Shown here piece by piece: positions 1 to 64,000 of a stretch of DNA of 64,000 nt. Under the pieces are notes generated by a model that saw nothing but the letters and a program-made list of their open reading frames with translations, had not been told where the DNA came from and made no database searches. The position numbers were made by a program, and so were the translations under genes. Each line of letters opens with the position of its first letter. Position 1 is the first letter of the stretch. The DNA comes from Cephalotus follicularis (Eukaryota; Streptophyta; Magnoliopsida; Oxalidales; Cephalotaceae): the NCBI GenBank assembly GCA_001972305.1, contig BDDD01002899.1, positions 1-64,000 on the forward strand. Direction: 5' to 3'.

Positions 1-1175
1 TTAATTAATTATATATATATAATCTCATTAAATATAATTAGAAAATAATTATCCTAATTATTCTCTCATAACTGTATTGGAAATATCAGCTTGTATTGTG
101 TGTGACCCTATGGGTCCACTATTACGGTGGCCGTAGGATTAAATTATGACGCTCACGATTATTCGATTAAATATTTATTCACATAAAAATATTCTCTCGA
201 ACATTTTGAATTAAAACTCTTTTAATTCTTTTCTTCCAAGATTAATTTATCAATTTAATCTCAGGCATCTTGCTGGTCGACATCAACATATAGCAATGCA
301 TAACGACCCCCTGGTAATATGAATAATTTGCAAACCACTATTTACAGGTACATGCACGTATAGTCCTTCCATTGACAATGCTCTAATTAAATCTAGGGTA
401 CGGATTATGTCAGACCCCAATAATTTAATCTTTAGCCTCGTGACTATCTTTCATTTGCCTAAATAATATTAGAGCTGCCGCTCTAATATTCAACCAATGA
501 TATCACACTCTTGATATCATGGCTAGCCTGGCCGGGCAATTAATCGCTAACGAAAATCATCCTGATCATAATCTTCTTTTACTAGAAGCAATGGATTCAT
601 TGTTGCTAGTTCACATGCCTCCACACATAAGAGTACAATGTCCAGCTAATGTCTGTATACACTTCATAGAATATGTATTTAAGCATCATCAAAACACACC
701 ACCCTATGCACAAGACATCCAGTGACGACTCATGTCCAATGACCACATGCACTGCTGTAAAACTAGAATTCTGTCTGACATGTAAGTAAAACTCCATACA
801 GATATTCTATCAATAGTCACCTTCAGTGAACTCGTCAAATGAGCTCCCACGTAGTTGTCATAACATCATCCATGCCGATCTGACAGTACGTGCTGGTCTA
901 TTTGGATTGATCATGCCCTGAGTGTCAATCCTATGACCAGGATGATTCGAAATAAAGTATACCGAGATTCCAACTCTCACATCATGATCTCATCATGAAC
1001 TTGATTCTCTAACTTTATTCCAGGACATTCATTTACAATAAATTAAGCATGTATTAATGAAACGAAGTCATAGCCATTGATAAAAAATAAACATCTTTAT
1101 TAAATTTATAAATCGTTTATACAAGATATAGTAAATACAAGCTCAATACTGGCTTGCATGTCTTTATCTCTAACA
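1..1175 (-). repeat. 3' LTR of copia A, cut by the window edge
   Basis: The sequence ends in CTCTAACA at 1,175, which reads TGTTAGAG on the sense strand, directly beside a polypurine tract. It is collinear with 18,770-19,984, the 5' LTR copy, with small indels: about 9 bases near 306 are present here only, and about 35 bases near 19,655 are present there only. The outer end of this LTR lies before base 1. No coding potential is seen. Confidence 0.88.
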
Positions 1176-1188
1176 ATCTCCCACTAAG
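1176..1188 (-). other. Polypurine tract of copia A
   Basis: The plus strand reads ATCTCCCACTAAG, so the sense strand reads CTTAGTGGGAGAT. It abuts the 3' LTR, as the plus-strand priming site of a copia element does. The pol stop codon lies just upstream. Confidence 0.8.
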
Positions 1189-1189
1189 T

Positions 1190-2974
1190 GCTAATGCCAG
1201 TTGCCACAGTGTGTCACACCCATAGCATCAAGGTGTCTGTCAAAGACTGCCTTTGGTAGTGCCTTAGTAAGCGGGTCTGCAATGTTGTCTTCACTTGGAA
1301 CTCTTTCCACTTTTATATCTCCACAATCAATGATCTCACGTATAAGGTGAAAGTTTTAGACTTTGAGTGCGATCTAGTCTCCTTGGATTGCGCTATTGCT
1401 CCATTGTTATCACAGTATAAAGATTTTGGATAATCAATGTCAGGAACTACATCCAAATCTTTGATGAACTTCTTCATCCATACACATTCCTTATCATCTT
1501 CCGATGCCGCAATGTATTCAACTTCAGTCACTGAATCCGCAGTGGTAGGTTGCTTGGAACTCTTCCAACTCACTGCTCCACCATTCAAGGTGAACACAAA
1601 CCCTAATGTTGATTTTGAATCATCCACATCTATCTGAAACTTAGAGTCAGTAAAACCCTCAGTCTTCAAACCTTTTCCTCCATACATTAAGAATAAATCC
1701 TTAGTCCTGTTAAGGTACTCGAGGATATCTTTGACAGCCTTCCAGTGTTTCTCACCGGGATCTGACTGATATCTGCTTGTAACACTTACAGCATATGTGA
1801 TATCTGGTATAGTGCAAAGCATAGCATACATGACGCTTCCAATTGCCGAAGCATATGGAATATGCATCATCCTCTGTCTTTCTTCAGCGGTCTCGGGAGA
1901 CATATGCTTAGAAAGTGAAATTCCATGACAAAGAGGCAAGTAACCTCTCTTGGAATTTTCCATGCTAAAACGCTTAAGCACTCTGTCAATGTACAAAGAC
2001 TGGAACCTTATCATCCTTTTTTATCTATCTCTACAGACATTTATACCTAGGAAATAGGAAGCTTCTCCCAAGTCTTTCATGGAGAAAACTGTGGATAACC
2101 AGGCCTTTACGTTTGACAACATGATCACATCATTCCCTATAAGGAGTATGTCATCAACGTACAAGACTAGAAAAGTCACTGAGCTCCCACTAACCTTTTT
2201 ATACATACATGGTTCATCTCGATTCTTAGTGAAATCAAACTCTTTGATTGTCTCATCGAATCGGATGTTCTAACTTCTCAAAGCTTGCTTCAGTCCATAA
2301 ATGGACTTCTGAAGCTTGTACACTTTGTGGTCATCACTAGTGGATACGAAACCCTCAGGTTGAGTCATATATATGTCTTCATTAATGTTTCCATTGAGAA
2401 TTCACATCCATTTGCCATATATCATAGTCAAAATGTGTTGCTATAGCAAGTAAAATCTGAACTGATTTAAGCATGGTTACGGGAGAGAAAGTTTCCTCAT
2501 AATCAATCCCTTCCCGTTGGTTGTAACCTTTGGCTATGAGACTAGCTTTAAAAGTCTTCACCTTTCCATCGTCTCCAATCTTCCTTTTGAAAATCCATTT
2601 ATAACCTAAGGGTTTAACCCCTTCGGGTGTATCCACTAGATTCCAAACTTGATTGGAGTATATGGACTCCATTTCGAAATTCATGGCATCAAGCCACTTC
2701 TCCGAGTCCATATCGCATATGGCTTCTTTGTAGCTTACCGAATCATCATTCCTGAAATTTACCTCTTGGGTACCTTCAATGAGAAAACTACCATACAGTA
2801 TCTCTTAGGTTCCCTAGGTAATCGGGCAGATCTACGCAGAGGTTGTGTATGTCTGTTAGCTGACATATCAGGAACATCAATTTGAACAGGATTGGACAGG
2901 TCCTCAACTTGTGGTTCTTTAGATCGTTCATCTAGTTCTATCATACTCCCACTACTATCTTCCAACAGGAAGTC
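1190..2974 (-). pseudogene. Copia A pol: reverse transcriptase and RNase H
   Basis: This is the C-terminal part of a copia polyprotein on the minus strand, with several frame breaks. In order come the post-integrase linker (RRSARLPREPKRY, near 2,800), the RT start (KWIFKRK, near 2,600; EETFSPV, near 2,500), the intact catalytic box YVDDILLIGND (near 2,150), the RNase H start after DLGEASYFLGI, and ADSVTEVEYIAASE (near 1,560). The protein tail ends at a stop about 15 bases before the polypurine tract. A deletion of about 8 bases near 2,395 breaks the frame between MDVNSQW and the conserved LNGNINEDIYMTQPEGF. The upstream side ends abruptly at 2,974, where chromovirus B is inserted. The RT active site is intact, but the gene cannot make a full polyprotein. 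Confidence 0.92.
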
Positions 2975-3426
2975 TGTCACACCCCGTTCCCGATATCACA
3001 GCATTAAAGAGGTAAAGGCAATCAATATAACGTTATCCAGCTTATACAAACATGATAAAATTAAAAACTTCAATTCCATTCACATGTGTGGAAGCATTTA
3101 AAAATAAGCTAGATAAACAAACCGAATCATGCGTCCCATACCACATGATTCCAACATTAACATAATTGAACCATCGTCAATTGCCCATAACGGAGCGTGA
3201 TCATAGTCAATCAACATCATTAATTCATTAATACAAAATAATACGGGTCTCAATACATTGTTAAACATTTATTTAAACAATAAAATTCCATCTCCCCACA
3301 GATTCGCCGCGTACGGTCGACATCCACATCACTGCATCAATCTGCAATAGTAGGGGGTTAGCCTTTGTCCTCACTCAGCTAAATCATAAGTGTAATTCAA
3401 GGTCAGTGATAATGAATGTCATGAAA

Positions 3427-3580
3427 TGAATGCACTCATGATGCAATATGTAATATATCGCCACACGTACATATGCATATGTATATATATATATATATAT
3501 ATGAATGCACTCATGATGCAATATGTAATATATCGCCACACGTACATATGCATATGTACCCATTTCTAAAATGAATAAAA
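3427..3580. repeat. Tandem duplication of about 76 bp with (TA)n
   Basis: The segment starting GAATGCACTCATGATGC and running through CATATGCATATG occurs twice in a row, separated by a TA run at 3,482-3,502. The other LTR of the same element has the same structure at 9,984-10,078, so the duplication predates insertion. Confidence 0.85.
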
Positions 3581-3671
3581 ACACTTTAGAATCATCCATA
3601 TCTCAATCATCAATTCATTTCATATCAAATGCAATGCAAGGATATGCTCAAGGTATGGGTCAGTCTCTGAC

Positions 3672-3981
3672 CAGTCGGCTGTCCCCTCATGACAGTCGGC
3701 TGTCTTCCTTCAACAGCTGGCTGTCCTAGCTCTGGCAGTCGGCTGCCTCCCTTAACAATTGGCTGTCTCCTTTTGACAGTCGGCTGCTCTCCTCATCCAG
3801 TCGGCTGTCCTTTCTTGGCAGTCGACTACTCAACCTTCTGCAGGTATGTTCTACTAAACGTATGAACAGTCGACTGGTTCTTACGTCCAGTTGGCTGTTT
3901 CCTATTGAGTAGCCGGCTGTTTACACTGAACAGCTGCCATTTCTAGCCCGCCAGTCGGCTGCCCGCCTTGGCAGTCGACTG
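3672..3981. promoter_or_regulatory. Phased GTCGAC-type motif island, B LTR, first
   Basis: About fourteen copies of CAGTCGGCTG or close variants start at 3,672, 3,693, 3,714, 3,736, 3,756, 3,777, 3,798, 3,819 and then 3,867, 3,888, 3,910, 3,931, 3,952, 3,972. Nearly every step is 20-22 bp. On the element's sense strand the motif reads CAGCCGACTG, which contains GCCGAC. A regulatory role is inferred from the core and phasing, not shown. Confidence 0.7.
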
Positions 3982-4521
3982 GATTTACATCAGTAGGTAA
4001 AAACAACAGAAAAATGCATGTCTTTCACACTTTAATCCAACCAAACACGAGCATTCAACAGCAATAACATACATTTATGCTCATAATACAGTCCATACCA
4101 TGCATTTCGTCCATTAACTTTTATTATAACGGAACTTAAATAACAATTATGAAATTACCCCTACCTTAGAATTCCAAGTTAGGAATTGCAATATACCTCT
4201 TTAAGTTCCAATCCGAGTTTCCAAGCCTTCGAATTCATCCAGCAACTCCACCAACTCTGGTTCGAGCTCCAAGTCCAGATTCCAAGCTCAAAATTGGATA
4301 GATACAACTTCTCTCTCTTTTTTTTCTCTCCACCGCCCTCTCCCTCTTCGCAACTCTCTATCTCTTTGAATTTGCTGATGAGAAGAGAAAAGAAAGTGTG
4401 TTTTTATTGCCATTTTCGTGTCTCTCTCTCCATAACCCCACAACTGAGCAATTTTGTCCTCTCCCCCTTTCTCTCTGCCAAAAACATACTGCCAACACGT
4501 TTTAACTGACCTATCCCATGG

Positions 4522-4651
4522 AAGTCGAGTGCCTTATCTTGGCAGTTGGCTGTCTCTGCCGACACCATCCCCACCCGGCTGTCTCTCATAATAAGCAGCT
4601 GGTTCCACCCAAAGGGGGTTCAGTCGACTGTCCTTCCTGGGCAGTCGGCTG
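4522..4651. promoter_or_regulatory. GTCGAC-type motif island, B LTR, second
   Basis: Variants of the same decamer start near 4,522, 4,543, 4,572, 4,596, 4,621 and 4,642. Two pairs have exact 21-bp steps, while others are 24-29 bp. It lies close to the U3 end of the minus-strand LTR. Confidence 0.6.
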
Positions 4652-4795
4652 CCCGCCCTGTATCCGCACTTTTCACACTTCAACTTTTGCTCAAATTTAA
4701 CATTACAAAAAGTAAAAGTCATAATTCTCATTAATCAATTGCGTAAATGCATTGGAAAATACAACATTACATTAATGAAAATCCCGGGCGTCACA

Positions 4796-6568
4796 TCCAC
4801 CCCTCATTCATGGAATTTCGTCCTCGAAATTAAAACGACACTAAAGCAAATGAGGATAACGCTCTCTCACTTCCTCCTCGTATTCCCAAGTCGCCTCATC
4901 GGGTCGATGAAACTGCCACTGAACCTTTACCGTAGGAATGGTTCGGTTCCTCAATACATGCGTCTTCCGATCCAGAATTTGTACCGGTAACTCCTCGCAA
5001 GAAAGATCATCTCGCATAGGAACTGAGTCATAATTCAAAACATGTGACGGGTCTCGAATATACCTTCTCAACATAGACACATGGAAGACGTCATGCACAT
5101 TCAACAGTGCAGGAGGCAAAGCAAGCTGATAAGCCACCTCCCCGACTCTCTCTAAGATCTCGAAGGGACCAATGTAGCGCGGAGCTAACTTGCCCTTCAT
5201 CCCAAATCTCTGTACGCCCTTCCAAGGCGAAACCTTCAGAAACACATGATCACCAACGTCGAAGGTCAGAGGCCTCCTCTTGACGCTGTCCACATAGCTC
5301 TTCTGCCTGCTTTAAGCAGCAAGTAGTTTCTCCCTGATGAATCTAACCTTCTCATAAGTCTCCTCTACCAGATCCGACCCAAGCAAAGGTCGCTCACCAA
5401 TCTCATCCCAACAAATGGGTGATCTACACTTCCTCCCATACAGTGCCTCATTTGGTGCCATACCAATACTGGAATGATAGCTGTTGTTATAAGAAAACGC
5501 TATCAGAGGAATGTGGTCCTCCCAAGTACCAGCAAAGTCAATAATGCAAGTTCGAAGCATATCCTCCAAGGTCTGGATGGTACGCTCCGACTGACCATCT
5601 GTCTGTGGGTGGAAGATAGTGCTAAGGTTCAGCTTCGTCCCAAAAGCTGTCTGAAATCTCTTCCAAAAGTAGGAAGTGAAGATCGAATCTCTGTCACAAA
5701 CTATACTCTCAGGGACACCGTGCAACCTCACGATCTCCTTGATGTATAATCGAGCTAACTTGCTCGCTGAATCAGTGACATGGGTAGGCAAAAAGTGTGC
5801 CGATTTAGGAAGCCGATCCACAATGACCCATACCACATTGTGACGGTTCTGAATCAGAGGAAAACCCGAAACAAAATCCATCGTCACATGCTCCCATTTC
5901 CATCCAGGAATTGGTAACGGCTGCAACAAACCCGCTGGCCTCTGATGTTCGGCTTTAACTGTCTGACAAGTATAACACTTTGCCACATACTCGGCGATCT
6001 CTCGTTTCATGCCAGGCCACCAGTAATCTCTCTTCATGTCTTGGTACATTTTTGTAATACCAGGGTGAATGCTGTACTGAGATCTATAAGCCCCGCAAAG
6101 CAACTCACTCTTCAACCCTGGTTCATTCGGAAGACACACACGTCCCCAAAATCTTAAGACACCATCGACATGTATCCGAAAATCGGACTCCGAGTCCAGA
6201 TTCTCTCGAATCTTTTGCAATTCAGGATCGTGTGCTTGAGCGTTCTTTATTTCGTCAAGCAAAACTGGCTGTACACTCATGCTAGCCATAAAGACTCCAG
6301 GTGACTGATTGAACAGAAACCACTCTTGGAAGTCTTCTAACATCTTCCATTGCGACACCATCGCAGTGGCAACCATAGCCTTGCGGCTCAAGGCATCAGC
6401 GACCACGTTCGCTTTCCCGGGATGGTACTGAATACTGCAGTCATAGTCATTAAAGAACTCAACCCATTGCCGTTGTCTCATGTTCAGCGTATCTTGACAG
6501 AAAAGATACCTCAAACTCTTGTGGTCAGTGAAAATCTCAAACTGTGCCCATATAAGTAATCTCTCCAT
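4796..6568 (-). pseudogene. Chromovirus B integrase with chromodomain
   Basis: This minus-strand pol segment starts with the tail of RNase H ([16 protein letters not shown]). It continues with the integrase zinc finger (H and H around HPGITKMYQDMKRDYWW, then CYTC) and the catalytic core with D in MDFVSG, D in CDRDSIF and E in GQSERTIQTLEDML. After a frame break near 5,300 come the GPY-type module (APRYIGPFEI) and a chromodomain ending EATWEYEEEVRERYPHLL. Integrase would insert the cDNA, and the chromodomain would guide it to histone-marked chromatin. All key integrase residues are visible. The stop and frame break before the chromodomain make it a pseudogene. It ends about 45 bases before the 3' LTR. 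Confidence 0.93.
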
Positions 6569-7541
6569 TTCTGAAGAGCAAAGATAATCGTGGCCAATTC
6601 AAGATCATGCGTCGAGTAGTTCTCCTCATACGGCTTCAGCTTCCATGAAGCATAAGTGATCACTCTGCCTCGTTGCATCAACACACAACCCAACCCCTTA
6701 CCCGAAGCATCACTATAGACTGCGAATCCCTCGTTACCTTCAGGTAACGCCAAAACAGGAGCGGAAACAAACTGATCCTCCAGATCACAAAAACTGGCTT
6801 CACATTCATCATCCCAAATAAACAAAGTCTTCTTTTGAGTAAGCTTCGTCAACGGTGTAGCTATTCTCGAGAATTTCTGAATGAACCTCCGATAATAACC
6901 TGCCAAACCAAGAAAACTGCGCACCTCAGTCACATTCCTTGGTTGCGGCCAATCTCGCACCACCTCAGTCTTCGACGGATCCACTGCCAAACCCTCTCTA
7001 GATACTATGTGACCAAGAAAAGTCACATGATCAAGCCAAAACTCGCACTTGCCAAACTTGGCAATCTCAGATGATAGGCGTGTTCCTCTTCACTCCTTGA
7101 GTACACTAGTATGTCATTACTGAACACCACTACAAACCGATCCAGGTACGGCCGGAACACATCGTTCATTAGTGACATAAACGCTACCGGTGCATTGGTG
7201 ACACCAAATGGCATTACCAAGAACTCATAATGACCATACCTAGTCCGAAAGGTAGTCTTCTATATATCTCCTTCCTTCACTCTGAGCTAGTGATAACCCG
7301 ACTTCAGGTCGAGTTTGGAGAACACCCTTGACCCTTGTAACTGGTCAAACAAATCTTCGATATGTGGAAGAGGATACTTATTCTTGATAGTAGCCTTATT
7401 CAGCATCATGTAGTCGATGCAAAGCCTCATCAGCCCATCTTTCTTCTTCACAAATAACACTGGAGCGCCCCATGGAGAAACGTCGGGCCGTACAAAACCC
7501 TTATCAATTAGGTCTTGCAACTGCAACTTCAACTCTCTCAA
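6511..7541 (-). pseudogene. Chromovirus B reverse transcriptase and RNase H
   Basis: The RT fingers and palm are recognisable ([39 protein letters not shown]), followed by the palm end ([12 protein letters not shown]). The catalytic box that is normally Y/F-x-D-D reads F-S-N-D (codons at 7,113-7,124), so the first catalytic aspartate is asparagine. RNase H follows with [13 protein letters not shown] and [12 protein letters not shown]. Stops or frame breaks lie near 7,285, 7,065 and 6,565. It is a dead polymerase from an autonomous-type element. Confidence 0.92.
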
Positions 7542-8312
7542 CTACGCAGGAGCCATTCGAAAAGGCGCCTTAGAGATAGAGGCCGTACCTGGTACTAGGT
7601 CAATCACAAACTCCATGCTCCTCCTCGGTGGCAAGGACACCAAGTCTGCAGGAAACACATCTGGAAATTCATTCACAACTGGAAGTTCCTCCAGGATCTT
7701 ACCTTTCTCTTTTCTCTTGTCAACCACATGCGCCAGAAACCCTTCACACCCTTTCTCTAGGTACCTCGATGCCCGAATAAAAGATATGATCGGTGTCCAG
7801 AACCCTTTGTTTCCCTTGAACCGTATAGTAGTTCCATCTGGTAAGCAAAAATCCACAGTCTTATTATAACAGTCCATGCATGCACGGTAAGCTGACAACC
7901 AGTCCATACCCAAGATGACATCAAAATCAAGTATGGGCAATACGATCAAATCTGCATACACTGGAACACCTGCCATATACATCTCACAACCTCTATACAT
8001 GGAATATGTACACATGGAGCCTCCAGTAGGTGTACTCACATCATGAACATAGGGCATGTAGTCAAGAAACACATTTAAACATGATGCAAAACGGGAAGCA
8101 ATAAAAGAATGCGATGCTCCCGAGTCCATCAACACTCTAGCAGAAAAACCATAAACATATACAGTACCTCCCACAATAGAAGTAGACTCTGGAACCTCTG
8201 TCTGAGTGAGAATGAAAACTATACCTTTCACGACACCCTTGTCGGTATCTCTCTGCTGTGACAGTCCAGGTGCCAAACCACTACCACTCACTGGCCCAGT
8301 AGGTGCTATCAT
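7542..8312 (-). pseudogene. Chromovirus B aspartic protease
   Basis: An open stretch of about 256 codons carries the retropepsin signature LMDSGASHSF near 8,120 and the flap-side ILGMDWLSAY near 7,890. A linker to RT follows (FPDVFPADLVSLPP). The DSG catalytic triplet is intact. The protease would cleave the gag-pol polyprotein inside the particle. The frame is open on its own but is separated from RT by a stop just after 7,542 and from gag by breaks near 8,310-8,590. Confidence 0.92.
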
Positions 8313-9475
8313 CTGACCCCTCGGGCAATCCCTCGCCAGGTGGCCAGATTCCCCTCATCTCATACACAGCCCTTTCTTCAACCAATAGTCCTTCTGAATG
8401 TGACCCATACTGCCGCAAGCAGAACAAGCTCCAGGCCTCGTGTTACTCCCCTGACTGGCAGACTGGTTGGATCTATTCTTTGGTGACTTTGTTGGAGAAC
8501 CGCTACCCTGCCATTTCGATGATGCTGGCCTAGACTGAGTAGATGTCTGCTTACTCTACTGTGCTCGGGCCCTCTCAACCTGGTCTTCATTCAGTACACT
8601 CTCTATTAATCTCGCCTTCTGGGTGACTTCCACGAAAGTACCTAGCTCTATAACTCTGATCCGAGACCGAAGATCCGGTCGCAGACCTCTCAAAAATCTC
8701 TGAATCTTCATTTCTTCATCTGCCACCAGATAGGATGAATGTCTGGAAAGCTCCACAAATCTGGCTTGATACTCGGCCACGGTCATTTCACCCTAACGCA
8801 GCTCCAAGAGCTCTGTCTCTCTCCGTTCACGCTTTATGCGTGGCACATAAGCCACTAGAAACTCGTCCTGGAACCCATCCCAGGTACTGGCAACCCTAGT
8901 GGCTTCCCATTTAGCTTTAACCGCCTCCCGCCAGTGGGTGGCCTCTCCCCATAATCGGTACACAGCAAACCTCAGTTTCTGTTTGTCGGTGCATTCCATC
9001 ACCTTGAAGATCTTCTCTAGATCCTGTAACCACCTTTCAGCCATAGTAGCATCAAGCTCCCCTTTGAAACTGGGAGGATTCTATCTCATGAACCTCTCAA
9101 GGTTCCTTCCAAACCGATTACCGTCATCATGCATGCCCTGAGCAGAAACCATTTGATGAGGCTGAGCTTGAGCATACAATATCCGCATCTCCTCCATATT
9201 CGCTGCATTAGCAGCAATCTGTTGCTGATTAGCAACTATCTGCTACTGGATGTAGTCAGCGATGCGGTCCATCAGATCTCTCACCCCAGGTGCCGCCTCC
9301 GGAACATTCATGTTGGCAGCCCCCTGTGGAACATCATTCATTGGTTCTCCCCCAAGATTCACCTCCTCGGGAACACCCTCATCAACAACTCTACGCCTTC
9401 CGCGTCTCCTTTACTCGATTGGTTCCTACAAGAAGGGTGACAGTTAGTCACGACTTTAGTAAAAAAATTCATTGA
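8313..9475 (-). pseudogene. Chromovirus B gag with degenerate CCHC knuckles
   Basis: The retrotransposon gag domain is visible as RWLQDLEKIFKVMECTDKQK (near 9,030), WDGFQDEFLVAYVP, MTVAEYQARFVELS and FLRGLRPDLRSRI, in pieces split by stops near 8,790 and 8,555. Downstream, two nucleic-acid-binding knuckles can be read near 8,440-8,345. The first runs CSACGSMGHIQKDY, with tyrosine in place of the last cysteine. The second starts CMR, then has a stop codon, then GESGHLARDC. Gag would form the particle and package RNA. The start is not certain. The N-terminal region has poly-Ala/Gln-like character near 9,200. Confidence 0.9.
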
Positions 9476-9515
9476 TTGCCGAGGAAAATTTCCTAGCTAA
9501 GCATATTTGGAATAT

Positions 9516-9527
9516 GCTCTGATACCA
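9516..9527 (-). other. Primer-binding site of chromovirus B
   Basis: The plus strand reads GCTCTGATACCA, so the sense strand reads TGGTATCAGAGC, complementary to the 3' end of plant initiator Met-tRNA. Four bases separate it from the LTR. Confidence 0.92.
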
Positions 9528-9531
9528 CTGC

Positions 9532-10078
9532 TGTCACACCCCGTTCCCGATATCACAACATTAAAGCGGTAAAGGCAATCAATATAACATTATCCAGCTT
9601 ATACAAAAATGATAAAATTTAAAACTTCAATTCCATTCACATGTGTGGAAGCATTTAACAACAAGCTAGATAAACAAACCAAATCATGCGTCCCATACCA
9701 CATGATTCCAACATTAACATAATTGAGCCATCGTCAATTACCTATAACGGAGCGTGATCATAGTCAATCAACATCATTAATAGATTAATCCAAAATAATA
9801 TGGGTCTCAATACATTGTTAAACATTTATTTAAACAATAAAACTCCATCTCCCCACAGATTCACCGCGTACTATCGACATCCACATCACTGCATCAATCT
9901 GCAATAGTAGGGGGTTAGCCTTTGTCCTCACTCGGCCAAATCATAAGTGTAATTCAAGGTCAGTGATAATGAATGTCATGAAATGAATGCACTCATGATG
10001 CAATATGTAATATATCGCCACACGTACATATGCATATGTATATATATATATATATATATGAATGCACTCATGATGCAA
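9532..10078 (-). repeat. 5' LTR of chromovirus B, truncated
   Basis: It is collinear with 2,975-3,522 of the 3' LTR, including the (TA)n run at 10,039-10,059. It then stops inside the second copy of the 76-bp duplication and joins copia A gag without a target duplication. About 1.27 kb of the LTR is missing. Confidence 0.9.
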
Positions 10079-10721
10079 TTTTTAGTCTTCCCCTTCTCAA
10101 GGTTGGACTTGCCCTTCCTCTTGGGCCTACGGGATTGTCCTACCATCATGACTGGAGCCTTGCCCTTATTCATGTTCACTTTGGCTTCCCTCAGCATGTT
10201 TAGAAGATCAGGCAGTGTAGCTGATATCCTATTCATGTTAAAATTGGTGATGAAACCAGAGAAGGAAGGTGGAAGTGAATAAAGGATCAGATCTGTGCTT
10301 AATTCAGCATCTTGAATGATGCCAAGAGCAGCAAGACATTTAATTGCATTGATCATCTTAAGCACATGATCATTAACAGAAGACCCTTTAGCCATTTTAG
10401 TGCCATACAGCTCAGCCGTGAGATGGAACCGAGCATTTCTACTATTCTCTCCGTATAACTCACGGAGATGCAGTAGAACTTCCCTAGAGTCTCGCATTGA
10501 TTCATGTTGGACTTATAGGGTATTGCTCATCGATGTTATTAGGTAGCTTCTAACTTTCTTTTCATCAGCCACCCATTTCCTATAAATGGCATGATCTTCG
10601 TTTGAGGCATCTTCAGCAGGCAGTGCTGACATAGAGGTCTCTAGGACATAATCTATGCCCTCAGAATTCAAAACTATTTTGACATTCTATAGCCAGTCCA
10701 CATAACTTGGACCTGCCAGCT
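10079..10721 (-). pseudogene. Copia A gag fragment
   Basis: This minus-strand copia gag (UBN2-type capsid) segment shows SYVDWL near 10,690, EDASNEDHAIYRKWVADEKK near 10,590, a long open part starting at 10,497 (LLHLRELYGE, KMAKGSSVNDHVLKMI) and a basic tail RRPKRKGKSNLEKGKTKN just before the junction. A stop interrupts the part near the N-terminus. The zinc knuckle, protease and integrase that should follow are gone, replaced by the broken end of the B LTR. The N-terminal 15-25 residues are cut off by repeat C at 10,722. Confidence 0.88.
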
Positions 10722-11302
10722 TGTAATGCCCCGTGGCTGTTTTGGAGTCTAAGAAAAAACTTTTTCTATGGAGTATAATTTTTGTTTTTACAGGTTTTGC
10801 ACTTATTTGAGTAAGAGAGGAAAGTTATGTGTTGATGTTGTCATAAGCCTTAGTGTAAAATGTGATTAGTAGTAGTAGGAGGACTTAATAGCAAAGCTTG
10901 TTGAGGAAGTTTCCAAATCCCAAGGTTTAATGATGGCTTTTGTGGAGATTATCAAAGAGATATTTTTTGGTGTTGGCTTTCCCTTAGCTTCGACAGGTTA
11001 GAGTGAGAGAGAGCTCTAGTTCTTCTTCTTCCTTATCAAGTGCGAGGAGAACAACAGTTTGAAGCTTTCCAAGCTTAGCGAAGGAGCAGCCAGGTGCCGG
11101 AGGAGCAGCAAGAGAAAGAGGATAAGTTCTCGTTAGAGGAAGCCAGTAAGAAAGTAGCTAAGAACTGTGAGTGGGACATCCTTTGTTTGATGTTTTGATT
11201 TCATGATGTTTCTTGATAACTCCTTAAGTTTTCAGTTCCAGTACAGTGAGAGCTTTCTAATGGGAATTTGTTTCCTTAGCGTCCTTGTATGTTTCCCTTT
11301 AC

Positions 11303-11305
<3 letters not shown>

Positions 11306-11343
<38 letters not shown>
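11306..11343. repeat. (GA)n microsatellite
   Basis: A clean run of about 19 GA units within repeat C. Confidence 0.98.
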
Positions 11344-11347
<4 letters not shown>

Positions 11348-11424
11348 CGAGCACTAGAGCTCAAGCTTCTTCTAAGTGATTTAGTCACTTTCTAGATAAG
11401 GTAACGTGTACGTGCTCAACCCCA

Positions 11425-11680
11425 CTCCTCGGCCAACTACTGTCTATGATGGGAAGTCGAGCGAGTCTGCCCCTAGGTCCTACCTGGATCTCTTTTACAC
11501 TATTGTCCATGATGGTGTTTAGGGTTTGAGTGCAGCCGAGCACTATGTACATAGCTCCAACCTCCTCGGTCTACTATTGTCTATGATGGGAAGCCGAGCA
11601 AGACTGTCTCCAGGTCCTACCTGGATATCCTTTACACTATTGTCTATGATGGTGGTTAGGGTTTGAGTACAGCAGAGCTA
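11425..11680. repeat. 137-bp direct tandem duplication
   Basis: Two diverged copies start at 11,425 and 11,562 (CTCCTCGG). Both contain GTCTATGATGGGAAG, then AGGTCCTACCTGGAT, then ATGATGGT and GGGTTTGAGT. They differ by point changes, so the duplication is not recent. Confidence 0.85.
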
Positions 11681-14452
11681 AGTTGCAGAGTAGAGATTAG
11701 AGCCTTTCAGTAAGTCATCTAGAAGAGGACTTTGTCCTCGGTAGTCATGCCTTCAGCTCAGATAAGTAAGCAAAGCAAAGAAATAGCAAGATCAGAGGAG
11801 AACCATGTATTCTCGGCAGATACTGCCAAGCAGGCTTCTGCCTAGATCAGGTCAGCTCAGCACCACTATAAGTTGGTAACTATATTATGTAAACAGCAAA
11901 GTAAAGCATAGCAAAGAAAAGTAAGTTGCAAGTTAGTCTCATCCTTCTCGGCACCTCAAGCCAAGTTGGGTCCTCTTCCAGAGCACTTCAGCAAGTCTTT
12001 CTTTTATCTCAAGTTTTCTTCAGTTTTTGTAAGTATCTATGAGCATTAGTTAAGCAGAGGAAAGAGTAAGCTTTTCTTTCATGTCCTTTGAGCGTTTCTT
12101 CATATGTGAGCCATGACATTTATGTTTGTATAGTTGTTTTTCCCCAGCTGGGATCCTTAATCATGTTCATGGCATGCTTTCTTTCAGTACACTCATTTTA
12201 AGGAATGTACCAGAGGATGTTTTGTTCTCATTCACTTAGTCAGTTGGACTAATCCCTTCACAGATTCTTTTACAGAGGACCTAATAGGAGGAGGAGAAGA
12301 TCCTCCAGACCAGTAGTAGCGAGCTCAGGAAGGTAGCTTTTTGACCTTGGCATCTCGGGTGACGTGGACCAGACGTCTAACATTGCATAGCATTGGGAAT
12401 TCTTTTGGGTTCCTCTACCTTCTTTTTGTCGTAGAGTAGCCGAGAGTATATCTATTGTATAGAAAGTAAGCTTTTGTTGTTCTTTTGTTGATCAGAGGAT
12501 GTTTTAGTCAGAGGACGAACTTGTTATGTAATAACACTTTTAAGAAAGTATTTGATGTTTCTAGCTAATGAGGAAGTTTTACTTTATGTTTTGATGAATA
12601 TTTTATGTTGTGAGATTTATGTTTTAAGGTTCACTCAAGGAGCTAGGGAGTCCTCGGATAGCATAACAGAGGATAGCTGAGCAGAGGATGACAATAGTAG
12701 ATGTTTTGAGCAAGGGGTTTTACCCGAGGAGCTGGTGGTCCTCGGATGAGGAGATAAGGTTTTTGCGTGAGTAAAGACTCTAAAGGGGAGTCCTCTGAAA
12801 AAGTTCAGCGGAGACAAGTAAGCCAGAGGTCCGAGGATGACATGATGTTGAAATGCTACAGTGGTTTAAGTTAAGTTGTGCGTTTTGTGGCATGGTTTAG
12901 GTTTATGATGAGAAATGCATAGGAGGAAGCCCGTGGCGGAGGTGTGTCCTCGGACCCTTTAGCAGACTTGAATTTAAGTGATCTTGTGAGGAGCACGTGG
13001 GTGTTCTCCTTGGGCTTAAGTGATGCGGCGCATTTTGGAGTTTTAGTTCGAAGTGCTGGGGACACAAGCAGAAGAGGAGTTGGATCCTCTTCCTCTTTGA
13101 GTCCTCTGCCCTGGTTGTCCGTAGTTGCGTGCCCAGCCCAGGCATCCTCGGTTGGCCTTGTGTAACAAGTTAGAGGATCGACCCTTGGTGGTTTTATGGT
13201 AGTTAGTAGAGCAGGGTTGTTGGCAGGAGCGCCATTGTAGCGCCCCCGACCCGAGTCCGCTTTAAGCTCAAAGCGAGCTCCGAAGATCGGTGCGTTACGT
13301 GGGTGTAACCTTTAATCGTCAAATCATATAATCATTTAACGATCCATTTCATATCATTTAATCTTGGTTTAGATTTAAAACCTAACATTATTACTTGATA
13401 ACTTCACAGGATCGCATATACTTATATCTTTGAAACATCAATTTCAAAATATCATATTCTCATTATCATGATTCGTTTCTAATACCTTTACATTCATGCA
13501 TCACTTAACATGTAACTATTCACAGCGGAAAAACATAAACTCATCACAGCATAAAACAATCATATACTTGCCTTTATCATTAATATCTCATATACTCAAG
13601 TATGTTCAATAACCTTTGATATCATCATCATACATAAAAACATCATAACCTATAGGATTTATTTCCTTACTTTAACGTCTATACATCGTTTATCACAAAA
13701 CGTACATGGCGGAAAACATAAACATACGACATTAAAACATAACTTCATAGCATATCATACTTTCATTCCTTACACTTCTTTTGCGAACTTCCTCTACAGC
13801 TCGCAACTTCACGTTCAACGTTTCCTGGAAGATTTGTTTAAAAACAAGACATTGAAAGGAGTGAGCTTTTAAGAGCCCAGTAAGAATCATAGTCATAAAA
13901 CGTTATCGAAATCCGTTATTTTTTATAATCATACATTTCAAAATATCTTTGAAAATCATCTTCTAGTTTTATAAAACCAGAACATTTCTAAAATCATACA
14001 TTTTTTGGTATATATAACCAGCATACTTGAAAACAATCAAAAATGTTTTCCAGTCATACTTTCTTTTGGCTTGTATCACAGCCATACTTGAAAACATCAG
14101 TAAAATCATTTTCTTCACATTCATAAGCAAAACATCTTTAAAATACTTTTTCTGTTCATATATCATGAAACAGAACATTTCATAAAACTTGGTGGTCGTG
14201 AACCTCTAGTGAACCCTTTACACCGCTTCACCGGGGCATTGTGCACTCCCCGATTACTATCCTTACATCACATGCATGTCCGCGAGCGCTTTACGCTTCA
14301 TTTACTTTGAGCATTTAGCTCCATTAACATTTATCCATCTCGGATTCTTTCTCTTGGTTCATTTCTTAATCTTTACGAGATTAATCCTCACTGGATCGCA
14401 ATCCAGCAGTTGTTCATTCATTTCATAAAACATTTCATAAAACATTTCTATA

Positions 14453-14740
14453 CTTTGAGTGACCAGCTCAAAGCATTCATAACACATTTCTTTTCATTTG
14501 AGTAATTAACTCAAATGCATTCATAAAATATTTCTCTTCATTTGAGTAGTTAACTCAAATGCATTCATAAAATCATTTCATAAAATCTTTCTTAATACCT
14601 TGAGTGATAAGCCCAAAGCATTCATAAAACATCATTGTAAAACCTTTCTAAAACTGGTTTTCCATATAGAAACCATGATTTCATTTCCTTTTACAATTCA
14701 TAAAACATTTTCATTACTTTGAGTAATTCAACTCAAAAAC
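14453..14740. repeat. Palindrome array in repeat D
   Basis: Inverted units occur about every 44 bp at first: CTTTGAG/CTCAAAG at 14,453-14,473, ATTTGAGT/ACTCAAAT at 14,496-14,516 and again at 14,540-14,560. Weaker copies lie near 14,598 and 14,717. CATTCATAAAA links follow several of them. Confidence 0.75.
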
Positions 14741-15278
14741 CTTTATAAAACAGTTTTGCATCACTTCACTAAAATAGATATTTCATATAGAAATAAACTC
14801 TTTCATGGAAAACTTAAAACACAAAAGTTAAAGTATACATCTCAATGAATCTATAGAGATAAAAATCATAAAATTCCATTGAGAATCGAAGCTGAAATGA
14901 ATTTTTAAAGTTGCAGTTTCCTTTTGAAAACAGTACCTGAGCAGTAGACGAAAACATGGATTTTCATCAAGAATTCGATAGAATTTCGAGATGCATAAAA
15001 CATAAAAGTTAAATTAGACATCTTGAAGTTTCCAAAACATTAAACCGTTCGAATTTTCATCAAGAAATCAGCAAGATATGAATTACACTATCTTCTGCAT
15101 AATTTTGAAGTAAAACAGAGGAAGCTTTGACATAAATGGGTATAAAATTTCCTTACTTTTGCTTTGGAATTCCTTTCTCTTTTGATCTCCACGAATTCTC
15201 CACTTCACTCTCAGCAGGAGTACTCTCTTTCTCAGCCCAAAATGACTGACTTCAAGCTTCTTTGCCATTAAATAGAAG

Positions 15279-15410
15279 GATGGCTTATGAAGTAATTTTC
15301 CATGGCTTATGAGGTAAGTTTCCATGGCTTATGAGGTAAGTTTCCATGGCTTATGAGGTAAGTTTCCATGGCTTAAGAGGTAAGTTTCCATGGCTTATGA
15401 GGTAAGTTTC
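15279..15410. repeat. Six exact-period 22-bp tandem repeats
   Basis: Units start at 15,279, 15,301, 15,323, 15,345, 15,367 and 15,389, each a version of CATGGCTTATGAGGTAAG plus TTTC. Only the first and fifth units carry changes. Confidence 0.97.
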
Positions 15411-16076
15411 AGAACACTTGGGTGATACTCTGGCCAACTCCTGGCACCCAGAATCACATCCGTAGTCAGTGATATCCTCCATCACTAACCTACGGCAGTA
15501 GCATAGACAATCAATTCAATCAGTGCAATTCAATAATGATACTACATATATAAATAATATGCAATATCAAAGGGTTTTCTTTAGAAACATATAACATTTC
15601 AGTGATCGTACATCTCATATGAGGAAAACGATATCAGTACAGTAGTGGTTTCCAGTTTGGGAAACAAAACAGTAGGCACCTCTCATGTAGGAGGAAAATC
15701 AGTAGTTCCTTTTAAACAATAAGTGTTCATTTGAAAATGATAGATAATATCATGTATTGTGCATGTAGCACATAGTTGATTCAATCATTAGAATATGAAA
15801 CAGTAGGTTTATAATAGTCATTGGTATATACTAATCATCAGCAGCATATACAGAAACAATATCACAAATCAGTAGTAATGCAAGGATTCACAAAGAATAG
15901 CATTACATAGTCAATTCCTATGCAACTCTCGCAAGGAGTGCGTACATTGTGAAATTTTGGAATGTAAATGTATATGAGGCCAGGATTGATTGTTCTAATC
16001 ATCCGTATGGAGGCCAGATTCATTACATTCAAAATTTAGGCCTTAACATGACTTATATCAGTAATTTTACCCAGAA

Positions 16077-16190
16077 CAGTCGACTGCTCTCAAGAAAAGT
16101 CGGCTGTTTTGGATGAGTAGTCGACTGCTTTGCCTTGGCAGTCGACTGGATAGGTTGAGTAGTCGACTGCTATGAAGAACAGTCGACTGC
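16077..16190. promoter_or_regulatory. Phased GTCGAC island, G1, first
   Basis: Six decamers of the CAGTCGACTG type have their AGTCG at 16,078, 16,098, 16,119, 16,140, 16,161 and 16,181. Steps are 20, 21, 21, 21 and 20 bp. G2 has an island of a different dialect at the equivalent place. Confidence 0.75.
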
Positions 16191-17242
16191 TTCTGCCCAG
16201 AAAATACAGGCAGTAGCAGTTTGTATATTTCTCAATCCAAATTCAATACAATCAAAGCATGTAACAATGCAAAAAATGAACGTACATAATATGCATACTA
16301 TATCTTCCATAGCATTTCATTACCCCTACCTCAATCGCTATCCTAAGATCAATTGGATTCGATCTTTCTCTTTAAAGCTTCCAAGCCTTTTCCCAACAAT
16401 CCTTTGAATCCAGCAAGATTAATCTATGCATGCATGTTTTAGAGGTTCAGTCACCTAAACAGTAGGTCAACTAGCTCTCAGTTACAATCACTTGTCCTAA
16501 CAGTGAGTCACAATAGTTCATTAAGTCATTTAACTATCCCTTCTTAACTCTTTGTCAACATCTTCTAATTCAAATTCTTTGATCTCACGTTTTGACAGAA
16601 GGTGTGTATGAGTACACTTAGGGAATCAGTAAGTTTATTTTATGACATTAATAACAACTATGATCCAAGTAGAGTTTGTTAAGATTCTCTAAGCTTGTGT
16701 CCATATTTTTCTCCCTTCCATTATCATTTCAAATCAATTCTAAAATTGTTAAGCTTAACCATTAACAGAAGATATCTAACCTTCTAGTTACATCATTAAC
16801 AATACTACTTAAGCATGGAGTTCGAATTTGGAAACTTACCAAGAAGAAGTCCAAGCTTCCAAGTTCTTCTTCCTTTGAGCTCCACCCAAATCCTCTATGT
16901 AAGCTCCAACAAATTCAGCAACTCACCTCAATCTTTAGTGTTTCCAACACTCACTCTCAGCTCATGCACAGCTGATATAGTGCTCAGGAGTCTTGAATTC
17001 GCCAGAGTTCTTTAACTCAGTCACATGTACCTCTCTTTCTCTCTTCTTTCTATCTCTTTCTCACCTTTTCTCTCTTTTGATTCTTCCAGGTTGCAGGTCT
17101 ACAATTGCAGGTGGAATAGAGGGCATGCAAGCACTCTAATTGCATGTTCTGGCAGCCCTGTCTCGTGTGACACCTGCCCCCCATGCAATCTCCTCTTGGT
17201 TTAGTTTAACAGGCATGCACAAACACATGTTCTGTACCGATC

Positions 17243-17350
17243 CAGTCGACTGTCCACAGCACGCATCAGGCAGTCGACTGCTCCCCTCTGATAGTCAGCT
17301 ACCCCTTCATAAACCAGGCAGTCGACTTCCTCCCTGTGGTAGTCGGTTGT
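17243..17350. promoter_or_regulatory. GTCGAC island, G1, second
   Basis: Five motifs have AGTCR at 17,244, 17,272, 17,293, 17,320 and 17,341. Steps are 28, 21, 27 and 21 bp. It lies near the U3 end of the minus-strand LTR. The fragment at 34,584-34,910 has the same layout with steps 21, 28, 21. Confidence 0.68.
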
Positions 17351-17518
17351 CAATGGTTGTTTTAGGGTTTCTTAAGTTTGATTTTCACCAAATTGCATCT
17401 CCATTCATCCCAAGCCATTACCAACCACAAACTATAATAATTGGACATTAAATTCAAATGAGTGCACATTTATTAATCATTATTACAATGTACACAAATT
17501 GAATCTGCGGTTATTACA

Positions 17519-17628
17519 AAAGGTGAGCCTTGATGGGGCCCAAAACACTCACAATCAACGACCGAACACTCTCTTGTGCCCGTTTTGCTTCAACTTGATA
17601 TCATGGTATAATTGTGGAATAATATAAC

Positions 17629-17659
<31 letters not shown>

Positions 17660-18255
17660 CAACCCTCTATTAATCAATTTACAGGCATATGGCATATTAT
17701 GGAGAGGCCGTTGAAACCTCTAGAGCATAATTTAGACATGTATCACATACATACTATAAACTAATGGTAGGTTATGGATTTTTCTACTGCAACTTGTTTG
17801 ACTCTTAAACAAGCTACTGGTATCATTCTTAGGTATGTTATTACAATCATACATTCGCTCCCATACATGCATGGATCTTGTAATATCTTTGTTCTTCTCA
17901 ATCTTACTTCCGCAACAACTCTCGCCCTTCAATTACATATATCAACTATAAGCTACAGAAACCTTGAAATGAATAAAGAGGAGTTACAAGGATGTGAGGA
18001 AGATTTGTAAATACAAATTAAGAGAGAAAAGAGAGACATGAAAGTCTCAAAAAATTATTACAACCCGTAAATTATGAAAAATAAAAACATACATTCAACA
18101 CTTTAATAAAATAAGACAAACTAGGTTAAGTCCATAGCCATACCATCATACATATTTAATCGTATTGAATTAACTAATAATCTTGAAAAATATGCTTCTA
18201 TAAACATAGACAATTAATTAGGTTATTTAGAAAACTCTTTTCCCTTATTTTCACG
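17519..18255. other. Unassigned AT-rich stretch with (TTA)n
   Basis: No protein family is recognised on either strand. It contains a TTA run at 17,629-17,657. By position it should hold the end of the G1 insertion, the start of copia A gag and part of the A leader, but I could not recognise the missing gag N-terminus. The open frames here look random. Confidence 0.4.
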
Positions 18256-18261
18256 CCAAAC

Positions 18262-18470
18262 CGTCAACGCTTTAAAACAAAGCGTCGACGTTCATGCGTT
18301 AAGCGTCCATGCAAGTGTCGACGCTACGCGCAGTTTATCCGGGCTTTACTACGTAAGCGTCAACGCTTTTCTCAAAAGCGTTAACGCTTAACTACGTAAG
18401 CGTTGACGCTTTTCTCAAAAGCGTCAGCGCTTATGCGTCTTCGTGCGCTTATGCGTCTTCGTGCGTTTAT
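18262..18470. promoter_or_regulatory. Phased GCGTCGACGC island in the A leader
   Basis: Cores of the AAGCGTCGACGCTT dialect sit at 18,263, 18,284, 18,305, 18,317, 18,359, 18,380, 18,402 and 18,423. All but one step are 21, 22 or 42 bp. Several are decayed to GTCAAC, GTTGAC or GTTAAC. The island lies directly downstream of the primer site, so it would be in the untranslated leader. Confidence 0.7.
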
Positions 18471-18472
18471 GC

Positions 18473-18483
18473 ATCTGATACCA
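18473..18483 (-). other. Primer-binding site of copia A
   Basis: The plus strand reads GCATCTGATACCA around here, so the sense strand reads TGGTATCAGA, matching initiator Met-tRNA. Six bases separate it from the LTR end. Confidence 0.8.
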
Positions 18484-18489
18484 TTTTAT

Positions 18490-19984
18490 TGGAACCTTAT
18501 GGCGATTTATACAATAAAATATCTAGATGCATAAAACCCTAAAACATATATTGTGTGATCATCTCATGAATATCAAGTCATATGGTTAAAAGTCTTTTTT
18601 TTTTATGAATAGGAAGATGTGTTTATATATTAGCTGCTAGACTAATCTCACTTAAACACAATCTCCTAATTCAACAAGCCCTCTTTAAAAGGAATTGCTT
18701 TCCTTTTAAACTTATTTCTTTCCTTAACATAATTAATCTCATTAATAATATATTTAATCTCATATAATTAATCTCATTAATTATATATTTATTTATTTAT
18801 TTATTTAATCTCAATAATATAGTTAGGAAATAATTATCCTAATTATTTTTTTCTCATCATGTGTTAGAAATATTAGCCCGTATTGTGTGTGACCCTATGA
18901 GTTCAATATTACCCTGGCCGTAGGATTAATGTTGTGACGCTCACAATTATCCAATTAAATATTTATTATCACATAAAAAATATTCTCTTGGACATTTCAA
19001 ATTAAAACTCTTCTAATTCTTTTCTTCCAATATTAATTTATCAATTTAATCTCAGGCATCCTACTGGTTGACATCGACATATAGCAATGCATAATATGAA
19101 TAATTTGCGAACTACTATTTACAGGTACATGCACGTATAGTCTCTCCATTGACAATGCTATAATTAAATATAGTGTACGGATTATGTCAGACCCCATTAA
19201 TTTAATCTTTAGCCTCGTGACTATCTTTCATTAGCCTTAATAATATTAGAGGTGCCCCTATAATATTCAACCATTGATATCACACTCTTGATATTGTGGC
19301 TAGCCTGGCCAGACGCTTAATTGCTAACAAAAATCATCCTGAACATAATCTTCTTTTACTATAAGCAATGGATTCATCATTGCTAGTTCACATGCCTCCA
19401 TACATAAGCGTACTATGTCCAACTAATGTCTGTATACACTTCATAGAATATGTATTTAAGCATCATCAAAACACAACACCCTATGCACAAGACATCCAGT
19501 GACGGCTCATGTCCAAAGACCACATGCACTGTTGTAAAACTAGAATTCTGTCTAACATGTATGTAAAACTCCATACAGATATTCTATCAAAAGTCACCTT
19601 CAGTGAACTCGTCAAATGAGCACCCACGTGTCGTCATAGAATCATCCATGAGAGTGAGTGTGAGATCAATCACCCTCTGCTTACCGATCTGACAGTACGT
19701 GATGGTCTATCTGGATTGATCATGCCCTGAGTGTCAATCCTATGACCAGGAAGATTCAAAAAAAAGTATACCGAAATTCTAACTCTCACATGATGATCTC
19801 ATCATTAACTTGGTTCTCTAACTTTATTCCAGGACATTCATTTACAATTAATTAAGCATGTATAAATGAAACGAACTCATAGCCATTGATAAAAGATAAA
19901 CATCTTTAATGAATTTATAAATCATTTATACAAGATATAGTAAATACAAGCTCAATACTGGATTGCAGGACATTATCTCTAACA
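18490..19984 (-). repeat. 5' LTR of copia A (1.5 kb)
   Basis: It runs from TGGAACC at 18,490 to CTCTAACA at 19,984 and is homologous to 1-1,175 over its right three quarters. The primer site next to its left end shows that it is a 5' LTR of a minus-strand element rather than a solo LTR. On the right it abuts hAT sequence (ATATC). Confidence 0.83.
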
Positions 19985-21095
19985 ATATCATATATTTTTA
20001 TAGAGTTTGAATATATGTGTCTTTGTTCTCTTAAATTAGTAGGAATTAGTCTCATTTAAGAATGTGGAATGTTTTGCTGTACAAAAGTCACAATTGGAGC
20101 TTTATTTGGAGGAACAAGGTCATGAAATTGATACAAATCTGGATGTTCTGGGTTTTAGGAAAGCCAACCAATATCGTTTTCCTGACCTTGCTAGCATGGC
20201 GCGTGATGTTTTAAGCATTACTATATCCACTATTGCTTCGAAATTGGCTTTTAGTGTTGGTGGTCGAGTTCTTGATCAGTTTCGTAGTTCTCTTAAACCT
20301 AATTTTGTGAAAGCATTAGTTTGCACTAGAGATTGGTTGTTTGGAAATCAAGGTAGTTACTTGAATTAATTTTTTCATTACCATTATAGTTCATATTCTT
20401 AATATATTTAAGAAAATGCAGATTCTGATAATGTAAAATTGGATGAGCTTGTGGAAGATATAGTAGGCTTGAGGATCACAAATGATCCTCCAACTCAAAG
20501 TTTTTTGGTGGATCCTAATCCAGTTAGAAGGTATATATTATGGTTTACCATTATATTTTAATTGTGCACAACGATATTTTTTTTACACATTTACAATTTA
20601 TTTTTATTTGTATGTAAGTGAATCCAGAAGTCTATGAATATGGAAAAATGCCTATTGAGGTAGGAAGCTTTCTAACAGTCATGAGTCATTTTAATTTGTA
20701 TTTTAATTTGTGTTGTTGCATGACTATATTAAACAATTGTGCTATCTTTTTTTTTGGATGATTGTAATGTTTGATGATATTTTAAATGTTGATAATTGAT
20801 GTGTTTGTTTAAAATTGTATGTAGTAGATGAATAATTGAATATTAGAATTACAAATTGGAATATTTTTTTAAACAGGTCTAAATCGAATTATAAAAAGGT
20901 TCACTCAAAATGACTCAATTAATAAACAGGTTACACGGTTCGTGTCGTGTCACCCGTTTTTTGAATGAGTCGTGTTAGGATTGATGTGCCTGACACGATT
21001 ATTAAACGGGTCGTGTTCGGGTTAACCTATTTATCGTTATACTCATGTGTTGACACGACCCGTTTATAACCCTTCGACACGAATTGACAGCCCTA
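19985..21095 (+). mobile_element. 3' part of an hAT DNA transposon
   Basis: It contains the C-terminal transposase exon (next entry) and a terminal region rich in CGTGT/GACACG words. It ends TTGACAGCCCTA at 21,095, whose complement TAGGGCTGTCAA looks like an hAT terminal inverted repeat. The next eight bases, TACAAATC, would be one target duplication copy. The left part is beyond copia A, outside the window. The family call rests on the hATC domain. The exact end is inference. Confidence 0.68.
20064..20530 (+). pseudogene. hAT transposase C-terminal (hATC) domain
   Basis: Residues ELYLEEQGHEI, DVLGFRKANQYRFPDLASMA, IASKLAFSVGGRVLDQFRSS and ALVCTRDWL are the hATC dimerisation domain of hAT transposases. 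The usual phrase is close to a W-x(5)-Y-P-x-L-x-x-M-A-R-D pattern; here the tryptophan position is F. A likely intron begins at GTAGTT (20,353) and ends at TGCAG (20,431), after which a short C-terminal exon runs to about 20,530. The N-terminal zinc finger and RNase H-like catalytic core are absent. It could also be a domesticated hAT-derived gene, but the nearby terminus favours a transposon. Confidence 0.85.
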
Positions 21096-21621
21096 TACAA
21101 ATCCATAATCCTTACAACTCATAAACATTCAATACATACCTCTTATTAAAATAAAAATATATTCAAAACATGTATCCCATATTATCTTATACAATCCGAA
21201 CAATAAACCATAAAGTAAAACCATCCATAAATATATGCTTCATGCATCCCTACTGTCAATGATCTCTCTGTCCCTGACCACTACCACTTGCCCCTAATCT
21301 ATCCATACCTGAGCACAATAGGTGCCCCATCCCGAAGGATGGATTAGCCGTACGGCCAAGCAGGACGTAACCCCATGCATAAAGAATGAATGCACATTTA
21401 TTATAGTATGTCCATGGTATGCATGAACAACTATTACAGTTATAAGCATGTAATGGCATAATGCATGATAAAAAATTACTGTTATCAAATCATGTATACA
21501 ACCGTTCCATACCGGTATATACACAATTCGATAACCTAAACTACACTCCTATCAATCCATCTATCATAAAATCAAAAGGTTAACTAGATATATACACAGT
21601 CTCATACCAACATATATAAGT
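21096..21621. repeat. Left flank of M, unassigned LTR-like DNA (O, left part)
   Basis: No coding sequence is recognised. With M removed it is contiguous with 30,730 onward. The last 120 bases share the words TCCCATACCAGTATATA-like and GGTTAACTAGATATATA with the interior of M near 24,650-24,770. Confidence 0.4.
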
Positions 21622-22394
21622 TGTAACGCCCCAAACCCCGAGGGTCAACCCCCAAGATTTGACGCGCTACTAACAGTATCATTCATTATCCAATATTCAA
21701 CGGAAATTAAAACATTTAAAACAATATGATGCATACGGAACAGTCAAAATAAAATATCACATTATGTGGATAAACCCAGTGTTATAAAATAAAGTTCACA
21801 AACATGCTCTGCCAAAATCCGGTAGGTCATATAAATATAATAAAGAGGGTCATCGATCTACTGTAGAGAAGGCTCACCCGGGGCTTCAATCATCAGCTCT
21901 CTGCAATCTGTACCTGTACCTGACCCATTACATTAAAATGCAATAGGTCAGCGACCACTGGTCATGTAGGAACTACCAACATGCATTTGTGAAATACAGA
22001 TGAAGCAAGAATATGCAATGCAAATGAGATGCAATAACAGTTCAATCCAATAAATAATATTCACTAGAAATCAATAACAATACAAACTATTCCATTCAGT
22101 ACAACCACAGTCACTATTAGTCCTTCATAATCATTGATAATTACTAACAGTCATATAAATGTTTCCTCGACATCCCTTACTTGAGGAGGAGCGATAACGT
22201 ACTCCAGATGTTAAGGTAGAGGAGCCGGGATAGGAATATACATTTCATTTTAGGCAGACCGGTTCCTCGGGTTCCTCAAATGTAGGAAGAGCAATATACG
22301 CGCTCTAGGCTTTATAGGCAAAGGAGAGGAACATAAACATTCTACGGTATTAGTAACAATCATTCAGTGCACTATATACAGTAACAGTCAGTGT

Positions 22395-22590
22395 GGCTCA
22401 TCTTGGTCGGTGATCAGTCGGCTCATCTCAGTTGGTGATCCGACGGCTCATCTCGGTCAGTGATCCATTGAGCTATCTCGGTGATCCCGTAGGCTCATCT
22501 CAAAGATAGCCTTGCTGGCTCATCTCAATCGGTGATCTGACGGCTCATCTCAGTTGGTGATTAGTCAGCTCATCTCAATTGATGATCAGG
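22395..22590. repeat. 25-bp repeat array in M 3' LTR
   Basis: GGCTCATCTC-type units start at 22,395, 22,420, 22,445, 22,470, 22,492, 22,517, 22,542 and 22,567. Every step is 25 bp except one of 22. Units end GGTCGGTGATC or decayed forms. The sense strand of that part reads GATCACCGACC, with an ACCGAC core. Confidence 0.92.
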
Positions 22591-22764
22591 CACAGTACAG
22601 TACAGTACATTGACACTACATTAATAGTACATTACACTACATTTACTAACATTAGCATCTACTGTGAGGTCCGCCTTTATTACTATACGCCACATTATAC
22701 AATAATGTCACCTTTTGCACTAACTATTCAAATAACTCTAAAATGGTGCCTAAAACTTGTGTGA

Positions 22765-23765
22765 AACGCGCCGTATCACGTTAGGGGTGCATGCTCAATG
22801 CGCACGCAGGCCATGCAGGTTCGTTCATGTCCTGCTCAAAGTGCATGACGGCCATGCCGATCCATTCTTGTCCTCCCATCCTCACAAGTATGCGAGGAGG
22901 GTCCAAAAGCGCTACAGAAAGTTTGTGAGCGTCTTACATGGCCAGAGAGTAGGCAGAAGGTTCAGCACTATCACAGTGTTAACCATGTTCTTCTTAGACT
23001 AGGAGGTAGAGGATGATGCGCATGCATGGGGATGCTCGGTGCCGTGTTGCGCAGGCGCTACAGTCACTGGCGCTGCTCGGCATCTTAGCACATGCTCGCA
23101 ATACACCCTTGGGCTTCGTCTGGTACGCACTATGGCATGGCAGAGGACAGATCTGGTGCACAGTGTGCATGGTAGTGGGCGAGCTCAGCGTACTTGATGC
23201 TATAAGGCAGAGGATGAACTTACCTTAGCGTTCTCGGCACCCTGGGCATGGAGAGGATGCATGCAAGGAATAAGGATGTCCTTGGCACCTTGGTGTCCTC
23301 GACGACTAGAGTGGATGGCGCATGTGCAGAGGACAATGGCTTCCTCTACTTTACCATCCTCAGCGTCTACAGTGGTGCGAGACATATACAGAGGATGGTG
23401 GCATCTCTGCACTTGGCGTTTGTGACCTCGCCATGGCGTCCTCTGGCGCCTGGCGCTGGTGCGTGACGCATACAAAGGACAGTGTCGTCCTCTAGCGCAC
23501 AATACCAGTGCATGACGCATGCAGAGGACGATGACTTCCTCTGTACTTGACGTCCGCACATCACAATGGCATCCCCCTAGCGCCAGGTGCTGGTGTGGCT
23601 GGTTAGAAGTCCTCAGTGATGGCATCCTAGCTTCTCCCAACGCATGTATAGCACACTTCGGCCCGTGACGCCATCATCGTGCTGCCCAGCCATAAGGAAC
23701 ACGTAGCAGTGACACTTTGCGTAGGGTAGGGACGCACAAAGGCGTGCTCGGCGTATATGAACAGC
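22765..23765. repeat. GC-rich block inside M 3' LTR
   Basis: About 1 kb is clearly richer in G+C than its surroundings and is built of short words such as GCATGC, GAGGAC, GTCCTC and GGCGC. The same block is in the 5' LTR (27,600-28,265 and 29,636-29,960). Open frames cross it on both strands but have low-complexity, His/Arg/Cys-rich translations without any recognisable domain, and they are not conserved between the two copies. Confidence 0.75.
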
Positions 23766-24150
23766 AACATCAAGGGCCATTTTGTGTATATTTATATCCT
23801 GCATTCCTAAATATTATTCCCCCACTTAACAATAGAATAATACCGTAATTAAACTGACTAAAGGGTGCTGGTAGGAGAACCTACCTCAGGTTCTCTGGTT
23901 GCAGTGTGTTTCTCCCTTGATCAGCACAATTCCTGCAACACTCCTCCGACTTCGCTGCTACTTCCTTTCACTTAGCTCAACGGTTACACTTTCCCTTTGC
24001 TGCAGAAAGCTTCTTGCATCATTCATGCTAAGAGTGAGGGATTATATATGGGAGAGGAGGAAAGGAGACAGGAACTCTCCAGATCCTCCTCCTTTCTTTG
24101 TCCTTTTCCCTCTCATTTTTCCAGCAGCCGTGCCCCACTATCAATCCTCC

Positions 24151-24160
24151 TTTTATATAG
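24151..24160 (-). promoter_or_regulatory. TATA box of M 3' LTR
   Basis: The sense strand reads CTATATAAAA followed by GGAGG. It is conserved at 30,366-30,375 in the other LTR. It would be the RNA polymerase II promoter of the element. Confidence 0.7.
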
Positions 24161-24509
24161 TTACCAGCAGAACATTCCAGACTCCACTACAAAATTCCAG
24201 TAATTACTTCCTCTCTTTCAACTATGGGCTGCTGAGGACAGCCCAAAACACTCCTCCCTTCTTTTAGCCCAGTAACAGTAATGCATTTAAGGCCCAATTC
24301 TCAATTCTTCAAGCCCAAGTTCTATGCCTTCCTTTATTTATCATAATTTGGCCCAAGACCAAATATAAATATTCAAAATCAAATAATATTATCACCATCT
24401 AGGCCCAAAATACTATTTATCCATTAATTCAATTTCCAGTCCAATAACAATATTACATCTTTGGGCCCAATTTCTATTTTTTAATATTTATAAAATTCTG
24501 GATATTACA

Positions 24510-24530
24510 ATCCTCCCTCCTTAGGGGAAT
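24510..24530 (-). other. Polypurine tract of M
   Basis: The plus strand TCCTCCCTCCTTAGGGG directly follows the LTR, giving a purine-rich sense strand (AAGGAGGGAGGA) as expected for plus-strand priming. Confidence 0.75.
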
Positions 24531-24990
24531 CTTGTCCCGAGATTCTAGGCCTCGATCTGGCGAGGAAAGATACAGTTTCCATATCATTGTAAATACACTG
24601 ACATTACCATAAAATTATCTTTACACATTTATACTTCTGGTGACAGTCTAGAGACTAACTAAATACATACTATCCCACACCAGCATATATAGACAGTTAA
24701 CCATCTAGAGGTTAGCTAGATATATATACTGTCCCATACCAGTATATATAAATAGTTAACCACATACTCCATCCAGACACAATAAGATTTAGTAACGACT
24801 TCCGTAACAATACGCCTTCTAACCGTATATTCATCAACCATTCGTTTCATATTCATTCGGTTCACAACAATTTCATTACCCCTTTTCCATAGTCATACAA
24901 TGATCATTTTAGTAGTACAATACAATAGGCCCAATTACTAGTTTAGAAAACATTGGTCTGATAACAATACACTTTCAGATTTACATTAAG
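24531..24990. other. Noncoding interior of M after gag
   Basis: This is where pol would begin in a complete element, but no protease or RT trace is seen. It has two diverged copies of a TATA-flanked word (near 24,670-24,700 and 24,725-24,755) that also occurs outside M, next to its left target site. Confidence 0.6.
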
Positions 24991-26320
24991 TTTACCCATC
25001 GGTTACATTTTGCTTATCCAAAGTATACATTTCACCTTGTGCGGTAGGTGTTGGTCTCATTGGTTGCTTCCCACGGTCTCCTCGTCCTGAGTTAGCACTA
25101 GGACGACCTCGTCGTTGCTGTCCAGAACTGCGGTTTGGTTGAGAACCTTCCTGTTGTGAGGCCTCACTCTGTCCTGGCTGATTTCCATACTCGTACCTTC
25201 TGTAAGGGCATTCAGCAGCTCTATGTTCCGGAACTCCACATATCAGCCATTTACCAGTTTTCCACCAACAATCTTCAGATGCATGATTCGTGCGCTGGCA
25301 GTATTCACATGGTTCATAAGGAGCTTGACTGCTAGAGTTGGCAAGTCTAGAAGGACTCCTTTGGGGCGACAATAATCCCTGGTTCCATCGCCGAGAACCT
25401 TGTCCTCTTCTTCTCCGTTGGGAATTGTGAGACCGTTCCTCAAATCTGGAAGGACTAGTAGGGCTACCTGTGTTATAGGGTGATTCACTCTGTCTAGGGC
25501 TACTACCATATTCCAATTTCTAAGATTTATTACCGCCCCCGAAACTCCTACCAGAAGTCCCATCTGGAGACACCGATCTCTTACGGTCAGTCTGAATCTC
25601 CAAATCTCGTATCTCATTAGTCACAGCTTCAATATCTCTGGCCCTGCCAGATACTTCAATAAGGGTTCTCAGTTGAAGAGGTACCAACTATCGTCTGATA
25701 TTAGGTCTAAGGCCAATAAGAAACTTCTTGGCCTTCCTTATTTTAGTATCAACCATGTGTGGAGCTACTCTTGCAAACTTAGTGAACTTGGCCTCATACT
25801 GGCCTACTGTCATCTCACCTTGTGTCAGGTTTAGAAATTCAGCCTCTCTTTTATGAGAGTCAGAACACTCAAAAACAGTAAAAATCTTTTCAATGCGCAT
25901 TAACGATCTCTCTGCCGCCACTGCATCTGGATTTCCTGTAAACACTGGGGGATTCAGCCTCAAAAATCTGGCTAAGGGATCCTCTAGGCGTGCTGGTTGA
26001 TCGACTGATCTCCTTGCTGTCATTGTTCGTCTAAGAGGTCTTGCAGCTGGAGGATGTTCTAGTGCTTCAGCCGCTCATCTATCAGATTTGGCAGCTGAGG
26101 TCTACTCTGATGTAGTCGCATAACGCTACTTGAACTCAGTCATCTGGGTCATCATCGCCCGCATTCTTCTCATAAGACCTCTAGCTCCCCGTTGATCAGG
26201 GGCTGTTTCTCCTGCCTCATGGGCTGTATTCACTTCTTCTACATCTCTACTCACCCGAGTACGTCTAGTCGACGACTCAGCTCTTGCTCCCCGTGCAGTG
26301 CTACTTCGACGACCATCCAT
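24990..26320 (-). pseudogene. Gag of element M
   Basis: The minus-strand gag begins around MDGRRSSTARGARAES (26,320) and runs through the capsid-like domain (LARFLRLNPPVFTGNPDAV near 25,960, LTQGEMTVGQYEAKFTKFAR, FLIGLRPNIRR). It continues into a Ser/Pro/Arg-rich region and two zinc knuckles, CEYCQRTNHASEDC and CGVPEHRAAEC, near 25,290-25,200. It ends in a basic tail and a stop near 24,995. Stops near 26,115, 26,065 and 25,687 and a frame change near 25,520 break it. Part of the capsid region near 25,870 is missing compared with N. Gag would form particles and bind RNA. No pol follows. Confidence 0.9.
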
Positions 26321-26433
26321 TTTCACACTGTATATCAATAAAAGGGTTAATATCCACTTATAAATATTTGCATGCAATTTAACTTTAGAAGCCAAGGACT
26401 CCTTACTGGTGTATCCAGAATAGGAGAACCGCA

Positions 26434-26445
26434 GCTCTGATACCA
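26434..26445 (-). other. Primer-binding site of M
   Basis: The plus strand GCTCTGATACCA is complementary to initiator Met-tRNA, four bases from the 5' LTR. Confidence 0.93.
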
Positions 26446-27234
26446 AAACTGTAACGCCCCAAACACCGAGGGTCAACCACCAAGATTTGACGCCCTACTA
26501 ACAGTATCATTCATTATCCAATATTCAGCGGAAATTAAAACATTTAAAACAATACAATGCATGCGGAACAGTCCAAATGAAATATCACATTATGTGGATA
26601 AACCCAGTGTTATACAATATAGTTCACAAACATGCTCTGCCATAATCCGGCAGGTCATATAAATATAACAAAGTGGGTCGCCGATCTGCTGTAGAGGAGG
26701 CTCACCCGAGGCTTCAATGTTCAGCTCGCTGCAATCTCTACCTGTACCTGACCCATTACATAAAAATGTAATGGGTCAGTGACCATTGGTCGTGTAGGAA
26801 CTACCACCATGCATTTGTGAAATGCAGTTGCAGCAAGCATATGCAATGCAAATGAGATGCAATAACAGTTCAATCCAATCAATAACATTCACTAGAAATC
26901 AATAACAGTACAGTCTATTCCATTCAGTACAGACACAGTCACAATAAGTCCTTTATAATCATTGATAATTACTAACAGTCATATAAATCCTTCCTCGGCA
27001 TCCCTTACTTGAGGAGGAGCGATAACGTACTCTAGACATTAAGGTAGAGGAGTCGAGACAGGAATATACATTTCATTTTAGGCAGTCCGGTTCCTCGGGT
27101 TCCTCGGCTATAGGAAGAGCAATATACACGCTCTAGGCGTTATAGGCAGAGGAGAGGAACATAAACATTATACGGTATTAGTAACAATCATTTAGTACAC
27201 TATATACAGTAATAGTAATAGTAACAGTTAGTAT

Positions 27235-27440
27235 GGCTCATCTCGGTCGGTGATCAGTCGGCTCATATCAGTTGGTGATCCGATGACTCATCTCGGTCGG
27301 TGATCCATTGGGCTATTTCGGTGATCCCGTAGGCTCATCTCAAAGATAGCCTTGCCGGCTCTTCTTAATCGGTGATCTAACAGCTCATCTCAGTTGGTGA
27401 TCAGTGAGATCATCTCAATTGGTGATCAGGCACAGTACAG
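27235..27440. repeat. 25-bp repeat array in M 5' LTR
   Basis: Same array as at 22,395-22,590 (GGCTCATCTCGGTCGGTGAT-type units), with independent point changes. Confidence 0.9.
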
Positions 27441-28269
27441 TACATTGACACTACATTAACAGTACATTACACTACATTTACTAACATTAGCATCTACTGT
27501 GAGGTCTGCCTTTATTACTATACGCCACATTATACAATAATGTCACCTTTTGCACTAACTATTCAAATATCTCTAAAATGGCGCCTAAAACTTGTGTGAA
27601 ACGCGCCGCATCACGTTAGGGGCGCATGCTTAATGCGCACGCAGGACATGCAGGTTCGTTCATGTCCTTCTCAAAGTGCATGAAGGCCATGCAGATCCAT
27701 TATTCTCCTCCCATCCTCACAAGTATGCGAGGAGGGTCCAAAAGCGCTACAGAAAGTTTGTGAGCGTCTTGCACGGCCAGAGAGTAGGCAGAAGGTTCAG
27801 CGCCATCACAATGTTAACCATGTTCTTCTCGGACTAGGAGGTAGAGGATGACGAGCATTCATGGGGATGCTTGGCGCCATGTTGTGCAGGTGCTACAGTC
27901 ACTGGCGCTGCTCGGCATCTTGGCACATGCTCGCGATACACCCTTGGTCTTCGTCTGGTACGCACTACGCCATGGCAGAGGACAGATCTGGTGCACTGCA
28001 TGCATGGTAGTGGGTGAGCTCAGCCCACTTGACGCTATAAGGCAGAGGACGAGCCCACCTTAGCGTTCTCGGCACCCTGAGCATGCAGAGGACGCATGCA
28101 AGGAATAAGGATGTCCTCAGCACCTTGGCGTCCTCAGCAACTGGAATGGATGGAGCATGTGCAGAGGACAATAGCGTCCTCTGCTTTACCATCCTCGACG
28201 TCTACAGTGGTGCGGGACGTATGTAGAGGATGGTGGCGTCTCTGCACTTGGCGTCTGTGACCTCGCCAT

Positions 28270-29635
28270 TGTTAGATATAGTGACCCGACAAGCCATTAG
28301 ATGGGTTGTCACATTATATCTTATCTTGTATGAGACAATCTTTTTCCTTATATATATGATACGTGCTAAATTTTTAATGGCTATATCACTTGTGTTTTAT
28401 CACTTAATTGAAGTAGTTTATTGTTTACCTGCTTACACTTGTGATGCCCTGACATAAGGTTGGATGCATGGCATGGAGGCTGTGAGACTGGTTACCTTAT
28501 TCCTTATGTCAAACTTGTTCCAAGTCATAGGTTCACTTTGTGGGCATTAGTGAACCGGATAGACTTGCGCGTATCTTGCCTGCTCATGGAATCGGGGGAT
28601 GGATTCTCTCACTACCATCTGTGTTGGACACTAGGGAAAATACGGGGTGCGCGCTGGGAGCGTGTACACTGAACTGGACTCGTGTAGGAGACACTGTTTG
28701 GAGAGTCGCTATTCTCGTGTCAGTAGTGATTCCTACTAGTTGTGGTTGTGTATAAGTAATGATCACTTGGCGAGTTCTTTAACTCATCTGATCCTTAGAC
28801 CTGAGCGACTACTCTATATTGTATGGAGACGGTTATGCTTTGATCTCCACCTTACCCAGTCCTTACGTAGGGCTGGCAATCGGGTGGTCTTTGGGTATGA
28901 TCGAATCTATACGAATATAAGTCACTTCGTGGGCACTACTTCTCTCACATCCTTAGCTGCTTTCTCTTGATTCTACACGTTTTAGAAACGTGGGAATCAT
29001 GGCTTCGAACTCCCAGGGAGTGAAGTCCATGATCCTAAGTGAATGGGAGATTGGGAGAGAGAATCAGTGGCTGGTATTATAAGCATTTCTGCAGAAGAGA
29101 GAAAAGGTGGAATTTTGGAGTTTTGCTGGGCAGTTAGACTTCGATTCTCTCTGCAGATTGTGAGTGATTCCTCAATTGATATACACCAAGCAAGGCTTAT
29201 CTAGGGTGGATTGATTACTGACTTCGCTGGTCATAATCAATACTCCTTTTCTAAGCTAAGTGAGAGAGTGAGTGAGTTCTAGCTCTTGGATTTCGCTGGT
29301 TGGATTTCTTGGTGTTCCTGAAACTTGGAGAAAATCAAAGGGATTCCACTCAAGCTTGTACCGGCAAAGAACGAAGGAGCCAACACCCACTGGTATAAAT
29401 TCTTGGTCCTTCTTGCTTATGCCATGTTTATGTGTCACCATTGTTTGCAATGGTGACACCAATTCAATTCTGTTGATGTTGTGGTGATCCATGGGTTCCG
29501 TGGATATGCCTTTATGGACTTGTTTTATTATATTGGGTGTTCTTCCGCTGCATGATTGATTGTTTAAAATTTTATTCTACACTTTTACACCCTATGTCCA
29601 TTTTGGCACCGGAGTCGGTTTATCCGATTCCAATA
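28270..29635 (+). mobile_element. Solo LTR of the E family inside M
   Basis: It starts TGTTAGATATAGTGACCC, ends GATTCCAATA and is flanked by GCCAT at 28,265-28,269 and 29,636-29,640. The unoccupied site is visible in the other M LTR (CTCGCCATGGCG near 23,430). It is homologous in reverse to 33,783-34,583. No interior remains, so it is a product of LTR-LTR recombination. The last two bases should be CA and are mutated. Confidence 0.93.
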
Positions 29636-30365
29636 GCCATGGCGTCCTCTGGTGCCTAGCACTGGTGCGTGACGCATACAAAGGACAGTTCCATCCTTTG
29701 GCGCACAATACCAGTGCGTGACGCATGCAGAGGATGATGACGTCCTCTGCACTTGACGTCTGCACATCACATTGGCGTCCCCCTAGCGCCAGGTGCTAGT
29801 GTGGTTGCTTAGAGGTCCTTGGTGATGGCGTCCTAGCTCCTACCAGCGCATGTATAGCACACCTCGGCCCGTGACGCCATCATCATGTTGCCCAGCCAGA
29901 AGGAAAACGTAGCAGTGACGCTTTACGCAGGGTGGGGACGCACAAAGGCGTGCTCGGCGTATATGAACAACAACATCAAGGGCCATTTGTGTGTATATAT
30001 ATATCCTGCATTCCTAAATATTATTCCCCCACTTAACAATAGAATAATAGAATAATACCATAATTAAATTGACTAAAGGGTGCTGGTAGGAGAACCTACC
30101 TCAGGTTCTCTGGTTGCAGTGTGTTTCTCCCTTGCTCCGCACAATTCCTCCAATGCTCCTCCGACTTCGCTGCTCCTTCCTTTCACTCAGCTCAACGGTT
30201 ACACTTTCTCTTTGCTGCAGAAAGCTTCTTGCATCATTCAGATTGAGAGTGAAGGATTATATATGGGAGAGGAGGAAAGGAGACAGGAACTCTCTAGATC
30301 TTCCTCCTTTCTTTGTCCTTTTCCCTCTCATTTTTCCAGCAGTCGTGCCCCACTATCAATCCTCC

Positions 30366-30375
30366 TTTTATATAG
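30366..30375 (-). promoter_or_regulatory. TATA box of M 5' LTR
   Basis: The sense strand CTATATAAAA is in the same context as in the 3' LTR. This copy would drive transcription of the gag-only interior. Confidence 0.7.
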
Positions 30376-30758
30376 TTACCAGCAGAACATTCCAGACTCC
30401 ACTACAAAATTCCAGTGATTACTTCCTCTCTTTCCACTATGGGCTGCTGAGGACAGCCCAAAACACTCCTCCCTTCTTTAAGCCCAGTAACAGTAATGCA
30501 TTTAAGGCCCAATTCTCAATTCTTCAAGCCCAAGTTCTATGCCTTCCTTTATTTATCATAATTTGGCCTAAGGCCAAATATAAATATTCAAACTCAAATA
30601 ATATTATCACCATTTAGGCTCAAAATACTATTTATCCATTAATTCAATTTCCAGTCCAATAACAATATTACATCTTTGGGCCCAATTTCTATTTCTTAAT
30701 ATTTATAAAATTCCGGGTATTATATAAGTGGTTACCCTAGCATGCAACTATCCGTAAG

Positions 30759-31263
30759 CCTAAACCCCACCTTTTCAGGATCGTAAATAGCTCAAGGGTT
30801 AGGCATCTAGTTGCCTATTGTTGAGTGGTAGGTCTAACTAGAACTAGTTGCCTACAAGTGAACTTATAGGAGCGCATCACACAAGTCATATCATAACATC
30901 CATAGCACACCATGACTCAATGCGAGTCTCAGTCCCACCTTTTCAGGATGGCAAACAGCTTAAGGACGAGATATCCAATCCCACATTTTCAGGATGGTAA
31001 ATAGCTCAAGGGTTAGTCATGTGGCCTCCCTATTCGCATCTATCTAATCCCACATTTTCAAGATGGTAACAGCTCAAGGATTAGACCTCTAACCCCACCT
31101 TTTTAGGATATCAACAAATCAAGCGTTAGTCAACCAGTCGTCTATCAGTCCATTGATAGTAGCTCAGCGTGAGTCTCAAATCCCATATTTTCAGGTTATC
31201 AGCATATCAAGGATGAGACATCTAACCCTGTATTTTTAGGATGGTAAATATCTCAAGGGTTAG
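30759..31263. repeat. Array of seven CCCAC...GGATGGTAAA hairpin units
   Basis: Units share CCCACCTTTTCAGGATGGTA and a trailing CTCAAGG. Their ends are inverted: CCTAAACCC/GGGTTAGG at 30,759-30,803, TCTCAGTCC/GGACGAGA at 30,927-30,971, CTAATCC/GGATTAG at 31,044-31,084, CTAACCC/GCGTTAG at 31,089-31,129, GTCTCAAATCC/GGATGAGAC at 31,172-31,219 and CTAACCC/GGGTTAG at 31,222-31,263. The unit starting near 30,975 pairs poorly. Confidence 0.75.
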
Positions 31264-32321
31264 TCACATGGCTCGACTAATCACATACTATGAGTAACTC
31301 TAGCAGAGAGCTCAACTGACTGTAGATCGACGCCGCATACTGACTCGTAGTTACCGTTCACTCTAAGGTGAAAACATCTATAGACTCTCTCTTATTTCTT
31401 TACTAAGCCATGGTGGAAAACACTTTTAAAGAATCATTCAGTCAATGTAAGGTACGTTTACATATGTTAGATTCATATTGGAAAGCTCTCGAAAAAAACC
31501 GCTTGAGGAAACAAGTGAAAGGTCTCAAACGAGCTACTTCAGAGAAAATTTCTGTAAAACCTTACTTTTCAAAACCCTTTTGTACATTCGATCAAATATT
31601 TATTTAAACAAGTGGAAATGTGTCAAATTATGTTTAATATACTTTCATTTGAGTCTTGGAAGATGCCCATTGAAAACCGTTTGAGAAAACATGTAAAAAC
31701 AACATTTTTTGGGTAAAAACCATCAGACCAATTGATTGGTAGCTGATCATAATTGACTAAAAAGCATCATTAGTTGACTAAGAATCACCATTAGTTGACT
31801 AATATCTGGTCCTAGTCATGTTTTGTTCTCAGAACAAACTCTGCTTCATGTGGGGTTTTGACCCTTTTCCCCTAATCCGTTTGAAATGAAACTTTAGGGG
31901 CAACTTGTAGACATGTATAAAAACAACATATCTCAATTTGAAAACATTTGGTTCGTCAGAAGGTCACTAGATCTAAAAAGGGGTGAAATAGATCTAAAAA
32001 CACTTTTTCAACGAAAAACTCAATTTAATCAATTTTATTCGATTCTATCACATCCATACTCATGTGCTCATCAAAAGCATTACAATCCATGCATATCATA
32101 AAGCATTAAATCATTCTAAATGCATTTAGGTTGATAAATTCATTATCTAAACACTTTGGAGCTTCAGCTGATGAATCTATCAGATAGACGATGAAAGACT
32201 CAAATCTCTAGTATATATCAACTACCTCTTGTTCCTATGATCATTTAGGCTCCAAGTTTGCAAGATTTGGAGGAGAAATGACTAGAGAGAGGGGGGGAGA
32301 GGGCAAGTAAAGAGCAGAAGT

Positions 32322-32324
<3 letters not shown>

Positions 32325-32374
<50 letters not shown>
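32325..32374. repeat. (GA)n microsatellite
   Basis: About 25 GA units beside the TATA-like site of region O, in the position of a transcribed leader if O is a minus-strand LTR. Confidence 0.97.
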
Positions 32375-32380
<6 letters not shown>

Positions 32381-33107
32381 GAAGGCTTCTATTTATGGGT
32401 TTTCTCAGTTTTCTCTCTTAAACTCAAAACGCTCACATCTCTCATATGCAACTAACTACCCAATGTCATGTTAAGACTTATTATTGTTTTGAGGGAATTT
32501 GCGGTCTCATGTTTTAATTACCAAGCCCTTAATTAATTCATTGGTTATATTAGCCAATTCCAATTATTTACGGCTTATCATGCAAGACGATTATCTTATG
32601 CACCTTGGACATATTTCTAAAATATGTCAATGGATTGGCCAGGACAAAATATATGCAATGACTTGAGCCTAAAGTCATTACAAGGTTTTCCTAGGTGTAA
32701 GGATATAAAACTATTTATTACAACATATACCATGCATACATGGCCTTCAAAAATCTTGTACTTCATTTCTCCTTCTTTCCTCCATCTCTCCTTGCAAAGT
32801 CTTCTTTTACAAAAAGGAACAATACATTTTCGAAAAGAAAATTTACGTTTAAAAATTAAAAGGAGAAATTACAAAAGTAAGGGGAAAAATTGGTGCACGC
32901 AGGCACCTTATTACAGACCTTTAAAGATAATAAATAAATTAAAATCCATCCACCCTTAGAAAACATAAAATTAGGTCAAAGTCCTTTTCGGGCCATCCAT
33001 TGTGCATAAGATCTACATTATATCCAATATAATGGAACTACAAATAAAACAAATGCCATATATGATAACCAATTACACAATTTAATACATTGATTGTTAA
33101 TTGATCA

Positions 33108-33782
33108 AACTCCCACTAAATCAAGCAATGATTTTAATCTTCCAAGTGCCAAAATGCATAAAATCCAATTTTATACAAAAACAGTTTTTTTTTTTAATAA
33201 AAGACGTCGACGCCTTTCCAAAGGCATCGACGCGTTTTCTGGAAAAGTTTGAACAAGGCAGCGATGCAAAAACAGAGCATCAATGCGTTTTCCAGTAGGG
33301 TTGAAAAAGGCATCGACGCCTTACCAAAGACGTCGACGCGTTTTAGAAAATATGATGCAGACATCGACGTCTTACCAAAAGACATCGACGTCTTTACTGG
33401 GAATTGACATGACATCGACGTCTTAACAAAAATCCTGGAAATTGCAAATGACATCGACGTCTACCATAAGACATCGACGTCTTTATCCCCCTGGGCATTT
33501 TCTGCATTTCGAAAAATATTGAAATCAATGGTTTAGATTATAGAATACCATTCTGGTATTCCTGAATGCACCATGCATGTTCCAAACTTAATTCTAAACA
33601 CATATATGCAATATTCCCAGTACAAAAACACACTGAAATCCAATTTCATGTAATTTTCATTAAGGCACTTAGAAAATTTTAGTTTGACCATAATAACACA
33701 TCCAATGATTAAACCATTAATCAGAACATCATCTAAGGCATACATATTCAATTAATGATGTTGTGGGACGCTCTGATACCGC
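33108..33782 (-). other. Primer site and leader of element E
   Basis: Reading minus, the primer site (complement of GCTCTGATACC, 33,770-33,780) is followed by about 290 bp of AT-rich leader and then a phased ATCGAC island. No gag is found. The leader ends at a polypurine-like tract at 33,108-33,120. Either E is a very short non-autonomous element or its body was deleted. Confidence 0.55.
33203..33483. promoter_or_regulatory. GACATCGACGTC island in the E leader
   Basis: Cores occur in pairs 20 or 21 bp apart: 33,206/33,226, 33,312/33,332, 33,363/33,384 and 33,453/33,473. Weaker copies lie near 33,260 and 33,279 and a single one at 33,414. Gaps between pairs are 30-40 bp. The core is ATCGAC or GTCGAC. 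Confidence 0.7.
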
Positions 33783-34583
33783 TGATGGAAACGGATATAC
33801 CGAATCCGATGCCAAAACGGATTTAGGGTGTAAGAGTGTAGAATAAAAATTTAACAAACAATCATGCAACGGAAAAACACCCTATATAATATGACAAGTC
33901 CATAAAGGCACGTCCACAGATCCCATGGATCACCACAACATCAACAAAATTGAATTAGTGTCACCATTGCATCCAATGGTGACCCACAAACATGGCAAGA
34001 AGAAGAGGGGCCAAAAGTTATACCAGAGGGTGTTGGCTCCTTCGCTCAGGTCTAAGGATCAGACGAGTTTAAGAACTCGCTAAGTGATCATCACTTATAC
34101 ACAACCGCAACCAGTAGGAATCACTACTGACACGAGAATAGCGACTCTCCGAACAGTGTTTCCTACGCGGATCCTGTTCAGTGTACACGCTCCCAGCGCG
34201 CACCCCGTATTTGCCTTAGTGTCCAACATAGATGGTAGTGAGAGAATCCATCCCCCGATTCCATGAGCATGCAACATTCGCGCAAGTCTATCCGGTTCAC
34301 TAATGCCCACAAAGTCAACCTATGACTTGGAACTAATTTAACATAAGGAATAAGGTAACCAATCTCACAGCCTCCATGCTAGGCATCCAACCTTATGTCA
34401 GGGCATCACAAGTGTAAGCAGGTAAATACTAAACTACTTCAATTAAGTGATAAAACACAAGTGATATAGCCATTACTAAATTAGCACGCATCATATATTT
34501 ATACAAGAATAAGATTGTTCCATACATGGTAAGATATAATATGACAACCCATCTAATGGCTTGTCGGGTCACTATATCTAACA
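33783..34583 (-). repeat. 5' LTR of element E with a 566-bp deletion
   Basis: It runs from TGATGGAAACGG to ATATCTAACA and is the reverse complement of the solo LTR at 28,270-29,635. It lacks the part matching 28,809-29,374. Its 801 bp plus 566 bp equals the solo LTR length to within one base. The deletion joint lies in a shared CGA. Confidence 0.9.
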
Positions 34584-34910
34584 GGTGAATCGCATGTGCC
34601 TCCTACCCATCTGTCATTCTTGTCTCTGCACATGCCAGGAATCTGTCCTGGGCAAATCCAGTCGATTGGCTATAGTGGGCAGTCGATTGCCTTCAACGTG
34701 CACCAAACAGTCGACTGTTGCCCTGTGACAGTCGGCTGTTTGAGCTGGTTTAGAGATTCTTAACTTTGATACTTCTCCAATTGTACGTTTAATCGTCCTA
34801 AACAAGTACCAATCATAGAATTTAATATAATTGGACAAATAACTCAATTAAAATGTATATTTAACTTAAAATTGGATCAATATACATTAATTGAAGTAGT
34901 GGTTATTACA
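34584..34910 (-). repeat. G-type LTR fragment with GTCGAC island
   Basis: It is homologous to 17,180-17,518 of G1, ending GGTTATTACA at 34,910. AGTCG cores sit at 34,660, 34,681, 34,709 and 34,730 (steps 21, 28, 21). It interrupts the RNase H of copia F on its right and is cut by E on its left. Confidence 0.8.
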
Positions 34911-36200
34911 GAAAACATACCCCGTGAGAGATCTCTTCTTATCCATGTCGCCTGCATAATCAGAATCCAAATAACCCACAACATCCACACTGTCAGCTCC
35001 ACCGCTACCATAGACTAAGCCAACATCTGTAGAACTTCTCAAGTACCTCATTATCCATTTCACAGCATCCCAGTGAGCTTCACCTGGATTAACCATATAC
35101 CTGCTAACAACACTCACAGCATGTGAAATATCTGGCCTAGTGCACACCATGGCATACATCAGACTACCAACTGCACTAGCATATGGAACACGAGACATGT
35201 GCTCCACCTTAGCCTCAGTCTTTGGCGATAATGAATCTGACAACTTCAAATGTCCAGCCAACGGAGTACTTACTGGTTTAGACTTTTCCATTCCAAATCT
35301 CTCAAGCAAATTCTCGATATACTTTTTCTGAGATACATATAACCGTCTTGCTTGACGATCCCTTTGAATCCTCATACCCAATATCTTCTTGGCTGCACCC
35401 AAATCCTTCATTTCAAATTCACCACTTAACTGAGCCTTCAATCAGTTGATCTCGAATTTATCCTTCGGCGCAATCAACATTTCATCAACATACAAAAATA
35501 GATACACAAAAGAACCACCCAGGAGTTTCTTCAAGTATACACAGCTATCATACTCACATCGACAATAACTGTTCTTGATCATAAATGTATCAAACCTTTT
35601 ATACCACTGTCTAGGGGACTACTACAATCCATACAAGGATTTCTTAAGTAGACACACATGATCTTCTTTCCCCCAAAAATAATAACCTTATGGCTGGGAC
35701 ATGTAAATATGTTCATCTTACTCACAGTGTAATAATGTTGTCTTGACATCTAGTTCTTCAAGTTCCAAGTCTTGACAAGAAACCATAGCAAAAAACACGA
35801 GTATCGAGCTATGATTCAAAACTGGAGAAAATACTTCATGAAAGTCCACTCCCTCCTTCTGAGTAAAACCCTTAGCTACTAAACGTGCTTTGAACCTTCT
35901 TGCCTCAACCCCTGGTATACCTTCCTTTTTCTTGAAGATCCACTTACAGCCTACAACTCGTTTCCCCTTTGGCAGCTTTAACAACTCCCAAGTCTTGTTC
36001 TTTTCAAGAGACTGAATTTCTTCATTCATGGAAGTTACCCACTCCGCTAATTCTTTGCTTTTCACTGCTTCCTTATAAGTGACCGGTTCTTCTCCTTCAA
36101 CACTTTCAGCGACTGACAAAGAAAAGGCTACCATGTCTGCATGACTGTATCTCAATGGTGGTCTAATCTGCCTACTCTCTTTGCCTCTAAAAATACTGTA
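34911..36200 (-). pseudogene. Copia F reverse transcriptase and RNase H
   Basis: This minus-strand Tnt1/Tork-like copia RT (lineage inferred) shows GCKWIFKKKEG near 35,940, ARLVAKGFTQKEGVDFHEVF near 35,860, LYVDEMLIAPKD near 35,490 and the RNase H start with DLGAAKKILGMRI, PDISHAVSVVSRY and YLDSDYAGDMDKKRSLTGY. The catalytic box is Y-V-D-E (35,481-35,495) in place of Y-V-D-D, so the second aspartate is glutamate. Frames break near 35,715 and 35,445. RNase H is cut off after LTGYVF by a G-type LTR, so the polypurine tract and 3' LTR are missing. Confidence 0.92.
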
Positions 36201-37260
36201 CTGTTGCTCCTGAACTGCCCCATCTTAATCTTGATCTTGCAATTCAGTTTGATTTGACTGACTGGAAGAAGCTTCATCTTCCCTTCCTGGAGCGACTAGA
36301 TTAAGCTCCACCTGTTTCTCTACACCAAGGTCTTTCTCACCATTCTCAACAGACTTCTCCATATGGTTGACCATAGCAAACTCATCAAATGTCACATCTA
36401 TGCTAATAAGAATTTTTAGAGACTTGGGATTTTCTATGCACCATAACCGATACCCTTTCACCTCATATGCATACCCTAGAAATATGCACTTCTTTGCCCT
36501 CGGCTCAAGTTTACCATCATTCACGTGAGCATATGCAGGACAACCAAATACTTTCAAACCAGAATAATCACTTGTGGTACCTGACCATACCTCCAATAGA
36601 GTCTGTAACTCAATGGTTGTTGATGGAGACCTATTTACCAGGTAAGCTATTGTATGAACTGCCTCAGCCCAATACTTCTAAAAGAGACTAGCATTAGAAA
36701 GCATGCATTGTGCCCTTTCTAATAACGTTCTGTTAATCCGTTCTGCAACTCCATTTTGTTGTGGTGTTTTTAGTACAGTGTGGTGTCTCACTATACCTTC
36801 ATCCTTGCAGAACTTGTCAAATTCCCCCGAGCAGTACTCCAAACCATTGTCAGTCCGTAGAGTCTTGACCACTATTCCTATTTTCTTCTCTACCGTGGTT
36901 TTCCACTCTTGAACTTGACAAACGCCTCATCTTTACTCTTCAAAAATTATGTCCAGACCTTTCTAGAGTAGTCATCAATTAAGGTCATCAAATACCGGCT
37001 TCCTCCAAGTGACACCTGTGACGAGGGACCCCAAAGGTCATAATGAATATAATCTAAAATACCCTTGGTCTTGTGAATGGTAGTACTGAACTTCACCCTA
37101 CAATGTTTTCCATACACCCAATGTTCACAGAAATCAAGTTTCCCAGACTTCACTCAAGCTAGCAAACCCTTCTTGGACAGAATTTGCAACCCTCTCTCAC
37201 TCATATGCCCAAGACGCATATGCCAAAGCTAAATAGTATCTGCATATTTATCCCCTGATG
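36201..37260 (-). pseudogene. Copia F integrase
   Basis: The HHCC zinc finger is readable (RLGHMSERGLQIL near 37,190; CEHWVYGKHC near 37,120). The DDE core follows, with D in LIDDYSRKVW, D in LRTDNGLEY (near 36,860) and E in QQNGVAERINRTLLERAQ (near 36,750). The copia GKGY-like tail reads FLGYAYEVKGYRLW near 36,470. A Glu/Asn-rich linker leads to RT. Stops near 37,155, 36,946 and 36,676 break it. The catalytic residues are present. Confidence 0.92.
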
Positions 37261-37299
37261 AAGAAGCAACTGCTGCAGTATCTAGAACAGTATTCCCCT

Positions 37300-38512
37300 A
37301 CAACTGTTATAAGCCATCGATCTTCTTACCCTTCATAATTACCAGAGCACCCCTAAGAACTTTTATTATCCCATTCTCACTGGTAAACTTGCAACCATGA
37401 GAATCTAGAACCCACAAGGAAATCGGGTTTTACATTAGCCCCGAAACATGCCAAGCTTCCAAAGTTCTAATCACACCGTGAAACATCTTGATCTGAACAT
37501 TCTCACATCAGACAACCTTCAATGCATTGTTGTCCCCTAACAGAACCTCCCCCTCCTTGACGTCATAGGTGGTGAACCAATCCCTGTTAGGTGACATGTG
37601 AAAAGAACATCTTGAATCAAGAGTCCAACTACTGGTGTTATTTACGCTAACAAACAAAACTAAATCTGAATCAGCCTCATCCAAACTTTCATGCACCGCA
37701 CCTGCATTAGCTTCGACTGTATTCCCTTTAGCTACCCCATTTCCCTTATATTTTGGACAATCATCCTTCCAATGCCCTGTTTCATTATAAATAAAACATC
37801 GAGAATTCTTAGCTCTCGATTTAGATCGTGACTTACCCCTTTTACCTGACCCCCTATCTCAGTTCCTGCCTCTAGCTACCAGGCCTTTTGCCTGATTCTC
37901 TCCCATATTTTCTGACACCTTTTTCTTCAACTCCCTAGACTACAAAGCATCCTTAACATCATTTACATCAATGGAGTCCCTACCATATAACATGGTATCC
38001 ACAAAGTGATCATATGAGGACGGCAACGAACACAGTAAGATCAGGGCTAGATCTTCATCATCAATTTTAATATTTGTATTTTTCAAATCATGAATCACTG
38101 TATTGAAATTGTCAATATGATCTTTTACAGACATACCTTCCTTCATTCATAGTGTATACAGACGTTGTTTGAGATACAACTTGTTTGTGAGTGACTTGGT
38201 CATGTAGCGACTCTCAAGTTTAATCCATAACCAAATCGACGTAGTCACATCCAAAAATTCACGGAGAACATCATCCTCCAGACACAGCTAAATCGATGTG
38301 TGTGCCCTGTTTAGGATCATCTTATTCTCCACCTAAGGCATATTCTCAGGTAAACCTTCTTCACCGTCTACTACCTCCCAAACCTCTTGTTGTATCAGTC
38401 GTGCCCGCATCTTAACACGCCACACACTGAAATCACCTGTTCCATCAAACTTTGCAATATCAAACTTGGTTGCTAACATCTTGAATTTTGAAGCAAGAAC
38501 TCTGTCTAACCT
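37300..38512 (-). pseudogene. Copia F gag and protease
   Basis: Gag includes the UBN2-type capsid part (MSVKDHIDNFNTVIHDLKN, LLCSLPSSYDHFVDTML near 38,050) and a knuckle CFIYNETGHWKDDC near 37,790, in which the second cysteine is tyrosine. Protease follows as SSWTLDSRCSFHMSPNRDWF (37,594-37,630). The catalytic DSG is DSR here, which should abolish activity. Several stops interrupt gag, near 37,936, 38,150 and 38,340. The N-terminus lies near 38,500, close to the primer site. Confidence 0.88.
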
Positions 38513-38524
38513 CTCTTTGATACC
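38513..38524 (-). other. Primer-binding site of copia F
   Basis: The sense strand reads TGGTATCAAAGAG, close to the initiator Met-tRNA complement. The LTR end (ACATCA) lies two to three bases away. Confidence 0.8.
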
Positions 38525-38527
38525 ACT

Positions 38528-39099
38528 TGATGTAAACTAGCCTCAGAAATCCCTAACAACCTATAGCAAAGTTTAATCAAGCAATGTGATCTACGTCCAC
38601 GGGCAGAGGTAAAATAGTTCTTTCACTATGTAAATATGAGATTACAATGAGTTTCTCACAAACCCTTAGCCCATGTTACACCCAGAAAGACCCACTATCA
38701 AGTGCAAAATTGGCTCTTGGCTGCTATCTCTCCTTTGGATCTCACTTTTCTTGCCTTTTGTCACCTTGACCTAATAGAGGAAAACTTCCCTATTTATATT
38801 AGTCGTGTGGCAGCCGACTGTCTCCTCAAAGAAGTCGACTGTCTCCCCAAAGCATTCGACTGTCCCCTAAAAAAGCTGACTGTTTTATATAAAAAGAATT
38901 CCCCAAGTCGCATCGATAGTTGGCTGTCATCAGCTCCCAGTCGACTATCCTAACATTCCAGTCGACTGTCCATCCTTGATAACTGACTGGATTCTGAAAA
39001 TTAGGAAACAGCTCCAGACTCATCCATCCAGTCGACTACCCATCCTTGGCAGTCGACTGGATTCTGCAGAATTGCAAAAAATTTTAGCCAAACTAAACA
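38528..39099 (-). repeat. 5' LTR of copia F
   Basis: It starts TGATGTAAACTAGCC beside the primer site. A minus-strand TATA box (AATATAAATA at 38,791-38,800) lies immediately next to a GTCGAC island. A plausible U3 end is CTAAACA at 39,099, but no second LTR exists to confirm it. Confidence 0.7.
38811..39061. promoter_or_regulatory. Phased GTCGAC island between LTRs F and J
   Basis: Cores of the CAGTCGACTG/CAGCCGACTG family sit at 38,812, 38,833, 38,854, 38,874, 38,906, 38,918, 38,939, 38,960, 38,981, 39,030 and 39,051. Eight steps are 20 or 21 bp. A minus-strand TATA box lies to its left and a plus-strand TATA box to its right. Confidence 0.72.
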
Positions 39100-39662
39100 C
39101 GTTGTAATGGTATGTGGAACATAAGAAATGGCTAGAATTTGAATTTTCAAGGCATTGGGATATAAAAGAATCTTCATGGGTCATCCTTAACCATCAAGAA
39201 ACTCTCTCAAACATCAAAACAAAAAGATCAAAAAAATTTAGCCTTCTTACAAGTTTTTATTCACTCACATCATTTTAAATCTTGTAAGGTTGTATTTGAG
39301 AAATCATTGTAACATCTCTCAAACACTTTAAAATCTTGTGTAAGCAATTTAGAGTAGTAGTCTCTAGTATTACAAACTCCATTGGAGTTTAGCTTTTTCA
39401 AGCTTGGTTGAAGCTTCTTGTTCTTGTAAAGGCAAGGTTGTTGCCTCTATAGTGGAATACTCAAGTGGTGGACTTGAGGAGTAGACGTAAGCACAGTTTG
39501 GGGCTGAACCACTATAAATATGTTTGTATTCTCTTTTCCCTACTCTTTTATTTATGTGCAAGTTATTTTTATTGTTCACAAAACATTTATTTTTCTATTG
39601 TTGATTGTAAATTCAAATATTAATTTAAATAAGCCTATTCACCCCCCTCAAGGCTTCTAACA
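39100..39662 (+). repeat. 5' LTR of copia J, left end truncated
   Basis: The right end is GGCTTCTAACA next to a primer site. It has a TATA box (TATAAAAG, 39,161-39,168) and the phrase CCGAACCACTATAAA-like (GCTGAACCACTATAAA), shared with LTR L. The usual U3 start (TGTTG) is not found, so the left part is lost or merged with LTR F. Confidence 0.75.
39161..39168 (+). promoter_or_regulatory. TATA box of LTR J
   Basis: TATAAAAG lies about 100 bp after the GTCGAC island, in the sense orientation of J. Confidence 0.65.
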
Positions 39663-39663
39663 A

Positions 39664-39676
39664 TTGATATCAGAGC
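39664..39676 (+). other. Primer-binding site of copia J
   Basis: TTGATATCAGAGC differs by one base from the initiator Met-tRNA complement (TTGGTATCAGAGC). Confidence 0.85.
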
Positions 39677-39759
39677 GTAGGTCTCTACTTAGTAATGGCT
39701 TAACATCCTTATAGAAAAGATTATGGCCTAAGTTAACAACTCCAGTAATAGGCATAACG

Positions 39760-40684
39760 ATGATGTATCAGAATTTTAAGGTTCCTTTATTCAATGGTGA
39801 AGACTTTCCTTATTGGAAAACTAGGATGGAAATTTATCTTAAATCCCATAATTTCAAAAATTGGCTTAGTGTAAAAAATGGTCATCATATTCCTTTCTCT
39901 AAAAATGCTAAGGGTGAAATTATTCCAAAACTTGAGTTCGAGTATGATGATGATGATGATTTAAGAAAGTTAACTATAGATAACAAAGCTCTAAACATCA
40001 TTTTAGTTGTTCTTGATAAAAAGAAATACAATCTTGTAAGAAGATGTACCTCGGCTCATGAGGTATAGAATCTTTTGACACTTACACATGAAGGAACAGA
40101 AAAAGTTAGGAATGCCAAACTTGAAATGTTAATTAGAGATTATGAACTTTTTATAATGAAATCAAATGAAACCTTTAAAGATATGTATAATTGATTGGTT
40201 GATATTGTTAATAGTTTGTTGAGTCTTGGCAAGGTGTTTGGTAAAGATGATCTAGTTCAAAAATTGCTTGGTTGCTTGATCCATGAATGGGAACCCAAGG
40301 TGATGGTCATTGAAGAATCAAAGGATCTCATGTGCATGGAGATGGAAGAATTGCTAGGATCCTTGATGACACCTGAAGTCAAATTAAGCAAGAAATCGAA
40401 ACAGCTTGAGGAGAAGAAACCTCAAGAAGAAAAGCAAAAAATATTACTCTCAAAAGTGCTCCTTTGAAAGTAAGTGATGATGAAGAAGAAAACGATAAAG
40501 TTGACTTTGTTCTCTTTGCTAAGAGATATAAAAAGTTCATCAAATTCAACAAAGGGAGATGGAAGCAAAAAGGACTTCAGCCATCTAACATACTTTGAGT
40601 GTAACAAATTGGGTCACATGAGGGCCGATTGTCCCATTCTCAAGAAAAGAAAATCTTTCAAAAAGGCTCTCAATGCTTGGTATC
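39760..40684 (+). pseudogene. Copia J gag (UBN2 type), interrupted by LTR K
   Basis: The start ATG at 39,760 opens YQNFKVPLFNGEDFPYWKTR, the N-terminal DUF4219-like segment. The UBN2 capsid part follows (THEGTEKVRNAKLEMLIRDY, LLGCLIHEWEPKVMVIEE), then a Lys/Glu-rich linker and a zinc knuckle near 40,600 that reads YFECNKLGHMRADC, with tyrosine for the first cysteine. Stops near 40,066 and 40,192 and a frame change near 40,465 break it. It is cut at 40,684 after KKALNAW by the TGTTG start of another LTR. This gag style belongs to Sire-like copia elements (inference). Pol is absent. Confidence 0.9.
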
Positions 40685-40803
40685 TGTTGACGATCTAGTC
40701 TCAATCCTTGTTTTGATGATAACATATTTGCATTTAACAAGTTCACCTGATGTGCAAGAAATTACAAGTTCAATATCAAAGCAAAATACCATCTGCAGAA
40801 GAA

Positions 40804-41352
40804 GACATCAACTCTCAACAAATGACATCGACGTCCGTACAGAAAGACATCGACTCTAAAAGAAATGACATCGACGTCTTTAGTGCAAGATCAAATTACA
40901 ATGAAGACATCGTCCTTCCAGTAATGACATCAACGTCCGTACTGAAAGACATCGACTACTTCCAAGATGACATCGACTACTTCCAAGATGACATTGACGT
41001 CTTTTGTGCTAGAAGCTACAATATAAAATTGCAATTGAAGACATCGATCCCTACATTAAAGACATTGACGTCAATAAAAAAGACATCGACGCCTTTCCAT
41101 AGAGATCGACGCTTTTCTAGAGCAACCTGCATTTCCCAGAAAATGCATCGACTCCCACAGAAGAAGTCGATGAGATGTTAAAAGTGTCAATACCAGGAGA
41201 TTTCCCAGAAAAGACATCGACGCCTTTTAAAAAGACATCGACGTCTTTTTAAATGAACAAGACCCGGGAAACCTGGAACGGCTAGTACAAGCACTTCCAA
41301 CGGCTATCAGCTACAAAGACATCAACGGCCTTTGAAAGAAGTCGACGTCTTT
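40804..41352. promoter_or_regulatory. Phased ATCGAC island in LTR K
   Basis: Cores of GACATCGACGTC type lie at 40,807, 40,827, 40,849, 40,870, 40,909, 40,929, 40,951, 40,972, 40,993, 41,043, 41,064, 41,085 and 41,105, with more near 41,145-41,350. Most steps are 20-22 bp, and two are about 39 and 50. It is upstream of the TATA box in sense orientation. Decayed cores read CATCAAC and CATTGAC. Confidence 0.72.
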
Positions 41353-41454
41353 ATACCAGCAGAGACAATATTCAAAGATTGCAACTACACATTCTTTAAT
41401 CAAAAGCTTCCATAATTGATGCAACGGCTACAAACCTTTTATGGCTATAAAAGG

Positions 41455-41464
41455 AAGACTGAAA
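41455..41464 (+). promoter_or_regulatory. TATA box of LTR K
   Basis: CTATAAAAGG lies about 100 bp after the last motif of the island. Confidence 0.7.
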
Positions 41465-41740
41465 CCTCAGAGAACAAAAAAAAAGGAAGTGAAGAAAATC
41501 ATACATACAAAGATCAAGTAAAACAAACATACAAAGATCAAATCAAAGTTCATTCAAAAAGCTTTCTTTTCACATTTAAGCTATTTTCTTGTTCTCACTG
41601 AATTGAGCAATTATATCTTGTAATATCCAACCTTGTGAGAGGTTTAGCTACAAACACCACACTTCATACTTTGATTGTAATAGGGGAGTGAACCCTAGTG
41701 AATTTGGGGAGTGAACCCAAAGAGAGAGTGTATAGACAAG

Positions 41741-42179
41741 TTAGACGAACTTGGGTGGGAGGCGGGAAGTGTTATGTACACAGCAGCTATTGCGATCTTA
41801 TGTGATAGTGCAAGTAATAGACAGGCATGGATGAATGTGTCTTAAGTTGAAACCTTAACACTATGGGTTAGGACAATTGGGAGAAGGCTAGGATTTGATC
41901 TATGATTGATATTTGAGATCAAATATTTGTTGTAAACTTTACTAGTATTTGTCAATTGTTTGTTTGATGATACTTGTTACTTAGGTATTTATTTTTGTAA
42001 ACCTCTGTAATAAATTTTTCTTTGGTATTTCATTTTGTGATTTCTATTGTTGCTTGTTAACTTTTGTTACCCGTTACTTTGATAATTTGGTGCTAATTTT
42101 TTTGCTTAATATTTTGTATTATGTCAGAATTGTGATTTTTTTAAGTTTTTATAACATGTTGAATATAGATACTACCTCT
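41741..42179. other. AT-rich DNA upstream of the Harbinger relic
   Basis: No domain is recognised. It probably includes the 5' part of the Harbinger transposon or its first intron. No terminal inverted repeat could be identified. Confidence 0.35.
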
Positions 42180-43397
42180 CAAATTACATGTGTCGTTCTC
42201 ATTTATATGTTAAGCGTTGGGCTCAAGCAAAACACTTACCAAGGAATAAAGATAATACATCTATCTTGTCTAGAAATGCATACACATTGGAGTTATTAAG
42301 AGGTTCAGATAGACAATGTATTGAGTTGATTGCTCATGTCCAAGGAAGCGTATGTTCGTTTATGTACGCATTTTAGACACAAATTATGGCTACATGATAG
42401 CAGGCATGTATCAGTTGAAGAGAAAATGGCAATGTTCTTGACTATTATGGGGCATAATGAACGGTATGTAGTCATTAAGAGAAGGTTTCAGCACTATTCA
42501 AAGACAATTCATACGTACTTTCAAGAGGTACTTGCTGCGATGATGACCTTTGCAAGAGAAATGATAATCCTGGAGCTCATAAATCACTGCAACGGATTTT
42601 TAAGGTATTTTACTATCCAATACTTCATATGTTCTACATAATTAAGGTATTTAACGTATAAGTTATATGTAGGGAGTAGTTGGTGTACTAGATGGAACAC
42701 TAGTACATGCAATTATTCCATCTTCACAGCAAACGGTTTACAGAGGAAGAGGAAAGGGTAAATGCTATCAAAATATTTTAGGAATTTGCGACTTCAACAT
42801 GATTTTTACTTTTGTTTATGCTGGGTGGGAAGGGGTAGCACATGATTCGAGGGTGTTGACTGAGGTTATGGCTATACCAAGTAACAACTTTCCATTTACT
42901 CCTCCTAGTATGTGCTTTAAACTCAACTCATAAATTTTTTTTGATAAGTTAGATATTAATTGTTACTTAATTTTATTTATTTTGTGGTGATAACCACAGG
43001 TAAATATTATCTTTGCGATGTTGCGTATACAAATACTCGAGAATTCATGGCACCGTAACGCAATGTAAGATATTGGTTAGGAGATTTTCATCATAGGCGT
43101 GCTATAACTAAAGAGGAAAAAATTAACCATTCTCACGCCAAGCTTAGAAATGTAATTGAGCGTGCTTATGGTGTCTCAAAGGCATGATTTCCAAATTGGA
43201 TAAGATGGCTCCTTACCCTTTTAATGTGCAGAGGAATATAGTTATTGCTTGTTTTGCCGTTAACAACTTTAGAATGAAGGAAAAGATAAATGATGAGTTG
43301 TTTGCCCAATAAGAAGAACCACATATGGTAACGAAGCAAGTAGGACAAGAAGAAGATGTTGAGTTTGCAACAATAGGATCACAGTGGAGTGCAGGAG
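42180..43397 (+). pseudogene. PIF/Harbinger transposase relic with introns
   Basis: The plus-strand exons resemble HARBI1-type nuclease. Exon 1 (to 42,604) has SKEAYVRLCTHF, DSRHVSVEEKMAMFLTIMGH and YFQEVLAAM. A 68-bp intron (GT 42,605 to AG 42,672) precedes GVVGVLDGTLVHAI, GKCYQNILGICDFNMIFTFV and GWEGVAHDSRVL. A second intron (42,908-42,999) precedes KYYLCDVAYTNTREFMAP and ERAYGVSKA. The first two acidic residues of the DDE triad are in DGT and HDSR; the third would be in ERAYGV. Stops occur after MAP, after SKA and near 43,240. The last residues are cut by the LTR of chromovirus H at 43,398. The companion Myb-like gene and terminal repeats are not seen. Confidence 0.88.
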
Positions 43398-43863
43398 TGT
43401 CACACCCCGCTTCATTAACGACATATAAGTCATGACAATCAACATAAATATCCAACTTATGCAAATACAATAAATTTAAAACTTTAAATACCATTAACAT
43501 CTTGCGGAAGCATTTAAATATAAGCTGAAAATAAACCGAATCATGCGCCGCGTTAACGCCAATCCCCATTAGTTCACCATCGATGGACGTCAACACCTTA
43601 AGACAAGAACCCATAAGCGCGTTTCAGTGTTACTTGGCTTCGACGTCATTTCATGGCATTGACGCGCAAGAGCCCTGATTCCTTTACATTCAACACCTAG
43701 ATTTATCTTCCTGCCAAATAAGACCTTAGCTTATGAAATCATCTTCAAACAATATCAACAACAATAAGCAAAATAAAGTAACAATTAGCAAATAAATCTC
43801 AGATCAATGTATAATTTTATTCACGAATTATACAATATACGAATTGAAATTAGGGTCATTACA
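43398..43863 (-). repeat. Short 3' LTR of H (466 bp)
   Basis: The left end TGTCACACCCCGC and the next 150 bp resemble the LTR of B. The right end GGGTCATTACA and preceding 60 bp resemble the ends of G1 and G2. At 466 bp it is about a quarter of their length. A small remnant of GACG motifs lies at 43,585-43,665. Confidence 0.82.
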
Positions 43864-45290
43864 TTCCCCCCTCCTTACAAAAAATTCATCCCCGGATTTA
43901 GCTTTACATTCCAAACAAGTGTGGGAATGTCTCAATCATCTCAACTTCACATTCCCATGTAGCTTCATCAGCTCCGTGAAACTGCCATAATATGTTCACA
44001 ATAGGAATAGTCTTATTCCTCAACACTTTCTCCTTTCAATCCAGAATCTGTATCGGCCGTTATTCATACGACAGGTCATCACTGATAAAACCAAGGTCAT
44101 AGCTCAATATATGAGAAGGGTCAGGTACGTATTTCTATGGCATGAAAACATGGAATACGTTGTGTACATTAAACAAGTTGGGCGGTAGCACTATCTGGTA
44201 TGCAACTTCCCCAACTCTGTCTAGTATCTCATACGATCCAATATACCGTGGAGCTAATTTCCCTTTCATGCCAAACCTGTGTATACCTGTCGAAGGCGAG
44301 ATCCTCAAAAACACATGATCTCCCTTTTCAAACTTCAACTTCCTCCACCTTTTATCGGCATAGCTCTTCTGCCGATCTTGTACAGCAATCAATCTCTTCC
44401 TGATAATTTCAACCTTATCAGTAGTCTCTTGGACAATATCGGGTCCCAAAACTTGTCTTTCACCCACTTCATCCCAACATATTGGCGATCTACATTTCCT
44501 TCCGTACAAGGCTTCATAAGGAGCCATCCCAATGCTATAATGATAGCTGTTGTTGTAAGAGAATTCAATGAGTGAAATATGATCCTCCCAACTCCCAGCA
44601 AAATCAATAACACAAGCCCGGAGCATATCCTCAAGAGTCTAAATAGTGCGCTCTGACTATCCATTAGTCTGGGGGTGAAACGTAGTACTGAAATTCAAAG
44701 TTGTTCCCATTGCTGCTTGAAACTTCTTCCAAAACCTGGAAGTAAACCTTGCATCACAGTCATAAACAATGCTGACCGACACTCCATGTAGCTTCACAAT
44801 CTCCCGTATATATAATCGAGCCAACTTCTCGATGGAATATGTCGTGTTCATCAGAAGAAAGCGAGCAGACTTGGTGAGTCTGTCCATGACAACCCACACT
44901 GCTTCATGTCTATTCTATGACCTCGGTAGACCTGACACAAAGTCCATGGTCACATGTTCCCACTTCCACTCAACCACTGGTAAGGCCTGTAATAATCCAG
45001 CGGGCTTCTGCTGCTCAGTCTTCACTCTCTGACAAGTCAGACACCTTGCCACATACTCGGTAATGTCTCTTTTCATACCGCTCCACCAGTAATTCCTCTT
45101 CATGTCATGCCACATCTTAGAACTCCCTAGATGAACATTATAATGTGATTTATGAGCTTGCTGTAACAGGTCATTGCTTATGCCCTCATCATCCGGAACA
45201 CATACTCTCCCTCGGAACCTCAGTATGCCATCTGAATGTACGGAGAATTCAGAATCTGAATCTAGGTTCTCCCGAACATTCCACAATTAG
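43864..45290 (-). pseudogene. Chromovirus H integrase and chromodomain
   Basis: The minus strand shows the zinc finger (HYNVHLGSSKMWHDMKRNYWW, CLTCQRVKTEQQ near 45,020), D in MDFVSGLPRS, D in YDCDARFTSRFWKKF, E after a stop in the HPQTNG/SERT region, and [20 protein letters not shown]. The GPY-like module ([19 protein letters not shown]) and a chromodomain ending EATWECEVEMIETFPHLF follow. Stops occur near 44,905, 44,655, 44,630, 44,135, 44,060 and 44,030. The chromodomain is readable only in a broken frame. Confidence 0.9.
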
Positions 45291-46165
45291 GTGTCGCTAT
45301 ACTGGGCAGTCTGAATAGGATCCAGAAGTTCCAGTTACACTCTAAGATTATCCACAATAACTCGTTTGGAAACCATGAATGGATTCCATCTCATAAAATC
45401 CTCCAACAGCTTCCACTGCGAAATCATCACCCCAGCAATCATTGCCTTGTGACTCAATGCATCCGCCACTACATTAGCTTTTCCCGGGTGGTATCAAATA
45501 TTACAGTTGTAGTCATTAAAGAACTCCACCCACCTTCTCTGTCTCATGTTCAGCTTCTTCTGGGAAAACAGATACTTCAAACTCTTGTGGTGAGTGAATA
45601 TCTCAAATTGTACACCATAAAGATAATGTCGCCATTTCTGCAAAGCAGACACTATGGTTGCCAACTCAAGATCGTGTACGGGATAGTTCTCCTCGTACGG
45701 CTTCAACTTCCTCGATGCATATGTAATCACTCGACCACGTTGCACAAGGACACATCCCAATCCTTTCCCAGAAGCGTCGCTATAGACAGTAAGATCATCA
45801 TTACCCTCGGGTGATGCCAACATAGGAGCTGATACCAACTGAATCTTCAACTCCTGAAAACTTGCTTCACAAGCGTCATCCCATACAAAACTCGACTTCT
45901 TCTTAGTCAACCGAGTCAACGGACTCACAATCCCTGAGAACCCCTCAATAAACCTCCGGTAATAGCCACCCAACCCCAAGAAGCTACGAACATCGGTAAA
46001 ATTCTTCGGTTGTGGCCGATCCACAATGCTCTCAACCTTTGAAGGATCCACTGACAGTCCTTCACTCGATACAATATGGCCCAGAAAATTCACACGATCT
46101 AGCCAGAATTCACACTTGCTGAATTTGAGCGGGCAGTTTAACAATAAAGCTCTGCATTGCAGGCA
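45291..46165 (-). pseudogene. Chromovirus H RNase H and end of RT
   Basis: The end of RT ([35 protein letters not shown]) is followed by RNase H ([54 protein letters not shown]). The frame is open from about 46,140 to 45,494. Upstream, faint RT homology continues to about 46,165, where LTR G2 begins. The palm with the catalytic aspartates is missing. Confidence 0.92.
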
Positions 46166-46664
46166 GTTTTGGTGTGTACTCTAGCCAACTCCTGGCACAT
46201 AGGACCACCTCCGTTAGCCAGTGACATCTGCCATCACTCGACTAATCGGCAATAACAAAGACAATCAATTCAGTTTAATAATAATATTACATATATATAT
46301 ATTATGCAATATCAAGTGTTTTCTTTAGAAACATATAACAACCCAGTGATCGTACATCTCATAAGAGGAAAATGATGTCAATTCAATAGTGGTTCTCAAT
46401 TGGAGAACAAAATAGTAGCAGTGCCTCTATCAATAGGAAAATAACAGTAGTTGTATGACAATAAGATTTTCATTAGAAAACCGTTAGAAAATCATTGTTT
46501 ATGCTTAAAACATTAGGTTGGTGAAATTCTTAAATATGTATTCGTAACAATAGAAATTCCACCAAATAACAGTAACAGTAGTTAGAACATAGCCAATCAA
46601 GGATGTTGCAACCACAATCAAGTCAATCAATCAATCCGAGCATTTCTAATCTTGCTATTCTAAA

Positions 46665-46803
46665 GCGTCGACTGCCACTATATAAGCGTCGATCTTTAAT
46701 GACTAGGCATCGACACTACACAGCTTAAGCGTCGACATTCTAAGCCTTATTATGCCATTTTTTGCACCAAAGCGTCGACAATTTCTGTGTAAGCGTCGGC
46801 GCT
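46665..46803. promoter_or_regulatory. Phased GCGTCGAC island, G2, first
   Basis: Cores lie at 46,667, 46,688, 46,709, 46,731, 46,774 and 46,795. Steps are 21, 21, 22, 43 and 21 bp. It corresponds to the CAGTCGACTG island of G1 at 16,077-16,190. Confidence 0.75.
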
Positions 46804-47733
46804 TCTGGCGTTCATACTATTTCCAGGAGCAGTTTCAAAACAGGGGATGCACAAATTCAACCCAAACTCAATCCAAATCAACATGCAATCAGTTATTGAC
46901 CATCACTACATATTATACATATTATAGATTCAAAAACATGTCAAAATCCCCTACCTCAATTGCTATCCCAAAGCCAAATTGGATTGGCCTCTCACTTGTG
47001 TCCAAAGTTCTTCACTTCTGGTTTAATTTCCCAAATTGCAGTAATTAGCCTAAACAATCGCATGTTTACAGGTCTATAAATCAATACCAGTAGTTTATTA
47101 AATTATCTAATCATGACAACTTCGAGGAATCGAATCAGAGGTTATAATTAGATCCGAAATTCCTTCTCTTAATTGACATAACAATTCTTAACCTTGCTTC
47201 ATAAATTAATCCCTTTTTTTGTTACCATTTCCAAGTTTAACATTATGTGCAGTAGGCATGCAAGCAGTACATACTATTGTTAACCTACAACTTCAACCAT
47301 AATTCGAGATTTAGAAGCTTACCCGGAAAGATCAAGGTTCCCAAGTCTCTTGAACTCTCCAATCCTCAATGCAAGCTTTCACAAATCTCCAATATTTCTT
47401 CTCTTCTCTCAGTGTTTTCAACACTCGAATGGCTCAAGCATCAGCTGATATAAGTGTCTAATCTCGTGCCTTTCATCCCCACAGCTGGTTTAACCTTTAA
47501 TGTCCATTCCTCTCTCCCGCATGCATGCCTCCTCTCTTTTGTTCTTTTTCTTAACTTTTGCAGGTTGTGCAGGTGAAGGGAGACATGCAAGGCTCTTAGT
47601 CTGGTATTAACAACAGCTGGCAAAGCCTCTTTTGCATGGCCAACACGTCTATGGACACGTGCCAATGTTCCCATCATTTCAACTCTGCCATTTCCTTCCA
47701 ACTGTCACCTATCCTTGCGCCAGAACACGACTA

Positions 47734-47900
47734 AAGCGTCGTCGGTTTAATCGTGGGCGTCGACACTTATATGCTTCTAAGTGTCGATGCTGGGCGTTTA
47801 AAGGTCGACGGTTGACGCCTTATTTCAGTCTTCAACTGTGTGTATTGTGCACGTGTCAGGGCTTAAAGCGTCGACGGTAAGACTTTGGGCGTCGGCGATT
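47734..47900. promoter_or_regulatory. Phased GCGTCGAC island, G2, second
   Basis: Cores lie at 47,738, 47,759, 47,783, 47,804, 47,870 and 47,891, with 21-bp steps in pairs. It corresponds to the island of G1 at 17,243-17,350. Confidence 0.68.
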
Positions 47901-48048
47901 TGGCACCAGAAATCATTTCTTTAACTTTCCATTTCAGAATTGTATTCCAACTTCATTCATTTAAAAAAAATAACAACATAACACCTCAAAAGTATATTTT
48001 ATTCATCGATGGGTACAAAATACATGAATTGAAATTACGGTTATTACA

Positions 48049-48926
48049 ATTAAAATAATCAAGATTATAGGATGTGGCAGGAGAAATTACCTCAAGAATA
48101 TCCTCAAGAGATGAGTCGGGTACTGGAGAGGGAGGAAATCTTTCTTCCATATCTTGCTCATGTATAGACTGCTCATTCCCAGTCAAGACCTGCTCAACCT
48201 TCTGCTTAGCCCCTGTCGGCACTATCGGGGTCTGCCTAGCCATAAACCTAGCCTCTGTTGGCACTGTCAAGGCCTACCCAACAATCGACACAGCCCATGT
48301 TATGACTCCACTGCCACATTTCCACAAATTCTTTCTTTCTTCATTTATCTCCCCTGAAAGGAAGAATTGGATATGAGAAAAAATCGTTTCGACTCCACGA
48401 AGGTCACATCCATAGTAATGTTAACTTTTTTGGTAGAAGGATTGTAGCAACAATAACCCTTCTGGTGCGTACCATACCCCAAAAAAATACAACTCATTGC
48501 ACACGGATCAAGTTTAGTACGATGATTTGTATGGATGTGAACAAAGGCAACACATCCAAAAACTCTAGGGGAAATCATCAAGACTGAAGTTAAAGAAACA
48601 TGTGCAGATAGAGCCTGTAGTGGAGTATGAAATGCCAACACTTTGGAAGGCATCTTGTTCAGGAGATGAAATGCTATGAAAATTGCATTGTCCCAAAATC
48701 TGTTCAGAACATGACCTCCTATTAACAATGCACGAGCCGTCTCTAGAATGTGTTTCTTCTTCCGTTCAACTACCTCATACTGTAGTGGTGTCTATGTACA
48801 AGATGTCTCATGAAGGATACCATGTTGTTGAAAATATACTTGAAGGTGTTGATTAACATATTCTCCACCATTATTGATACGAAGAACTTGAATTTTTGCA
48901 CCAAATTGCGTTTGTATCATAGTATG
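48049..48926 (-). pseudogene. Copia I integrase, C-terminal part
   Basis: After the L insertion the integrase reads INNGGEYVNQH (near 48,860) and NRFWDNAIFIAFHLLNKMPS, then PRVFGCVAFVHIHTNHRTKL, FLGYGTHQKGYCCYNP and MDVTFVESKRFF. A linker with SPVPDSSLEDILEV follows. A stop lies near 48,343 and other breaks near 48,790. It is truncated by G2 before RT. Confidence 0.9.
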
Positions 48927-50084
48927 TGTTGGCTTTTGCCACCCAGTTATATGTTTTAAAGATTGATATTTCGATGATTAACAAACATGGAATACATGTA
49001 TGCAAATTTTTCTAACTTACAAATTCATATACATACTTAAATTAATGTCCAAAGTGTTGCAAAGCTCAAAACTTCAGGTACAGGCAAAAACAGCCAACTG
49101 CCCAAGATGAACAACCAACTATTTGGTTTCAGTAGTCGACTGTCTAAGGTTGAATAGCCGACTGGAAATACAAAGAATCCCATAAACTGGAATGGCACTC
49201 AACCAACCAACTGGAATCGGAGTCCAGCGACTGCTGAGGAGAAACAGCCGACTGCCAAGAATTGCCAGACGACTGTCCGTTTAGACCAGTAGCTTTTTGA
49301 AAATCCTATATTCCTCAACCAGCCAACTGAAACATGGATACAGCAGACTGTTTAGTCAAAACAACTGACTGTCAAGATCAACCAGCAAACTGCCTGCACC
49401 AACGGCTATAATCATAAATACGCACCATTAGCTCCAGTTGACTACCAAGATAATCCAGCCGACTAGATTGGGTCTGACGTTTAAAAATAGATCCGTTGGA
49501 GCATGTCTTTATAAGCAAAAGTGAGGTATCATTCCAAAGAAGAGATAGCAAGACAACACTCAATTCATTCAAGAAACTCAAAAGCAAACCCACACCTTTC
49601 AAATCAATATCAAAGCTTGTTTCAAGTGCTTTTGTAATCATATTTGAGAGATATCATTTGTGAGCTTTACTTAGCTGTATCAAACCTTTGAGAAGGTTAT
49701 ATCCAAACACAAATCATCTATGTAATCCAAATTTGTAATAGGGGAGTGAACCCTAAGTGAGATAATCAAGAGGAGTGAACTCTTAGTAGGATTATCAAAG
49801 GGGAGTGAACCCTTGCTTGTAAGGTGTTTCGATTTGCACCCGTAACCCAAAATCGAAGTGTACTAGAAGGTGTCTAGTGAAATCTCAAGGAGGTCCTTGG
49901 GAAAAGTGGATGTAGGCAAGAGTTAGCCGAACCACTATAAACCGTGTGTGCAATCTCTCTAACTCTATCTCTCTTTACTCTTTTTTTTTTTGTTTAATTG
50001 TTCTTGAGTGCTTGTTTATTTTTCATAGTTTAAATTGTCTTTTCCGCAAACCCCATCTCTTTAGGTTGCCATATAGGACTTTCA
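48927..50084 (+). mobile_element. Solo LTR L with perfect target duplication
   Basis: It starts TGTTGGCTTTTGCC and ends GGACTTTCA, with GTATG at 48,922-48,926 and 50,085-50,089. A TATA box (CTTTATAAGC, 49,507-49,516) sets the plus orientation. It has a GTCGAC-family island upstream of TATA and the GGGGAGTGAACCC and GCCGAACCACTATAAA phrases typical of Sire-like copia LTRs. It splits the integrase of copia I. Confidence 0.93.
49091..49466. promoter_or_regulatory. Phased CAGCCGACTG island in LTR L
   Basis: Cores at 49,092, 49,113, 49,134, 49,156, 49,205, 49,226, 49,246, 49,267, 49,321, 49,342, 49,363, 49,384, 49,436 and 49,457. Within each group every step is 20-22 bp. The sense strand carries CAGCCGACTG and decayed CAGCCAACTG and CAACCAACTG. 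Confidence 0.75.
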
Positions 50085-50089
50085 GTATG

Positions 50090-51720
50090 AAAAACACGAA
50101 ACACATTCGACACTTCATCTTTATGTTTCATCAAAAATAGCCAAGTCATTCGAGTGCAATCATCAACAAAGGTCACAAACCATCTAATTCTTGAAACAGT
50201 AGTAATGGAAGAGAGTCCCTAAACATCCGAAGGAACTTCACTCTTATTCAGACTTATTGAAAAAGAAACACGATGGCTTATAGCCAAAATACAAGTTTCA
50301 CACTGAAAAACTGAGTCCTGTAAATTGAAAAACCATTCAGAAAATATATATTTAATATAACCAATGGATGGGTCCCCCAATCGATGATTCCATAGCCAAA
50401 TCTATTTCTCCCTGCTACTAGAGGAATGCAGCGTATGGTTCACACTTCCAGAGCTGAAATCGTCCATGTAGTACAGAGCTCCCCTCTTAGTACCACGCCC
50501 AATGATCTCCTTTGTGAAAATATCCTGAAAAAGGCAAAAAATTGGATACATTATAGCAACACAATTGAGTTCTTCAGTGGCTTGGCCAAAAAATATCAAT
50601 TTATTTGACAAAGATGGAACTAATAAGGTATTAGACAAAAAGAGTGAGGGTGAAAGAGCAACAATCCCAGCTCCTATCATAAGATAAGTGATTCCATTAG
50701 CATTGGCGAAACTATGACGCCTTGGTTGTGTAACCCTGAAGAAATCGTCTGGATTGAAAGTCATGTGGTATATAGCTCCTAAATCAATAATCCATCCATT
50801 GTACTCATCTTGATTGGAACTAAACAAAGCATAACCACGATTACCTTCACACACTGTAGTTGAATTACTGGCTGGTTCTACCTGAGACACCGATGACATA
50901 TGAGGTTCCCCAGTTTTACCAATGAAGCTTTCCCTTTACCGCTATTCACCTCACCTTTAGCCTATTTTCGTGCCTTGAGTTCTTTCTACCAATCTTGATA
51001 CCCATGTAATTTAAAGCACATTTTGCGGGTATGTATCATGTTCCCACAGTGCGTGAATCCACTAGTTGGTTGAGATTTCTGTCTTGGAATTGTAATGTTC
51101 CTTCCACCACTTGGAGAGACGCCTATCTTGGTCATTTGGAGCATTGGTGCCTCCTGGTTCCCGTCAGTAGTCTTGGGTCCTGTCTTACTCCCTCTAGACA
51201 CCATGGCAGCGGCGTGCGTGGTGTCTGTGCTTGCCAACATCACCGTCTGTCATACATCTTCTTGTCGGACACAAGCGTATGCTTGCTCAATTGTAAGGAA
51301 TGGTTACATCTGGAGCACATCAGCTCAAATTTTATAGAGGAGATCATCTAATCCGTCAAGGAAAAGATACACTCTATCTTCCTGTATAGTTGAATTGCAT
51401 CTTTCTATATCAGCAGAACATACCATTGGATTTGGATGGCGGAAGTCAATCTCTCTCCACAAGACTTGAAGACAATTGTAGTAGGTTTCAATGGGTCCTC
51501 CACTCTGTCTCATTCTAGTCAAAAGTCTCTTCAAATCAGAAACTTGAGAAGTATCAGTTCCATCAAAGAAAGTAATAGCAACCGAATCCCACACAGTCTT
51601 AGCAGTTGGGAAATGGATAAAGTTACCTATCAAGGTTGGATCCATGGAATTAACTAACCATCATTTCACTGTTGAATCTTAGGTTTTCCACTTTCTAAAA
51701 CTTGAGTCTTTCGATTAAGT
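50090..51720 (-). pseudogene. Copia I gag, protease and start of integrase
   Basis: Gag shows FIHFPTAKTVWDSVAITFFD (near 51,620), LTRMRQSGGPIETYYNCLQ, FLDGLDDLLYKI and a zinc knuckle of the C-x2-C-x3-H-x4-C kind followed by FKLHGYQDW (near 51,030). Protease reads GWIIDLGAIYHMT near 50,790, where the catalytic DSG is DLG. The integrase zinc-finger part begins near 50,410, and the DDE core start lies around 50,100-50,300. Breaks lie near 51,320, 50,985, 50,900 and 50,400. The gag type resembles Bianca/Ale-like copia elements (inference). Confidence 0.85.
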
Positions 51721-52011
51721 TTAAGGAAGATCCCAATTGATATATCCTAATTTGTCTTTACCAGAGATATACATCTCGATAACTTGGGACCAAAGACCAT
51801 AGTTGATGCTGTCCAATTGATAGCGATCTGGCTGAGAAAGATTTATGGTTTGATGTTTGAAATTGGGTATGGTTCTAAGTCAAAATCTGTTGCATCTTGG
51901 TCGTCAAATCCTCAAGGATTGTTGCCGATAGACTCTTGACGAGTTCCGGTTGAGTAATCAATTCGGTTCGGTCAGCAATTACTGTTGCACACGCATCAGG
52001 TCAATAACACT

Positions 52012-52023
52012 GCTCTGATACCA
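52012..52023 (-). other. Primer-binding site of copia I
   Basis: The plus strand GCTCTGATACCA lies directly beside the LTR start TGTTGAAC at 52,024. Confidence 0.92.
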
Positions 52024-52430
52024 TGTTGAACAAGGAAAATTTTTTTCTTTTTCTTTTATTTTCTCTTATTACTATATTGATATAAAAGCATGTGTATGTA
52101 ACACCCTACAAGCCATACCATTCAAGTTCACCAATAATCTAGCAGCATAAATAGAACATTTTAACATATAATAGCTCATGCGAAAAACTCAAATAAACCA
52201 TGCCTTAGGTGGATAAAACCCAATGTATACAATACTATTCAAGATAAGCTCTGCCATAACTTAGCAAGTCTTAAAACAATATACAATTTCATTTTCACAC
52301 TCTTGGGTCGTCGGACTACATTGGAGGAGAAGACTTACTCGGATACCTTAATCCTCTGCTTACTACGAAACTCCACATGCATCTGACCCATTACCAAAAA
52401 TGGGTCAGCAACCACTGGTTGTGTAGGAAC

Positions 52431-54922
52431 TGTTGAAAAGGCTATATAGGCATTGATGCAATTTTGACATATTAGGGTTAAAGGTTGCATTTTAAAATTT
52501 TGGTTTCTCAAAGTCTCCGCACATTGAGACTTCCTTAAACCCTAGGTCTAAGATTACTTCAATCATGCCAAGGATCACTAATGTAACTATCAATTGAACC
52601 ATTATCACATTCCAAGCAAGATTAGAGTTTGGGTTATGCTAGGGATTCATTAACCCTAGCTTCGGGTTCCCCAATGTCAGTGTTAACGTTTGCACATCTA
52701 AACCCTATCTCTATGGCCATAAAACCCGAACCTAAAATGCCCAAACCCTAAGGATTTTCTAGGGTTCCAATGAACGAACACATGGGCTTGGTTATGGCAT
52801 AAAAAACCCTAGCCAAATTAGAACCATAGATGCCCAAAAGAAAAACCAAATATACAAAGAGAGAAAGTTAGATGCCATTACCCAAAGCTTTCACTCCTTC
52901 CTTCAAGTGCTCCCTCTGCACTTTGATCCAAGTTTTGGTCCTTCACCAAATTTGATGTTCAAGCCCTTAGCATGAACATATATGGAGGCTTAAGTGTTTA
53001 ACCTATTATAGAGGTCATAACATGTAAACATAGAATCAAGGTGAAACTATCTCCACCTATTATGACTATAGAGGGTAAGGGAAGGTTATTTTTGTTCTTC
53101 TTTTCTTCAAATAGCACCAAGCTCTTGGTGTGATCAAGAATGGAGCACACATTCACGGCAAAGAAGGAGAAGAAAAGAGAAAGAGAGAACTTGCTTTTCT
53201 TTTGGTGAAACCCGTTGGAATGAGGTTGGATGTGCAAGGCATTAGTCTTAAGTGTTAAGTAAGGAAATCATATTATAATGATTTCCACCCATGTCTCTTT
53301 TGAGACAAGACAAATGCCCAACCTTTTGTCTCCTTTTCTTAGCCTCCAAGATGTCCCCTGCATGCCTCATTTTTGTCTCAAATTCAGTCAAAGCAAGGAA
53401 GAAAAGGAAAAGTCAAAATGCATTACACAAATGCATAATTTAATCACCTTTGAATAGTCAAATATTGTAGGCTACTAATATTGTGCATTCTTGGAGCATT
53501 TTGGCCGGCCATATAATGGGCAATTCTCATGCCCAATTTCAGTAAAAAAAATGGGATATAAAATCCCATGCCCAATAAGCCTACAAGTATACTAACTCTC
53601 TCCACCAATAGATACACAAAAGCATTTATCGGTTTGAACAAATAACCCTTTGCTCGGAACGAATCCATTATGGTGATACATGAAATGATTTCAGCAAATG
53701 GAGTGTACTCTAGTACAGTAACATTTCTCAGATTTTAGTCTCTTACTAAATGACTTGTGTCCCATATATGTCAACCTGTTCCACAATCAAGCAGGACCCG
53801 AAAGTCTGGATGAGTTCCGGTACAATGATATGCTTCCCAGAAATCTCATGATTTTGGCACGACCATCCTGATAGCCTTAATACTATCCTATGGACCCGAT
53901 GTGATCTCCAATCACCCTCGGAAATGTGTACACCACGTCTATCATCAATTAGCCAGATCATCTAGTACTTTATCATTGTCTTCGGCTTATGTGTCGCGTA
54001 TCCCTCATCATGATTAGCTACGATCGTAGCCTAGAGTTTGGATTACTGTCAACCCTAGGTAAAGCCACGATAACTATAAATCAATGAACATATTAAGACT
54101 CTCGATAGACTACCAATGAAAACTTGTTTCAATCTCTCTAAGTGCCTGGCCAGGACCTCAAGTCTTAATCATCCTAGATATTATAGAGCTAATCACCGTC
54201 AATACAGGTGTGATGATACTCTATTGCAAGCCTGCCCATACATCTCAATGCAGCTTCCACAAGACCCAGAGAAAACACTTTTGCCAGCACGTGGCTAGTG
54301 CTAGGGAAGGTGGAAACCAAATCCATGCAATTACCACACAACGCATGCAGCTGCTCAAGTCTAAGGATACAACGAAAGTCTTAAAGTACCCACTAGTCAC
54401 CTTTGACTAAACACTACCGAAATAATAGGAACCCTATTGACAAAGGTATTGACTATCCAAATAGGTATCCTATGTTGGGTTGGTTCAACATCATGCTCTC
54501 AGCAAGCACCAGCATCAGATTTAGGGTAAACCCAAATGGAAACGAGATGATCCATCCTCCATTTAACCCGGGAGAAAGCATAATACGACAAGTCTTTGCG
54601 GTTCATCAATTGCCCTTATGAGAGTAAACCTATGACTTGGAAAATTTGTCATAAGGGAGTAAGGATCTCATTCTCATAACCTCCCAGGCACGAGATCCAA
54701 CCCTTTTACGACAGGGCACTATATGTGTATTCAGTTGACATGGTGATCAACTGATCCAATTCAACGGTTTGAGATAATACATGTAGCAAAATGCCAATCT
54801 ATAATAAAATATGCACATTGAAAATGAATGGAATTCAGAATGTAAGATTAAAGTGTGTAACATATGCCTCAAACATATGTTTGCATCCACCTCATGGAAT
54901 GCAGGGACACCCTAATCTAACA
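52431..54922 (-). mobile_element. Solo LTR (2.5 kb) in N with perfect target duplication
   Basis: It starts TGTTGAAAAGGC, ends CCTAATCTAACA and is flanked by GGAAC at 52,426-52,430 and 54,923-54,927. The other N LTR shows the empty site (GTAGGAACCACCACCC near 61,715). Around 54,600-54,750 it is distantly similar to the E-family LTR (CCTATGACTTGGAA, then CATAAGG), in the same orientation as E. Open frames inside have no recognisable domains. Confidence 0.93.
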
Positions 54923-55329
54923 GGAACCACCACCCATGCATGTGTGAAGTGCAAGTACAGCAAGTATAAGCATGTATGTCATAAGAGATGCAAGTAAAAT
55001 ATCAACCATAAAATACAGGCATCCATATCATTCCAAACCATTTATCAGTCATTAACAATTCTCCTCGGCTTCCTCTGTTCTAGGAGGAGCAAAGCACGCA
55101 CTACAGACGTTACAGTCAGAGGAGCCGAGATGGGACATTCATTACACTTTTAGGCAGATGAGGTTACTCGGTCTCCTCGGCTTAAGAAAGATCAATATAC
55201 GCTCTCTGGACGTTGTAGGCGGAGGAGAGGGAACAAGCACTTATGTACACATTTTATCAGACCTCATCACAGTTATACCATTTATACCTTAACCTTATAA
55301 CTATACAGTAACATTTATTTAACATTTAT

Positions 55330-55510
55330 GGCTAATCTTGATTGGTGATCCCTTAGGCTCATCTCAATCGGTGATCCCCGTAAGCTATCTCCCTCGGTGA
55401 CCCTCCTGGTTCATCTCGACTGGTGACCGATTGGTTCATCTCGAGTGATAGCTTCACTGGTTCATCTCGGCTAGTGACCCAGTTATGGTTCATCTCAATT
55501 GGTGACCCAT
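55330..55510. repeat. 26-bp array in N 3' LTR
   Basis: Units GGCTCATCTC...GGTGATCC start near 55,330, 55,356, 55,382 and 55,408 and continue to 55,510. They are the counterpart of the 25-bp array in M. Confidence 0.85.
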
Positions 55511-55702
55511 TACATTACACATTAATTAGTCTAACGTTAACACTTTATTTCCTTTGAAGAGGTCTGTCTACTTTACATTTAGTCTGCCTTTACACTCAGT
55601 CTGCCTTTACACTTAGTCTATCTTACGGTATATTATCTAATTCGTCCTCTGATCCTATAGGAAGGTTAGCTCGGCAAGTGTGAGTTAGACAAGCTCAGAC
55701 CT

Positions 55703-55831
55703 ATGCTCTGGCATGCTCGAACACATGCTCGGGTGTGCTCGGGCACATGCTTTGGCATGCTCAGACACATGCCTTGGCATGCTCGGACACATGCTCGGGT
55801 ACATTCTTTGGCATACTCGGACACAAGCCTT
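55703..55831. repeat. GCATGCTC array, 10/12-bp alternation, N 3' LTR
   Basis: ATGCTC-type words start at 55,703, 55,713, 55,725, 55,735, 55,747, 55,757, 55,769, 55,779 and 55,791. Steps alternate 10 and 12 bp, so the full unit is 22 bp (GGCATGCTCGGACACATGCT). Confidence 0.9.
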
Positions 55832-56499
55832 CATTGAAATTCAACATGTGTCGAAACACTAATACACTCTTTTCAATCTATAACACAGTATGTAATCACT
55901 TACTACCAGTTCCAGAAGGCGATTATATACATTCAACCTTATCATTCATTCAGTACACTAAATCTAGTCAAATACAGAAGCAGCGCATAACATTTGTAAC
56001 ATTTAAATAAAATACAGGTACTGAGTAGGTAGTAGATCGTACCTTAAATCTGTCGGGTCTCGATTTACGCTTTCCTTTCCTCGGTTAGACAATTGCTATC
56101 CTGTCCTTAAGCTAAGCTCCTTCCTTCGCTGTTTCTCTTGTCACTTCCTCTCTCCATGTCTCTTTCATGGTTGGAAGTGAGGGGATAAAAACAATAGTGG
56201 AAAGGAGAGACAAGAATTCTCTACACAATGGCATTCGCTTGTCTCCTTCCATTGTCTCTTTCTCTCAAAATTGGCAACAACCGTCCCCACACTCCCCACT
56301 TTCTCTTTTATAGCCGAAATGGAAGGATTTAGAATTCATTGGACACTCGTCGTCATTTCCTTCAAGATGTGGGCTAATAATTTGTGATAATCGGCCCAGC
56401 ATTCCTCTCTCTGCTGGACCAGGTTCGGGCCAATGCCATAGAACCCATTTCCAAGCCCAAAATACCAGCCCAGCATTCCTCTCTCTGCTGATTCCATGG

Positions 56500-57720
56500 T
56501 CAAAACATGTGAGGATATGCTGCTTTCATATCATCTTCACGTTCCCAAGTAGCTTCTTCACTTCCATGATATTGCCACAATAACTTTACTAGGTAAATAT
56601 TTTTGCTCCTCAACTGTTTAGTTTGACGGTCAAGGATGTGGACAGGAGTCTCAACAAAGCTCAAGTCCAGTCCTAACTGTAATGGTTCCCACTGAAACAC
56701 ATGAGAAAGGTCAGGCCGATACTTTAGTAACATTGAGACATGAAAGACATCATGTGCATTCGATAAACTGGGAAGCAAGGCAAGTCAGTAGGAAGCCATT
56801 CCTACTCTTTCAAGGATCTCAAAAGGTCCTATGAAACGAGGGGATACCTTTCCTTTCTTGCCGAATCTCATGATGCCTTTTAAGGGTGAGACTTTAAGAA
56901 AAACATGGTCTCCCACTGTAAATTCTAGTTGTCTTATGAGATTATCCGCATAACTTTTTTGTCTACTTTGAGCTGTTAATAACCTTTCTCTAATCACTTT
57001 AGCCTTCTCCGTTGTTTCTTGTATCAACTCTGGCCCCAAAAGACTTTGTTCTCCATCTTCAAACCAAAATATTGGGGTTCTGCACTTCCTTCTGAAGAGA
57101 GCTTCAAAAGGTGCCATTCCAATATTGGAGTGATAGATGTTATTATATGAGAATTCCACTAATGGTAGATGTTCATCACAACTGCCACCCCAATCCATTA
57201 CACATGCTCTAAGCATGTCTTCAAGAGTACGAATAGTTATCTCAAACAGTCCATCAGTTTGAGGGTGAAAAGCAATGCTAAGATAGTGTTGGGTACCGAA
57301 AGCTGCTTGTAATTTCTTTCATAATCAGCATGTAAATTGAGGGTCTCTATCAAACACTACATTGATTGGTACACCATGGAGTTTAACTATCTCTCCAATG
57401 TATAAAGTTGCTAACCGTTCAAGGGAGTAGGTGGTCTTGATCATGAGGAAATGACCAGACTTAGTAAAGCGGTCAAAGATTACCCATATAGCATCACAAT
57501 TTGTCCTTGTTCTTGGCAAAACAGTCACAAAATCCATGGAGATATGTTCCCATTTCCATTGTGCTACCAGTAAGGGTTGGAGTAACCCTGCTGGTCTCTG
57601 ATGTTCAGCCTTGATTTGCTGACATGTTAGAAAGGCAGAAACATATTCAACTATTTCCCATTTCATATTATTCCACCAGTAGCTAAGTTTCGAATCTCAA
57701 TACATCTTGGTACTCCCTGG
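56500..57720 (-). pseudogene. Chromovirus N integrase and chromodomain
   Basis: The minus strand shows the zinc-finger tail (LTCQQIKAEHQRPAGLLQPL), D in MDFVTVLPR, D in VFDRDPQFTC and E in [20 protein letters not shown], where the usual QSER is LFEI. The GPY module (SPRFIGPFEILERVG) follows, then a chromodomain ending EATWEREDDMKAAYPHMF. Stops lie near 57,320, 57,310 and 56,782. Catalytic acids are retained. It ends about 10 bp before a rearranged LTR junction. Confidence 0.92.
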
Positions 57721-59180
57721 ATGTATTGAAAATTTGGAGCGGTGAGCTTGTGACAACAGCTCATCTTTCAATTCTTTGTAGTTGGGCACACAAATTCTGT
57801 CTCGATATCTAATCATTCAATCATTTGGATGGAGAAGTTGTGTTTCAACCCACCTTGACCATCCAATGCCATCTTAAGCAAACACCTGTCTTTACTTTGA
57901 GCTTCCCTTATTCTGTCCATTAACCATGGACGTATCTGTATGTGAGAAATCGTTAGACATGCTAATCGATAACTTAAAGAGTCAGCAACCACGTTAGCTC
58001 TGCCTGGATGGTACTGTATTTTACAATTATAATCATTGCACAATTCCATCCATCTCCTTTGTCTCATGTTCAAGTCCTTTTGAGAGAATAGATACTTTAG
58101 ACTCTTATGATTGGTAAACACTTCAAATCTTGTACTGTACAGATAATGCCTCCATTTACGCAGCGCGAAGACTATCGATACTAACTCAAGATCATGAGTT
58201 GGATAATTCTCTTCATGTGGCTTCAATTTCCTTGAGGCGTAAGCAATTACCTTTCCATTCTGCATTAAGACACATCCCAAGCCATTTCCCGACGCATCAC
58301 TATATATCACAAAACCTTCACTGCCTTCTGGTAAGGCTAGAATTGGCGAAGAAGTCAATAGATGCTTAAGCTCCTGAAAGCTCTATTCAAAATGTTCATC
58401 CCATTCAAAGGCTACATTCTTCTGTATCAATTGGGTCAGAGGTGTGGCTATGCGGGAGAATCCTTCAATGAAGCGACGGTAATATTCTACCAAGCCTAAA
58501 ATGCTTCAAACTTCTGTCACATTAGTTGGTTGTTTCCAATCCATTATTGCCTCTATCTTTGATGGGTCGACAGACAAGCCGACACTGGAAATGATATGAC
58601 CAAGAAAAGCTACATCTGACAACCAGAATTCACATTTGATGAACTTGGTATATAACCGATGTTCTCTCAGAATTTGCAATGCCAAGTACAGATATTCCCC
58701 ATGTTCTTTCATTGTCTTAGAATACACCAGGATATCATGGATGAAGACTACAATAAATCGATCAAGATATGGACTAAACACTTGATTCATCAAACTCAGA
58801 AAGGTAGCATGGGCATTAGTTACACCAAACATCATGACTACGAATTCATAATGTCCATAACATGATCTGAAAGCTATTTTCGGGATATCTTCCCTTCTAA
58901 CTCCAGGTTGATGATATACGGATCTCAAATCTATCTTAGAGAATAATGTCGATCCTCTAAGCTAAACGAATAACTCATCAATGTGCGACAATGGATACTT
59001 GTTCTTGATAGTTACTTTATTAAGCTGTCGATAATCAATGCACATTCGCAACGATCCATATTTCTTCTTGACAAATAAAATAGGTGCTCCCCACGGAGAC
59101 ACGCTTGGTCGAATGAAACCTTTTTCGATTAATTACTGAAATTGTACTTTTAATTACTTCAATTCAGGAGGGGCCATTAG
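57721..59180 (-). pseudogene. Chromovirus N RT and RNase H
   Basis: RT shows [54 protein letters not shown] and [20 protein letters not shown]. The catalytic box reads F-I-H-D (58,731-58,745), with histidine for the first aspartate. RNase H follows: [55 protein letters not shown]. Stops or breaks lie near 59,150, 58,960, 58,505, 58,385 and 57,812. The enzyme is inactive. Confidence 0.92.
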
Positions 59181-59790
59181 ATAAGGAGCTCTTGATATAG
59201 GTACTATCACAGGCAGAAGATCTATAGTAAACTATACATCTCTTTCAGGAGGTAGAGATGTCAATTCTTACAGAAACACATCCAGGTACTCACAAACAAC
59301 CGGGACATCCTCCAACCTTGGTACTCATCTCTTACAATCCATTACATGTGCTAGATAAGCATCATAACCTTTTCTCAAAAATCTGTCAGCCTGCATAGCA
59401 GATATCATTTGAATTGGCAGACATTCTAAGGTTCCAATAAACTGGAATGGAGATTTTCCTGGCACATTGAAGGTTACAACCTTTCTATTACAATCAACGT
59501 AAGCATAGCGTGCAGACAACCAATCCATTCCCAAGATTACATCAAGTTAGCCCATCGGTAAAAGTATCAAATTTGCCAATAGAGTATGTCCAGCGATCTC
59601 AATAACACAAGATTTACACACACATTCAAAGGTAGCAGACTCTCCTACTGGTGTGCTAACTTCTATTAAAAAGGGTAAGGGATCAGGCTCTACATTTATA
59701 TGTCCTATAAAATGCGATGCAATTTAAGAATGGGAAGAGCCAGAGTCTATAAGATCTTGTGCCATGTGATGAAAGATATACACCGTATTT
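59181..59790 (-). pseudogene. Chromovirus N protease
   Basis: The retropepsin core is readable as LIDSGSSHS followed by a stop codon (59,722-59,752), then VILGMDWLSARYAYVDCNRK near 59,510. A linker to RT follows, with LPPERDV near 59,245. DSG is intact, but stops near 59,728 and 59,548 and others downstream inactivate it. Confidence 0.87.
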
Positions 59791-61261
59791 CTTGCTTATC
59801 CATAGCATATACCCTACCTTGCACGGTAGGTGTTGATCCCATTGGTTGCTTTCCAATGTCTCCTCGTCCTGAGCTGGAGTCAAGACGACCCTGATATTGC
59901 TATCCTGAATTATGGATTGGTTGGAAACCTCCCTGATATGAAGTCGTACTCTGTTCTGCCTGATTACCATAACCGTACTTTCCATAAGGGCACTCTACGA
60001 CTTTATGATCTGTAGCTCTACATACCATACATTTACCAGTTTTTCACCAACAATCATTGGATGCATGATTCGTGCATTGACAATATATACATGGTTCATA
60101 AGGGGCTTGACTGTTAGAGTCAGCAAGTCTGGAATGACTCCTTTGTGGTGACAATAATCCCCGATCTCTCCGCCTAGAGCCACGAACTCTTCTTCACTGC
60201 TAGGATTGTCTCCCAAACCTGGAGAGACAAACAGGACTACCAATACTGTGTGGGGATCCAATCTGGTCGGGGCTACTACTATATCTCGATCTATAGGATT
60301 TATTACTGAACACAGAACTCCTACCAGAATGTCCACTTGGAGACACTGATCTCTTATTGTAAGTCTGGATCCTCAATTTATATATCTCATTGGTCACAGC
60401 CTCTATATCTCTGGCTCTGCTGGATAACTCAAAGAGGGATCTCAGTCATAGAGGTACCAGCTATTGTCTGATATCAGGTCTGAGACCGACAAGAAACTTC
60501 TTGGCTTTTATTGTTTTAGAGTTAACCATGTGCGGAGCTACTCTTGATAATTCAGTAAACTTGGCCTCATACTGAGCTACTGTCATATCTTCTTGAGTTA
60601 GGATAAGAAATTCAGCCTCTCTTTTGTCCACTTCTGCTTCGGGATAGCACTGATCATTAAATTCTATTTTAAATTTATCCCATGAACCAACTACCCCTCT
60701 TTGATCCCATAAGGCTTCAATCATTTTCCACCAGTGTTCTGCTTTGCCCTGTAGCATATATGTGGCGAAGAGAATCTTATGGAAGTCATAACACTTTTAA
60801 GACTCTGAAAATCTTCTCAATTTGTATTAACCATCTCTTAGCTGCTACTGTGTCTGGGTCTCCAGTAAACACCGGGGGATTTAACCTCAAAAACCTGGCT
60901 AGAGGATCCTCTAGGCATTCTGGCTAATCGATCTCCTTGCTGTTATCGTACGCCTAGCGGTTCCGTCGGCCGAAGGTTGTTCTGGTGCTTCAGCCGCTCG
61001 ACTATCAGGTCTGGCGGCTGAGGTTTGTTTGGATGCAGTCGCATGACGCTACATAAATTCATTCATCTGGGCCATCATTGCACACATTCTTCTCATAAGG
61101 CCCCTAGGCTCCACTTGATCGAGAGCTATAACTTCTGCCTCTTGGGCCATATTCACTTCTTCTGCATCTCTATTTGCTTGAGTATGTCTAATCGACGGCT
61201 CGGCTCTTGCTCCTCGTGCAGTTCTACTTACCTTGTATAAAAATAAAGGGTTAATATCCAC
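59791..61261 (-). pseudogene. Chromovirus N gag
   Basis: Gag starts around MDINPLFLYKV or just after, with GARAEPSIRHTQANRDAEEV. It runs through the capsid domain (LARFLRLNPPVFTGDP near 60,890; MLQGKAEHWWKMIEALWDQR near 60,750; LTQEDMTVAQYEAKFTELSR; FLVGLRPDIRQ) and a Ser/Gly-rich part, then two knuckles near 60,090-60,000, CKYCQCTNHASNDCW-like and CRATDHKVVECPYG-like. Breaks lie near 60,790 and 60,455. It matches the gag of M along its length and is complete where M lacks part of the capsid domain. Confidence 0.9.
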
Positions 61262-61336
61262 TTATAATATCTGCATGCAATTAGCCTTTCAAACCAAGGA
61301 CTCCATACTGGTATAGCCAGCATAGAAGAACCTGGT

Positions 61337-61348
61337 GCTCTGATACCA
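61337..61348 (-). other. Primer-binding site of N
   Basis: The plus strand GCTCTGATACCA is four bases from the 5' LTR, complementary to initiator Met-tRNA. Confidence 0.93.
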
Positions 61349-62124
61349 AAATTGTAACACCCCAAACTCCAAGGATTATTCCCAAGGCTTGACACATTAC
61401 AAGCCGCACCATTCAAGTTCACCAATAATCTAGCAGCACAAATAGAGCATTTTAACATATAACAGCTCATGTGGAAAACTCAAATAAACCATGCCTAAAG
61501 TGGATAAAACCCAATGCATACAATATTGTTCAAGATAAGTTATGCCATAACTCGGTAGGTCATAAAACAATATACAATTTCATTTTTACACTCTTAGGTC
61601 ATCGGACTGCATTGGAGGAGAAGACTTACTTGGCTACCTTAATCCTCAGCTTGCTGCGAAACTCCACCTGCATCTGACTCATTACCGCGAATGGGTTAGC
61701 AACCACTGGTTGTGTAGGAACCACCACCCATGCATGTGTGAAGTGCAAGTGCAGCAAGTATAAGCATGTATGTCATGAGAGATGCAAGTAAAAGCTCAAC
61801 CATACAATACAGGCATCCATATCATTCCAAAACCATTTATCAGTCACTAGCAATTCTCCTCGGCTTCCTCTATTTTAGGAGGAGCAAAGGACGCACTCCA
61901 GACTTTACAGTCAGAGGAGCCGAGATGGGACATTCATTACACTTTAGGCAGACAAGGTTCCTCGGTCTCCTCAGCTTAAGGAAGAGAAATATATGCGCTA
62001 TGGACGTTGTAGGCAGAGGAGAGGGAACAAGCACTTATGTACTCATTTGATCAGACCTCATCACAGTTATGCCATTTATACCTTAACCTTATAACTATAC
62101 AGTAACATTTATTTAAGATTTATG

Positions 62125-62280
62125 GCTTATCTCGATTGGTGATCCCTTAGGCTCATCTCAATCTGTGATCCCCGTAGGCTATCTCCCTCGGTGGCCCTCT
62201 TGGTTCATCTCGGATGGTGAACCATTGGTTCATCTCGAGTGATAGCTTCACTGGTTCATCTCGGCTGGTGACCCATTACA
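62125..62280. repeat. 26-bp array in N 5' LTR
   Basis: Same GGCTCATCTC...GGTGATCC units as at 55,330-55,510, with one unit fewer near the right end. Confidence 0.85.
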
Positions 62281-62462
62281 TTACACATTAATCAGTCTAA
62301 CATAAACACTATATTTCCTTTTAAGAGGTCTGTCTACTTTACATTTAGTCTGCCTTTACACTCAATCTACCTTTACACTTAGTCTACCTTATGGTATATT
62401 AGCTAATTCGTCCTCTGATCCTGTAGGAAAGTCAACTCGGTAAGTGTGAGTTAGACAAGCTC

Positions 62463-62640
62463 GGACCCATGCTCTGGCATGCTCGGGTGTGCTCGAGTAC
62501 ATGGTTTGGCATGCTCGGACACATGCTTGGGTATGGTTGGGCACGTGCTTTGGCATGCTCTGACACATACCTTGGCATGCTCGAACGAATGCTTGAGTAT
62601 GCTTCGGCATGTGCTTCGGCATGCTCCGACACATAACTTC
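62463..62640. repeat. GCATGCTC array in N 5' LTR
   Basis: Same words as at 55,703-55,831 but longer. The array has grown or shrunk between the two LTRs of one element. Cys/His-rich open frames across it are by-products of the repeat. Confidence 0.88.
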
Positions 62641-63309
62641 TTTAAACCTTCTTCCAACATGTGTCGAAACACTAAAACACTCTTTTAAATCTATAACACA
62701 ATATGTAATCACTTACTACCAGTTCCAGAGGGCGATTATATACATTCAACCTTATCATTCATTCAGTACACTAAATCTAGCCAAATACAGAAGCAGTCAT
62801 AACATTTGTAACATTTAAATAAAATACAGGTACTGAGTACGTAGTAGATCCTACCTTAAATCTGTCGAGTCTCGATTTAAGCTTTCCTTTCCTTGGTTAG
62901 ACAATTGCTTTCCTGTCCTAAAGTTAAGCTCCTTCCTTCGTTGTTTCTCTTGTCGCTTCCTCTCTCCATGTCTCTTTCATGGTTGGAAGTGAGGGGATTA
63001 AAACGAGAGTGGAAAGGAGAGACAAGAACTCACTAGACAATGACATTAGGTTGTCTCCATCCCTTATCTCTTTCTCTCCAAATCGGCAACAACCGTCCCC
63101 ACACTCTCCACTTTCTCTTTTATAGTCGAAATGGAAGGCTCTAGAATTCACTGGACACTCGTTGTCGTTTCCTTCAAAATGTTGGCTAACAATTTGTGAT
63201 AATCGGCCTAGCATTCCTCTCTCTCCTGGACCAGGTTCAGCCCAATGCCATAGAACCCATTTCTGAGCCCAAAATACCATTCTTTCATTATGAAATTTTG
63301 GGTGTTACA

Positions 63310-63335
63310 GTGTGTGTGTGTGTATATATATATAT
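63310..63335. repeat. (TG)n(TA)n microsatellite
   Basis: A short TG run followed by a TA run directly at the right end of N. It may be part of the interrupted copia I LTR, as the left flank reads CATGTGTA. Confidence 0.9.
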
Positions 63336-64000
63336 TGGGAATGCTATTTCATCCCCATGTGGAGAATTCGGACCAAGGGTGATTAGAAGTGCAAATAAAA
63401 TTTTTCTGATAAGGCAGCGAAATTAAAACTTCTTATCACCCAGTAAAACTGTTCCGATTTCAGCAAGAACAACTCCAAGGAACTCCCACATCATTTCATA
63501 CCTGAATTGGCATCACTCAATCATGCAATTGTGATGCACTGATTGCAAAGAGAAGGATAACAAGACATACCAAAACGATGATGGCTCCTTTGTCTTTGCT
63601 GGTACACACTTGAGAAGATTCCTCCAAGCGTTCAACTCCTACAAAATGCCAAAGACAGCTGCTCCAAGCTCCAAGAACCAAATTCAGCAGGTTCTCTGTT
63701 CTACACCACAAATTTCGCACTCTCGAACTATGCTCACAAAGTGAGTATTGAAATTGACTAATGTTGTCAATTACAATCCACCCTAGGTTAGCTCCAAGCT
63801 TGGTGAACAAAATCAGAGAAGAGATTATAGAGTGTTAGACGCTCGCACAAAGCTCTGGTGCTTTTTCACTAGTTCTTGCACAATCGTTACACACCCAGTT
63901 TTATGTCAACAGGTTGCACGCTTTGTCACACACACTAGCGCACTCCTAAAATCGCACACCATGTCGAACATCGTGTGGTTTTCTCTGAGAAAACTACTTC
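63336..64000. other. Unrecognised 0.66 kb at the right edge
   Basis: No domain, primer site or LTR pair is seen. By position it should continue the 5' LTR of copia I after the N insertion. An open frame on the minus strand (63,517-63,810) has no recognisable family. Confidence 0.35.

Follow-up and report, generated by a model that had tools for sequence, protein, structure and literature searches.

Short palindromes built on GTCGAC recur in clusters along a 64,000-nucleotide stretch of the Cephalotus follicularis genome (hereafter the window), in or beside LTR retroelements of several kinds. Why should unrelated elements carry one motif at nearly one spacing, and is it the motif, the spacing or both that is kept? 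An earlier note on the window listed twelve such islands, described them as sharing a single core motif, mostly at steps of 20-22 bp, and proposed selection on the geometry of protein binding.

Arrays in the window and across the genome

The strict rule for an array was at least three cores that differ from GTCGAC at no more than one position and are joined by steps of 20-22 bp, with at least one core exact; the loose rule accepted degenerate cores or mixed steps, and its chaining favours the lattice. Eight of the twelve listed islands (Table 1) pass the strict rule, whereas those at 4,522, 17,243, 18,262 and 40,804 qualify only if the core is relaxed or 27-28-bp steps are mixed in. TRF finds a 21-bp period within 4,522, 18,262 and 40,804.

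Table 1. Palindrome arrays of the window and the gypsy LTR that holds two of them
Feature	Coordinates	Strand	Description
Gypsy 3′ LTR	2974..4796	-	Start TGTGACGCC; end matches 9531-10079 beside PBS-like site 9527; both ends by eye
Array 2, gypsy 3′ LTR	3672..3984	-	11 sites (loose rule); steps 20-22 and 41-48
Array 1, near start of gypsy LTR	4522..4660	-	Degenerate, 5 sites; fails strict rule
Six-site array, TGTAATAACC-type LTR	16077..16192	- (orientation inferred)	CAGTCGACTG dialect; steps 20, 21, 21, 21, 20
Second array of the LTR with the 16077 island (TGTAATAACC type)	17243..17350	-	Steps 28, 21, 27, 21; fails strict rule
Leader-type array	18262..18440	.	GCGTCAACGC/GCGTTGACGC/GCGTCGACG dialect; fails strict rule
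Leader-type array	33203..33480	-	GGCATCGACGCC and GACATCGACGTC dialect; below PBS-like site 33781 (-, one mismatch)
Four-site array, TGTAATAACC-type LTR fragment	34659..34740	-	Steps 21, 28, 21
Array between two divergently oriented copia-type elements	38811..39060	.	
Array in LTR starting near 40683	40804..41350	+	About 20 sites (loose rule); GACATCGAC(GTC) dialect
Array, TGTAATAACC-type LTR	46665..46800	-	AAGCGTCGAC dialect
Array, same LTR as the 46665 island	47734..47900	-	GCGTCGAC dialect
Decayed array, LTR starting near 48927	49091..49466	+	CAGCCGACTG dialect

Arrays are common to a gypsy element and copia-type elements, which may owe them to convergence, exchange or common descent. They sit in a gypsy LTR, in LTRs of copia type and in leaders, and also ahead of env-position PF20167 ORFs. 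The hosts first proposed for the window hold for the gypsy LTR, the copia-type LTRs and the leaders, but the label 'gypsy G' is not supported for an LTR family that could not be placed in a superfamily; this one family, which starts with TGTAATAACC (minus strand, by eye), carries the islands at 16,077/17,243, 34,659 and 46,665/47,734. The pol of the gypsy element lies on the minus strand, its array at 3,672 reads CAGTCGGCTG/CAGTCGACTG on the plus strand, and an LTR homologous to the one with the 4,522 array was found in locus L022. The arrays at 16,077, 40,804 and 49,091 have homologues in loci L005, L013 and L008, respectively. Near the 18,262 array is a PBS-like site at 18483 (minus strand, two mismatches). 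Of the two elements around the 38,811 array, one has a minus-strand TATA-like box near 38797 and PBS-like site at 38525 (two mismatches; box and gag called by eye), and the other a plus-strand TATA-like box near 39161 (by eye) and PBS-like site at 39665 (one mismatch).

Within the window, the 70 RYCGAC sites form 5, 9 and 3 pairs at 20, 21 and 22 bp, and the 66 GTCGRY sites form 16 pairs at 21 bp, with pair counts at other lags mostly 0-4; the union of core variants (115 sites) gives 22 pairs at 21 bp versus 0-1 at each of 23-27 bp. In 20 loci of 10 kb drawn at random from the same 1.577-Gb assembly (the random sample), GTCGAC-like cores likewise peak at the 21-bp step (48 pairs, and 0-1 at each of 23-27 bp). 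Across the whole genome, exact CAGTCGACTG pairs number 8,471, 25,896 and 2,777 at 20, 21 and 22 bp, compared with 36, 89 and 7 for reversed-pattern controls. Steps of 23-27 bp combined contribute 2,754 pairs; among 50 plus-strand places listed, a hand count put 27 bp in 47, 26 bp in two and 23 bp in one. When the strict rule was applied to the random sample at shifted steps, 22 arrays were found at 20-22 bp, none at 12-17, 24-26 or 31-39 bp, two at 27-29 bp and five at 41-43 bp, and 20 shuffles of the sample yielded 0 strict-rule arrays. The genome-wide autocorrelation that the earlier note had proposed as a check thus has a sharp 21-bp peak, and the GTCGAC-core islands, dominated by 20-22-bp steps as described, are real and genome-wide. 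The exact array pattern had 0 matches in viral_contigs, and a literature search for the 10-mer CAGTCGACTG gave nothing related, by title, among the matches listed.

How far the core and step stand out depends on the comparison. Among the 64 palindromic cores ranked by the strict-rule array count in the random sample, ATATAT (23) alone is above GTCGAC, which is followed by TATATA (21) and AAATTT (18). The excess of GTCGAC over first-order expectation is 7.1-fold (window) or 5.9-fold (random sample). Its top rank holds only in the first-order model and for 6-mers made of three or more different letters; against fourth-order expectation its excess in the random sample is just 1.5-fold, with GACGTC ranking higher, and in the window it is absent from the six palindromes listed. 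In an unbiased search of 6-mer spacings, nine other words, with steps of 18-64 bp, outrank GTCGAC at 21 bp. The earlier claim that sites face the same side of the helix was too strong: steps of 27-28 and 48-50 bp, which are not whole helical turns, are common in the arrays and one dialect steps by 19 bp; strict helical phasing holds only loosely.

Constraint, symmetry and dialects

Constraint was counted in nine related pairs, pooled in both directions, with the near-identical LTR pair L001/L004 (a tenth) excluded; the related pairs, like the PF20167 loci below, are homologous and hence not independent samples. Identity is 588/647 (0.909) in the core, 782/1,090 (0.717) in the spacer and 11,658/14,031 (0.831) in the flank, whereas a neutral simulation of ascertainment raises the core to only about 0.77 at a spacer identity of 0.71. 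CpG is retained in 95/111 cases in the core versus 192/303 in the flank of the same pairs. Gap openings per column are about 2.6-fold rarer within arrays (0.0125) than in flanks (0.0326), indicating that length is kept and sequence is not. Spacers are less conserved than cores, as the earlier note expected of spacers that vary freely while spacing and core stay. Its proposal of selection on protein-binding geometry is supported by the constraint on core and spacer length, but not uniformly: the motif has no advantage over the flank in three of the nine pairs (0.870/0.871, 0.862/0.862 and 0.900/0.899), and in one related pair motif and spacer identity are equal (0.900). The 50 spacers listed comprise 36 that are distinct up to strand, in 12 clusters, and such interrelated spacers indicate that unit duplication, exchange or family copies contribute.

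The symmetry extends beyond the hexamer. Arms at -1/+6 are complementary in 144 of 175 sites, compared with 86 ± 5 after shuffling, and for every exact GTCGAC of the random sample in 62 of 91 (35 expected); loci L001-L004, which overlap L025, were excluded from the counts of arm symmetry, TATA direction and array loci. The core is not the single motif described at the outset but splits into three related dialects, A-GTCGAC-T, C-[GA]TCGAC-G and C-GTYRAC-G, with half-sites A-G-(T/C)-C (dialect 1), C-(G/A)-T-C (dialect 2) and C-G-T-(C/T) (dialect 3). Sites with A..T arms include GCCGAC/GTCGGC in 31 cases (in 16 arrays) and ATCGAC-type and deaminated forms in nine, whereas C-type arms accompany ATCGAC/GTCGAT in 48, GTTGAC/GTCAAC in 16, GTTAAC in seven and the GCCGAC class in five. 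The association of arm type with tolerated core change has an odds ratio of 49 (p 4e-15), locus L025 and 33 sites with arms of other types being left out. The arms thus covary symmetrically, defining dialects that tolerate different core changes. Dialect 3, which precedes most of the PF20167 ORFs fetched, has a step of mostly 19 bp.

TATA boxes and PF20167 ORFs

In the copia-type LTRs examined, the array lies upstream of a TATA box: boxes follow the arrays in both LTRs of L025 (1938 and 7069), at 41445 (CTATAAAAG, in the LTR with the 40,804 array) and at about 49510 (TATA-like CTTTATAAGC, with TATAAG at 49510, by eye, in the LTR with the 49,091 array). The gypsy LTR arrays have no clear TATA box nearby, and over 33 arrays a TATA-like word points away from the array in nine cases and towards it in six.

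Arrays and TATA-like boxes also precede ORFs that match PF20167 in the env position. A first look found 13,073 PF20167 candidates genome-wide, and the upstream DNA of 20 was fetched, hand-picked as a spread down a list of 150 scored places. Within 500 bp, each of the 18 upstreams free of an interrupting insertion has 7-11 GTYRAC sites, and a TATATA-type box is present in 17 of them; the interrupted loci (L029 and L044) were identified by eye once strict cores had been counted, from the six upstreams (of 20) that were printed. Over all 20 there are 157 GTYRAC sites versus 13.1 expected. An array precedes the PF20167 ORF in L005, L010 and L025 too, in dialects other than GTYRAC. Dialect-3 arrays recur downstream of the ORF in all six elements (of the 20) that were followed in that direction, and in L025 dialect 1 predominates at both array places. 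Among dialect-3 loci, PF20167 proteins share 72-96% identity with four of their own taken as references but 25-30% with the dialect-1 type (L005 and P0124); P0124 is 88% identical to the L025 piece and 66.5% to L005. The one PF20167 query used found no match in several array-bearing loci, including the window; distant clades or cut elements may escape it. The AlphaFold2 model of P0124 (pLDDT 41, pTM 0.22) is too poor for a fold search.

Known systems and candidate explanations

Repeated site arrays in retroelements have precedents. The Drosophila gypsy insulator, an array of Su(Hw) sites in a retroelement 5′ leader, resembles the leader arrays described here, in an animal element with another motif and an insulator function. 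The nearest known system is the repeated motifs (RMs) of Sireviruses, many short palindromes that precede the TATA box of the LTR, with a further cluster ahead of the env gene and arms that differ between elements (Bousios et al. 2010, PMC2829016). GTCGAC occurs within the Vitis RM CGGTCGACCG, and Tnd-1 has ACAATCGATTGT; a CGG-CCG signature, stated to be Sirevirus-specific, marks 12 of 13 RMs, Tnd-1 being the exception, and the original description, in the sections cited, found no binding factor (PMC2829016). The present arrays share with RMs a short dyad-symmetric motif in many LTR copies and an extra cluster before an env-position ORF, here one matching PF20167; the order of array and TATA box is seen in copia-type LTRs, but over 33 arrays the directions are mixed, as given above. 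They differ in a core of GTCGAC/RTCGAY/GTYRAC without CGG-CCG, in occupying a gypsy LTR as well, beyond Sirevirus and copia, and in a step of 19-22 bp, no fixed step being given in the cited RM description (PMC2829016). VANDAL DNA transposons carry non-coding arrays of YAGTATTAY in one orientation, with motif types by family, evolution by tandem repeat turnover and a known cognate protein, VANC (Hosaka et al. 2017, PMC5735166); unlike these, the present sites are dyad-symmetric, their hosts are LTR elements and their binder is putative. Short interrupted repeat cassettes (SIRC) of Arabidopsis, which are enriched in mobile elements, resemble the arrays in their short direct repeats with diverse spacers, but comprise 2-8 repeats of 10-29 bp, varying widely, of which about 57% lack palindromes, and have a proposed MITE origin (PMC10342631), whereas the present arrays lie in or beside LTR elements.

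The islands are probably promoter-proximal arrays of sites for a dyad-symmetric (homodimeric) DNA-binding activator, in several unrelated LTR-retroelement families. Each site would be a symmetric pair of half-sites read by a protein, presumably a homodimer, and the 19-22-bp repeat, about two helical turns, would set the dimers side by side. Selection would hold the half-sites and the spacer length and leave the spacer sequence free. Placed before the LTR promoter, with a second use before the env-position ORF, the array may switch on transcription when bound, and each dialect may have its own factor.

A functionless minisatellite, with 21-bp units generated by slippage and later decayed, would account for the TRF periods in several islands and for the interrelated spacers, but it is extremely improbable: core-over-spacer conservation exceeds ascertainment, indels are suppressed, core CpG is retained, the arms covary symmetrically and the identical lattice recurs in unrelated elements. 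Plain tandem duplication as the full explanation is ruled out by the core/spacer contrast and the neutral simulation, and a minisatellite in that role is already contradicted. Selection might instead act on hairpins formed in RNA or single strands when neighbouring palindromes pair, affecting small-RNA production or packaging; palindrome clusters have been tied to small RNAs in maize Sirevirus LTRs (Bousios 2016, as cited in PMC10760457). Of eight island pieces, three do fold much more stably than their shuffles (z -8.9, -8.2 and -4.7) and one reaches -3.3, but three others lie at -0.4 to -0.9 and one at -1.8 and keep the lattice all the same. Moreover, GCCGAC is the commonest asymmetric dialect-1 form on the sense strand (gypsy LTR, 49,091, L025), putting C-A in place of a tolerable G-U. 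RNA folding was rejected as a general explanation, since only three pieces in eight lie far below shuffles, and we consider selection on hairpins very unlikely.

The protein reading the sites might be a host AP2/DREB-type (CBF) stress regulator that recognizes RYCGAC, the retroelements having copied a cold/drought-response element. The PLACE entries CBFHV (RYCGAC) and CRTDREHVCBF2 (GTCGAC) fit the core (PMC9138379). RYCGAC is kept on one strand in 39 of 56 on-lattice one-step variants, compared with 4 of 18 possible variants; CpG-decay forms account for five of the remainder and the other twelve forms for 12, and all occurrences in the same DNA number 225, 144 and 335 for the RYCGAC-keeping, CpG-decay and other classes. 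A monomeric CBF site, however, would not be predicted to have symmetric arms beyond the hexamer, or to have them covary, and dialect 3 is GTYRAC, including GTTAAC and GTCAAC, without CGAC; a CBF/DREB origin thus appears unlikely. An element-encoded anti-silencing or activator protein, VANC-like and possibly PF20167 itself, could bind the arrays, each clade being matched to its own dialect. It would fit the arrays directly upstream of PF20167 ORFs, the protein divergence between dialect-3 and dialect-1 types, the abundance of candidates and the VANDAL precedent of motif arrays read by the element's own protein (PMC5735166). But only two clades enter the comparison, with the DNA upstream of P0124 outside it, and shared descent fits equally well; several array loci lack a PF20167 match within the reach of the single query, and the AlphaFold model gives no DNA-binding fold, leaving this origin unlikely. 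Broader and just as unlikely is a retroelement 'regulatory language': unrelated LTR elements of one genome would use a common code of dyad half-sites, set two helical turns apart and split into dialects. Arms, tolerated core changes and the env-position PF20167 clade would diverge together because each dialect, at LTR and internal promoters alike, is bound by its own element-encoded PF20167 protein (or by one of several paralogues of a single factor), as a counterpart of VANC-like anti-silencing tapped in trans by other elements.

Whichever protein is involved, the array logic of the Sirevirus type is now seen in both superfamilies in one genome, with a measurable geometry (the 19-22-bp step), a half-site code and dialects. 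The arrays suggest an internal promoter for the accessory gene family represented by the first-look PF20167 candidates. Three defined probes of 10-12 bp would allow a direct search for the missing factor. If the arrays are indeed sites for a dimeric activator, they would show how rival retroelements share, or steal, one transcriptional switch.

Spacing of the cores

The window (C2899:1-64000) comes from an assembly of 1,577,397,061 bases in 9,746 contigs. For one ORF of this assembly, the best 120 protein matches listed all come from Cephalotus follicularis (CFOL_v3). Within the window RYCGAC and GTCGRY cores peak at spacings of 20-22 bp, with little at other steps. The earlier note had expected a 21-bp peak beyond the window, and the peak is there: exact CAGTCGACTG pairs number 8,471 at 20 bp, 25,896 at 21 bp and 2,777 at 22 bp genome-wide, against 36, 89 and 7 for reversed-pattern controls. 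Steps of 23-27 bp together give 2,754 pairs (controls, 7), and 27 bp accounts for 47 of the 50 plus-strand places listed. The whole genome was covered for these four counts of exact pairs and for the search for PF20167 described below; the remaining figures come from samples, and steps of 10-18 bp were counted in the random sample (20 loci of 10 kb across contigs, 189.4 kb without N).

In that sample GTCGAC occurs 91 times versus 15.5 expected under a dinucleotide model, the highest z-score among all 6-mers composed of at least three different letters. A fourth-order expectation shrinks the excess to 1.5-fold; because most of the word excess is thereby removed, the argument rests on spacing rather than on word count. 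RTCGAY pairs at 20-22 bp number 39, versus 0-1 per shuffle in 20 shuffles, and the union of core variants gives 48 pairs at 21 bp, 15 at 20, 10 at 19, 7 at 22 and 0-1 at each step of 23-27 bp. Further peaks of the union at 42, 48-50, 62-63, 69-71 and 90-91 bp are compatible with additive combinations of 21 and approximately 28 bp.

Constraint and dyad symmetry

Array-bearing stretches related at 69-87% BLAST identity were compared in nine pairwise alignments, each scored once from either side with sites defined in one sequence only; p-values for this pooled comparison are descriptive because its rows share sequences and count each pair in both directions, and so are not independent. Pooled identity is 0.909 in cores (588/647), 0.888 in arms (382/430), 0.717 in spacers (782/1,090) and 0.831 in flanks (11,658/14,031), so that spacers, as previously proposed, are less conserved than cores. 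Neutral simulation with the same site selection gives a core identity near 0.77 when spacers stand at 0.71; at the divergence of the flanks it gives about 0.86, a value between simulation rows. Gap openings per column are 0.0125 in arrays versus 0.0326 in flanks, and CpGs are retained at 95 of 111 core positions versus 192 of 303 others in flanks. When a site in either member of a pair was allowed to count, the 10-bp motif was better conserved than the spacer in eight pairs and equally conserved in the ninth; against the flank it was ahead, by a clear or a small margin, in six pairs and tied in three. These identities and gap rates indicate that the half-sites and the length of the spacers are maintained, whereas spacer sequence changes more quickly than flanking DNA, a difference that suggests exchange or turnover of units besides drift.

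The arms extend the dyad: bases -1 and +6 are complementary at 144 of 175 on-lattice sites in 32 arrays (86 ± 5 when shuffled), as A..T at 105 and C..G at 36. When every exact GTCGAC in the random sample is included, whether or not it lies on the lattice, the figure is 62 of 91 (35 expected). Many arrays are uniform in arm type and some are mixed; at L025, another locus of the assembly, a single GACATCGACGTC site stands in phase inside a CAGTCGACTG array. Arm type predicts the tolerated core change. With 33 sites bearing other arms set aside, A..T arms accompany GCCGAC/GTCGGC at 31 sites (16 arrays) versus 9 of ATCGAC-type and deaminated forms, while C-type arms accompany ATCGAC/GTCGAT (48), GTTGAC/GTCAAC (16) and GTTAAC (7) versus 5 of the GCCGAC class. 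The resulting dialects, A-GTCGAC-T (1), C-(G/A)TCGAC-G (2) and C-GTYRAC-G (3), can be interpreted as a putative protein with two or three related binding specificities that contacts two identical half-sites.

Asymmetric dialect-1 sites show their GCCGAC form on the sense strand of one gypsy LTR (3672-3984) and of two copia-type LTRs (49091-49466; L025 1554-1841), so these sites may have a preserved direction with respect to transcription; orientation is mixed in an array of locus L005 (at 8126). In L007 (3414-3700) and L046-L051, cores are mostly GTCAAC or mostly GTTGAC. Each array favours a single strand form, a bias not expected from random CpG decay.

Arrays in LTRs, in leaders and before accessory genes

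The window is made up of LTR retroelements nested in one another.

Features of the window
Feature	Position	Strand
LTR-like pair	1-1180 / 18788-19989	
LTR-like pair	2974-3522 / 9531-10079	
LTR-like pair	21622-23434 / 26450-28269	
LTR-like pair	23430-24507 / 29636-30722	
LTR-like pair	54922-56467 / 61716-63279	
Gypsy pol	4844-7062	minus
Gypsy pol	43910-46126	minus
Gypsy pol	56503-58754	minus
Copia-type piece	1316-2020	
Copia-type piece	34902-35348	
Copia-type piece	39762-40700	
Leader array	18,262	
Leader array	33,203	

Arrays are common to different retroelement types, as the earlier note had claimed: a gypsy LTR, copia-type LTRs and leaders. An element whose pol is of gypsy type, putatively of Tekay-like lineage, has islands 3,672 and 4,522 in its 3′ LTR, to which DNA in loci L022 and L009 is homologous. 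One LTR family, starting TGTAATAACC, houses islands 16,077/17,243, 34,659 and 46,665/47,734. Copia-type LTR arrays stop just short of TATA boxes at 41,445, at ~49,510 and, in L025, at 1,938 and 7,069, one in each LTR; copia-type gag (PF14223) was found in this locus. The array at 38,811-39,060 lies between two divergent copia-type elements and may serve both; each of its flanks has its own TATA-like box and primer-binding-like site (context, 38525-39665). A TATA direction test on 33 arrays gave 9 versus 6 and did not reveal a general TATA enrichment.

Two other array types occur in the window. Units like GGCTCATCTCGGTCGGTGATC, roughly symmetric by eye (ATCTC...GGTGAT), recur every 25-26 bp in two other LTR families (22395-22589, 27233-27428, 55344-55510, 62128-62274), and TGCTCGGGCA / GGCATGCTC units recur every 22 bp (also ~10-12 bp) within an LTR pair (55703-55825, 62490-62639). 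A scan of the arrays with the 25-26-bp period for near-perfect 12-16-bp palindromes found just 0-2 per stretch.

Arrays also precede PF20167 (Transposase_32) ORFs at the env position of LTR elements. One array of L025, with eight sites (4,492-4,676), ends ~115 bp upstream of the ATG of an ORF that one stop interrupts in this copy and two pieces of which match PF20167 (E 2.6e-6 and 7.4e-10, each below the curated cut-off). Four sites of L005 (5,895-5,962) precede a damaged PF20167-like frame, and in L010 the end of copia-type pol is followed by two C-type sites 21 bp apart, TATATAA and a PF20167-like frame. The genome holds 13,073 first-look PF20167 candidates, a very large accessory-gene expansion; all 150 of those scored exceeded the cut-off. 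Twenty loci, relatives of one another, were fetched with 1 kb upstream, and 16 have at least two strict-core lattice sites at steps of 19-22 bp, counting L029, whose sites belong to an inserted LTR. Their 500-bp upstreams contain 157 GTYRAC sites versus 13.1 expected, mainly stepped by 19 bp, also by 31 and 50. Omitting L029 and L044, both interrupted by insertion, all 18 upstreams have 7-11 such sites and 17 a TATATA-type box. Dialect-3 arrays recur downstream of the ORF, mostly at 19-22 bp, in all six loci followed, and the queries used found no gag or pol in these six stretches. Between dialect-1-type and dialect-3 elements, identity of the PF20167 proteins is 25-30%. According to an excerpt of PMC11728184, a sunflower Athila element carries a 3′ additional ORF partly similar to PF20167. 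The arrays before PF20167 ORFs would constitute a second, putative internal promoter.

Candidate function

Most likely, each array is a promoter array for a putative dimeric activator, which is predicted to bind it. CBF/DREB factors would account for dialects 1 and 2, matching sites named from PLACE in an excerpt of PMC9138379, and RYCGAC is kept in 39 of 56 variants, but dialect 3 does not fit. Structure in the RNA, strong in some arrays, is absent from others that still keep the lattice. By analogy with VANC (excerpt of PMC5735166), the cognate protein of the promoter arrays could possibly be VANC-like.

An earlier description of these arrays was not found among open-licence PMC papers. The nearest described system is the Sirevirus RMs, which according to PMC2829016 are palindromes located upstream of the TATA box, with a further set ahead of env and with arms that differ, and for which a common factor was reportedly not found. 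Two features that define RMs there, a CGG-CCG core and restriction to Sireviruses, fail in the Cephalotus arrays, which are therefore not classed as RMs; their predicted function, by analogy, is that they would work like them.
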